45,011 nucleotides of DNA, from the NCBI GenBank assembly GCA_017651465.1, contig JAGCCX010000077.1:1-45011 (forward strand). The letters run 5' to 3'. Below the pieces are notes generated by a model. It was given only the letters and a program-made list of their open reading frames with translations, was not told the origin of the DNA and searched no databases. The DNA is from Bacteroidales bacterium (lineage in GTDB: Bacteria; Bacteroidota; Bacteroidia; Bacteroidales; UBA932). The translations under genes and the position numbers were made by a program. This document shows, one piece after another, positions 1 to 45,011 of the stretch. Within the stretch, counting starts at the first letter, position 1, and every line of letters starts with the position of its first letter.

Positions 1-1023
1 AATATGCTGGGTATGACCAAGGAGTCCAAGGCGGACTACCGTACTGCCCAGCGCAAGGTGGGAGAATACCGGGCAAAGAACGCCACCGGCGAGGCCTCGT
101 TCGCCGATACCACCAAGAAATACGACGCACTGCTGGCGCTTGACGCCGACTTTGCAAAGAAAGACTTCGACGACGAGCTGCTCCAGCACCGTGACATCGA
201 CATCCGCCTCCGTCCGCTTTACAAGTTCCACCTGGCGGCGCGTCCGGAGGAACGCAAGCTGGCCCTAAGCAGGCGTTACGAGAATGCTCTCATCGACCAT
301 TTCATCGATGCAGTGCCCGTTCCCGTGGTAGTTTCCAACAGCGACTCTCTTTCCACCCTCAAGCTTGTGCGCTCGCTGGGTTCCGTGCTTTCCGGAGACG
401 GCAGTTCCGGCGCCGGCACGGTCAACCTGAGCCCCTCCGAAACCTTCTTCCTGATGGGTATCTACGACGTACAGCAAAAGAACTATACCGGAGCTCTGAA
501 CTACTTCGACAAGGCTGTTTCGGCAGCCGGGAGCGAAGAAGAGAAAGACCGCTACTCGCGTTACTATAAGGCATTCTACCTTATGAACCGGGGCGTCCTG
601 CGGGCAGAGATGATTGAATTCATAGCCTCGCTCGAGGGCAACGTACAGACCCTGGCCATGGATGACCAGGGCGCCACCAGAGCGCGCGTAAGCGACCGGG
701 TTGCACGGAGTTACGATTATTCGGAAGCAATAGAAGATATGCAGGCAGCGACTGAAATCGTTCCGGATATTCCATATCTTTATTTCAACCTGGGCAATCT
801 CTACTGCCTTGGAGGCGAGATGGTCAATTCCATCGACGGATATACGCGCGCCATCACTCTTTATCCCGAGATGGGCGATGCGTACTTCAACCGCGGGTTG
901 GTGCTCATCTATCTTAAAGACAAGGAAAAAGGATGCATCGACCTGTCGCGTGCCGGGGAACTGGGAGTCAAAGACGCGTATAGCGTGATAGATAAATACT
1001 GCACTTCGGATGAGCTGCATTAA
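1..1023 (+). CDS. Tetratricopeptide-repeat protein, 5' end cut by window edge
   Basis: The reading frame is open to the first base, so the protein probably begins outside the window; an ATG at base 4 is possible but unproven. The visible part is about 340 residues. The C-terminal third carries TPR-like helices: a YLYFNLGNLYCLGG unit is followed by AITLYPEMGDAYFNRGLVLI and a short capping repeat with KEKGCIDLSRAGELG. A further TPR-like unit, ALNYFDKAV, lies near residue 155. TPR arrays act as protein-interaction scaffolds; no enzymatic domain is visible. The stop codon lies inside the start region of the next gene (14-bp overlap), so the two are probably co-transcribed. It contains the only CATG tetranucleotide found in the window. 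The specific role is unknown. Confidence 0.8.
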   Translation, partial: NMLGMTKESKADYRTAQRKVGEYRAKNATGEASFADTTKKYDALLALDADFAKKDFDDELLQHRDIDIRLRPLYKFHLAARPEERKLALSRRYENALIDHFIDAVPVPVVVSNSDSLSTLKLVRSLGSVLSGDGSSGAGTVNLSPSETFFLMGIYDVQQKNYTGALNYFDKAVSAAGSEEEKDRYSRYYKAFYLMNRGVLRAEMIEFIASLEGNVQTLAMDDQGATRARVSDRVARSYDYSEAIEDMQAATEIVPDIPYLYFNLGNLYCLGGEMVNSIDGYTRAITLYPEMGDAYFNRGLVLIYLKDKEKGCIDLSRAGELGVKDAYSVIDKYCTSDELH

Positions 1024-1819
1024 GTTCAAGTCTTTTTCGTCGGGAAGTTGCGGCAACTGTTACTTCCTGGGGCTGTTCGAGCCGGAAGGACGCCGCTGTG
1101 AGGCCGGAATAATCATCGATGCAGGAGTGAGCCCGAGAAGGCTCAAAAAAGAGCTGCAGATGGACGGGCTGTGTTTCGACGACTTCAGCGCTATTCTCAT
1201 AACCCACGACCATCTTGACCATATACGTTCTCTTGGTTCATTCTGCAAGCATATAGGCAAGCCGGTGTGGGCGACGGAAGAGCTGCACAGGGCGCTGTCG
1301 CGTCACTCTATGACCCGCTACCAAATATGCGACTACCGTATGGAGATGCGCCAGGGAGTCTGGAACGACGTGGTTCCCGGCCGAATAAAGGCGCGCTGCT
1401 TCACCGTCCCCCACGATGCCACCGAGACAGTGGGATACGCCATCCTGCTGGATTCATATAAGTTCGTGATAATGACGGACATAGGAAGAGTCACCGACGA
1501 GGCTCTCAACTGGGCGAGGCAAGCCGACACCGTGGTCATCGAAAGCAACTACGATCCGGAAATGCTCCGCCTCGGGCCCTATCCTCCCGACCTTCAGAAG
1601 CGCATTCGCAGCGGACACGGACACCTTTCCAATATCGAATGCGCCCAGGCAATCAGCAGCTTTAACCACCAGGGCCTGGAACACATATTCCTTTGCCACC
1701 TGAGCGAACACAACAATACTCCGGAGCTGGCTTACCGGGAGAGTCTGCCCTTTGCAGGCGACGCTTCGCTCGCGCCCCTTCCGCGCCAGAGCGCATCGCC
1801 TCTCATCATTTTACGATAG
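1010..1819 (+). CDS. Metallo-beta-lactamase-fold hydrolase (YycJ/WalJ-like)
   Basis: This 269-residue protein has the metallo-beta-lactamase zinc-binding signature HDHLDH at residues 66-71. It also has a SSGSCGNCY start, a later VPHDATETVGY histidine, an IMTDIG aspartate and a C-terminal FLCHLSEHNN segment. That order matches the YycJ/WalJ-type cytoplasmic MBL hydrolases, thought to be exonuclease-like phosphodiesterases. The family is recognised with confidence; the substrate is not. The start ATG lies 14 bp inside the upstream TPR gene, which suggests translational coupling. The 3' end overlaps the convergent amidase-like gene by 9 bp. Confidence 0.87.
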   Translation: MSCIKFKSFSSGSCGNCYFLGLFEPEGRRCEAGIIIDAGVSPRRLKKELQMDGLCFDDFSAILITHDHLDHIRSLGSFCKHIGKPVWATEELHRALSRHSMTRYQICDYRMEMRQGVWNDVVPGRIKARCFTVPHDATETVGYAILLDSYKFVIMTDIGRVTDEALNWARQADTVVIESNYDPEMLRLGPYPPDLQKRIRSGHGHLSNIECAQAISSFNHQGLEHIFLCHLSEHNNTPELAYRESLPFAGDASLAPLPRQSASPLIILR

Positions 1820-4792
1820 CACCCTGAGATCTGCGGGGGTAAAGTACAGGAAGCCGAACTGGTAGCTTCCCGGGCCGTCGGAGGGACCGTACATTCCAAA
1901 GAACTCCAGAACTTCGCGGAACACTTTTTCGCGGTCGGAATCCTTCTGCAGGCACTCCAAAGGCACGCCTATCGACACGGCCTTATGCTCCTGGGCATTG
2001 AATTTGACAGCTGCCGGCACGCCCGAATTGCCGTATCTAAGCCACACCGAGCCGCGTGAATCGGCATTCCGGATCCCGTCGGGATGGGGAACGGCATAGC
2101 ATTCCTCATTCAGTTCGTAGTAGAAGGGCATACGGGCAAGTTCGCCAGTATTGGTACCGAACGATGATGCCCAGCGGTATCCCAGCACCTCAGCGATAAA
2201 CTCCTTGGTGGCCTTGACCGCAGCCGGATCGGGCTTGACTCCGTAGATGTCTCCCCACACGTCAGTTGCAATGCGCGAGCCCGACACCAGGATGCTGCCG
2301 CCCCTCCGCGACCAGGCCCGCAAGGCGGACTGAAGGTTGTCGGGGAACACGCTATAGCGTGCCGGGTACGCCCCTCTGCCCGATTTTGTGGACAGCTGGG
2401 CTCCGCATATCAAGTCAAGGGCTCCGAAGCGCGAGGCAAGCGTAGTGTCGGCGCAGAAACTCTTGCTGGACATACTGCAGAACGGGAATCCAAGGTTAAG
2501 CAGCGCACGGCCGTGGACTGAAGGATAGTCGAAGGTATTGCCGGCTACCGGCACTCCGGCCTTGTCGCTGTAAGATCCCCCGAAGCCAGGAGCATCGTCG
2601 CTCTCCCACTGGAGGGGACGAGTAAACTCGTAATTCTCACCTATGTAAGTAATATCGCGGACGTACGGCATCCCGTTGTCAAGACGTGAGTCGAATCCCG
2701 CGTAATCGGGAGTATCTATCCACGCGGGCGGAGCCACCCGGTCGAAGTTGTTGACTATCAGCACCGCATCTCCCCTCGCCCGTACGGGCACTCCCACCGA
2801 CAGCACCTCCGAGGGGAAGCTGTCGCCGCCGTCATTCCAGGCAACCACCTTATAGGAATACACGTGTCCGGGCACGATCTGCATCGTGGCTTCGGGATCC
2901 GAAACCGGTACGCCCTCGTCGAATACTCCGTCGTCCACACGAGTATAGACGGTATATCCCTTGGCTGCGGCAGTAGGTTCGAGCGGGTCGGGAGTAGGAG
3001 CCCAGCTGAGCTGCACTTCCCCCTCGTCATTCAGCAAGGCGGAGAAAGCGTGCACCGGCAGTGGCTGTACGGAATAGCTCACTCCATATCGGCACGAGAG
3101 ATACTTGAGCAATCCTTTATACACGGCCCGGCTCACGGTAAAGCGGAAAGCGGGATCGAGGCCGTATTTCATATCGGCAAAGTTCTGATGCGAAAGAAGT
3201 TCCAGCAGCATAGCGGGAACATCAGTAGTGCGCGATTCGCTGTAGGAGCGGTCCCACAGCTGGCGGCGCTGCCACTTGGGTTCGTAGCTTTTGCGTATAT
3301 CTTCCACTACCTGGGTCTGGACAAAATCAGCGTAGGTCCGTGAAGTCATACGGTCGGTTCCGTCGGAGAACTTGCGGGAGTTGTCGCACTTGAGCGTATA
3401 GATAGAAAGGGTTCCTACGATACTGTCATTGGGCGTTACGCCCGCGTCGGTATGGAATGCCAGGGAGCAATCGAAAGGAATTCCCTTGGTCTTGCGCATC
3501 ATCCTGGTCCACGAGCCTCGGGCGGCATAGTCGCACACGTAATCGGTCTCCCATTCGCGGAGCGTACTGTCAGCTCCCGCCCAGGGCATCCAGTAGGAGG
3601 CGCCCTCGACATAGCTGGGCATACCAGAAATACGCCCTCCTCTCTGGATCTTGCCCATACCGCCGCCGAAGCGGACCGCATCGGCGCTCACCCACTCGCC
3701 GGAAGCGCCCTTATTGTCAAGTTCCACAAATCCCGGTCCGTCGGGAGCAAATTCGAAAGTACCCAGATATACCCAAGTGCCGCCTCCCTTGCGCTGATCG
3801 ACCTCGAACTCGGTTTTCCCTCCGAGGTGATAGACAGTGTAGTGGGCCGACTTGCAGTTACTGCGTCCGCTGCCGTAACTCACATACACGGCATATTCTC
3901 CCCTGCGACGGATGTCGGGAGTCCACCTGGCAACCGAAGCCGGAGTAATGCTGCAGGCCGCTTTACGGCAGGATCCCAGACGGAAAGGATTGTCGGTAAT
4001 GTCATAGACCTGCTTAAGGTCTGCAAAGCCCTCGCCGCCCTTTTCCCAGGAGCCCGACTCAGAATAGGTTCCCGCCGTACGCACAAGGCCCTCTCCGCTG
4101 CGGAGGAAGGTTGAGTCGTTATCACATACCGACTCCATACGCTGTATGTCTCGCTCGCGCGGAGTGAGCACGCAGGCGCCGGCATTCTCAAGCATAGGAA
4201 TCAGATAATCAAGCACATATCCCTGAGTGTACATATCCTCCACGGTACGGTGGAGGGCAGCCCTCTGCCAGCGCCACACGCCTTGCTCTTCGTTGAAATA
4301 ATAGCCGTGGCTCTGCCATAGGGCGATATGACGGCCCTCCAGTCCGCGCGTAAGCTTACGGGCTCCGACCCGGTGCACAAGCGGGAGCTTGGGAGAATTC
4401 TTTACCGAATAATGGAATGAAGGCGCCCGGCCGTTTCGTGTAATGGCAGGTGTCTCCAGTTCCTCGAGGCGGCAGCCGGAAGCCATACAGGAGCCGATGT
4501 TGTAGCCCTGCAGAGCCTTTTCGCCTTCGGTATTGAGCTCGGAGAGGAACCACAAGATGTCTTCGCTGTGCCAGGGATAATCGGAGAGCGAATTGGCAAA
4601 ATACAGGTCAAGCGCCTCCCCTCTCAAGTAAATCTTGTCTATGCGCACCCGTGAATTAACCTGGAAGCGGCGGTTACAGCGGGAGGTGAGGGTATCGCAT
4701 ACCACACTGAAATCTGCAGCGCGGGGAATGCCCTGCGCCGCCGCAGACAAAGCTGCAGCCAGAATGCCCAGTATGACAGCTAACCTACGCAT
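1811..4792 (-). CDS. Secreted N-acetylmuramoyl-L-alanine amidase-like protein with golvesin-like insert and FN3 domain
   Basis: A 993-residue exported protein with a clear signal peptide (MRRLAVILGILAAALSAAAQ). An Amidase_3-like fold seems to be split. A first part with LWQSHGYYF near residue 159 and a downstream Glu in RTVEDMY is followed by an insert at about 270-370 resembling golvesin C-terminal/xanthan-lyase-type carbohydrate-associated domains. The fold then resumes with LAFHTDAG near 445 and LLELLSHQN near 530. After that come a fibronectin type III-like domain (about 580-660) and a C-terminal alpha/beta region of about 300 residues starting at AVLIVNNFDRV. Bacteroidota homologues are often labelled xanthan lyase, but the visible catalytic features point to wall-peptide hydrolysis. 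Activity is inferred. The start overlaps the VanZ-like gene by 8 bp. Confidence 0.75.
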   Translation of the reverse strand: MRRLAVILGILAAALSAAAQGIPRAADFSVVCDTLTSRCNRRFQVNSRVRIDKIYLRGEALDLYFANSLSDYPWHSEDILWFLSELNTEGEKALQGYNIGSCMASGCRLEELETPAITRNGRAPSFHYSVKNSPKLPLVHRVGARKLTRGLEGRHIALWQSHGYYFNEEQGVWRWQRAALHRTVEDMYTQGYVLDYLIPMLENAGACVLTPRERDIQRMESVCDNDSTFLRSGEGLVRTAGTYSESGSWEKGGEGFADLKQVYDITDNPFRLGSCRKAACSITPASVARWTPDIRRRGEYAVYVSYGSGRSNCKSAHYTVYHLGGKTEFEVDQRKGGGTWVYLGTFEFAPDGPGFVELDNKGASGEWVSADAVRFGGGMGKIQRGGRISGMPSYVEGASYWMPWAGADSTLREWETDYVCDYAARGSWTRMMRKTKGIPFDCSLAFHTDAGVTPNDSIVGTLSIYTLKCDNSRKFSDGTDRMTSRTYADFVQTQVVEDIRKSYEPKWQRRQLWDRSYSESRTTDVPAMLLELLSHQNFADMKYGLDPAFRFTVSRAVYKGLLKYLSCRYGVSYSVQPLPVHAFSALLNDEGEVQLSWAPTPDPLEPTAAAKGYTVYTRVDDGVFDEGVPVSDPEATMQIVPGHVYSYKVVAWNDGGDSFPSEVLSVGVPVRARGDAVLIVNNFDRVAPPAWIDTPDYAGFDSRLDNGMPYVRDITYIGENYEFTRPLQWESDDAPGFGGSYSDKAGVPVAGNTFDYPSVHGRALLNLGFPFCSMSSKSFCADTTLASRFGALDLICGAQLSTKSGRGAYPARYSVFPDNLQSALRAWSRRGGSILVSGSRIATDVWGDIYGVKPDPAAVKATKEFIAEVLGYRWASSFGTNTGELARMPFYYELNEECYAVPHPDGIRNADSRGSVWLRYGNSGVPAAVKFNAQEHKAVSIGVPLECLQKDSDREKVFREVLEFFGMYGPSDGPGSYQFGFLYFTPADLRVLS

Positions 4793-5186
4793 TTTTCTTC
4801 TTCCGCGAGAACAACTTAATGAAAAAGGCTATGAAAGAACCGCAGATTAGGCCCAGACGGTCGGCGCCGAAGTCGGCGGGATCCATAGTCCGGTAAGGCA
4901 GTTTGCTCTGGATATATTCCGTTCCCCAGGCAAGACCGCAGCCGACAATAAACACGGCCACCAGCACAAGTAAGGTCTTCACTACTCCGCCGCGGCTGAG
5001 GCGCAGCGAGAAGAAAGCCAGCACAGGGAAGGGCAGGAACATCAAGAAATGCACGACTTTGTCGGCCGGAATCCCGAAGATGCTCGCCGGCGATGGGGGC
5101 AAAGCCGAGAATCTTGCAAAGCACAAAACGGCAACTGCTATGATATACAGCAGCGTGAGTATACGAAATATCCAGACTCTTCTCAT
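4785..5186 (-). CDS. VanZ-like small membrane protein
   Basis: A 133-residue protein with four predicted membrane segments: an N-terminal helix, a KVVHFLMFLPFPVLAFF segment, a VVKTLLVLVAVFIVGCGLAWG segment and a C-terminal helix. The acidic/Gln pattern WGTEYIQSKLPYRTMDPADFGADRLG is the usual VanZ-family hallmark (E-x-x-Q followed by D-x-x-A/D-N-x-x-G-like). VanZ homologues occur widely in envelope contexts and only some relate to teicoplanin resistance; no van genes are near. It overlaps the ABC exporter by 4 bp upstream and the amidase-like gene by 8 bp downstream, so the three form one translation-coupled set. Confidence 0.85.
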   Translation of the reverse strand: MRRVWIFRILTLLYIIAVAVLCFARFSALPPSPASIFGIPADKVVHFLMFLPFPVLAFFSLRLSRGGVVKTLLVLVAVFIVGCGLAWGTEYIQSKLPYRTMDPADFGADRLGLICGSFIAFFIKLFSRKKKNA

Positions 5187-7018
5187 AACGACTGCATATC
5201 ATAAAGTTTCTTGTAATACCCGTCACGGGCAAGGAGTTCCTCGTGGCGTCCCCTTTCCACTATGCGTCCTTCGTCCATCACCACAATCTCGTCGGCGCCC
5301 TTGACAGTACTCAGGCGATGTGCGATAGCAATGGTGGTACGGGTGCTCATAAGGCGGTCGAGGGCGTCCTGAACGGTGCGCTCCGACTCAGTGTCCAGGG
5401 ATGCCGTGGCCTCGTCGAGGATTAGAATGGGAGGATTCTTGAGTATGGCTCTGGCGATGCTGATACGCTGGCGCTGACCGCCGCTGAGCTTGACTCCGCG
5501 GTCGCCGATGTTGGTATCGTAGCCTTCTTCCTTCTCCATTATGAACTCGTGCGCATTGGCAATGCGCGCAGCCGCCTCAACCTGCTCGCGGGTGGCATCC
5601 TTGACGCCGAATGCGATATTGTTGAAGATGGTATCGTTGAAGAGGATGGGATCCTGGTTCACATTGCCGATCAGGCCTCTCAGATCGCGAAGGGCCATAT
5701 CCCTCACATCCACCCCGTCGATGCTGATACTCCCCCCGGACACATCGTAGAAACGGGGAATGAGGTCAACCAGCGTAGATTTTCCGGCCCCGGATGCTCC
5801 CACTATTGCAAGTGTATAGCCCTTGGGGATGGAGAGAGTCACGTCCCTAAGCACTTCCCTGCCGTCTTCGTAATGGAAGCTTACGCCTTTCAGCTCGATG
5901 CTATCCTTGAAATCACTGACCTTTACGGGATCGGGACGTTCGGTAATGGAGTTCTCGGCGTTCAGGATCACATCTATCCTTTCCATACTGGCAAGTCCGC
6001 GCGGGATGCTGTAAGCAGCTTTGGCGAGCTCCTTGATGGGCTGGATGACGCTGTACAGGACAACCATATAGAAGATGAAGGTGGGCGCATCGATGACCGA
6101 GCGTTCACCCAGGATGAGGGTACCGCCGAACCAGAGCACGATAGCGATCATCAGGGTACCCAGGAATTCGCTCACCGGGTGTGCCAGTACCTGACGGGTG
6201 GCAACGCGGGAGTTCTTGCGCTTCATAGCGTCGGTCACGCCCTCAAAGCGGTTGGACATCTTCTTTTCGGCCAGGAAGGCCTTGATGATACGCAGGCCGC
6301 CAAGAGTCTCTTCCACCTGGCTCATAGTGTCGCTCCAGAGCGTCTGGGCCTCGGTGGACTGCCGCTTGAGCTTGCGTCCTATCAAGCCCATAAGCCACAT
6401 CATAACCGGCGCGAACACCAGCACGAATACGGTCAACTGCCAGGAAATGACTATCAACGTAGCCATATAGAACACAATCAGAATAGGATTCTTGATGAGC
6501 ATATCCAGCACGCTGGTGATGGAGTTCTCCACTTCCTGGACATCTCCGCTCATACGGGCGATAATATCGCCTTTCCGCTCCTGGCTGAAATAACCCAGAG
6601 GCAGGGCGAGAATCTTATTGTAGATTTGAACACGCAGGTCTTTGACTATGCCCGTGCGTATCGGGACCATCACTGCGGAAGCGCCGAAATAACAGGAAGT
6701 CTTGACTGCGGTAAGAAGCGACAGCGAGAGGCAGAGCAGCAGGAGCACCGTGCCGGCGCCCCACTTGCCCATTGCCTCGGTTACATACCAGTAAAGGTTG
6801 TTTATAAGTATATCCTTGAAAGATGCGGTATCGGAGTTCCAGGCTATGAATTCATACTGCATTTCATTGATATTGAACAGAATCTGCAATATCGGAATAA
6901 GCAGCGAGAACGAAAACACATTGAACACGGCCGACAGTACGTTGAGTACCACCGACCCGCCCAGATACCCTTTATAAGGTGAAGCGTAACGTTTTAATAT
7001 CTTCCAGAAATCCTTCAT
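5183..7018 (-). CDS. MsbA-like ABC exporter (fused membrane and ATPase domains)
   Basis: A 611-residue half-transporter. Residues 1-330 form a six-helix ABC type-1 exporter domain. The ATPase domain has Walker A GASGAGKST near 409, signature LSGGQRQR near 512, Walker B ILILDEATASLD near 533 and an H-loop in IAIAHRLSTV. Length and architecture match MsbA-type lipid A-core flippases and other homodimeric lipid or peptide exporters. Neighbouring VanZ and amidase-like genes favour an envelope substrate, but specificity cannot be read from sequence. It lies 3 bp downstream of the PiT gene and may be transcribed with it. Confidence 0.9.
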   Translation of the reverse strand: MKDFWKILKRYASPYKGYLGGSVVLNVLSAVFNVFSFSLLIPILQILFNINEMQYEFIAWNSDTASFKDILINNLYWYVTEAMGKWGAGTVLLLLCLSLSLLTAVKTSCYFGASAVMVPIRTGIVKDLRVQIYNKILALPLGYFSQERKGDIIARMSGDVQEVENSITSVLDMLIKNPILIVFYMATLIVISWQLTVFVLVFAPVMMWLMGLIGRKLKRQSTEAQTLWSDTMSQVEETLGGLRIIKAFLAEKKMSNRFEGVTDAMKRKNSRVATRQVLAHPVSEFLGTLMIAIVLWFGGTLILGERSVIDAPTFIFYMVVLYSVIQPIKELAKAAYSIPRGLASMERIDVILNAENSITERPDPVKVSDFKDSIELKGVSFHYEDGREVLRDVTLSIPKGYTLAIVGASGAGKSTLVDLIPRFYDVSGGSISIDGVDVRDMALRDLRGLIGNVNQDPILFNDTIFNNIAFGVKDATREQVEAAARIANAHEFIMEKEEGYDTNIGDRGVKLSGGQRQRISIARAILKNPPILILDEATASLDTESERTVQDALDRLMSTRTTIAIAHRLSTVKGADEIVVMDEGRIVERGRHEELLARDGYYKKLYDMQSL

Positions 7019-7021
7019 TAT

Positions 7022-8098
7022 TTAAAAAGTCTTGACGGGACAGCCGAACCAGTTGACCATCATCAGGTATATCAAGCCGCTGACCACGATGACTGCTGGG
7101 ATGGTGAGTATCCAGGCCCAGACTATGTTCTTGGCCGTTATCCACTTGACCGATTTGACGCCCCGCGTGAGACCGGTACCGATTATGGAGCCGGTGATGG
7201 TGTGCGTAGTGCTCACGGGAATGCCGAGCACGGCGGTGAGTATAAGGGTTATAGCTCCCGAAGCCTCGGCGCAGAATCCCTGGGTCGGGAAGAGCTTGGA
7301 CAGACCCTCGCTGAGCGTACGGATTACCGACCAGCCTCCGGTTACGGTACCGAGGGCGATAAGTCCGTAGCAGGTAACCTTGAGCCACACCGGCACGTAG
7401 AAGCCGGTAAAGCCTGCCGCCTGGGCAGCCGTGGCTCCGTTGCCGTAGAGGAACTGCAGCACGGGATTATCGGGGTTGGACGCAAACGCCGTGGCGAAAA
7501 GGATGGCGATCACGCCCATTGTCTTCTGACCGTCATTGCCGCCGAAACCAAGCGAGAACGCAGCACTGGACACCAGCTGCATACGCCTGAAGGTCTTGTC
7601 TACCTTCTTCACGTTGACCTTGTGGAAAAGCAGCATAATCAAGCAGTTGAGTATGAAGCCCAGGAGTATTCCGATAAGCGGGGAAATGAATATGAAGGCA
7701 ACGATCTTGAAGATACCGCTGGTTATCAGGTAATGACCGCCGTAAACGAACCACACGGGGCCGATAAGACCTCCCACCAGGGCGTGCGACGCCGATACGG
7801 GCAGTCCCATCTTGGTACAGAAGAAAATATACAACACCGAGCCGAGCAGTGCCGCCAGAATGACATAGACGTCGATACAATTCTCATCTACTATACCCTT
7901 GCCCATAGTAGCGGCGACGGTGGTGTCGAAAATGAAGAGCGCCATAAAAATCCAGAAAGCCGCCCAGAACACGGCCAGCTTGGGAGGCAGGGCCTTGGTT
8001 GCAACCACGGATGCGATACAGTTGGCCGCATCGTTCATTCCGTTGGTAAAGCTGAACGCCAGGGCTATGAGCGCCGTTATTAAGACTATCGCAACCAT
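7022..8098 (-). CDS. pit: PiT-family inorganic phosphate transporter
   Basis: A 358-residue polytopic inner-membrane protein. The family signature GMNDAANCIA is at residues 20-29 and a second inverted-repeat signature, PVSTTHTITGSIIG, lies near residue 290, with PVSASHALVGGLIG in the first half. PiT proteins import metal-phosphate complexes with protons or Na+. A DUF47/PhoU-like gene lies directly upstream with a 1-bp gap; this pairing is typical of PiT systems, where the DUF47 partner modulates transport. No phosphate-box regulator is visible in this compact arrangement. Confidence 0.92.
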   Translation of the reverse strand: MVAIVLITALIALAFSFTNGMNDAANCIASVVATKALPPKLAVFWAAFWIFMALFIFDTTVAATMGKGIVDENCIDVYVILAALLGSVLYIFFCTKMGLPVSASHALVGGLIGPVWFVYGGHYLITSGIFKIVAFIFISPLIGILLGFILNCLIMLLFHKVNVKKVDKTFRRMQLVSSAAFSLGFGGNDGQKTMGVIAILFATAFASNPDNPVLQFLYGNGATAAQAAGFTGFYVPVWLKVTCYGLIALGTVTGGWSVIRTLSEGLSKLFPTQGFCAEASGAITLILTAVLGIPVSTTHTITGSIIGTGLTRGVKSVKWITAKNIVWAWILTIPAVIVVSGLIYLMMVNWFGCPVKTF

Positions 8099-8099
8099 A

Positions 8100-8750
8100 T
8101 CAGCTGTTCTTGACTACTATGCTCCTGATCTTGCTCGAGACACCCTTGGCCACGTCGGAAGTATCTTCCAGAGCCTGGGCGATGTTCTTTTTCTTAACCA
8201 GTTCTATTGCGTCTTTTTCAAACTCGAAGAGATTGGACATATACGACTCGTAGATGTCATCCACAGTGTGCTCGATTTCCTTGATGTCGTCGCACAACTT
8301 GTCCATCATCTTGGCGTCCTTGCGAAGGGTATCGAAGTGAGCGGTGAGCTCCACCATAATTGAAGCGGCTTTGTCGATGTACTCGGCAATCTCGATAAGC
8401 TTCTTCGAGGATTCCTTGGGCTGATAGATGGCTATCTTCTTGGACGAATCCCTTATGGAGTCCAGGAAGCCGTCCATTCCCTCTGCAAGTTCGTGAATAT
8501 CGTCCCTGTCGAAAGGAGTAAGATAGGCATTCATCAGCACGCCCACGATCTGGCGGGTGATTGTATCTCCCTTGGTCTCGTGTTCCTTGATACGGTGAGA
8601 CAGGATACGGCGTTTGTCGGGATCCGATTCCTTAGTCTGCTCCAGAAGCAGAGCCGACGCCTCCTTGATATTCTCGGAGGATTGAACAAAGAGGGGGAAG
8701 AAACTTTTTTCTTTCACCACAAATAACTGGAGAAAATGGTCGAAGTTCAT
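8100..8750 (-). CDS. DUF47 (PhoU-like) PiT accessory protein
   Basis: A 216-residue, all-helical, soluble protein with the DUF47/PhoU_div pattern: an N-terminal FPLFVQSSENIKEA helix, the EHETKGDTITRQIV metal-site-like helix, and a second KEIEHTVDDIYESY helix with similar acidic spacing. DUF47 proteins act as regulatory partners of PiT phosphate carriers. The gene sits one base upstream of pit. Its ATG overlaps the stop of the Wzi-like gene upstream (ATGA). The C-terminus ends in basic KIRSIVVKNS. Function is assigned from family and neighbour. Confidence 0.9.
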   Translation of the reverse strand: MNFDHFLQLFVVKEKSFFPLFVQSSENIKEASALLLEQTKESDPDKRRILSHRIKEHETKGDTITRQIVGVLMNAYLTPFDRDDIHELAEGMDGFLDSIRDSSKKIAIYQPKESSKKLIEIAEYIDKAASIMVELTAHFDTLRKDAKMMDKLCDDIKEIEHTVDDIYESYMSNLFEFEKDAIELVKKKNIAQALEDTSDVAKGVSSKIRSIVVKNS

Positions 8751-10222
8751 ATCTGTTTATTATTTAAGAGATTATATTTTAGGGATAGAGTTGCTCCAAA
8801 ACAATTGGAAAGAAGTTCGCCCTGGTCGAAATAAATGCCGGGGATAATATGCAGAGCCCCCTTGAGGCAGGGTATCATAGCATTGAGGCCGGCGCTGAAC
8901 TGCTTGAGCGGCTTATCGAGGACCAGTTCGCGATTATAACGTCCTTCGGCATCGAAATAGCAGCCATAGTTAAGTGAATAAGTGGCTACCAGCCGGTAAG
9001 GAATCTTTCTGAAGAGGCTTCCGGAAACCGCAAAATGATGTGCCTGCAGCATATTGTTGCCGGTACCCTGCATAATATAGCCGGCCGGGTCGTCGGGAGA
9101 GGCGATATACCGCGAATAAAACAGCGGATTGCCCAGCTGGCGGGTGAATGCGCTCCAGCCCGAGCGGTATGCGAAATTGTTGCAGTAGTTGTCGGCGCCC
9201 CCGACAATCATATAGTATTTCCCGTCGTAAGGAGCCAGGTACAGGCGCTTGCTTCCGGAGGCTATCTCGGCTTCGGTCGCGAGCCTGCGCTCGCAATCGC
9301 CTGACTGATTGAGGGTGTAGTGGTACTCGTAAACTATATCGCTCACCCAGCGGGACTTATCGCTGAACGAAAAGCACAGGGTATTGACCCCGTCGGGGAA
9401 ATTCCGGAATATCATTCCCGAGCGGTCGTCGTAAGGAATATCGTGCTGGAAACATACCGACCAGGAGTCCGCCTTGTAATCGACCCGCAGCAGTTCCCTT
9501 CCGCGATGGTCGCCCAGGGAGTTAACCTGGTCGCCAAGAGATGCATCGGAGCCTCCGGACGAGCCGGTAAGCACCCGCAGGTAATCCAGGAACGAATGTG
9601 GCTGCACTCCCTGCTCGGGATTTGACCCGGCCCAGAGGCTGTAATGGTCGAATCCGGCGGTAAAGCTCAAATGCTCCCCTGCCTTGATGCGGGCATAAAG
9701 GGCGGTGTTGTGTACCAACGCCCCCTGCATATATCGCTTGCCAAGGGTACTGTAGTCACCGAAGCGGCCGTACAGCTGCAGATGCCCGTTGGTAAAAGGA
9801 ACATCCCAGGGCTCGAGCCGCAGAGCGTAGCCCGGAAGGGTGCGCGCGTTGCCGCTCATCATAAAATTGCCTCCGGTAACGGAAAGCGTGCCCAGAGTGG
9901 CGTCCGAAGCCATAAAGTCCTGCTCGGGATGAATCATCCCAAGGTCGAGACGCAGCTTGCGGTAACGCAGCGACGCATTCAGTTCGTCGATGAGCACTTT
10001 CTCGCCCATCCAGTCTGAGCGGAACCCCAGCGAGGTCCCCCACCGCCATTGGAAGGTACGGCTCTCGTCAAACGAGGTCCCGGCGCGCAGCAGGGCAAGG
10101 GCCCCGTTACTCTCGGGCATTACGCCAAACTGGTCCGTGGTCGCCCAGAACGGCATCTGATTCAGATTGTCGTTCGACGAAATAGCTCCGAGGAGCAGAA
10201 GGGAGACCACGAAATCGTTCAT
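8747..10222 (-). CDS. Capsule-assembly Wzi-like outer-membrane protein, copy 1
   Basis: A 491-residue protein resembling the Wzi family of capsule-anchoring outer-membrane beta-barrels. Visible features are LPFWATTDQFGVMPESNGAL-like N-terminal text, LRLDLGMIHPEQDF, SGNARTLPGY and LEPWDVPFTNGHL motifs, and many alternating aromatic strands. A paralogue with the same motif order lies about 2.4 kb upstream. Both start MNDFVxSLxLLGAxSS. The hydrophobic stretch looks like a signal peptide but lacks the usual basic n-region, an oddity shared by both copies. The gene lies 5 bp downstream of lysA and overlaps DUF47 by 4 bp. In Wzi proteins the barrel binds surface polysaccharide; that role is inferred here. 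Confidence 0.82.
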   Translation of the reverse strand: MNDFVVSLLLLGAISSNDNLNQMPFWATTDQFGVMPESNGALALLRAGTSFDESRTFQWRWGTSLGFRSDWMGEKVLIDELNASLRYRKLRLDLGMIHPEQDFMASDATLGTLSVTGGNFMMSGNARTLPGYALRLEPWDVPFTNGHLQLYGRFGDYSTLGKRYMQGALVHNTALYARIKAGEHLSFTAGFDHYSLWAGSNPEQGVQPHSFLDYLRVLTGSSGGSDASLGDQVNSLGDHRGRELLRVDYKADSWSVCFQHDIPYDDRSGMIFRNFPDGVNTLCFSFSDKSRWVSDIVYEYHYTLNQSGDCERRLATEAEIASGSKRLYLAPYDGKYYMIVGGADNYCNNFAYRSGWSAFTRQLGNPLFYSRYIASPDDPAGYIMQGTGNNMLQAHHFAVSGSLFRKIPYRLVATYSLNYGCYFDAEGRYNRELVLDKPLKQFSAGLNAMIPCLKGALHIIPGIYFDQGELLSNCFGATLSLKYNLLNNKQI

Positions 10223-10227
10223 AGCTG

Positions 10228-11385
10228 CTATAGTGAGTCGCTGTAAACTGCAGCGGGCAGGTCGTGAAGATTATAGCGAGACGCCATTGACATACCATAG
10301 GCGCCGGCCGACTTGATAGTGAGCAGGTCACCCCTTACGGTAAGGGGGAGGGTCACTCCCTCGTCAAAGATATCGGTCGATTCGCAAGCCGTCCCGGCTA
10401 TAGTGTAACGGGCGCGTTCCGTGGAGGTGGAAGTAATGTTTTCGATATTATGGTATGCCCCGTACAAGGCGGGCCTTATGAGCTCGGTCATACTGGCGTC
10501 CACGATCACTATCTTGCGGCCAGAGGCCGTAGTCTTGTTGAACAGTACGCTGGTGATAAGCTCGCCGCACTGCGCTACGATGGCCCTGCCGAACTCGAAA
10601 TGCACGGGACGCCCGCCCACTTTGAGATGGGAGTTGATAATCGAAAAGACCGAAGCGAAGTTGGGAACCGGCTCGTTCTCAGGCAGGTCGTAGTTCACTC
10701 CAAGGCCGCCACCAACGTCCACGAAGCCGAAGTCGAGGCCCTGCGCCCCAAGGTGCTCTACTATTCTGTTGACCTTGGCGCAAAGATACTCGAAGACGTG
10801 CAGCTCGCGAATCTGTGAGCCGATATGGAGGTGAATGCCTGCAACTTTGATGTTCTTGAGGGATTTTATCCAGTCGAGCCTGGATACCAGCTCTTCGTAG
10901 GAGATGCCGAATTTGCTGTCGGCTTGTCCGGTGTCTATGCATTTGTTGGTCTTGGGGTCGATGTCGGGATTGACCCTCAGGCCTACGCTCTGAACCTTGC
11001 CGCAGGAGGAGGCGATTGAATCGATGACTTCAAGCTCCTGGAGCGACTCGGCGTTTATGGCAAATATGCCCTGCTGGATGGCATAGCGGAGTTCGTGATC
11101 GCGTTTGCCTACCCCGGCATACACTATGCCCGAAGGGTCGAAACCGGCCTCTATGGCGCATCGCACCTCGTTACCCGATGCACAGTCCACTCCCAGCCCG
11201 TATTCCTTGATAAGAGCGAGGATATGAGGGTCGAAGTTCGCCTTGATGGCGTAATGAATAACATATCCATAGCGTGCCGCTACGGACGAGACGCTCTCCA
11301 GGGTCTGCCTGAGCAGATCGATGTCGTATAAATAGAAGGGCGTCTGATGCTTGCGGAGAGCCTCCGTGATTTGTCTGCTTAACAT
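10228..11385 (-). CDS. lysA: Diaminopimelate decarboxylase
   Basis: A 385-residue fold-type III PLP enzyme that decarboxylates meso-diaminopimelate to L-lysine, the last step of the DAP pathway. Evidence: the PLP lysine in HYAIKAN (K48), the glycine-rich DVGGGLGVNYD phosphate-binding motif, and the ACESTDIFDEG motif near residue 333 that supplies the active-site Cys from the partner subunit. The frame is open 68 codons further upstream, into the aminotransferase gene. MLSRQITEALRKHQTPFYLYD was chosen because family homology begins there and it leaves an 11-bp spacer. It sits between an aminotransferase and a Wzi-like gene. Confidence 0.93.
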   Translation of the reverse strand: MLSRQITEALRKHQTPFYLYDIDLLRQTLESVSSVAARYGYVIHYAIKANFDPHILALIKEYGLGVDCASGNEVRCAIEAGFDPSGIVYAGVGKRDHELRYAIQQGIFAINAESLQELEVIDSIASSCGKVQSVGLRVNPDIDPKTNKCIDTGQADSKFGISYEELVSRLDWIKSLKNIKVAGIHLHIGSQIRELHVFEYLCAKVNRIVEHLGAQGLDFGFVDVGGGLGVNYDLPENEPVPNFASVFSIINSHLKVGGRPVHFEFGRAIVAQCGELITSVLFNKTTASGRKIVIVDASMTELIRPALYGAYHNIENITSTSTERARYTIAGTACESTDIFDEGVTLPLTVRGDLLTIKSAGAYGMSMASRYNLHDLPAAVYSDSL

Positions 11386-11396
11386 ATACTTACTAA

Positions 11397-12596
11397 CTAA
11401 CTGTTTGTCCTTCCGGGATAAGCTTCCAAAGCCTTTTGCAGGCAGATTAGAGCTTTTGCTAAATCTTCTTTGTTCAACACATACGCAATACGCACTTCCT
11501 GACGGCCTTCGCCCGGTTCGGTATAAAAACCGGCCGCTGGCGCCATCATCACCGTGGCCCCCTCGTAGCTGAAGTCTCGCAGGCACCATTTGCAGAACTT
11601 CTCGGCATCGTCAACCGGCAGGTGGGCAACTGTGTAGAAAGCGCCCATCGGGATGGGGCTGAACACGCCGGGAATCCTGTTCAATCCGTCAATCAGGAAA
11701 TTACGCCTGTCGAGGTATTCCTCGTAAACATCGTGCAAATACGATTTCTGCACGCCGATGCTGGCCTCCGCTACTATCTGGCCAAGCAGGGGCGGGCTGA
11801 GGCGGGCCTGGCAGAACTTCATTACAGCCTCCCTCACTTCTTTGTTCTTGGTGCACAGGCATCCTATGCGCACGCCGCACTCCGAATAGCGCTTGGATAC
11901 CGAATCGATGAGTATCACGTTCTCTTCGATACCGCGCAGATGGAAGGCGCTGATGTAGGGTGTGCCGGAATATACGAACTCCCTGTAAACCTCGTCGCTG
12001 AACAGGAACAAGTTGTGCTTCTTGACTATGTCGCGGAGCTGCTTCATCTCGGAGCGGGTGTACAGGTAGCCCGTAGGATTGTTCGGGTTGCAGATGAGAA
12101 TGGCCTTGGTCCTCGGAGTTATCTGCTCCTCGAACGCCTCTATCGAGGGCAGCCTGAAACCGTTTTCGATCGATGTCTTGACCGATTTTATGACGGCGCC
12201 TGCGGACTTGGCGAACGCCATATAATTGGCGTAGAAAGGATCGGTGATGATTATCTCGTCGCCCGGATCCAGGCAGCTCATAAAAGCGAACAGCACTGCT
12301 TCGGAACCGCCGGTGGTGATAATTATTTCATCGGGGCTGAGATAAATCCCATACTCGGCATAATAGCTCACCATCTTGGTGCGGAGCGACAGGTAGCCGT
12401 CGGAGGGGCTGTATTCCAGGATGCTGCGGTCGATGTTGCGCAGGGCGTTCAGCGCGCATTCGGGAGTCTTTATATCGGGCTGTCCAATGTTCAGATGATA
12501 TACGTGAATGCCGTTGCGTTTGGCCGCTTCGGCATAGGGAGCGAGCTTGCGTATGGGCGAGCTCGGCATATCCATCGCTCTTTTGCTAAGTTCCAT
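11397..12596 (-). CDS. Class I/II PLP-dependent aminotransferase
   Basis: A 399-residue fold-type I aminotransferase. The substrate loop LNIGQPDIKTPE, the NPNNPTG motif, SDEVYREFVY and the Schiff-base lysine in DSVSKRYSECGVRIG (about K233) are all present, together with the C-terminal arginine in QEVRIAYVL. It belongs to the aspartate/aromatic aminotransferase subgroup. Adjacency to lysA suggests work on aspartate-family amino acids, but it does not show features that would let it be called LL-DAP aminotransferase with confidence. It starts 5 bp after the second Wzi-like gene ends. Confidence 0.88.
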   Translation of the reverse strand: MELSKRAMDMPSSPIRKLAPYAEAAKRNGIHVYHLNIGQPDIKTPECALNALRNIDRSILEYSPSDGYLSLRTKMVSYYAEYGIYLSPDEIIITTGGSEAVLFAFMSCLDPGDEIIITDPFYANYMAFAKSAGAVIKSVKTSIENGFRLPSIEAFEEQITPRTKAILICNPNNPTGYLYTRSEMKQLRDIVKKHNLFLFSDEVYREFVYSGTPYISAFHLRGIEENVILIDSVSKRYSECGVRIGCLCTKNKEVREAVMKFCQARLSPPLLGQIVAEASIGVQKSYLHDVYEEYLDRRNFLIDGLNRIPGVFSPIPMGAFYTVAHLPVDDAEKFCKWCLRDFSYEGATVMMAPAAGFYTEPGEGRQEVRIAYVLNKEDLAKALICLQKALEAYPGRTNS

Positions 12597-12601
12597 AATC
12601 G

Positions 12602-14062
12602 TTACTTGATGTTAAAGCGTATTCCCATAGACCCTGCTATGCTACGGGGCAGCAGTTCTCCCGCATCGGCATACAGTCCGTAAACAATATCCAGGCAGCT
12701 GCGCCCCTTGAGGCGGAACGGAACGAATCCGGTAAACGCTGCCGAAAACTGCTTGAGACCTTTGTCGATAGTGTTTTTTTCCCACCAGTTCCAGCCGCTT
12801 CGCGCCGACGACGGCGGGAGGTAAGGGCTGCTGTAGGTCCCGTAATTGTCGCTGAAAGTAAGCATCAATTTGTAGGGAGCCTTGCGGAAAAGCATACCGG
12901 AAACTCCGAGATGCACGGCTTTGTAGCGATTGTTCCCGACGGAAGTGATGCCGGAGGCGGAAGTCTTGGTAAAGAACAGGGGGCCGCCTATCATCCGTCC
13001 GAAATGAGTCCATCCGGACTTATACTCTCCGTTGGTAAAATAACTGTCCATTCCGAAGATGTTCAGGCTCTTGTTCTGATGCCAGTCGATCTGTGCCCCC
13101 GAGTCATCGGTTTCTTTTTCGTGAATGGTACCCGACTGCCACATAGTATAGTGGAATTCCACCAATGCGCCGCTTACCCAGTTATGCTTGTCGTTAAGCC
13201 CCCAGTAGAGAGTATAGACTCCGTCCGGGAAGTTGTTGAAGCGCATTCCCGACTTGTCGTTATAGGGTTTCTCCAACTGGAAGCAAAGCTCATACTCATC
13301 CGCCTTCCATCCCAGACGCAGGCGTTCGGCCCCGCCGTGATCGCCCAGCACATTCATCTGGTCGCTCACCGAACCGGAGGGCGAAGCGCTGCGGCCTGTG
13401 CAAATACGGAAATAATTGGCGAAATTAACGTCGATGGGTATGTATTTGGGGTCGCTGGGCGTTCCTCCCCACAGGGCGTAATGGTCTATGCCGAACTGGG
13501 CGTAGAAATGATTCAGGCTGTCGAAAGTCAGGAATGCCTGCAAACGGTGCACCAGGGCCCCTTTGATAAAACGATCGTCTATGGTCTTGTAGTCGCCCCA
13601 CAGACCGTGAACGAGCAGATGCTCTCCGGTAAAAGGAATGGCCCAGGGTTCCAGCACAAACTTGAAGCCGGGCATCGTGCGGGCATTGTTGCTTTCGACT
13701 ATATGGCCTTCGGTCACCGACAGGGAGCCAAGCGCGGGATCAGCGCCCATAAACTCCCTCTCCCGGTGCATCATACCCAGGTCGACACGAAGCACTTTCC
13801 ATCGCGCGCCTGCATACAGCTCATCTATAAATCCTTTGAAAGGCTTTCCTTCCTCCACCGCCTGGTAATTGGCGGCGAGCGACGCTCCTGCCTGCCATTG
13901 GAAGGTGTGGCTGAGGTCAAAAGGCTTGTTGACGTTGACCAACGCCAGGGCTCCGTTATTCTCCGGCATAATGCCGCTCTGGTTCGACACCGCCCAGAAG
14001 GGCAGGCTCCCTCCGGACGAGAGGGCGCCGAGCAGCATAAGGGAGAAAACGAAGTCGTTCAT
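12602..14062 (-). CDS. Capsule-assembly Wzi-like outer-membrane protein, copy 2
   Basis: A 486-residue paralogue of the Wzi-like protein downstream of lysA. Shared landmarks in the same order are MNDFVFSLMLLGA, LPFWAVSNQSGIMPENNGAL, TFQWQAGASL, LRVDLGMMHREREF, NARTMPGF and LEPWAIPFTGEHL. The C-terminal part is also barrel-like, ending in GSMGIRFNIK. The overall similarity is moderate, so the duplication looks old rather than recent. The start codon shares one base with the stop of glnS. Surface polysaccharide anchoring is inferred from family only. Confidence 0.82.
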   Translation of the reverse strand: MNDFVFSLMLLGALSSGGSLPFWAVSNQSGIMPENNGALALVNVNKPFDLSHTFQWQAGASLAANYQAVEEGKPFKGFIDELYAGARWKVLRVDLGMMHREREFMGADPALGSLSVTEGHIVESNNARTMPGFKFVLEPWAIPFTGEHLLVHGLWGDYKTIDDRFIKGALVHRLQAFLTFDSLNHFYAQFGIDHYALWGGTPSDPKYIPIDVNFANYFRICTGRSASPSGSVSDQMNVLGDHGGAERLRLGWKADEYELCFQLEKPYNDKSGMRFNNFPDGVYTLYWGLNDKHNWVSGALVEFHYTMWQSGTIHEKETDDSGAQIDWHQNKSLNIFGMDSYFTNGEYKSGWTHFGRMIGGPLFFTKTSASGITSVGNNRYKAVHLGVSGMLFRKAPYKLMLTFSDNYGTYSSPYLPPSSARSGWNWWEKNTIDKGLKQFSAAFTGFVPFRLKGRSCLDIVYGLYADAGELLPRSIAGSMGIRFNIK

Positions 14063-15714
14063 TACTCTGGCTTGTAGGAGTCTTTGAGCGTGGCTGTACG
14101 GTTGAACACAGGCTTTTCGGGAGTGCTGTCGGAATCTTTGATGTAATATCCGGTACGCTCGAACTGGACGGCAATGCCTGAGGCGTCACCGACCAGCGCC
14201 GGCTCTGCAAAGCCTTCGGCCACGATAAGTGAATCGGGATTCAGGAAGTCTTTGTAGTCTTTGTCTTCCGGAACCTGGCTCATATCGGCGAGAGTGAACA
14301 AGCGGTCGTAATTACGTATCTCGATATTCTGCGCGTGAGCGGTGCTGACCCAGTGAATGGTACCCTTGACGGAGCGCCACTCCCCTGCACCCGGACGGGT
14401 CGAGGGATCGTAGGTGCAGCGCAGCTCGGTGATATTGCCCTCTTCGTCCTTTACCACCTCCACACATTTGACGATGTAGGTGTACTTAAGGCGCACCTCT
14501 CCGTCAGGCTTGAGGCGGAAGAACTTCTTGGGCGCATCTTCCATAAAGTCGGCGCGCTCTATGAGCAGCTCCCTGCTGAAGGGGACCTTGCGGCTCGCCC
14601 CTTCGGGATCGGCGGGATTGAGCGGGCAGTCGAACCACTCCACCTGACCCTCGGGATAATTTACGATGGTAAGCTTGACCGGGTCCTGAACCACCATATA
14701 GCGGTTAGCACGGGCATTCAGATCCTGCCTTACGCACCACTCCAGAAGTTGGATGTCCATAAGCTGGTCACGTTTGCTCACGCCTATCTTGTCGCAGAAG
14801 AGTTTGAGGCCCTCGGGGGTATAGCCTCGGCGCCGCACGCCGCAGAGCGTCGGCATACGCGGGTCGTCCCATCCTGCAACCAGACCCTTCTGCACCAGCT
14901 CCAGAAGCTTGCGCTTGCTCATCAGGGTGTAGGTAAGATTAAGACGGGCGAACTCGTACTGGTGGCTGGGATAAATGCCCAGAGTCTCTATGAACCAGTC
15001 GTACAGAGGCCGGTGAACATCGAATTCGAGGGTACATATCGAGTGGGTGATGTGCTCGATGGAATCGCACTGGCCGTGGGTAAAATCGTACATAGGATAA
15101 ATGCACCACTTGTCGCCGGTACGATGATGATGTGCGTGCTTGATACGGTAGAGCAAAGGATCGCGGAAGAACATATTGGGGTGTGCCATATCGATCTTGG
15201 CACGCAAAACCTTGGCTCCATCGGGATACACTCCGTCGCGCATCTGCCGGAACAGCTTGAGGTTCTCCTCTACGCTGCGGTCTCTCCAGGGACTGGGCGT
15301 ACCGGGAGTATCGACTGTCCCGCGGCCCTTGGAAATCTCTTCCTGGCTCTGGTCATCCACATACGCAAGTCCTCTCTTTATCAACTCCTCGGCCCATTCG
15401 TATAGCTGGTCGAAGTAGTCTGACGCATAGAGTTCTTTGTCCCACTGGAACCCGAGCCACTTGATATCTTCCTTGATGGAATCCACGTACTCGGTGTCTT
15501 CCTTGGTGGGATTCGTATCATCGTAGCGCAGGTTGGTCTTGCCGCCGTATTTCTGGGCCAGGCCGAAATTGATGCAGAGGCTCTTGGCGTGCCCTAGGTG
15601 CAGATAACCGTTGGGCTCGGGCGGAAAACGGGTCAGGATACTGTCGACTTTGCCGGTTTTGAGATCATTCTCGATAATCTCTTCAAGAAAATTCAGTTTA
15701 CGCTCTTCTTCCAC
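14062..15714 (-). CDS. glnS: Glutaminyl-tRNA synthetase
   Basis: A 550-residue class I aminoacyl-tRNA synthetase, the usual length for bacterial GlnRS. It attaches glutamine to tRNA-Gln. The HIGH-type motif lies in RFPPEPNGYLHLGHAKS (about residues 29-45). The KMSKS-type loop appears as LMSKRKL near residue 263. GlnRS-specific text includes YDDTNPTKED, DFTHGQCDSIEHITHSICTLEF and the C-terminal anticodon-binding beta-barrels. The start MEEERKLNFLEEII leaves an 8-bp gap after the HMA gene. Cytoplasmic housekeeping enzyme embedded in a run of envelope genes. Confidence 0.95.
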   Translation of the reverse strand: MEEERKLNFLEEIIENDLKTGKVDSILTRFPPEPNGYLHLGHAKSLCINFGLAQKYGGKTNLRYDDTNPTKEDTEYVDSIKEDIKWLGFQWDKELYASDYFDQLYEWAEELIKRGLAYVDDQSQEEISKGRGTVDTPGTPSPWRDRSVEENLKLFRQMRDGVYPDGAKVLRAKIDMAHPNMFFRDPLLYRIKHAHHHRTGDKWCIYPMYDFTHGQCDSIEHITHSICTLEFDVHRPLYDWFIETLGIYPSHQYEFARLNLTYTLMSKRKLLELVQKGLVAGWDDPRMPTLCGVRRRGYTPEGLKLFCDKIGVSKRDQLMDIQLLEWCVRQDLNARANRYMVVQDPVKLTIVNYPEGQVEWFDCPLNPADPEGASRKVPFSRELLIERADFMEDAPKKFFRLKPDGEVRLKYTYIVKCVEVVKDEEGNITELRCTYDPSTRPGAGEWRSVKGTIHWVSTAHAQNIEIRNYDRLFTLADMSQVPEDKDYKDFLNPDSLIVAEGFAEPALVGDASGIAVQFERTGYYIKDSDSTPEKPVFNRTATLKDSYKPE

Positions 15715-15722
15715 GTGAATTA

Positions 15723-15980
15723 TTATTTAATAACTTTATAATCAATAACTTCTGCCTCATACCCGAGCTTGTTGATAGCCTTCTTAAGCTTTAAGGTGTC
15801 GGTTTTTGCCGGGTTGAAAGTAACGGTAATAGTCTTGCCGTCCACGTCAACCGCCAAGTCCTTGACACCCTTTTCGAAAGCGATGTTCTCCTGGACTTTC
15901 TTTCCGCAATTTGCGCAATGTATGGTGCTGGCAAAAACCACCTGCACCAAGGCCACTAAAACGATAAATAACTGTCTCAT
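15723..15980 (-). CDS. Small secreted HMA-domain (CxxC) metal-binding protein
   Basis: An 85-residue protein with an N-terminal hydrophobic signal (MRQLFIVLVALVQVVFAS) followed directly by a heavy-metal-associated domain. The metal site is HCANCGKK with C22 and C25. The rest follows the HMA pattern of VKDLAVDVDGKTITVTFNPAKTD and ends KKAINKLGYEA. The start used here overlaps the stop of the TonB receptor as ATGA, a better fit than the ATG six codons upstream. HMA domains bind Cu+, Hg2+ or similar soft metals. An exported HMA protein coupled to a TonB receptor suggests periplasmic metal hand-off; which metal is not known. Confidence 0.88.
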   Translation of the reverse strand: MRQLFIVLVALVQVVFASTIHCANCGKKVQENIAFEKGVKDLAVDVDGKTITVTFNPAKTDTLKLKKAINKLGYEAEVIDYKVIK

Positions 15981-18073
15981 ATTTTTTCTGTTTTCCAAAT
16001 TGTCATTCTAACTCCGGCATATACCCTTGCTCCCATCAGCGGGCCCCAGATGCAACTGGCGTCAAATCCCAGGTCGAAAGGATGTTCGGCACCGATAATG
16101 GGATTGGGCTGGACGAAGTTGGTGAGGTTTTCCCCTCCGACGTATATGTCGAAGCCCTTGAAACGCTTGGTCACCTGAGCGTAAAGCAGAGGATAACCCG
16201 GTGTGAACTTGGATCCACAATATGGGTAGGTGTCATCACTCTCAGGCACCATAAAGTCCCATATCCGGCTTGTTCCTGTATAGGAAGCGGTAAAGTCGAA
16301 GATCCATTTGTTGAGATTGGTGGCATACTGCAGATTCAACACTCCTTTGAAGCGGCTTGCCATAGGCTTTATGTCATCAGACTGGTGGACCAGGGTCTGT
16401 CGGGGATCGGTAAAACGCCCGGTCAGCGTGACGGTAAAACCTTTGAAAGGCTCGGTCGAAAAATCGACCTGGTAATTATCCGTACGGGAGTAGCCGCCGG
16501 CAAGAGAGCTGAGGGTATAGAAGAAAACTTCACTCCCGGTGTAGTCCACCAGCATCTGCTCGACGAAGCGGGTCCCGAAGTAATCCAGGCTCAGGTAAGT
16601 CTTCTCGGACTTGTCGAATGGCAGATACCAGGTAATGTTGCCGCCAAATGTCCAGGCGTCTTCGAGCGGATGCTCCATAAGGGGGCCACTGAGAAGTTTG
16701 GTTGTGGAAAGCACGCCGATATTGTCGATCAAAGGCGTGCTGTAGCGAAGTCCCCTGCCTCCGTTGGCCCGGATAACAAGCTGGTCGACCGGCGTCCATT
16801 TAAGGGTAAGACGCGGGGAGAAGTGCACTCCCGCGCCGTTGTACCAGTCGGCTCTCAGGCTCGTGATAGCCGAGAATTTATCTTCGGCGTGGAAAGTGTA
16901 TTCGACAAAAGCACCAAGGTCATTGAGCATAGAGTCGCCCTCAAAGATATCCTTCCTGTTGAGCGGCTTGAGAGACCAGTTCAGCTTCTCGCGGTAAAGG
17001 TCGAAAGTGTTGCTCAGCCCGAAGGTAAAATGGTGTGACTCAAGATGTTGGTCCTGATAAAGCAGGTTAATGAAAGCGGAGCGCTGATCGGCAATATAGG
17101 GGTTCGATCCGAAATTGGAGTTCAGGTCGACATAGTTGAAATCGGCCACGACCGCCATATTGCGGCTGTTGTCTTCATTCAGAGGCACTCCCACCTTGAC
17201 ATAGCCGTCAAGGCTGTTGTTGTACACGTTGGCCTTCCAGAGAGGAAGGATGCCGCCCATTTGCTGGCCGCCGTTCTTCCCGTCGTGTATAGCCCGCACG
17301 CCAAAGCGCACCTGCAGGCCGCTGGGATCATAATAGAGCCAGCGGTTGCTCAGGGCGAACATTCCGCCCCAGGGGTCGTCGATAAAACTGTCGCCGTTGT
17401 GGTCCATCGGCTTGAAATTCCCGCTCCCGTGAGCAAGGAGTACGGTGCTCCACTTCCCCATTTCGTCAAGCTGCAGAGAGCTCGCCACGTTAAGGTCGGT
17501 TTTGGTGTCGTTCATTACCGACGCTTGTACGTAAAGCGGAATCTCGTCCGTGGGCTTGCGGTGTTCCATATTGATCTGTCCGGTCATAGATTCCACTCCG
17601 TTGATTACGGAAGTTACGCCCTTGGCCACCTGGATGCTCTCCAGCCACTGAGAAGGCACGTAATTAAGTCCCCACGGAGCGGCGAGACCGCGCATAACCG
17701 GCCGGTTCTCGTCCAGCATCTGTACATATATGCCGCTCTGTCCGAGCAGACGGATCTGGCGGGCTCCGGTGACCGCATCGCTGTAGCCGACCGTCACGCT
17801 GGCAGAATTTTCAAAACTTTCGGCAAGGTTGCAGCACGCCATCTTGCAAAGCCCGGCAGCCGTAATGACTTCGGTACGTATGTCTTTGCCTTTGGAAAGG
17901 AAATTGCCGTTGCCCCTTGCCGTAAATACCGAGGCGTCGAGAGTATCTTTTCTCTCGCCGTAAATGCCCGTGGTATCAGGCATCTGGGCCCGCATCGGCA
18001 CTGCGATCAGCAATGTCAACAAGAGGCACGGCAGCAGTTTATACAGACATATACTGCGGCCGTCACTATTCAT
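15977..18073 (-). CDS. TonB-dependent outer-membrane receptor, putative metal uptake
   Basis: A 698-residue receptor. The proposed start MNSDGRSICLYKLLPCLLLTLLIAVPMRAQ gives a normal signal peptide. The frame is open 36 codons further upstream, but that extension runs through an inverted repeat and is not protein-like. The plug domain has the expected ARQIRLLGQSGIYVQMLDENRPVMRG and VAKGVTSVINGVESMTGQIN motifs, and a 22-strand barrel region follows. A short CKMACCNLAESFE segment in the plug is cysteine-rich. Translational coupling to a secreted HMA protein points to copper or another soft metal as cargo; this is inference. The C-terminus GVRMTIWKTEKI lacks a terminal Phe. Confidence 0.88.
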   Translation of the reverse strand: MNSDGRSICLYKLLPCLLLTLLIAVPMRAQMPDTTGIYGERKDTLDASVFTARGNGNFLSKGKDIRTEVITAAGLCKMACCNLAESFENSASVTVGYSDAVTGARQIRLLGQSGIYVQMLDENRPVMRGLAAPWGLNYVPSQWLESIQVAKGVTSVINGVESMTGQINMEHRKPTDEIPLYVQASVMNDTKTDLNVASSLQLDEMGKWSTVLLAHGSGNFKPMDHNGDSFIDDPWGGMFALSNRWLYYDPSGLQVRFGVRAIHDGKNGGQQMGGILPLWKANVYNNSLDGYVKVGVPLNEDNSRNMAVVADFNYVDLNSNFGSNPYIADQRSAFINLLYQDQHLESHHFTFGLSNTFDLYREKLNWSLKPLNRKDIFEGDSMLNDLGAFVEYTFHAEDKFSAITSLRADWYNGAGVHFSPRLTLKWTPVDQLVIRANGGRGLRYSTPLIDNIGVLSTTKLLSGPLMEHPLEDAWTFGGNITWYLPFDKSEKTYLSLDYFGTRFVEQMLVDYTGSEVFFYTLSSLAGGYSRTDNYQVDFSTEPFKGFTVTLTGRFTDPRQTLVHQSDDIKPMASRFKGVLNLQYATNLNKWIFDFTASYTGTSRIWDFMVPESDDTYPYCGSKFTPGYPLLYAQVTKRFKGFDIYVGGENLTNFVQPNPIIGAEHPFDLGFDASCIWGPLMGARVYAGVRMTIWKTEKI

Positions 18074-18082
18074 ATAGCGGTC

Positions 18083-18161
18083 GTCACTGCGCGGAAGTAC
18101 CCCACTGGGGGACATCAAACTTGGGGAAAAGTCCCCCAGTGGGGTACTTCCGCGCAGTGAC
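18083..18161. repeat. 31-bp perfect inverted repeat with 17-nt loop
   Basis: Arms at 18083-18113 and 18131-18161 are exact reverse complements around a 17-nt centre. Each arm contains a smaller dyad, CCCCA-n-TGGGG. It occupies most of the 124-bp gap between yicC and the TonB receptor, the largest non-coding gap in the window. A terminator is unlikely because no T tract follows the stem on either strand. The structure fits a REP/MITE-like dispersed element or a strong 5'-UTR hairpin ahead of the receptor. No second copy of the arm was seen here. Confidence 0.9.
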
Positions 18162-18197
18162 CAAACTTCGAAATCAAGCATAATTCAGTTACAATAA

Positions 18198-19085
18198 TTA
18201 CAATATGTTGAGGGATTGCTCCCTAACTTTTTCCAATTCATCTTTCATCCGCACCACGAGCTTCTGAATACCGGCGTGATTAGCCTTAGAGCCCGTAGTA
18301 TTAATCTCCCTCCCCATCTCCTGGATAATGAATCCAAGTTTCTTGCCAGGATATGCCTCCGAGGCAATAGTATCCATAAAATAACGGCAATGCTGCCTCA
18401 AACGAACCTTCTCCTCGTTAATATCAAGCTTCTCCAAATAAAAAACCATCTCCTGCTCAAAGCGCTCAGCCTCACATTTCTGCTCCAGTTCCTCCAGAGC
18501 CTTGCGGAGGCGGGAACGGACCGCCTCGATACGCTCTCCCTCCAAAGCCTCCACCTCGTCTTCGAGGGCCATAATACCTTTCACCCTCGAAGTAACATCT
18601 TTGTACAGGGCCTCACCCTCGCGGGCGCGGTAATCGCAGATAGCGTCAAGTGCCCTGTCTATCGCCTTTTCTACCAAAGGCCAATTATCTTCGGTAATAA
18701 CATCCCTTTTAGCGGCATCTATCACATCCGGCATACGCAATAATGTTGCCAGCAAGTAATTAGGCTCGCTCTCCCGGGGATCGGGCGCCCCCACCTCCTG
18801 GGCAAGGGCGCTGATCTGCCGGTAATAATCAAGTGCGAGGGCGCGGTTGACGGTCTTTGAAGAACCTGAAATATTGGCTTCCCACGTAAGGAACATATCT
18901 ATGGTCCCCCTCTGCAGGCGGTCCGCAATCCTGCGGCGCAGAGGCATCTCCTTATCCTTGGGGAGAAGGGATGTCTTTATGCTGATTTCGGCATTCTTGC
19001 CATTGACGGAGCGGAATTCCACCGTCAATTTGCCTCCTTCGAGCAAAGCCTCCGCTTTGCCGTAACCGGTCATCGACTGAATCAT
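18198..19085 (-). CDS. yicC: YicC-family endoribonuclease
   Basis: A 295-residue protein. The N-terminal MIQSMTGYGKAEA and VEFRSVNGKN text and the C-terminal DUF1732 motif GKKLGFIIQEMGREINTTGSKA are diagnostic of the YicC family. Members are reported to act as endoribonucleases affecting small RNA and mRNA decay. A central coiled-coil-like helical region (about 150-215) is rich in Glu and Arg. It begins one base after the metallophosphatase gene ends and is probably transcribed with it. The downstream TonB receptor is separated by the large inverted repeat. Confidence 0.92.
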   Translation of the reverse strand: MIQSMTGYGKAEALLEGGKLTVEFRSVNGKNAEISIKTSLLPKDKEMPLRRRIADRLQRGTIDMFLTWEANISGSSKTVNRALALDYYRQISALAQEVGAPDPRESEPNYLLATLLRMPDVIDAAKRDVITEDNWPLVEKAIDRALDAICDYRAREGEALYKDVTSRVKGIMALEDEVEALEGERIEAVRSRLRKALEELEQKCEAERFEQEMVFYLEKLDINEEKVRLRQHCRYFMDTIASEAYPGKKLGFIIQEMGREINTTGSKANHAGIQKLVVRMKDELEKVREQSLNIL

Positions 19086-19086
19086 A

Positions 19087-19896
19087 TCAATAAATCTTAA
19101 TCATACCCATATCAAGTCCCCAGCAACCGTCGGTAATGATGGGAACGGGCTTTCCGTCAAGGTCGTTTACGTAGATAAAATCTTCCACGTCGGTATGCGA
19201 GTGTCCGGCAACCACCAGGTCGATGCCCCTCATACCGGGCATATTGGTCTGGTCGTCGGGCATACCGGGATCGCCCACATAGCCGAAATGCGAAAGAAGG
19301 ATAACCATATCGCACTTCTCTTCGTTATGCAGGTAATCGGACCACTTGTTGGTGACCTCAACCGGATCGAACTGAGGGATACGCGAAGAAACGACCTTGC
19401 TCACGCAGGTACTGATATCAGCCTCCAGGCCGATGATGCCTATCTTCATACCGCCCTTGTTGACGATGGTGTACGGCTTGACATACTGTCCGAGCTCGAA
19501 AGAACTCAGATCGAGGTTGGCGCAGACGATGGGGCATTTGATGTTCCGAGCCCTCTCGGTAAGGTCTTCTATTCCGTCGTCAAACTCGTGGTTGCCGAGA
19601 GCTATGGCATCATATCCCAATGCATTTATCATCTCCACCTCGAGCCTGCCGTGCAGCTGGGTGTAATAAGAAGTGCCCTGGTCAAAGTCGCCGGCGTGGA
19701 GCAGCAGAACCTTACCCTCGCCTTCGGCCTTACGCACGGAATCAACGAACGCCGCGCGCTCGATGATGCCGCCGCGTCCGTCACGCAGGGGATCCAGATG
19801 AGAGTGAGTGTCATTGGTGTGCAGGATGACGAGCTTGGGCCCGCAGGAGCACAGGGCGGCGAGAGCCGCAATAACTACGATAAACCTTTTCATCAC
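19087..19896 (-). CDS. 5'-nucleotidase-family metallophosphatase lipoprotein (catalytic half)
   Basis: A 269-residue lipoprotein with N-terminal MMKRFIVVIAALAALCSC, a lipobox with Cys18 as the likely lipidated residue. The metallophosphatase motifs are ILHTNDTHSHLDPL, LLHAGDFDQGTSY, ALGNHEFDDG and VVAGHSHTDV, the expected metal ligands of the UshA/5'-nucleotidase catalytic domain. The C-terminal substrate-specificity domain is missing and is encoded by the gene directly upstream (4-bp overlap). The pair probably makes a periplasm-facing nucleotide phosphohydrolase. Split genes of this kind are known in Bacteroidales. Confidence 0.9.
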   Translation of the reverse strand: MMKRFIVVIAALAALCSCGPKLVILHTNDTHSHLDPLRDGRGGIIERAAFVDSVRKAEGEGKVLLLHAGDFDQGTSYYTQLHGRLEVEMINALGYDAIALGNHEFDDGIEDLTERARNIKCPIVCANLDLSSFELGQYVKPYTIVNKGGMKIGIIGLEADISTCVSKVVSSRIPQFDPVEVTNKWSDYLHNEEKCDMVILLSHFGYVGDPGMPDDQTNMPGMRGIDLVVAGHSHTDVEDFIYVNDLDGKPVPIITDGCWGLDMGMIKIY

Positions 19897-20714
19897 TTTA
19901 CTACGACCCTCCCGTCGGTCTGATATTCGATCGCCTTGCCTTCGGCGGTCAGATTACGTACATACTGTTCGATAGCCTTGCCGATGATCACATCGGTGAT
20001 TATGAGCTTGCTGGCACCGCGGGCTACGCTGATGTTGTCACCGCCGTCCAGCAGGAAATCGACGGTAGCCACACCGTATTTCTTCTTGGGATCGACAGGC
20101 TTGCCTCCTACTTCCAGACTTTCGACTTTCTTGTCAGCAATCACCATCTTGACCCCGCTTACGCACTGGGGACCGTAAGTGGCCACATCATCCATCAAAC
20201 GTATGAGCGCGGATCCGGGCAGTTCGACGTAGCAGATCTTGTTGTTGAACGGAAACATCGAACGGACGTCATCCAGCAGCACATCACCCTGGGGCATATC
20301 GGTGCGGATACCGCCGAAATTCGACACTGCCACATCCACCTTGCGCTTGACGATCTTCTCGGTTTCGGAGCGGATAAAGTCAACTACGAAATTGCTCAGT
20401 TCCGACTCGGGAGCCTCCGCAACCATCGCCCGGGTAGAGTAGGCAATGACTTCCTTTACTTCTGCCATAGCGGGCTGGGCCTCGATAAGAGCCTTGGCTA
20501 CCAGCGGAGTGGCGCCGTCGGTGAACACCTTTCCGTTGGGAGCGGTGTATTTGCCTGTAGAATCAACGACGCCGATTGCCTCGTCGATATTGTCAGCGCT
20601 GGGTGCCGTGACTCCGGTACGGTGAGAGTCCATTGCGGCTTTCTCCCAGGTCATTCCCGTCTTGCAGCTGAACAGGACGGGAATCAGTACGATAAAAGCA
20701 ACTAATCTCTTCAT
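19893..20714 (-). CDS. 5'-nucleotidase C-terminal-domain lipoprotein (substrate-binding half)
   Basis: A 273-residue lipoprotein: the start MKRLVAFIVLIPVLFSC gives a lipobox at Cys17 and lies 1 bp after the permease gene ends. The frame is open 18 codons further upstream, but that extension is not signal-like. The body matches the UshA-type C-terminal domain: SNFVVDFIRSET, VAVSNFGGIRTDMPQGDV, MFPFNNKICYVELPG and VATVDFLLDGGDN. These supply the nucleoside-binding site in intact enzymes. It has no metallophosphatase motifs, so it depends on the catalytic half downstream. The gene order is the reverse of the domain order in fused enzymes. Confidence 0.88.
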   Translation of the reverse strand: MKRLVAFIVLIPVLFSCKTGMTWEKAAMDSHRTGVTAPSADNIDEAIGVVDSTGKYTAPNGKVFTDGATPLVAKALIEAQPAMAEVKEVIAYSTRAMVAEAPESELSNFVVDFIRSETEKIVKRKVDVAVSNFGGIRTDMPQGDVLLDDVRSMFPFNNKICYVELPGSALIRLMDDVATYGPQCVSGVKMVIADKKVESLEVGGKPVDPKKKYGVATVDFLLDGGDNISVARGASKLIITDVIIGKAIEQYVRNLTAEGKAIEYQTDGRVVVK

Positions 20715-20715
20715 A

Positions 20716-22071
20716 TTATTTTTGTTTGAGCCATTTCCAAAGGTCTTTCCAGGTAGATTTCTTGCCAAACATCAGGATGCCGACCTTGTAAATCTTGGCA
20801 GAAATCCAGGCGCACACGGCAAACGTGGCGATGAGCAGGACTATGGATACCACCAGCTCCCAGGTAGGAACGCCGAACGGAAGCCGGGCGAGCATCACGA
20901 TGGGAGAAGTAAACGGAATCATCGAGCCCCAGAACACAAGGCCGCTGTCGGGAGCCTTGAATGCGTATATGGCGATAAAGAAGCCAAGCAGCAGAGGGAT
21001 GGTGATGGGGATCTGCAGCTGCTGGGTATCCCCTTCATTTTCAACGGCAGAGCCGATTGCCGCAAACAGCGAGGCATAAAGCATATAGCCGAAGATGAAG
21101 AAGATCACGAAGCAGATTATGATCTTGGCGAACGGAAGATTGCCTATGGTCGAGAGTATCGTTCCCATCTCGCCCTGGTCGGAAACAGCCTGCACTACGG
21201 CCTCGGACTGTTCGGCGCTCATCCCGCCCACGGTCTGGACCATCTCGGCGGGGTCGGCGCTCTTGAGCAGGTCCTTGCCGGCCACGGCACCTACGATGCC
21301 CACTATCGACAGGGTGAGCACTATCCAGAGGAAGAACTGGGTAAGGGCCACGAGGGCCACGCCTATTATCTTTCCGAACATAAGCTCGGTAGCCTTTACG
21401 GAACTGACCAGCACCTCAACTACCCTGCTGGCCTTTTCTTCGATGACCGACGACATTACCATACCTCCGAAGAGGGCGATGAACATATAGATTATCATAC
21501 CCAGTATCATCGAGACCATCATATAGACGCCCGATTCGGATACTTTTTCCTTTCCTTCCTCGTCGAGGGTATAAGAATGCAGCCTGACATTGGCCTTGAC
21601 TTCTTTCATTACCTCCTCGAGGTTTGCGATACCCGACTGTTCGATACGGTAATTCTCGACGGCCGAATTGATCTTGCCGTTGATATTCTCGTTCAGGTCC
21701 ATACCCAGAGGCTTCTTGGAATAGACGTCAGCAGTGACGGTCTTCTGGGCCTCGTCCAAAGGAGAAATCACAAGCAGGGCGTCGTAGCCAAGGCTCTCAA
21801 GCTTGAGCTTTACATCTTCGGGAGCTTCTCCCTCGAGAAGGGTATAAGTAGCTGTCTCGCCGCTTTCTAGGGCGGGGGCCACTATGCCGGAGGAGTCGAT
21901 GACCGCGATGTTCTTGGAACTCTCCTTGGTCCCGAGCATTATCAGGGACGGAAGTATGCAGAGAGCCGCAAAAAGAATTGGCACCAGGAAGGTGGTAAGC
22001 AGGAAGCTCTTCTTTTTGACCTTGTTGAGGTACTCCCTGCTGATGATTATACCGGTAGTGTGCAGGTTCAT
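20716..22071 (-). CDS. ABC-2 type permease (NatB-like)
   Basis: A 451-residue membrane protein with an N-terminal helix (FLLTTFLVPILFAALCILPSLIMLG), a large extracytoplasmic loop of about 160 residues, and a C-terminal cluster of five or six helices. That layout is typical of NatB-like ABC-2 permeases. Its start overlaps the ATPase gene by 4 bp, so the two form one exporter. Substrates in this family include Na+, drugs and other small molecules; the one here is unknown. Confidence 0.87.
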   Translation of the reverse strand: MNLHTTGIIISREYLNKVKKKSFLLTTFLVPILFAALCILPSLIMLGTKESSKNIAVIDSSGIVAPALESGETATYTLLEGEAPEDVKLKLESLGYDALLVISPLDEAQKTVTADVYSKKPLGMDLNENINGKINSAVENYRIEQSGIANLEEVMKEVKANVRLHSYTLDEEGKEKVSESGVYMMVSMILGMIIYMFIALFGGMVMSSVIEEKASRVVEVLVSSVKATELMFGKIIGVALVALTQFFLWIVLTLSIVGIVGAVAGKDLLKSADPAEMVQTVGGMSAEQSEAVVQAVSDQGEMGTILSTIGNLPFAKIIICFVIFFIFGYMLYASLFAAIGSAVENEGDTQQLQIPITIPLLLGFFIAIYAFKAPDSGLVFWGSMIPFTSPIVMLARLPFGVPTWELVVSIVLLIATFAVCAWISAKIYKVGILMFGKKSTWKDLWKWLKQK

Positions 22072-22922
22072 TGCTTTTCAGTTACGAGTTTAATGAAAAT
22101 ATCATTCATACGCGGCATCAGTTCTTTGTAGGAATTGATGGTCACGCCCTTGGCCAGGTAGGCCTGCAGGGTTGAAGTCCCGTCGGTCTCGCGAGGAAGG
22201 ACCTCGGAGTGGCGGCCTTCGCCGTCGGTGTAAACAAGCTCCACATTGTTGTTGCCATAGTCGCGCCGGATCTGCTCCACGCCGCCGGTAATCACAAGGC
22301 GGGCCTTGTTGATAAGTGCGATACTGTCGCAGAGTTCCTCGACCGACTCCATATTGTGGGTTGAAAGAATGATGGTAGCACCTTCTTCCTTGAGCCGGAG
22401 TATCTCCTGGCGTATGAGTTCGGCGTTGACAGGATCGAAACCCGAGAACGGCTCATCCAGAATCATCAGCGAGGGATGATGCACCACGGTGGTTATGAAC
22501 TGAAGCTTTTGGGCCATACCCTTGGAGAGTTCCTCCACTTTCTTGTCCCACCAGTCTTGTATACCAAAGCGCACGAACCAGTCTTTCAAGGATTTACGGG
22601 CATCCAAAGAACTCATACCCTTAAGGCGTGCCAGGTACATTGCCTGGTCGCCTACTTTCATCTTACGGTACAGTCCGCGCTCTTCGGGCATATAGCCTAT
22701 ACGGGAAACATCATCCTGAGTGATAGGCCTGCCGTTAAAATAAACATCCCCGGAGTTCGGAATAGTGATTCGGTTGATGATACGAATCAAGGTGGTCTTG
22801 CCGGCGCCGTTAGGCCCGAGCAACCCAAAAATCCGCCCCTCAGGAATATCCAGGCTCACTTTGTCAAGAGCCACTTTTTCGCCGAAGCTTTTGCAGACTT
22901 CCTTACATTCAATTATTGCCAT
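22068..22922 (-). CDS. ABC transporter ATPase (NatA-like)
   Basis: A 284-residue ATPase partner of the downstream permease. Walker A GPNGAGKTT is at residues 36-44, the signature loop LSKGMAQKLQ near 138, Walker B LMILDEPFSG near 156, and the switch histidine in ILSTHNMESVEEL. The C-terminal domain after about residue 220 is the extension common in NatA-like proteins. It is the first gene of the long minus-strand run and is divergent from the peptidase gene. A TATATTTG -7 box lies about 20 bp upstream. Confidence 0.9.
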   Translation of the reverse strand: MAIIECKEVCKSFGEKVALDKVSLDIPEGRIFGLLGPNGAGKTTLIRIINRITIPNSGDVYFNGRPITQDDVSRIGYMPEERGLYRKMKVGDQAMYLARLKGMSSLDARKSLKDWFVRFGIQDWWDKKVEELSKGMAQKLQFITTVVHHPSLMILDEPFSGFDPVNAELIRQEILRLKEEGATIILSTHNMESVEELCDSIALINKARLVITGGVEQIRRDYGNNNVELVYTDGEGRHSEVLPRETDGTSTLQAYLAKGVTINSYKELMPRMNDIFIKLVTEKQ

Positions 22923-22941
22923 TGTTTTGATTTTTAATCTT

Positions 22942-22949
22942 CAAATATA
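22942..22949 (-). promoter_or_regulatory. Putative -7 box for the ABC-2 exporter genes
   Basis: TATATTTG on the minus strand matches the Bacteroidota -7 consensus TAnnTTTG. The expected transcript start is about 15 nt before the ATPase ATG. No good TTG -33 box was found at the usual spacing, so support rests on the -7 match and its position in a divergent 62-bp gap. Confidence 0.5.
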
Positions 22950-22971
22950 AGTATTTTTTGGGGGAATTCAT

Positions 22972-22979
22972 TAATTTTG
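22972..22979 (+). promoter_or_regulatory. Putative -7 box for the DPP IV-type peptidase gene
   Basis: TAATTTTG on the plus strand matches TAnnTTTG and ends only 5 nt before the proposed ATG, which would give a leaderless or nearly leaderless mRNA. The -33 region is poor. The same 5-nt spacing is seen at the M64 peptidase gene. Confidence 0.45.
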
Positions 22980-22984
22980 TAGTG

Positions 22985-24829
22985 ATGAAAAAGATAGTAT
23001 TTGCTTTTTTCTTGCTTTCAGCAAGCCTTGCCGGAGCCCAGGCCCCGTCGCCCGACGTAAACATCACTCCCTCACCCGACTCCACCAAGGTCGCTTTCAC
23101 CAGGGATAACGACTTGTGGATTAGGGATATAGCTAGCGGACAAGAGCGCCGCATCACCTCTGACGGGAGCGATCTGATACTCAACGGATATGCCTCCTGG
23201 GTGTACTATGAAGAGATTTTCGGAAGGCCCTCGCGATACAAGGCTTTCTGGTGGAGTCCGGACTCCCGCAAACTTGCATTTTACCGCTTCGACAACTCCA
23301 GCGTGCCTATGTTCCCCATCTATTCCCCGTTCGGGCAGGACGGGAAACTCTCGCTGACCCGCTATCCTAAAGCAGGAGAGAGCAATCCCGAGGTACAGAT
23401 AGGCATTGCCACCACCGGCGGGGAGATTACCTGGGCCGACTTCGAGCGCGATTCCCAGCAGTACTTCGGCACTCCTTTCTGGGGCCCCGAATCCGACGAG
23501 CTGTTCGTAAGCCGGATGCCGCGCAGACAAAGCCGCCTGGAGGTATTTGCCGTAAGCGCCTCCGACGGCAGCAAGCGGGAAGTCTATACCGAAGAATACC
23601 CCACCTGGGTAACCTGGATAGAGGGTATGCTCTTCACCGACAAAGGTCTGCTGATGGCACGCAACTTCGAATCGGGCTGGGAACAGATTTATTTCCTGGG
23701 CTACGACGGCTCTTTCAAACGCCTGACCGACGGCCCGAACTGGGACATACAGCTGCTGAAATACGACCCCAAGAAAGGCAATCTCTGGTTCCTTGCAAAA
23801 CGAGACTCCCGCATCCACCCCACGCTCTACAGGCTGGACAAAAAGGGGCGCATCTACACCCTTACCGACCCCTCTTATTACACCGCAGGAGTTCAGTTTT
23901 CGGACGACGGCAAGACTTTTACGGCACGCCTTTCCAACTCCCGCAGCCCCTGGACAGAGGTTAAAGGAAACGCGCTTACAGTCAAGCAGTTCCCCACTAT
24001 CGCCGAGAGTGATGCTGAAGGTCCCAGGCCACATCTGGTAACGCTCTCCAACGACGGCTTCGACCTGTACGGGCTGATGTGTCTTCCACGCGGATTCGAC
24101 CCTTCCAAAAAGTATCCCGTGATTATGCAGCTGTACGGCGGCCCCGGCACCCCTTACGTAAGAGATTATTGGGCCAGCCGCGATGCTTCCGACCTCTGGT
24201 GTTGGCAAAACGGAATCATATACATCGTAGTAGATCCCCGTTCATCGGGAGAGAACGGACGTGAGGGAATGGACCAGGCTTTCAAGAGGATGACGGTGAT
24301 CGAACTCCAGGACTATATATGCTGGGCCAGGTGGCTCCAGGGTCAGGCTTACGTGGATGGCAGCCGCATAGGAGTAGAAGGCTTCTCGTTCGGCGGCACC
24401 ACCACCGCTATGCTGGTGCTGCGTTACCCGGAATACTTCTGCTGCGGAATTGCCGGAGGAGGCGTATATGATTGGAAGCTATACGATTCGCACTATACCG
24501 AGCGGTATATGGACACTCCCCAGGCCAACCCTGATGGATACGCCGAGGCCAGCGTGCTGACCTGGGTCAAGTCCTGCGCCCTGCAGCCGCAAAGAGGCCT
24601 GCACAATGGAATGCCGGCCCTGAAGCTGACTCACGGCACCGGAGACGACAACGTGCATTTCCAGAACACCCTTCAGCTCATCGACGAGCTGCAGAAGAAC
24701 AACATCCAGTTCGAATTGATGATTTATCCCGACGGGATGCACGGGTATCGCGGCTATCAGCAAGCTCACAACAAAGCCAACGATGCCCTGTTCTGGTCAA
24801 AGCATCTCCTGCCCGAGAAGGCTCATTAA
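22985..24829 (+). CDS. S9B dipeptidyl-peptidase IV-type serine peptidase
   Basis: A 614-residue secreted prolyl dipeptidase-like enzyme with a signal peptide (MKKIVFAFFLLSASLAGAQ). A beta-propeller covers roughly residues 25-350 and an alpha/beta-hydrolase domain the rest. The catalytic triad is visible: Ser468 in GFSFGG, Asp in GTGDDNVH (about 555) and His in DGMHGYRG (about 585). Typical bacterial DPP IV proteins are about 700-740 residues; this one joins its signal peptide almost directly to the TRDNDLW propeller blade, so the first blade or two seem to be missing. The start was chosen over an ATG nine codons upstream because it opens the signal peptide. The 3' end overlaps the convergent methyltransferase gene by 4 bp. 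Confidence 0.9.
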   Translation: MKKIVFAFFLLSASLAGAQAPSPDVNITPSPDSTKVAFTRDNDLWIRDIASGQERRITSDGSDLILNGYASWVYYEEIFGRPSRYKAFWWSPDSRKLAFYRFDNSSVPMFPIYSPFGQDGKLSLTRYPKAGESNPEVQIGIATTGGEITWADFERDSQQYFGTPFWGPESDELFVSRMPRRQSRLEVFAVSASDGSKREVYTEEYPTWVTWIEGMLFTDKGLLMARNFESGWEQIYFLGYDGSFKRLTDGPNWDIQLLKYDPKKGNLWFLAKRDSRIHPTLYRLDKKGRIYTLTDPSYYTAGVQFSDDGKTFTARLSNSRSPWTEVKGNALTVKQFPTIAESDAEGPRPHLVTLSNDGFDLYGLMCLPRGFDPSKKYPVIMQLYGGPGTPYVRDYWASRDASDLWCWQNGIIYIVVDPRSSGENGREGMDQAFKRMTVIELQDYICWARWLQGQAYVDGSRIGVEGFSFGGTTTAMLVLRYPEYFCCGIAGGGVYDWKLYDSHYTERYMDTPQANPDGYAEASVLTWVKSCALQPQRGLHNGMPALKLTHGTGDDNVHFQNTLQLIDELQKNNIQFELMIYPDGMHGYRGYQQAHNKANDALFWSKHLLPEKAH

Positions 24830-25863
24830 TTACCGGAGCCCAAAGGCTTACAGACCAGCAGGCGGCGCTCTCCCTCCAGGATGCAGGCAAAGATTTGCAA
24901 GGCGCCGCCGGGCTTTACTTTCAGCTTTTTACGAAGATCTTCCGATCCTATGGGAAGGCCCTTTGAACTGACGTCCCCCTGAGGGTAGCGCCGGGCAAGG
25001 GTCTTCATAACTGATGAGGCAAAAGGCAGATTTTCAAGTACTTGCCAGTATTTGCCAAAATGCATCAGGCCTTCCGTGTATTCTATCAGGCACACTCCGG
25101 GCCCGAGTCCCGACTTGGTCATAGCGGCGGAAGGAACAAACAGCAGCCGCCCGGGTTCCGCATCTACAGGAGCATACACAAAGCCGTCTTCCGCCAGCAC
25201 TACACCGCTGTAGGCAGCACTCCCGGAGCAGATGCACAGAATCTCCTTGCACTCCCCTTCCGCACCCACCACGTGAAGCGCTTCCAATACTCCGGAGAGC
25301 CGGCGGGCGAGCATTGTAAGGTCGGCCATAGGTGAAACTTTCACAATAACCCTGGGAGCAATATCCAGCAGCATAGGCATAAGGCTCAGCACATCGGGGC
25401 TGCACTCTTCAAGTAAAAACACCTTGCGTCCCTCAGCGCTACGCCTAGCCGGGTCGAGATAAACCACATCGGGCCCGAAAGCCCTCAGAGCCTCCCTCCA
25501 GCCTCCGGATGCAGGGTCGATGTCAAAGCTGTTGAATACCACGTTATTAACGCCCAGCCGGGCGAAATTCCCCTCCACAGCTGAGCGCAGCGCTTCGTCC
25601 CTCTCGTTGTACCAGAGAGCGGCCGCGCGTGAGGAAAATGCCCAGCTGTCAACCCCCAGGCCTCCCGTCAGGTCGGCCACCCTGCAGCCTTCACGCACCA
25701 GACTTGCCTTGTACAGAGCGGCACTCTGCCCCGAGCACTGCTGGAAATTCAGCGACGAGGGGACCTTGATTTCCACACCCGCCCAGGCAGGAATCTTCGA
25801 TTCGAGCTTGCCCCTCTCCTTGCGGCCGAGGGTCTCAAGTATGTCGGCAAATCCTCCGCTCAT
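24826..25863 (-). CDS. THUMP-like class I SAM-dependent methyltransferase
   Basis: A 345-residue cytoplasmic protein. SAM-binding motif I is CRVADLTGGLGVDSW and motif IV is DVVYLDPARR. The C-terminal part (SSKGLPIGSEDLRKKLKVKPGG) looks like the THUMP-like domain found in Bacteroidota proteins of this kind. These are presumed RNA or nucleic-acid methyltransferases; the target is not known. The chosen start MSGGFADILETL overlaps the RecD-like stop as ATGA, while the frame is open 45 codons further upstream. Its end overlaps the DPP IV-type gene convergently. Confidence 0.82.
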   Translation of the reverse strand: MSGGFADILETLGRKERGKLESKIPAWAGVEIKVPSSLNFQQCSGQSAALYKASLVREGCRVADLTGGLGVDSWAFSSRAAALWYNERDEALRSAVEGNFARLGVNNVVFNSFDIDPASGGWREALRAFGPDVVYLDPARRSAEGRKVFLLEECSPDVLSLMPMLLDIAPRVIVKVSPMADLTMLARRLSGVLEALHVVGAEGECKEILCICSGSAAYSGVVLAEDGFVYAPVDAEPGRLLFVPSAAMTKSGLGPGVCLIEYTEGLMHFGKYWQVLENLPFASSVMKTLARRYPQGDVSSKGLPIGSEDLRKKLKVKPGGALQIFACILEGERRLLVCKPLGSGN

Positions 25864-27287
25864 CGAAAATACTTGTCTTTGAAATTCACCAGATATACTT
25901 TTTCCACCGCACGGGTGAGCGCAGTGTACAGCCACTTGAGGTCCTCTACCGAAAGATAATCCTGCCAGAAGGGATTGTCGATAAACACGCAGGCCCACTG
26001 GCCTCCCTGGGCCTTGTGGCAGGTAACGGCATCGGCATATTTAAGCTGCAGGGCGTTAAAGAACGGATCTTCCCTGACCGCCTCCCAGATGCGTTTCTTG
26101 CTCCCCCGGTCGGCATAATCGGCACTGACCCCCTCGTACAGGGCGTTTTGCTGCTCCCTCGTAAGCGATGCGGACTCGCTGGTCAGCGTATCCAGGCAGA
26201 CTTTCGCCCTCACTTCGCAGCACTCATAGTCGGGAAACTGCAGTAGGGCGTCGGCAAAGCGCAGGCCATAACGGTCCTCGTAGTTCCATATCTTCTGCAA
26301 TACGGCAACGTCGCCGTTCGCAATATAATCCATCTGCTCCGCGTCTTCCACAAACTGATAGCAGTTCTTTACTATCATAAACTTGTCTCCCCTGGCTATT
26401 TCTTCCTCCTTGTAAAGCACCTGCGAGCGTATTCCCAGATTATAGCGTATAGCCCTCTTATTCGACCTGCAAAGCACTATGGTATCATCGTACCCGTAGC
26501 GGTCATAGGCATCCGAAAGGGCGTTCAGAAGCTCTCCGCCTCCGATGCGCTCCACGTCTCCGCCCTCGGAGGCCCTCATATCCAGAGACTCGAACGCCTC
26601 GTCTCCGGATGCGGTTTCAATGCGGCGGCGCAGCCTTGTGGCATTGTCCAGGATTCCGGAATCTCCGGCCTGGCGCACTACCGACGTGAGCGTTGCATAG
26701 CTTACGCCCCCGAATCCGTCCATAAAATCAGGGCTGAGAGCCGGGGAGGCTTCCAGGCCCACCGGCGGGAGCTGGGCGGCATCGCCGAGCAATATCAGGC
26801 GGCAGTCTTCACCCGAACGCACGAAAGTCACAAGGTCAGAGAGCAAGTCGCCGGAGCCGAAGAGAGAATCACTCTGAGCCTGGGAATCGACGCCGATAAG
26901 CGAAGCCTCGTCAACCACGAACAAAGTATGCCTGGCCTTGTTGGGCGCAAGGGAAAACTGCCCGTAGCCGTTGGCGTTGACTGATTTCTGACGATAAATA
27001 TGCTTGTGAACCGTACTTGCGGGGCGCCCGGACATAGACGAGAGCACCTTGGCCGAACGGCCCGTGGGAGCCAGCAGCACAGACTTTATGCCTACCCGCC
27101 GGAGTACGTTAATTACCGCCCCGAGAGCTGTGGTCTTTCCTGTTCCCGCATAACCGTTTATGACGAAGATATCGCCCTCGTCGGTGCACAAGAACTTTGC
27201 TATATCCTTAAAAAGGGCATCCTGACAGGGAGTCGCTTCGACATCAAGGGCCTTCAGGAAGCCCTCGTACAGCTTTCGGGTATCCAT
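25860..27287 (-). CDS. RecD-like superfamily 1 DNA helicase/ATPase
   Basis: A 475-residue protein with Walker A NGYAGTGKTTALG near residue 44, motif Ia LLAPTGRSAKVL, Walker B LFVVDEASLIG, motif III LILLGDAAQLPPVG, and C-terminal UvrD_C-2-like CHKAQGGQWACVFID plus YTALTRAVEKVYLVN. This is the RecD/TraA-type SF1B helicase core without a long N-terminal extension, and no nuclease motif is visible. A role in DNA repair or unwinding is likely, but it is not part of a RecBCD cluster. Its ATG overlaps the trkH stop (TGATG). Confidence 0.87.
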   Translation of the reverse strand: MDTRKLYEGFLKALDVEATPCQDALFKDIAKFLCTDEGDIFVINGYAGTGKTTALGAVINVLRRVGIKSVLLAPTGRSAKVLSSMSGRPASTVHKHIYRQKSVNANGYGQFSLAPNKARHTLFVVDEASLIGVDSQAQSDSLFGSGDLLSDLVTFVRSGEDCRLILLGDAAQLPPVGLEASPALSPDFMDGFGGVSYATLTSVVRQAGDSGILDNATRLRRRIETASGDEAFESLDMRASEGGDVERIGGGELLNALSDAYDRYGYDDTIVLCRSNKRAIRYNLGIRSQVLYKEEEIARGDKFMIVKNCYQFVEDAEQMDYIANGDVAVLQKIWNYEDRYGLRFADALLQFPDYECCEVRAKVCLDTLTSESASLTREQQNALYEGVSADYADRGSKKRIWEAVREDPFFNALQLKYADAVTCHKAQGGQWACVFIDNPFWQDYLSVEDLKWLYTALTRAVEKVYLVNFKDKYFR

Positions 27288-28741
27288 CAGCGGTTACGCT
27301 TGTCGAAAACCATCGCCACCACCGCCAGTACGGGGAAAATTTCGATACGCCCGAGGAACATATCCATCGTGAACACCAGTTTGGCCGCATTGGAAATGCC
27401 GTTGAAGGAGCCCATCGAGCCCATCGAACCAAGGGCGGGACCGACGTTGCTCAGGCTGGTGATAGATGCCCCGAGCGAATTCTGCCAGCCGACACCCAGC
27501 CAGAGGCTCAAGCTTATCGAGACGGCCAGAAGAAGCACATACAGTACCATATAGAGCAGATGAGGCGCGATGTCTTCGTCTTTGAGCACCCTGCCGCCGA
27601 ACTTGATTTCGTTGACGGAGGAGGGATGGAGGATACGCCCGATATGCCTTCCGATAGTCTTGAAGGAGAGCATAATACGGTCCATCTTAATACCTCCTGA
27701 AGTACTGCCGGCGCAAGCGCACACAACTGCCGGCATCATTATCAGCGCGCACATTATACCCGGCCAGGTGCTGTTGTCGATTATGGCGAAGCCCGTGGTG
27801 GTGGAGATGCAGAGCACCTCGAACAAGCCGTTCCAGAGCGAATCACCCCAGGAGCTGCAGTAGCCGTTGACCTTCAGGCATATGCCAAGCAGCAAGGCGA
27901 AGCCCAGCAAGGAGGCCGAATAGTACTTGACCACCGCATTGTTAAGAGGCTTGAGCGAGCGCCTGACGAAGGCCAGGTACAACAGGCCGAAATGCAGCGA
28001 GGAGAGATACATACATATCATCGTAGCCGCTTCGATCCAATGGGAATGGAAGGCGCCGATGGAAGCATTGCGCGTACTGAAGCCACCGGTGGCGGATACG
28101 CTCATCGCGTGACAAAGCGCATCGAAGAAAGGCATCCCGGCAAGCAGGTACAATATGAAAGCAAGGCCGAAAATCGCCAGGTAAACGTACGCAAAAATAT
28201 AAACCGTCCGGTTTGTGCTGACAGAGTACGAACTGCGGGACAAGCTGCCCAGTTCCATATTTGCAAGACGCAGCTTCACCGGGCTGGAATCGGGAATGAT
28301 GAGCAGCAGGAAGACCACGACTCCCAAACCTCCGATAAAATGGGTGCTGCTGCGCCAGAACAGCAGGCTATTGGGCAGGGCTTCGACATTGTCAAGAATG
28401 CTGGATCCGGTGGTGGTAAAGCCCGACACGCTCTCGAACCAGGCGTTGGCGACCGAGAAAGGGCCGCCCCAGAGGGCATACGGGAGCATTCCGAACACGA
28501 AAGAAAGGAGCCACGACAGAGTTATGGTAACGTAACCTTCCTTAAGTGTTATGGCCGAAGGCTTGCGGACAAAGATAAACGGGAAAACGCCCACCGTGAA
28601 GGTGATCATAAAACTGATCATCAGTGCCGTAAAGGCGCTGTCTTTACCGCTCAGCACCGAAGTCAGCACCGAAAGCAGCATAAATAGGGAGCTCACCAGC
28701 AGGGCGAGCCCGACATTACGGCTGATTCCCTTCCAATTCAT
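27287..28741 (-). CDS. trkH: TrkH-family potassium uptake channel subunit
   Basis: A 484-residue polytopic membrane protein with the fourfold pore-loop pattern of Trk/Ktr/HKT channels: SGFTTTGSSI, SVSATGGFST, ISTTTGFAI and the fourth loop ITSLSNVGPALG. It moves K+ into the cell together with a cytosolic RCK protein (TrkA), which is not in this window. Its start lies 26 bp inside the upstream sensor-like gene, so the two are translationally coupled. Confidence 0.9.
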   Translation of the reverse strand: MNWKGISRNVGLALLVSSLFMLLSVLTSVLSGKDSAFTALMISFMITFTVGVFPFIFVRKPSAITLKEGYVTITLSWLLSFVFGMLPYALWGGPFSVANAWFESVSGFTTTGSSILDNVEALPNSLLFWRSSTHFIGGLGVVVFLLLIIPDSSPVKLRLANMELGSLSRSSYSVSTNRTVYIFAYVYLAIFGLAFILYLLAGMPFFDALCHAMSVSATGGFSTRNASIGAFHSHWIEAATMICMYLSSLHFGLLYLAFVRRSLKPLNNAVVKYYSASLLGFALLLGICLKVNGYCSSWGDSLWNGLFEVLCISTTTGFAIIDNSTWPGIMCALIMMPAVVCACAGSTSGGIKMDRIMLSFKTIGRHIGRILHPSSVNEIKFGGRVLKDEDIAPHLLYMVLYVLLLAVSISLSLWLGVGWQNSLGASITSLSNVGPALGSMGSMGSFNGISNAAKLVFTMDMFLGRIEIFPVLAVVAMVFDKRNR

Positions 28742-29531
28742 CAGACACTCTGGATTTCAGATCCTTAAGGCGCTTGCGGAGCTGGAGGTTCTCATTCGAC
28801 AGTTCGGTAATCCCCTCATTGAGCTTTATCAGCTCGTCATCTCCGTCAAAGGTGTAAGTGTATTTTTTGTTGAATGAACGGTAACCCTCAAGGGAACTGA
28901 GCATCTTGTTCAGGGGCGTGACGTAATAGGCAAGGATAAACAGCAGCAGCAGGAACACCAGCAGCAGGCCCACTGCAACGGCGACGATTCCCGGGATAAT
29001 ACTCCTGTAGAAACCGCGCTCGAAAGTCTTGGAGTTCTTTTCGAGGTCGTGGTAAATGGCAGTTTCGAGAGCATCGATATCGTCGCTCAACTGGGCGAAG
29101 CTCGGCTGAAGCCGGTTGAAATACCAGCTGCGGGAATCTATGAAAGGAGAATCCAGCACGTTTTCCAGCTCCAGTGACGTGAGTACATAAGCGGAGCAGG
29201 CATACACCACCGAGTCGGTAAGCGGCTGTATTGCATTGGAGTCCAGCGAGGTACGGAGTGAGTCGCAGTGCGACAGAAAATACTCCTGGTCGAATTGGGG
29301 AATTTCTGCGGCATCATCACCAATTACTGCCAGTATGTCCAGGTTGTATTTATTACTGATATCGGCAAGCTTGTGAGCCGTATTGAGACTGCTGATATCA
29401 TCGGCGATAAGGTCCGATACATAGGTGCTCATCTTGGCATATTCGAGCACGGATATAGTCTCGGATATCAATAATATCACGGCAATAGCACTGAGGCTCA
29501 TAGTCAATTTTGCCCTAATTGACAACGTCAT
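28716..29531 (-). CDS. Two-helix sensor-like membrane protein without kinase domain
   Basis: A 271-residue protein not matched to a named family. It has an N-terminal membrane helix (about 8-27), an extracytoplasmic helical domain of about 150 residues that resembles four-helix-bundle ligand sensors, a second membrane helix (LLLVFLLLLFILAYYV), a short HAMP-like stretch (TPLNKMLSSLEGY) and a C-terminal coiled coil (LSNENLQLRKRLKDLKSRV). No histidine-kinase, cyclase or MCP signalling domain follows. It precedes and overlaps trkH by 26 bp, so it may sense conditions for K+ uptake or help assemble the channel. That role is inference. The start MTLSIRAKL was chosen for its membrane helix. Confidence 0.7.
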   Translation of the reverse strand: MTLSIRAKLTMSLSAIAVILLISETISVLEYAKMSTYVSDLIADDISSLNTAHKLADISNKYNLDILAVIGDDAAEIPQFDQEYFLSHCDSLRTSLDSNAIQPLTDSVVYACSAYVLTSLELENVLDSPFIDSRSWYFNRLQPSFAQLSDDIDALETAIYHDLEKNSKTFERGFYRSIIPGIVAVAVGLLLVFLLLLFILAYYVTPLNKMLSSLEGYRSFNKKYTYTFDGDDELIKLNEGITELSNENLQLRKRLKDLKSRVSDELEGNQP

Positions 29532-29556
29532 TTTAAAATTTTTTACAAAATCTGTA

Positions 29557-29564
29557 CAAATATA
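29557..29564 (-). promoter_or_regulatory. Putative -7 box for the sensor-like/trkH genes
   Basis: TATATTTG on the minus strand, 25 nt before the sensor-like ATG, matches the Bacteroidota TAnnTTTG -7 box. The -33 region is weak. It lies in the 71-bp divergent gap with the ROK gene. Confidence 0.5.
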
Positions 29565-29576
29565 GGAAATAATTGA

Positions 29577-29584
29577 TATTTTTG
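29577..29584 (+). promoter_or_regulatory. Putative -7 box for the ROK regulator gene
   Basis: TATTTTTG on the plus strand ends 18 nt before the ROK start and matches TAnnTTTG. No good -33 TTG at the usual spacing. The two divergent -7 boxes are 12 bp apart, so the two promoters probably interfere or are co-regulated. Confidence 0.5.
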
Positions 29585-29602
29585 CATAAGAACCACGACG
29601 CA

Positions 29603-30802
29603 ATGACCAATACATTCCTCAACGACGATACCTCGAAGAGTGCGTTAGCCAAACGGGAAATACTTCGTTTGTGCATAACACACGAGGAATCCAGCATTTC
29701 ATTTTTCAGCAAAACGCTGGGGATTAGCGTCCCCACCGTTACCAAGCTGATAAGTGAGCTCAAAGAAGACGGTTTCATTCTGGACGAGGGCAAGATCGGT
29801 ACTTCCGGCGGGCGCAGGCCCAGTATCTTCGGTCTCAATCCAAATGCCGGCTATTTTGTTGGAATCGACGTTGCAAGGCACCACTTCCACATTGCCATTA
29901 CCGACTTCAAGGGCAATATGCTCAAGTATATCGAGGACATCGAGTTCGTGCTTGAGTCCAACTCCGGTTCTTTCCGCCAGATGTGCAGGATGGTTCAGGA
30001 CAACGTCGTAGCCGCCGGCATCCCCTGGATCAAGGTGCTTGCCGCCGGCGTGAGCCTGTCCGGACGCGTCAATCCCGAACAGGGCTATTCACTGACCTAC
30101 TTCGTCAGCGACGACCTTCCGCTCAAAGACCTCTTCCAGAGGGAGTTGAATGTTCCTGTCAGCATCGAGAACGACTCCCGGGCCCTCACCTACGGAGAGT
30201 ATATGTACCTGGGCAAGAATGCCAATAAGGATATGATCGCCATCAACCTCAGCTGGGGTCTGGGTATGGGTATGATACTGGACGGTCACCTGTATTACGG
30301 CAAGTCCGGCTTCTCGGGTGAGATCGGCCACTTCCCTCTCCTGGACAACAACATTATGTGCCGCTGCGGCAAGATAGGCTGCCTCGAAACTGGAGCGTCC
30401 GGCTCCGCGCTGCGGCGTATCATAGTTGAGAAGCTGAAGTCGGGCAGGCGTTCTTCACTGTCCAAAATCTACAAAGAGAATGGCAATCTCGACCTGTCGG
30501 AGATACTCCAGGCGGTTCAGGACGGCGACGTGCTCGCTATCGAGTGCATCGGAGAGATAGGCGAAATGCTCGGAAGGGGCATAGCCGGCGTCATCAACAT
30601 CTTCAACCCCGGCCTGGTGATAATCGGCGGGCGGCTCATAGTAGGCAAAGACCACCTTCTTCTGCCGGTGCGTACGGTGGTCAACAAGTATTCAATGGCC
30701 AGGGTAGCGTCGGACACCAAAATCCGCCTTTCCACACTCGGACGCAAAGCTACGGTCCTCGGAGACTGCCTGCTTGCCCGAAAGAAACTGCTCGGTATCT
30801 AG
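29603..30802 (+). CDS. ROK-family transcriptional regulator
   Basis: A 399-residue protein with an N-terminal winged HTH (EILRLCITHEESSISFFSKTLGISVPTVTKLISEL) and a C-terminal ROK domain with the zinc motif CRCGKIGCLE and the His in GEIGHFPL. The ATP phosphate-binding motif of ROK kinases (DxGGT) is replaced by DVARHHF, and the GTGIG loop reads SWGLGMG, so it is probably a sugar-responsive repressor or activator rather than a kinase. The start MTNTFLND was chosen over an ATG ten codons upstream because it follows the -7 box at a sensible distance. It ends overlapping the convergent rmlB gene by 4 bp. Confidence 0.88.
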   Translation: MTNTFLNDDTSKSALAKREILRLCITHEESSISFFSKTLGISVPTVTKLISELKEDGFILDEGKIGTSGGRRPSIFGLNPNAGYFVGIDVARHHFHIAITDFKGNMLKYIEDIEFVLESNSGSFRQMCRMVQDNVVAAGIPWIKVLAAGVSLSGRVNPEQGYSLTYFVSDDLPLKDLFQRELNVPVSIENDSRALTYGEYMYLGKNANKDMIAINLSWGLGMGMILDGHLYYGKSGFSGEIGHFPLLDNNIMCRCGKIGCLETGASGSALRRIIVEKLKSGRRSSLSKIYKENGNLDLSEILQAVQDGDVLAIECIGEIGEMLGRGIAGVINIFNPGLVIIGGRLIVGKDHLLLPVRTVVNKYSMARVASDTKIRLSTLGRKATVLGDCLLARKKLLGI

Positions 30803-31932
30803 CGCCCTTTGTACATCTCGTCGTAGTACTTCTGGTAATCGCCGGAAGTGACGTTGTCCATCCACTCCTGATTGTCCAGATACCAGCGGACTGTCTTTTC
30901 TATGCCCTCCTCGAACTGAAGCGACGGCTCCCAGCCGAGTTCCTTCTGGAGCTTGCGGCTGTCGATGGCGTAACGAAGGTCGTGCCCCGCCCTGTCGGTA
31001 ACGAAGGTAATCAGGTCAATGTCAGCGCCTTCGGGACGTCCGAGGAGACGGTCGACGGTATTGATGAGCACCTTAATGACATCTATGTTCTTCCACTCGT
31101 TGAATCCGCCTATATTGTAAGTCTCGGCCACCTTGCCCTTATGGAAGATCACATCTATGGCACGGGCGTGGTCTTCTACGTACAGCCAGTCGCGCACGTT
31201 CTCGCCCTTACCGTACACCGGCAGCGGTTTACGATGACGGATATTATTGATAAACAAGGGGATAAGCTTCTCGGGGAACTGATAGGGGCCGTAATTGTTG
31301 GAACAGTTGGTCACTATAGTCGGTAAACCGTAGGTATCGTGGAAAGCGCGCACGAAATGGTCGCTGGAAGCTTTGGCCGCGCTGTAGGGGCTGTGCGGCT
31401 GATACTTCATATCTTCGGTAAAGAATACTTCGCCGTATGCAAGGTGGTGGTCGCTGGATGCCCTGGTGCTGAACGGAGGCTTCACTCCTTCGGGATGGGT
31501 CATCTCGAGAGCGCCGTAAACCTCGTCGGTGGAAATATGGTAAAAGCGCTTGCCCTCATATTTCTCGGGCAGGCTCTCCCACCAGAGGCGGGCGGCCTGA
31601 AGCATACTCAGCGTACCAAGCACATTGGTCTTGGCAAAAGTAAACGGATCCTTGATACTGCGGTCCACGTGGCTTTCTGCAGCCAGGTGGATAACTCCGT
31701 CCACTTTCTCCTCCTGCATAAGTGCCAGGACGGAATCAAAATCGCAGATATCCATCTTGACAAAGCGGAAATTGGGCTTGTCCTCGATATCCTTGAGATT
31801 GGCGAGGTTCCCGGCATAAGTCAGACTGTCAAGGCACAGGATGCGATATTCGGGATACTTGTTTACAAACAGGCGCACCACGTGACTGCCTATGAATCCG
31901 GCACCGCCGGTTATGATTATGCTTCTTTTCAT
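30799..31932 (-). CDS. rfbB: dTDP-glucose 4,6-dehydratase
   Basis: A 377-residue short-chain dehydrogenase/reductase that converts dTDP-glucose to dTDP-4-keto-6-deoxyglucose. The NAD-binding GGAGFIGS is at residues 9-16. Catalytic text includes HISTDEVYG and the YSAAK Tyr/Lys pair, with NCSNNYGPYQFPEKLIP as a family marker. The start [10 protein letters not shown] overlaps the rfbA stop by one base (TAATG); the frame runs 30 codons further upstream but without homology. It is the last gene of the export operon, and its stop overlaps the ROK gene. Confidence 0.94.
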   Translation of the reverse strand: MKRSIIITGGAGFIGSHVVRLFVNKYPEYRILCLDSLTYAGNLANLKDIEDKPNFRFVKMDICDFDSVLALMQEEKVDGVIHLAAESHVDRSIKDPFTFAKTNVLGTLSMLQAARLWWESLPEKYEGKRFYHISTDEVYGALEMTHPEGVKPPFSTRASSDHHLAYGEVFFTEDMKYQPHSPYSAAKASSDHFVRAFHDTYGLPTIVTNCSNNYGPYQFPEKLIPLFINNIRHRKPLPVYGKGENVRDWLYVEDHARAIDVIFHKGKVAETYNIGGFNEWKNIDVIKVLINTVDRLLGRPEGADIDLITFVTDRAGHDLRYAIDSRKLQKELGWEPSLQFEEGIEKTVRWYLDNQEWMDNVTSGDYQKYYDEMYKGR

Positions 31933-32807
31933 TATTCTTCGATAAGCTTCAAAAGATACTGTCCATACTGATTCTTGGCCATAGGCGCTGCAATCTCGCG
32001 CAGGCGCCCGGCGTCTATCCATCCCTTGCGGAAAGCGATGTCCTCAAGGCAAGCGATCTTGAGCCCCTGGCGCTTTTCAATCACTTCAACAAAGGTGCTG
32101 GCGTCGCTGAGCGAATCAAACGTGCCGGTGTCAAGCCACGCGAAACCACGGCCCAGCGTCTGCACCTTGAGCTCCCCTGCCTTCAGGAATTCCTGGTTTA
32201 CGGTGGTTATTTCAAGCTCTCCACGGGCTGAGGGCTTGATATGGGAGGCTACGTCAACCACCTTGTTCGGATAGAAATAAAGGCCTACTACGGCGTAATT
32301 CGATTTGGGCTGGGAGGGCTTTTCCTCTATGCTCAGGCAACAGCCGTCGGCGTCAAACTCGGCCACCCCGTAACGCTCGGGATCTTTTACCCAGTAACCG
32401 AATACTGTGGCCATAGAGTCCTCTTCGGCGGAGCGTACAGCCTCGAGGAGCTTGGGCGTAAAAGCATCACCGTAAAAGATATTGTCGCCCAAAACCAGGC
32501 AGGCGCAGTCGTCACCAATAAAGTCCTTGCCTATGATAAAGGCCTGCGCGAGGCCGTCGGGAGAAGGCTGCTCGGCATACTCGAAATGAACGCCGTAGTC
32601 CGACCCGTCACCCAGCAGGCGCCTGAAACCGGGAAGGTCCTGGGGTGTGGAAATGATGAGTATGTCCCGTATCCCGGCAAGCATCAGTACGCTCACAGGA
32701 TAATACACCATAGGCTTGTCGTAAATCGGAAGCAACTGCTTGCTAACGCCCTTGGTGATGGGATAGAGGCGGGTTCCTGAGCCGCCGGCAAGAACTATTC
32801 CTTTCAT
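31932..32807 (-). CDS. rfbA: Glucose-1-phosphate thymidylyltransferase
   Basis: A 291-residue nucleotidyltransferase that makes dTDP-glucose from dTTP and glucose-1-phosphate. The signature [13 protein letters not shown] starts at residue 6, followed by [26 protein letters not shown] and the C-terminal [10 protein letters not shown]. Length and motifs match RmlA. It overlaps rfbD by 4 bp and rfbB by 1 bp, a tightly coupled trio. Confidence 0.94.
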
Positions 32808-33670
32808 ATTAACTGCATATTTTCAAGACATTTCTGCAGACTGTCCATCCAATACGGAACATCGACGCCGAAAGTCTCCTTGATTTTTGTTTTGTCCAAT
32901 ACTGAGTAAGCGGGGCGTATAACCTTGGAAGGGAATTCCCCGGAGTGGCAGGGCTTGACGGAGCACTGATTATGACCGGAAAGGCGGGCGATGGCACAGG
33001 CGAAGTCGTACCAACTGCACACTCCCTCGTTGGAGTAATTGTATATGCCGCTGCGGCCTTCCCACAGACGTCCCTCGATAATTGTAAAAATCGCTTTAGC
33101 AAGGTCGAGGGCATAGGTCGGGGTACCCACCTGATCGAACACTACGTTAACCGAAGGGCGCGACCCAGTCAGCGACAGCATAGTCTTCAAGAAATTGCGT
33201 CCGAATTCGCTGTAAAGCCAGGCGGTACGGATAATCAGATACTTGCATCCGGAAGAGAGGACCGCCTGCTCACCGTGAAGCTTGGTGAGCCCGTAGACTC
33301 CTGTGGGAGTGCCGCTCATATCCTCCCTGCAGGGGGTGTTGTAAAGCTCTGTTCCGAACACATAGTCGGTGCTGATGTGGACCAGAAGCCCGCCGCGACG
33401 GGCCATTGCACGGGCAAGATTGCCCACGGCCGCGGCATTCAGTTTTTCGGCAAAGTCGGGATTGTCTTCAGCGGCCTCCACGTTAGTGAAAGCGGCGCAA
33501 TTGATGATGACGTCAACGTCCTCACCCGCAACCATCGCTTCCACGGCATCGACGGAGCAGATGTCAAGCTCCTCCACGTCGGTGAAGATGTAACGGTCGG
33601 AAGAAGATCCCGCCACAATGCGGATCTCCGACCCCAGCTGTCCGTTTGCTCCTGTAACCAGAACAGTCAT
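32804..33670 (-). CDS. rfbD: dTDP-4-dehydrorhamnose reductase
   Basis: A 288-residue SDR enzyme, the last step of dTDP-L-rhamnose synthesis. Evidence: the [12 protein letters not shown](P)-binding motif near the N-terminus, HISTDYVFG, and the catalytic [10 protein letters not shown] Tyr/Lys pair. It is placed before rfbA and rfbB. The 3,5-epimerase RfbC that supplies its substrate is not encoded anywhere in the window. It overlaps the UpxY-like gene by 4 bp. Confidence 0.92.
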
Positions 33671-34185
33671 ATCTTTTCTACTGTTTGTATATCCAAATCC
33701 ATTGTAGCCGTTCCAAGGGCTCCGAGCCTAACGGCCAGGCACCGCCCCGAAGCAACGCTTACCAACTCACATTCAAGGCCTGTAAGCGGGCCGTCCATAA
33801 CCCTGACCCGGTCGCCCGGAGAGAGAGATTCACCGCTGAGCCTCACGGGTGAGGGGCCGTCCTGGACCATCCTGCGGAAGGTCTCCATCTCCTCATCCCT
33901 TACCACCGCAGCCTTGCCTTCCGAAGGGAGGAAACGCCAGATGCGCTGCTCCCGAAGCAGTATCTCCACCCTGTCCTTGTCGGTGCACCGGACAAAAATA
34001 AAGCGCGGCAGCACCAGACATTCAACTACCTTGCGCCTGTCGCTCCATTTGTGGATTTCCCTCCGCAGGGGTAGATAATGCTCCACACCCATCCGCGAAA
34101 GGCTCTCCGAGACCTTCTTTTCCTGGCAGCTGCGCACGCAGCCTACGTACCAGTGCCGGGAGGAGGCGGAGCTACTTGGGGTCAT
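33667..34185 (-). CDS. UpxY-like NusG-family transcription antiterminator
   Basis: A 172-residue NusG paralogue. The NusG N-terminal domain is visible in RHWYVGCVRSCQEKKV, YLPLRREIHKW and LVLPRFIFVRCTDKD, and the KOW region in LSPGDRVRVMDGPLTG. In Bacteroides, UpxY proteins bind RNA polymerase and prevent early termination in their own capsule operon; the same job is inferred here. Unlike the classic case it is the fourth gene of the operon rather than the first. It overlaps the CapD-like gene by 14 bp and rfbD by 4 bp. Confidence 0.87.
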   Translation of the reverse strand: MTPSSSASSRHWYVGCVRSCQEKKVSESLSRMGVEHYLPLRREIHKWSDRRKVVECLVLPRFIFVRCTDKDRVEILLREQRIWRFLPSEGKAAVVRDEEMETFRRMVQDGPSPVRLSGESLSPGDRVRVMDGPLTGLECELVSVASGRCLAVRLGALGTATMDLDIQTVEKI

Positions 34186-36094
34186 ATTCCGAGAAGCGGG
34201 AATTCTTGGAGATGAACTCGGGCACGATCTTCTTCATCAACTTCACCATCTCGGGAATCTCCACCTTGCGGGAAAGCTCACCCAAAGCATCGACATATTC
34301 CCTGGCTTCGGAATACTCGTAGGTGCGCACCTTGGCTACACGTATACGACCGTGCTTGGTAGGCTCGGTATTCTCGACATTGGAGAGAACTTCCTCGTAG
34401 AGCTTTTCTCCCGGGCGCAAGCCTGTATATTCTATCTTGATGTCTTTATCGACCACAAGCCCTGAAAGCTCGATCATACGGCGCGCCAGAGTATCAATCT
34501 TCACCGGCTCGCCCATATCGAACACGCAGATACGGTTGGCAGTGTCCATAACTACCGCTTCCATAACGAGGCGGCAGGCCTCGGGGATGGTCATAAAGAA
34601 GCGGGTTATGTCGGGATGCGTTACCGTCACGGGGCCGCCCTTGCGGATCTGCTCCCGGAAACGTGGGATAACCGAGCCGTTGGACCCGAGCACATTACCG
34701 AAGCGGGTGGTGACGAAACGGGTCTTGCCCTCGTGCTCTCCCCTCTCGATAGCAAGCCCCAAGCTCTGGACATAGATTTCGGCGAGGCGCTTGCTGCATC
34801 CCATAATGTTGGTGGGATTGACGGCCTTGTCCGTAGAAATCATAACCATCTTGTCCACTCCGTACTTGATGCAGAGATCGGCCACATAGCTCGTGCCGAC
34901 CAGATTCACCAGCACAGCCTCACAAGGATTCTCTTCCATCAAGGGCACGTGCTTATAGGCTGCGGCGTGGAACACCACGTCGGGCTTGAAACGCCTGAAT
35001 GCATAGTCGAGACGGGCCTCTGAGCGCACATCTCCGATGACCGGAGTGAAATCCAGCGAGGGGAAAGTATCTTCCAGTTCGAGACGCAGGTTATGCATAG
35101 GCGTCTCAGCATTGTCGAAGAGGATTAGCCTGGCGATACCGAATGTCGCCAGCTGACGGCAAAGCTCGGATCCTATGGAGCCGGCGGCTCCGGTAACCAT
35201 TACGGTCTTGCCCGCGAACCCCGCTTTTATTTCAGGCATCGACACCATTATCTCGTCGCGCCCAAGAAGGTCTTCGATCTTGACTTCACGTATTCCGGAT
35301 CCCCTGTCCTCGCCTATCTCTCCCATCTCGGGGAGGAACAAGACTTTAAGGCCCAGGTCGTAGCAATACTTTATAAGCCTCTCGTCCTCCAGGCGCGCGT
35401 CTTCCTTGCGCGTAAACAGGACGGCCGTAGCCGAAAGGCTCAGGCTCAGGCGGTCAAGGTCTTTTTCGTCTTTAAAGTAATATACCGATTTGTCGGCGAA
35501 CTTAGCGTACTTAAGCGAAGAATTGGGAGTTATGATACCTATAAGGTCGTAGTGCGACGAATTGCGGAAACGGGTTATGGCCGATTCGGACTTGTCCGAT
35601 GTACCATAGACCAGGACCCTGCGGCATTTCTGCAGATCGCGCACCCTCGACTTGTAGATGTCATAGACGAATATCATAACAAGGCGGACCCCCGTAAGGA
35701 AGAGCAGCGAGAGGAGCAGGTCCAGGCACAGCATAAAGACCACTATACTGTCCACATCGGCGAAAGCGATCAATGATACAAGCATCATAATCACTTTCCC
35801 GCCCAAGGCCAGGGCAAACTTTATTATGTCCTTGAAGCTGGTGTGCCGTATGATAATGGCATAAGTCTTGACTGCCAGCAACATAACAACGGTCGAGCAT
35901 AGCGAGGATATCATCCACACCATCCAGAACCGCATCCGGGGCATAATATGCTCCAGAGCTACGAAAGTAGCGCCCAGAAGCACAAGCGCCGACGCCAGGA
36001 TGGACAAGAATATGTCCATCACAAGCACCATCCGCACGTCCAGATACTTGGTCGCGAACTTGCCGAATTGTTTATCTATATGATGGAAATGCAA
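34172..36094 (-). CDS. CapD/WbpM-like nucleotide-sugar 4,6-dehydratase (membrane-anchored)
   Basis: A 640-residue protein with four N-terminal membrane helices (about 20-130), a CoA-binding-like Rossmann domain (about 140-260) and a C-terminal SDR dehydratase domain with TGAAGSIGSE near residue 300. The catalytic Tyr of ordinary SDRs is replaced by Met: ISTDKAVNPTNIMGCSK. That MxxxK form is typical of WbpM/PglF/CapD UDP-GlcNAc 4,6-dehydratases, which make precursors for 2,4-diamino or N-acetyl deoxysugars. The operon context supports a role in surface-polysaccharide precursor synthesis. The exact product is not known. Confidence 0.9.
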   Translation of the reverse strand: MHFHHIDKQFGKFATKYLDVRMVLVMDIFLSILASALVLLGATFVALEHIMPRMRFWMVWMISSLCSTVVMLLAVKTYAIIIRHTSFKDIIKFALALGGKVIMMLVSLIAFADVDSIVVFMLCLDLLLSLLFLTGVRLVMIFVYDIYKSRVRDLQKCRRVLVYGTSDKSESAITRFRNSSHYDLIGIITPNSSLKYAKFADKSVYYFKDEKDLDRLSLSLSATAVLFTRKEDARLEDERLIKYCYDLGLKVLFLPEMGEIGEDRGSGIREVKIEDLLGRDEIMVSMPEIKAGFAGKTVMVTGAAGSIGSELCRQLATFGIARLILFDNAETPMHNLRLELEDTFPSLDFTPVIGDVRSEARLDYAFRRFKPDVVFHAAAYKHVPLMEENPCEAVLVNLVGTSYVADLCIKYGVDKMVMISTDKAVNPTNIMGCSKRLAEIYVQSLGLAIERGEHEGKTRFVTTRFGNVLGSNGSVIPRFREQIRKGGPVTVTHPDITRFFMTIPEACRLVMEAVVMDTANRICVFDMGEPVKIDTLARRMIELSGLVVDKDIKIEYTGLRPGEKLYEEVLSNVENTEPTKHGRIRVAKVRTYEYSEAREYVDALGELSRKVEIPEMVKLMKKIVPEFISKNSRFSEYDPK

Positions 36095-36104
36095 AGCTCA
36101 ATTA

Positions 36105-38531
36105 TTAATTTTTCTGCGAATAGTAGTCGTACGAGTGGTACCCGCCGTATCCATAACGATAACCATAGCTGCCGCGTCCGGACGACATTTCAGTTGCGTT
36201 CAGAAGGAGCGAAAGGTTCTTGAGAGTACCCTTTTCGTAGATATCTTCAATCTCGTGGATCATTACCTTGTCCAGCAAGCCCGAACGGACGATGAAGATA
36301 GTGCGGTCGGCAATCTCGGAAATAATCTGGGTATCGGCTACGATATTGAACGGAGGGCAGTCGATAAGGATGTAGTCATACTCGCCCTTCAGGGAAGCTA
36401 TCAGTTCGGCGAACTGGCGGCTGCCCACAAGTTCACTGGGGTTGGGAGGGATGGTACCGACCGGCAGGATGGTAAGGGAATCATACTCCTCCACTTTCAC
36501 CATCACGGAATTGATATCTATACCCTCGCCGGAGAGGTAATTGGAAAGGCCCTTCTTGGGGCTGCCCACCAGGGCGGAGAGCGAGGCGTGACGCAGGTCT
36601 CCGTCAACTAGCAGCACCTTGAAGCCCTTGATGCTCAAGGCTGCTCCCAGATTGGAAGTAACGAAAGTCTTACCGGAACCGGGATTGAACGAAGTGGTTA
36701 TGATAACGTGGTTGGAAGATCCGCGGTTCATAAACTCGAGGTTGGTACGGCATACCCTGAACGCTTCATTCACGGCGTCTCTCTTGCCGTGATGCACCAG
36801 GAACGACACTTTGTCTTCGCTCTTCTTTTTGATATCCTTAAGCTTGAAATTCTTAAGTTTGTTAATCGTGCTCAGCCTGTCGTTGCCGTGCAGGGGCACT
36901 TCGCCGAGGAAGGGAGCCTTGATGGCTTCGAGATCCTTGCGGTCCCTGATCTTGGTATCGGTGACGGTCATCAGGTACAGCACGGCCAGAGGAATGAGGA
37001 GCCCAAGCACGAAAGCAATCAAGAGTATCTGCCTGGTATTGGGCGAAGTCGGCCTCGGCGAACCCGTAGGCCGGGTGATAACCCTTGTGTTGTAGGCGGT
37101 GAAAGCCTGCGAAAGTTCATTCTCTTCCCTCTTCTGGAGGAGGAAGATGTACAGAGCTTCCTTAACCTTCTGCTGACGCTCGACGCTGAGGAGGTACTGC
37201 GACTGCTTGGGGTTGTCCGCCAGGCGTGAGGTAGCCCTCTGCTCGGCCTTCTGGATATTGCTGATCTGGGCCTGGAGAGTGTTGATGAGGTCATCGACCG
37301 ACGCCAGGATGGTAGAACGCATATCGTTCAGGTTGGCGTTCATCTCCTGCACGATGGGGTTGCGCTCCGAGGAGTTGGCAACCAGGTTGTTGCGCCTCAG
37401 GACAAGGTCGTTGTACTTACCTATCTGATTGGTGATGTTGATGTTGGACAGGCTCGGAGGTGACGGGAGCATCTTGGAATAGTCGTCGGACGAGCTCAGG
37501 CTGGTACGCACATAGCGGGCGGAATACAGCTGGTTGTCAAGATCCTGCAGCTGGCGTGTAGCCTCCTGGCTCTGTGACATATACATACTCGACACTGCGG
37601 CCACGTCAGGAATGACATAACGGCTCTTGTAGTTCGAGATGTCGGTATCCACGTTGCCGAGGTCCTGCTCGATGGCGGCCAGACGGTCATCGATAAAATG
37701 TGAAGTACTGACGGCGGTCTTGTTGCGGTCGTCCACCCAGTTCTCGTTATACACGGTGAGCACCATATCAAGAACATCCTCCGCCCTGCGGGGGCTCTGG
37801 TCGGTGATGGTAAGGGCCAGCACATCGGAATAGTTCTTGGTGTTGAGGGCCGAAGCGGAAAGCCTGCTGTTGTATGAAGAAGTGGCTCCCTGGATGGAGT
37901 AGTGATTGATGAAAATAGGCTGGCTGACCACCGAGAGCGAGTCCACGAGCGATATGATGAGCTGCCCTGCAGCAGTGGCAAGAGTGTCACCGTAGGCGGC
38001 CTCATAAGTCTTGCTTTCCTTTGAATTGGGCACCGTCATCTCCAGCTTGAATCGGCTTGCATCGTCCTTGATCGGAGTAAGTTCGAAATCGACCCTGCCG
38101 GCAGGTTCCAGGAAGCGGGCGCGGATAGGCAGCCCGGTGCCGTAGATGACGTGCTTGCGGGCGCGGCCTGCAACGCTGTAATTGAAATCAAGGCCCATTC
38201 GCTGGACGACCTCACGCATAAGGTCGGGCGACTGGAGGGCGATGATTTCGTTGGCGAGCTTGGAATTCTGCTGTGTCATACCGCCGGCCGAGAGCATCGA
38301 CTCCAGGTCGTTGGTAGTACGGCGAATGGCCGACTCCTTGATAAGGACGGTGGATGAACGGGTATATACTTTAGGGGTTTTGACCAGATAGAATGTCGCA
38401 ATGCACATACACAAGAGCACGGAGGCCACGAACCAATACCACTTGGAAGCACATTTTAAAAGGAAATCCTTTAAGTTGAAGCTTTCCCCTTGATCTTGCT
38501 GATTGCGGTTAAGAGAAGTATTATCTGCCAT
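36105..38531 (-). CDS. Wzc-like polysaccharide co-polymerase with tyrosine autokinase domain
   Basis: An 808-residue inner-membrane protein. The N-terminal Wzz domain begins after MADNTSLNRNQQDQGESFNLKD with a first membrane helix near 35-50. A large periplasmic coiled-coil region follows, then a second membrane helix (ILLIAFVLGLLIPLAVLYLM, about 500-520). The cytoplasmic BY-kinase has Walker A FNPGSGKTF near 615, Walker A' VLLVDGDLRHASL near 642 and Walker B YILIDCPPF near 722. The tail is a tyrosine cluster with eight Tyr in the last 25 residues, the expected autophosphorylation site. No partner tyrosine phosphatase is in the window. Confidence 0.92.
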   Translation of the reverse strand: MADNTSLNRNQQDQGESFNLKDFLLKCASKWYWFVASVLLCMCIATFYLVKTPKVYTRSSTVLIKESAIRRTTNDLESMLSAGGMTQQNSKLANEIIALQSPDLMREVVQRMGLDFNYSVAGRARKHVIYGTGLPIRARFLEPAGRVDFELTPIKDDASRFKLEMTVPNSKESKTYEAAYGDTLATAAGQLIISLVDSLSVVSQPIFINHYSIQGATSSYNSRLSASALNTKNYSDVLALTITDQSPRRAEDVLDMVLTVYNENWVDDRNKTAVSTSHFIDDRLAAIEQDLGNVDTDISNYKSRYVIPDVAAVSSMYMSQSQEATRQLQDLDNQLYSARYVRTSLSSSDDYSKMLPSPPSLSNINITNQIGKYNDLVLRRNNLVANSSERNPIVQEMNANLNDMRSTILASVDDLINTLQAQISNIQKAEQRATSRLADNPKQSQYLLSVERQQKVKEALYIFLLQKREENELSQAFTAYNTRVITRPTGSPRPTSPNTRQILLIAFVLGLLIPLAVLYLMTVTDTKIRDRKDLEAIKAPFLGEVPLHGNDRLSTINKLKNFKLKDIKKKSEDKVSFLVHHGKRDAVNEAFRVCRTNLEFMNRGSSNHVIITTSFNPGSGKTFVTSNLGAALSIKGFKVLLVDGDLRHASLSALVGSPKKGLSNYLSGEGIDINSVMVKVEEYDSLTILPVGTIPPNPSELVGSRQFAELIASLKGEYDYILIDCPPFNIVADTQIISEIADRTIFIVRSGLLDKVMIHEIEDIYEKGTLKNLSLLLNATEMSSGRGSYGYRYGYGGYHSYDYYSQKN

Positions 38532-38546
38532 AGTAGGATTATTTGC

Positions 38547-39377
38547 TTAGTTGGTTATTGCCGCTGTTCTCATAGCCACGACGGTAATTGTCGAAACGAT
38601 TGTGGCGGCGAGGGATGCGATGGAAATCCAGAAGGAAGTACTCAGAACGGTATTTCCATTGATGGTAGATTGCCTTGTACGCATCTCGTTGGGTTCCACG
38701 TAAATCAAGTCGTTCTGGCAAATGTAGTATGCAGGGCTCTGCACCAGGTTTTCCATCGAGCGCAGGTCGATGAGGTAAGTCTTCTGGACTCCTCCTTCCT
38801 CGCGGATGACACGGATATTGTCACGGCGGCCCAGAATGGTAAGGTCACCGGCGAGCGCAAGAGCGTCGAGGATGGTGACCTGGTCTCTTACTATTGCGTA
38901 GCGTCCGGGACGGGTGACCTCGCCCATAAGCGATACGTAAAGGTTGAGGTAGTCCACTGTAACCACCGGGTCACGTATCAGGTCCTGGGCCATAAGTTCG
39001 TTCTTGATCTTGTCCGCTACCTCTGCCCTGGTAAGGCCGGCAACGAGAATCTTGCCTATCACCGGGAAGTCGATATTACCGTCAGCGTCAACGATATAAC
39101 CGCTTACTCCGGTGTTATAGTTGGTGGCGCCCTCGATGGTGGAGCCTACATAGCGCGACACATAAGGGAGGTTGAACTGCTGCATCAGTTCCACTCCGTT
39201 ACAGTTCACTACGATACTGATTTTGTCGGCAGGACGCAGACGTATGGGCTCAACTGCAACATCGTTGCGGATTTCTTTATCTGAAGAATCCTGGAAATAA
39301 ACCACATTGGTGGGGGCGGAACAGGCAGACAGAATGGCGGCCGCCGCCGAGATAGCAATTATCAAATGTTTCTTCAT
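38547..39377 (-). CDS. Wza-like polysaccharide export lipoprotein
   Basis: A 276-residue protein with a lipobox (ILSACS) after a short signal, a Poly_export domain (LRPADKISIVV, GYIVDADGNIDFPVIGKI, GLTRAEVADKIKNEL) and one SLBB-like domain (VSLMGEVTRPGRYAI). A C-terminal hydrophobic helix (about 250-270) may span the outer membrane or anchor the ring. It forms the outer-membrane pore for polysaccharide export with the Wzc-like partner 15 bp downstream. ATG was chosen over a GTG two codons upstream. It is the first gene of the export operon. Confidence 0.92.
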   Translation of the reverse strand: MKKHLIIAISAAAAILSACSAPTNVVYFQDSSDKEIRNDVAVEPIRLRPADKISIVVNCNGVELMQQFNLPYVSRYVGSTIEGATNYNTGVSGYIVDADGNIDFPVIGKILVAGLTRAEVADKIKNELMAQDLIRDPVVTVDYLNLYVSLMGEVTRPGRYAIVRDQVTILDALALAGDLTILGRRDNIRVIREEGGVQKTYLIDLRSMENLVQSPAYYICQNDLIYVEPNEMRTRQSTINGNTVLSTSFWISIASLAATIVSTITVVAMRTAAITN

Positions 39378-39383
39378 ACACAC

Positions 39384-39421
39384 AAAAAGGGATAATCGTG
39401 CAAATATAGCACAATTATCCC
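39384..39421 (-). terminator. Rho-independent-type stem-loop followed by T5, overlapping the operon promoter
   Basis: Minus-strand reading gives GGGATAATTGTGC, a 7-nt loop TATATTT, GCACGATTATCCC and then TTTTT. The 13-bp stem has one mismatch. It lies just after the glutamine synthetase gene and 7 nt before the export-operon ATG, so it would stop read-through from the upstream gene. The loop contains most of the -7 box of the operon promoter. Confidence 0.65.
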
Positions 39422-39431
39422 ATAATTACAA
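39401..39431 (-). promoter_or_regulatory. Promoter of the polysaccharide export operon
   Basis: A -7 box TATATTTG (39401-39408) is preceded by a -33 TTG (39429-39431) with a 20-nt spacer, the best Bacteroidota-type promoter in the window. The predicted start near 39395 gives a leader of about 18 nt before the wza-like ATG. It sits inside a 13-bp dyad that may also act as an operator. Confidence 0.65.
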
Positions 39432-39441
39432 TTAATAAGAC

Positions 39442-40857
39442 CTACGCGAGATGAAGATTGTCTTCAAAACTGCAGTCCCGGTCGGTGAAGGATTTAAGGC
39501 AGCTGATCAGATAATCCAGCATTGCGTCCGAGAATACTCCGCAGGAAGTATAAATCCGGCGGTCCTTTTCAAGCTCTTCCGCGGCTGCGGCGCAAGAGGC
39601 GGGAAGCTGCTCGAGCGACTCCCGGATAGCGTCGTTGCCGGCTGCGTGGATGTTGACTCCAAGGCCTACATAGGTCCTGCGGGCCACTTCGAGAGCGTCG
39701 GGCATTTCGAATCCGTGACGGGCCGCCGCGCACAGCGAGGCCATCAGCAGATAAGTATTTGCGGTTGCATCCGAAGCCCTCCATTCGAAGGTTGCCTTGT
39801 CCGAAAAGTCCTTCGTCTCACTCTTCTCCCCGGGATTGCAGACGGCCGCCATATCGACCTTGCTTGTCCAGCCGAGCGGAACCCTCACAAGGGCGCTGCG
39901 GTTGGAATGTGACCAGCACAGGGAGGTAGGGGCCTCCTGATTGGGCACCAGGCGCATAAACGCCAGTGGATGGGGATTGCCGAAAGCAGTCAGGGACGTA
40001 CCGGCGTCCATAAAGCCGGCTATCGCCCTGCGGACCACATCGGTAATGTCTCCCCCTTCCACCATCACGCTCTTTCCGTCGCGGGTAAACTTGCAGTGGA
40101 CGTGCATTCCCGAACCCGCCTTGCCGCTGGTAATCTTGGGAGCGAAGGTGATGGTCAGGCCATATTTGTATGCCAGGCGGCGCATCACCCATTTGGCCAG
40201 CACCAGCTGGTCGGCGGCGTCTTCGATATCTACAGGCAGGAACTCTATCTCGTTCTGCTCGTATATCTTCCCGTCCATACAGAAATTACCCACCTCGCTG
40301 TGGGCATACTTCACCATTCCGCCCACCTGGGTTATGTAGCGCACCGCCTCTACCCGAAAATCGGCGAACTTGTTGAATGGCGCACTCTCGTGATAGCCTC
40401 TCTGGTCGGCGATATGATACATTCCGTCGTCGGGTGCGATTATGTAGTATTCAAGCTCGCCCATCGTCTGCATCTCAAGCCCCGTTTTCTCTTTGAAAAC
40501 CTTGTGGGCCTTGTGCAGTACATATTCGGGAGAACTCTCGAAAGGCTCGCCGTCACGATTGAAAAAAGAGCAGAGAACGCCTACCGTGGGGACTTCGCAG
40601 AAAGGATCACGGAATGCTGTACGGTATCGGGGAATCACGTAAAGGTCGCTTTTGCCGGCCTCCACGAAGGGGAAAAGGCTCGATCCGTCAACCCGCTCCC
40701 CCGCTTCGAGAATGTTGGTGAGATGCTCGCGGTCGCGGACTACGAAGTTCAGGGTTTTAAGGCGTCCGTCCCAGCCGCAATAATGAAAATTGAAGATTTC
40801 TACTTTGTTGTCAAGGCAATACTGTATCAGTTCCGCCTTCGTTCGGATGTTCAGCAT
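39442..40857 (-). CDS. Glutamine synthetase family protein
   Basis: A 471-residue class I glutamine synthetase-like enzyme. The N-terminal beta-grasp region has FHYCGWDGRLK and GERVDGSSL. The catalytic domain carries MGELEYYII, QNEIEFLP, SGMHVHCKF, FGNPHPLAFMRLVPNQEAPT, SNRSALVRVPLG and TFEWRASDATANTYL, which cover the usual metal, ATP and glutamate sites. The GSI adenylylation motif NLYDLP is not evident. It most likely makes glutamine, but a related gamma-glutamyl ligase function cannot be excluded. Divergent from the M64 peptidase gene across a 65-bp gap. Confidence 0.87.
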   Translation of the reverse strand: MLNIRTKAELIQYCLDNKVEIFNFHYCGWDGRLKTLNFVVRDREHLTNILEAGERVDGSSLFPFVEAGKSDLYVIPRYRTAFRDPFCEVPTVGVLCSFFNRDGEPFESSPEYVLHKAHKVFKEKTGLEMQTMGELEYYIIAPDDGMYHIADQRGYHESAPFNKFADFRVEAVRYITQVGGMVKYAHSEVGNFCMDGKIYEQNEIEFLPVDIEDAADQLVLAKWVMRRLAYKYGLTITFAPKITSGKAGSGMHVHCKFTRDGKSVMVEGGDITDVVRRAIAGFMDAGTSLTAFGNPHPLAFMRLVPNQEAPTSLCWSHSNRSALVRVPLGWTSKVDMAAVCNPGEKSETKDFSDKATFEWRASDATANTYLLMASLCAAARHGFEMPDALEVARRTYVGLGVNIHAAGNDAIRESLEQLPASCAAAAEELEKDRRIYTSCGVFSDAMLDYLISCLKSFTDRDCSFEDNLHLA

Positions 40858-40888
40858 ATAGTTTTAGGCGCTTAATAAATGTGGGCAG

Positions 40889-40896
40889 CAAAATTA
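40889..40896 (-). promoter_or_regulatory. Putative -7 box for the glutamine synthetase gene
   Basis: TAATTTTG on the minus strand matches TAnnTTTG and lies about 31 bp before the start codon. No TTG -33 at the usual distance. It is the minus half of a divergent promoter pair. Confidence 0.45.
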
Positions 40897-40909
40897 CGGA
40901 TAAAAATCG

Positions 40910-40917
40910 TATTTTTG
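40910..40917 (+). promoter_or_regulatory. Putative -7 box for the M64 peptidase gene
   Basis: TATTTTTG on the plus strand matches TAnnTTTG and ends 5 nt before the ATG, again suggesting a very short or absent leader. The -33 region is poor. Confidence 0.45.
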
Positions 40918-40922
40918 CGCTT

Positions 40923-42131
40923 ATGAAGCGAATTATTTGCCTGTTGACATTTCTGTCTGCCGCCTTCTGCCTGAGGGGGCAGGAAGGCACTCTGCGCCTT
41001 GATTATTCTTTTTCGGGGACAGCCTCCACCGCCTTCATTTCACTCGACGAACTCCGTTCCCTCCAAGGCTGGGCAGGACGGCGCTCGCATCTGCAGGAGG
41101 TTCCTCTCAAGGGCAACGGACAGATAAGCGTGCGCTCCGAGGCCGACAGCACCATCCTGTACCGCAGCTCGTTCAGCACCCTGTTCCAGGAGTGGCAGAA
41201 TACTCAAGAAGCCACCCAGGTACAAAGGAGTTTCGAGAATGTGTTTCTGGTGCCTATGCCCACCGCTCCCTGCATAGTGTGCGTAGAATTGTACGACGTG
41301 CACGGCCGCACGCAGGCATCCCTCTCCCACAGGGTCGATCCCGCGGACATACTGATACGCCCGGCCACCGGCAATCCCGAAGTAAAGGACCTGCTCATCA
41401 GCGGCCCGGCGGACAAATGCATAGACGTTGTAATCGTGGCTGAAGGTTATACCGCATCGGAAATGGATACTTTCTGGAAAGATGCCCGCAGGGCCGTATG
41501 CTCCATACTCTCCCACGAGCCGTTCAAGACTTATAAGGGCCGCTTCAACTTCCGGGCGGTGGGGCTGCAATCCCCCGAGAGCGGAGTCAGCATACCGGGC
41601 AAAGGCGTATGGAAGAACACTCCCCTTCACTCCCACTTTGACACCTTTTATTCCGCTCGCTACCTAACTACCCTCAACATCAAGGATTTACACAACGCCC
41701 TGGCGGGAGTTCCATACGAGCACATTGTTATTCTGGCAAATACCGACAATTACGGCGGCGGAGGCATTTACAATTCCTACACTCTTACCACCGCTCACCA
41801 CGCTTCGTTCCGTCCGGTGGTTGTACACGAGTTCGGACACAGCTTCGCCGGACTCGCTGACGAATACTATTACGACGACCAGTACAGCAACTATTACTTC
41901 CCCGACTGCGAGCCCTGGGAGCCCAATATCACCACGATGAATGATTTCTCATCCAAGTGGGAAGATATGCTCGGAGAGAAAGGAGTGAGCGTTATCGAGG
42001 GCGGCGGATATATGAGCAAGGGCGTATGGAGGGCTTGTCCCGACTGCCGGATGAAGACCAATACCGCTTCCGGCTTCTGCCCCGTATGCCGCCGGGCCAT
42101 CGAGCGGATGATCAAGTTCTACACAGAGTAA
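40923..42131 (+). CDS. Secreted M64-family metallopeptidase
   Basis: A 402-residue exported protein with a signal peptide (MKRIICLLTFLSAAFCLRGQ). The zinc site HEFGHSFAGLADEY (His302, Glu303, His306) is the M64 (IgA-peptidase-like) signature. The N-terminal part (about 20-150) is the family's beta-rich M64 prodomain-like region. The C-terminus has two CxxC pairs (CPDC, CPVC) that could hold a structural metal. Bacteroidota M64 enzymes are periplasmic or surface peptidases; the substrate is unknown. The start was set at MKRIIC because the 14 upstream codons are not signal-like. Its stop abuts the PAP2 gene with no gap. Confidence 0.88.
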   Translation: MKRIICLLTFLSAAFCLRGQEGTLRLDYSFSGTASTAFISLDELRSLQGWAGRRSHLQEVPLKGNGQISVRSEADSTILYRSSFSTLFQEWQNTQEATQVQRSFENVFLVPMPTAPCIVCVELYDVHGRTQASLSHRVDPADILIRPATGNPEVKDLLISGPADKCIDVVIVAEGYTASEMDTFWKDARRAVCSILSHEPFKTYKGRFNFRAVGLQSPESGVSIPGKGVWKNTPLHSHFDTFYSARYLTTLNIKDLHNALAGVPYEHIVILANTDNYGGGGIYNSYTLTTAHHASFRPVVVHEFGHSFAGLADEYYYDDQYSNYYFPDCEPWEPNITTMNDFSSKWEDMLGEKGVSVIEGGGYMSKGVWRACPDCRMKTNTASGFCPVCRRAIERMIKFYTE

Positions 42132-42899
42132 TCAGAACTGAATGGATATGCTGGTCAGATACGAAGAGCTTAGGGGATCGGCATACGGGACTACTGCCAG
42201 CTGCACGCGGCGCCCGCCCAAACCATCCCAACTGCAGTCCGGAATACTCAGCAAACTCTTGACCGGCTTGAGCAGCCACTCCCCTGCGTGCGCCGCCAAT
42301 ATCCCCAGGCCGGCACCAGCCAGCACATCTCCCAGCCAGTGACGGTTGCCGTAAATGCGGTCGGCAGCGGTATAAATCCCCATAGCATAGGCCCCGGCGC
42401 CCCAGAGTGGGCCATAATCCATCCTCACCAGCTCGGCGCCCGTGAAAGCAAGGATCGTATGTCCCGAGGGGAAAGACTTGTAGTCTCCCCCGTCAGGCCT
42501 GAGGCTATGGAAAAGGTACTTGGGGATGCGGCTCAGTCCGAAGGCGAGCAAATGCGAGACGGACGATTCGATGGCCCTGTCCAGGAAAGAATGTGAAGCC
42601 CTGCAGCCCACAAGCCCGAGCCCCAGATGCATAGCCGAAGGCACATACTGGACATATGTGCCTATATCGTGGAAGGGTGCCTCTCCGCCGCGGCGCAGGT
42701 CCTGCTGCACATAGTCATTGAGCGGAATTTCAATTGCTTCGTGCCCGAAATAGTGCACTCCCAGGCCGGCGCCTACAAGTACCCCGGGAGCTATGAGCTG
42801 CGAGGGTCGGAAAGCCCGGCGTTCAAGAGTGTCACACGCAAACTGGGCCCTTGCGGGCAAAGCCGCCAAGAGCAGGAGCAACAGGCACAGACGGCGCAT
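42132..42899 (-). CDS. PAP2-family phosphatase (lipid phosphatase-like)
   Basis: A 255-residue protein with a cleavable N-terminal signal (MRRLCLLLLLLAALPARAQ) and several membrane helices. The three PAP2 motifs are present: KYLFHSLRP near residue 126, SFPSGHT near 145 and NRHWLGDVLAG near 185. PAP2 enzymes dephosphorylate lipids such as undecaprenyl pyrophosphate, phosphatidate or lipid A; substrate cannot be told here. It lies 3 bp after pdxA, in a cluster that is otherwise vitamin and nucleic-acid genes. Confidence 0.9.
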   Translation of the reverse strand: MRRLCLLLLLLAALPARAQFACDTLERRAFRPSQLIAPGVLVGAGLGVHYFGHEAIEIPLNDYVQQDLRRGGEAPFHDIGTYVQYVPSAMHLGLGLVGCRASHSFLDRAIESSVSHLLAFGLSRIPKYLFHSLRPDGGDYKSFPSGHTILAFTGAELVRMDYGPLWGAGAYAMGIYTAADRIYGNRHWLGDVLAGAGLGILAAHAGEWLLKPVKSLLSIPDCSWDGLGGRRVQLAVVPYADPLSSSYLTSISIQF

Positions 42900-42902
42900 A
42901 GA

Positions 42903-43994
42903 CTATGCTATCTGGGGACGGCCGGAGCGGTCGCGGCGCTCGGTTCCCTCAAGATGACGCTCCTCCATCTTGCCGGCTTGCAAGGCAGCATAGTCGGCCC
43001 TGGCATTGAAAATATCGATGGCGGTAAAGATAGCCGAACGCATAGAATGAGGATCCGCCTCGTCACGACCGGCCATATCGAATGCCGTGCCGTGATCCGG
43101 AGATGTCCGCACAATGGGCAGGCCGGCGGTGTAGTTCACGCCGTCCTCGAACGAGAGAGCCTTGAAAGGAGCAAGCCCCTGGTCGTGATACATCGCCAGG
43201 GTGGCGTCAAAACGCTCGTAGTGGCTCAGGCCGAAGAAGCCGTCGGGAGAGAAAGGCCCGAAAGCCAGAATGCCCTCTGAAGTGGCCTGTGCCACAGCAG
43301 GGATAATAATATCCTGCTCTTCGCTGCCGAGCAGGCCTCCGTCGCCGCTGTGGGGATTGAGGCTCAGTACGGCGATGCGCGGCTGGTCGATGCGGAAATC
43401 TTCCTTGAGCGAACGGTCCATAAGGCGCAGTTTGCTCACAATCTTATCTTTGGAGATGGAGCCGGCTACATCTTTGAGAGGAATGTGTCCGGTGACCACA
43501 CCCAGCCTCAGCCTGTGACTGGTCATAAGCATAGTCACGTCGCCCACTCCGAACTGCTGCTGCAAATACTCGGTATGGCCCGGGAAACCGAAGCCCTGGC
43601 CCGACATAGCCTTTTTGTTTATCGGCCCCGTGACGAGCACATCCAGCAGTCCTGCCTTTATATCCTCGACCGCCTTCGCAAGAGAAGTGATGGCGGCCCT
43701 GGCAGAGTCGGCAGTGGCCTGGCCAGGCTCGGCGAACACATTGTCCGGCAAGCAGTTAAGCACATTGATGCGCTTTGGTTTGGCATCCGCAGCCGAAGTA
43801 ATCACATTCGAGTCGAGCTGCTCTATTTCGGGTATCGTCTTCTTATAAAAACCGAACAACTTGGACGAGCCGTACACCACAGGAGTAAAGAACTCCAGTA
43901 TCCTGGGATCCGACAGTGCCTTGATGATGACTTCGTATCCTATTCCGTTGGAGTCACCTTGAGTTATTCCTACTATTGGTTTTCTTTTCTGCAT
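42903..43994 (-). CDS. pdxA: 4-hydroxythreonine-4-phosphate dehydrogenase
   Basis: A 363-residue NAD-dependent dehydrogenase of the DXP-dependent pyridoxal 5'-phosphate pathway. Evidence: the N-terminal VGITQGDSNGIGYEV, metal-binding histidines in FPGHTEYLQQ, MYHDQGLAPFKAL and RTSPDHGTAFD, and VVTGHIPLKDVA. These match PdxA across the full length. A C-terminal tail of about 20 residues is rich in Arg and Glu. It begins one base after the RNase HI gene ends. Confidence 0.93.
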   Translation of the reverse strand: MQKRKPIVGITQGDSNGIGYEVIIKALSDPRILEFFTPVVYGSSKLFGFYKKTIPEIEQLDSNVITSAADAKPKRINVLNCLPDNVFAEPGQATADSARAAITSLAKAVEDIKAGLLDVLVTGPINKKAMSGQGFGFPGHTEYLQQQFGVGDVTMLMTSHRLRLGVVTGHIPLKDVAGSISKDKIVSKLRLMDRSLKEDFRIDQPRIAVLSLNPHSGDGGLLGSEEQDIIIPAVAQATSEGILAFGPFSPDGFFGLSHYERFDATLAMYHDQGLAPFKALSFEDGVNYTAGLPIVRTSPDHGTAFDMAGRDEADPHSMRSAIFTAIDIFNARADYAALQAGKMEERHLEGTERRDRSGRPQIA

Positions 43995-43995
43995 A

Positions 43996-44442
43996 TTATT
44001 GACTTAAAATATATCCTTCATCTTGAGGTAATCCGGGCTTGGAATAAGCGGCTACGGCAAGGGCGTCGCAACGTTCGTTCTCGGGATGCCCGGCGTGCCC
44101 CTTGAGCCAGTGGAAAGTAATACTGAACTTCGAATAGAGCTCATCGAAGCGGGCCCACAGGTCCCCGTTTTTCTTCCGTTTCCAGCCTTGAGTAACTGTA
44201 TTGACCACATATTGAGAATCACTCCACACCTCGACGGAGGCTCCCTGCCAAAGAATGGCCTCAAGCCCCTTGATCACGGCGAGCAGCTCCATACGGTTAT
44301 TGGTGGTGAGGGCGAAACCGCCGCTCATCTCCTTGCGCAAGTTGCCGCACCGCAGCACGGCACCCCACCCTCCCGGGCCGGGATTGCCGCTGGCAGCTCC
44401 GTCAGTATAGAGATATATAATCTCTGATCTGGTCATATTCAT
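43996..44442 (-). CDS. rnhA: Ribonuclease HI
   Basis: A 148-residue RNase HI that cleaves RNA in RNA-DNA hybrids. The four acidic catalytic residues are visible: Asp14 in [17 protein letters not shown], Glu in NNRMELLAV, Asp in VWSDSQYV and Asp in [10 protein letters not shown], with the [11 protein letters not shown] loop. The start [15 protein letters not shown] is inside the recX gene (41-bp overlap); the alternative MTRSEII at 44436 still overlaps by 35 bp. The frame runs 45 codons further upstream but without homology. Confidence 0.92.
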
Positions 44443-44854
44443 ATCCGCGCGAAAGCGCAAATTTAATAAGTTTAAACTTTTTCTGAGGGTCCCCTTCCAA
44501 ACTTGCCGCCTTAGCCTGCAGGAGTTTGGACAGTTTATCGGAAGCGGCCTGAGTGTCAACAGTTTCCAGCGCTTCATCGATCAGCTCCGGCGCAATGCCT
44601 TTGGATCTTAAGGCAAAGCGTATCTTCACCGGCCCCCAGCCCTGCAGCCGGGCTTTCTCACGGGCAAACGCCCCGGCATAGCGAAGGTCGTCCACAAAAC
44701 TATCCTTCACCAGGCTCTCCACTACTTCACCGGCCGAAACGGCGTCCCCCTCAAGGGCTTTCAGCGCCTTGGACATAATATCTTTGCGGCAGTACTCCCG
44801 TTTGGAGCAGAGGCCCTCAAGGGTGTCGAGTACCTTCTTTGACTTCTCGTCCAT
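44402..44854 (-). CDS. recX: RecX-family regulator of RecA
   Basis: A 150-residue three-helix-repeat protein. The RecX pattern is seen in [54 protein letters not shown] and the C-terminal [12 protein letters not shown]. RecX binds RecA filaments and limits recombination. The start [12 protein letters not shown] was chosen because it directly follows the stop of the upstream barrel gene (TGATATG). An in-frame ATG six codons upstream (44872) is possible and would overlap by 17 bp. Confidence 0.85.
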
Positions 44855-44855
44855 A

Positions 44856-45011
44856 TCAGAAGTCAAAGCCAAGCGAAACGTACATACCCAAATCGTATTT
44901 GGTCTCGTGGAAGCGGTCCGACCAATATCCCACGACCTTGATGGGGCCTATTCTGGTATTGTAACCGACTTCAAGGCCGGCACCCCACAGGGTTGGCAGA
45001 GCGGTCTTGAT
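44856..45011 (-). CDS. C-terminus of an outer-membrane beta-barrel protein, patatin/BamA-like (partial)
   Basis: Only the last 51 codons are in the window. They read as alternating strands with GAGLEVGYNTRIGPIKV, a WSDRFHETKYDLG turn and a final YVSLGFDF. The terminal Phe and this ending resemble the Omp85-like barrel that closes Bacteroidota patatin-like phospholipases. The family call is tentative because the rest of the gene lies outside. It lies directly upstream of recX. Confidence 0.65.
   Translation of the reverse strand: MKTALPTLWGAGLEVGYNTRIGPIKVVGYWSDRFHETKYDLGMYVSLGFDF

Follow-up and report, generated by a model that had tools for sequence, protein, structure and literature searches.

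How can one four-letter word disappear almost completely from a long stretch of bacterial DNA, and what would remove it? The window discussed here, the whole stretch of 45,011 bases that was analysed (bases 1-45011 of contig C75 of a Bacteroidales genome designated G000), has a single copy of the palindrome CATG. A preliminary description of this DNA had put forward two causes, selection against the site by a CATG-cutting, NlaIII-like activity and C-to-T decay following methylation of its C, and had preferred the latter.

Depletion of CATG in the Window and the Genome

Two features of the window are referred to below:

1..45011, no strand: the window, CATG-emptied native DNA with 1 CATG against 144 expected; the aligned sister genome G023 has 114 (42,122 window columns)
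657..660, + strand: the sole CATG of the window, in the phase ..C|ATG of a TPR-protein ORF (4-1023, +); G023 has TATG

An exact count confirmed that the copy at 657 to 660, previously found by eye, is the only one. Base composition predicts 173 copies, within the range of roughly 150-200 suggested beforehand, while a maximal-order Markov model built from the window's own trimers gives 144. The resulting observed/expected ratio of 0.007 is the lowest among all 256 tetramers, and this short palindrome is therefore under-represented beyond the effects of base and trimer composition. Other palindromes had been described as ordinary. This holds for CCGG (275 observed, 311 expected), TGCA (178/195), and GTAC (142/168), but not for CTAG (6/39) and GATC (121/211), which are low as well, although far less so than CATG. 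The proposed excess of TATG and CATA is confined to the latter: CATA occurs 304 times, 2.0 times the expectation from composition, whereas the 154 copies of TATG amount to merely 1.1 times. Since most long ORFs of the window, as judged by eye, lie on the minus strand, the excess of CATA is one of TATG in the coding sense.

The G000 assembly comprises 2.52 Mb in 85 contigs and is 95% complete. A survey covered 451,196 bases, about 18% of the assembly, with contig L005 (all N) excluded. Of 172 windows of 2.5 kb, 110 lack CATG altogether, while it occurs once in 20, twice in 11, and at least three times in 31; the 219 copies in the surveyed 451 kb are mostly found within islands. The GC content is 56% in the 2.5-kb windows with at most one CATG and 48% in those with three or more. 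Thus, the emptying covers the native DNA of G000 and spares lower-GC islands and imported DNA. The earlier idea of a genome-level force is correct for native DNA, but it has to be qualified by the CATG-rich islands and by the restriction of the trait to particular lineages.

Recurrence within the Genus

The rpoBC region was compared in 60 genomes of the genus. In nine of these, CATG stands at 0.07-0.21 of the expectation from composition:

CATG-emptied at rpoBC: G097, G152, G047, G121, G046, G022, G000, G059, G098

The next genome is G143, at 0.43, and the remaining ones lie at 0.61 and upward. The rpoBC region of G143 (L113) has 36% GC, compared with 44-61% in the other genus members of the set. 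Two further genomes are also emptied, G184 (0/38, 0/45, 0/24, 0/72, and 2/74 observed/expected) and G342 (0/36, 1/81, 1/72, and 2/82), which brings the emptied genomes known in the genus to 11. When the trait is mapped onto an rpoB tree with 58 genomes (two short rows of the 60 were omitted), it needs at least seven changes, and the count is the same with starred branches only. Its scatter on this tree is neither significantly clustered nor significantly dispersed (42 of 500 shuffles were as low). CATG emptying is thus patchy and recurrent within one genus.

Timing and Direction of the Loss

The sister genome G023 has ordinary CATG. It shares 95.9% identity with G000 in the rpoBC region and 90% across 52,438 columns in which both were aligned with the outgroup G120. 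The rpoBC region has 33 copies of CATG in G023 and 8 in G000; across all aligned columns of the pair the numbers are 299 and 19. The emptying is therefore recent. In the three-way columns, 86 copies shared by G023 and G120 can be regarded as ancestral; G000 retains nine of these, compared with a median of 80% for tetramers in general. Conversely, G023 retains nine of the ten copies shared by G000 and G120. Because of this asymmetry, most of the loss falls on the G000 branch. The same columns contain 31 gains of CATG on the G023 side and none on the G000 side.

A second pair, G098 and G108 (93% identical), shows the same tendency, with 12 of 32 copies of CATG kept against a median tetramer retention of 0.88. 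The other depleted lineages, for which the references are more distant, kept 0-5 of 16-32 copies. Nine depleted genomes together gained six copies of CATG, while nine unbiased controls gained 100 (123 in all twelve controls; G023, G108, and G096 were dropped, since their reference is a depleted genome). The force against CATG is still acting or ended very recently.

Codon Phase and Substitution Spectrum

The way in which sites were lost distinguishes selection from biased mutation. The phase ..C|ATG accounts for 74 of the 86 ancestral sites and CAT|G for 11. In the former phase, 66 sites changed, 65 of them at the base preceding ATG (T 48, A 9, G 8) and one otherwise; 64 of these polarised escapes are synonymous and two nonsynonymous. 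Ten of the 11 CAT|G sites changed (CATA 5, CACG 4, CATC 1), and six of these changes altered the protein, five of them by G>A, which speaks against selection for harmless escapes. When all CATG sites of G023 are counted, polarised or not (the ancestral counts being those polarised with G120), changes are found at 206 of 218 ..C|ATG sites (177 synonymous), at all 16.CA|TG sites (14 synonymous), and at 53 of 55 CAT|G sites, where 35 became CACG (35 synonymous, 18 not).

Fourfold-degenerate codons allow the rate and the spectrum to be read together. An ancestral C before ATG changed at 29 of 32 such sites (T 15, A 7, G 7), compared with 228 of 1565 elsewhere (T 92, A 66, G 70); in other codons an ancestral C changed at 32 of 37 sites before ATG versus 147 of 1874 elsewhere. 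The rate ratio at fourfold sites is about 15, obtained as ln(32/3)/ln(1565/1337), and has a hand-estimated range of roughly 9 to 25, as three sites were kept. Because the substitution spectrum is near ordinary, it is fixation that was altered and not mutation. Because the escapes follow the reading frame (T, A, or G at the third base, and CAT|G to CAC|G), selection is favoured, and deamination of C was not the main cause. Mostly synonymous escapes, an ordinary spectrum, and a rate raised about 15 times correspond to removal by selection, not to a site-specific mutation bias.

Methylation of the C in CATG, followed by deamination, would turn the word into TATG and CATA with no selection on the site. 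Such changes make up 53 of the 77 polarised losses (35 CATG>TATG, 18 CATG>CATA), and half of the changed polarised CAT|G sites became CAT|A at the cost of an amino-acid change. However, T is the sole silent option at twofold codons, the proportions of T, A, and G at fourfold codons are close to the background, and CAT|G escaped mostly via T>C, which deamination of C cannot produce. The losses are not dominated by C>T or G>A regardless of codon position, and no C5 methyltransferase (PF00145) was matched in G000, the one genome covered by that search. Decay as the main cause, preferred in the preliminary description, is thus very unlikely. A minor contribution may exist, as T is slightly over-represented at fourfold sites and CAT|A accounts for five of the ten CAT|G changes.

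Search for the Agent

The assembly of G000 has no match to the endonuclease family ICEA (PF05315) or to D12-class methyltransferases (PF02086), in addition to lacking a C5 match. IceA cassettes are likewise absent from its nearest relatives, G023 and G120. The DNA methyltransferases seen in G000 are an orphan within a defence island on C78, that of a type I system on C17, and one on C9 that adjoins a helicase. The orphan is located as follows:

L003:1792-3132 (G000:C78): orphan DNA methyltransferase of G000, in a CATG-rich island

The orphan is a possible but unsupported CATG agent. It has matches in ten other genomes of 400, with a best identity of 30%, and none of these is among the other ten genomes known to be emptied. 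It also has plasmid relatives (47 records), three of which were inspected and share their gene order; the stretches around these three bear CATG (28/31, 15/30, and 27/30). The type I genes (C17, L239) and the methyltransferase-helicase pair on C9 (L006) were judged unlikely agents, by type only.

On a Sinorhizobium plasmid (L241:3890-9190), the one record whose neighbours were scanned, the DNA methyltransferase is followed by PRTase-CE and ORC-CDC6-like genes, and the same gene order occurs on Moraxella and Bradyrhizobium plasmids. These genes may form a conflict system with kinship to the orphan of G000. The island on C78 that contains the orphan also has a SMODS nucleotidyltransferase adjoining an S_4TM effector, a CBASS-like pair (L003:6455-8349).

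Other emptied genomes give a similar picture. G046, G059, and G098 are not among the D12 or ICEA positives and G047 is not among the ICEA positives, where absence is read from non-appearance among the positives of samples that included these genomes. PF02384 has no match in G046, G047, G059, or G098. G046, G059, and G098 each have a single weak PF01555 match, and matches like it turn up in most of the 15 genomes searched, sisters included; apart from this recurrent match, PF01555 and PF02384 revealed nothing common to the unexplained emptied genomes among those 15. In total, no CATG system was identified in seven of the 11 emptied genomes: G000, G022, G046, G047, G059, G097, and G098. The agent of G000 would be unassembled, just lost, or of an unrecognised kind.

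The last of these options can be extended to several genomes. An unrecognised CATG-targeting system might be present in G000 and in at least three others, G046, G059, and G098. It would have arisen or spread repeatedly in the genus and could empty a genome over only a few percent of divergence. Such a system may even consist of a nuclease alone, which the cell tolerates now that its native DNA is rid of CATG. The four genomes have no IceA or D12 match, the last three have no HsdM-type match (C5 having been covered in G000 only), and the G000 orphan is the only N6/N4 methyltransferase match above cut-off in the four. A system of this kind is rather unlikely.

IceA Cassettes in Relatives and in Other Phyla

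Titles of references give CATG as the recognition word of iceA1 and hpyIM (NlaIII/IceA1, HpyI). In PMC5700931, CATG is tabulated as methylated in H. pylori; PMC3261200 twice prints 'CTAG' for NlaIII.

Matches to ICEA were found in four of 400 genomes of the genus. Three of these, G121, G184, and G342 (a partial match where the contig ends), are emptied of CATG; the fourth is G382. The genus cassette combines ICEA with two methyltransferases, one of the D12 class and a second one. By contrast, G382 has ICEA and yet ordinary CATG (29/46, 40/54, 26/28, 10/33, and 53/90); its cassette is perhaps a recent arrival. In G118, where CATG is intermediate (27/74 and 33/76), a D12 methyltransferase stands alone, and the gene beside this methyltransferase also follows the cassette of G382. 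In G152, both cassette methyltransferases are present with a different gene in the position of the endonuclease:

L185:5386-6651 (G152:C26): endonuclease-like gene between two CATG-type methyltransferases, with weak EVE, NucS, and Alw26I-type matches

Among the 400 genomes, this gene was found only in G152, apart from fragments in G184 and one weak match in G319; it was set aside as a candidate agent. The G184 fragments lie beside its IceA gene, which suggests swapping of the cutter. At L057/L060, the emptied genomes G047 and G121 have D12 genes that were rejected as the CATG enzyme: their neighbours, inspected by eye, look like DpnII-type GATC cassettes, and the CATG-type D12 gene of G121 is located elsewhere (C58).

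In a wider survey, 80 ICEA loci were kept of 114 confirmed in genome_contigs. Within 4 kb of ICEA, a D12 gene is present at 74 of these and a second methyltransferase at 72. CATG could be evaluated at 69 loci (nine had fewer than 3,000 bases outside the cassette and two had too low an expectation), with values that describe local flanks and not whole genomes; three of the 69 are the genus genomes G121, G184, and G382, already counted. CATG is under 0.3 of composition at 38 loci and absent from nine, including Helicobacter, Nicoletella, and an alphaproteobacterium, while at 15 loci it stands at 0.5 or more. It is the lowest palindrome at just 11 of the 69. IceA cassettes of other phyla thus often, but not always, lie within CATG-poor DNA. 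At loci over 18 kb (n = 43), the observed/expected ratio is under 0.3 for CATG at 20 of 43, for GATC at 22 of 43, and for CTAG at 11 of 31, and under 0.1 at 14, 9, and 9 loci, respectively; that GATC is low at as many long loci as CATG counts against a specific link.

That IceA-family cassettes accompany emptied DNA in relatives also bears on the molecule under selection. CAUG in transcripts could be the target, for example of a sequence-specific RNase; most sites lie within genes, and a palindrome gives no strand information. However, the family found in the emptied relatives is a DNA endonuclease, and eight of the ten intergenic CATG sites of G023 have changed in G000 too, although some of these may be transcribed. 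Selection at the RNA level is extremely unlikely.

Probable Selection by a Restriction Activity

A CATG-specific restriction activity probably selected against CATG in the G000 lineage after its split from G023; the probability of this reading is put at roughly 0.7. An NlaIII/IceA-type restriction-modification system, or a functional equivalent, would have begun to act after the split. If protection of self-DNA were imperfect, which would be the source of the cost, each CATG would be an occasional self-cutting hazard. Changes that remove the site with no harm to the protein would then be favoured and fixed, leaving native DNA nearly free of CATG, while recently imported islands and recombined stretches would retain it. 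The frame-dependent escapes, their raised synonymous rate, the transversions, and the cassettes of relatives agree with the NlaIII-like alternative of the preliminary description; the corresponding gene was not found in G000, where an endonuclease is a presumed agent whose gene would be missing from the assembly or lost very recently. Against an endonuclease stand also the seven emptied genomes with no identified system and the ordinary CATG of G382.

It is known that host genomes avoid the sites of Type II restriction systems and that lost systems can leave traces (PMC4687349). The present case resembles the avoidance described there in that a short palindrome is strongly under-represented and a system for it occurs in related genomes, here four of 400 in the genus and not the nearest relatives; cases with no system in the genome are described there too. 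It differs in the almost complete emptying of native DNA on one short branch, in the use of sister genomes to establish the direction and the codon routes of the loss, and in the proportion of emptied genomes lacking an identified system. It shares the word of NlaIII/IceA1 (HpyI) and, in G121, G184, and G342, the IceA endonuclease and D12 methyltransferase; it differs in the second methyltransferase of the genus cassette, in the other gene at the endonuclease position of G152, and in the absence of a match in G000. No prior report of CATG emptying was found in the open-access literature searched. Site avoidance itself is known; what is unusual here is its completeness, the short time, selection read from sisters, recurrence in a genus, and the missing agent.

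Avoidance has mostly been read from static counts. In two close pairs, G000/G023 and G098/G108, the branches are short enough for sequence comparison to measure how strongly avoidance acts, in which direction, by which codon routes, and how far it has gone at present. In this genus CATG was emptied repeatedly, sometimes with a known CATG system and more often with none identified, and the lack of a word may be the sign of a defence system invisible to annotation.

Residual CATG

Sixteen copies of CATG are kept in both G000 and G023. They sit in stretches with a median local difference of 0.045, compared with 0.13 for the 283 lost sites, and several of these stretches differ by only about 1%. 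They would be recent recombinants from CATG-normal relatives, or slowly evolving DNA. At most two or three copies are found in G000 only, among all aligned columns. Two of these may be real gains, one being the copy at 657 of the window, whose polarity comes from the sister only; the third is shared with the outgroup G120, so that G023 has more likely lost it.

These copies bear on whether the system is still present. A CATG restriction-modification system could have acted on the G000 branch and since been deleted, which would explain both its absence from the assembly and the tolerated CATG-rich stretches. The lack of IceA, D12, and C5 matches, the CATG-rich 2.5-kb windows, the low divergence around the kept sites, and the lone methyltransferase of G118 are consistent with this, and such traces are described in PMC4687349. 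However, almost no CATG has returned to G000, and none in the three-way columns, so the deletion must have been very recent, and an equally recent loss would have to apply to seven emptied genomes. Deletion of the system is a possible, though less likely, reading.

Other Palindromes

Stretches of G000 outside the window are likewise poor in CTAG and, to a lesser degree, in GATC. CTAG is low across many genomes of the genus. For GATC, 49 of 70 ancestral sites are kept in G000 versus 49 of 55 in the sister. In the rpoBC region of G059 (L101), GATC occurs three times against 64 expected, together with CATG at 13/68; two words have been emptied in one genome.
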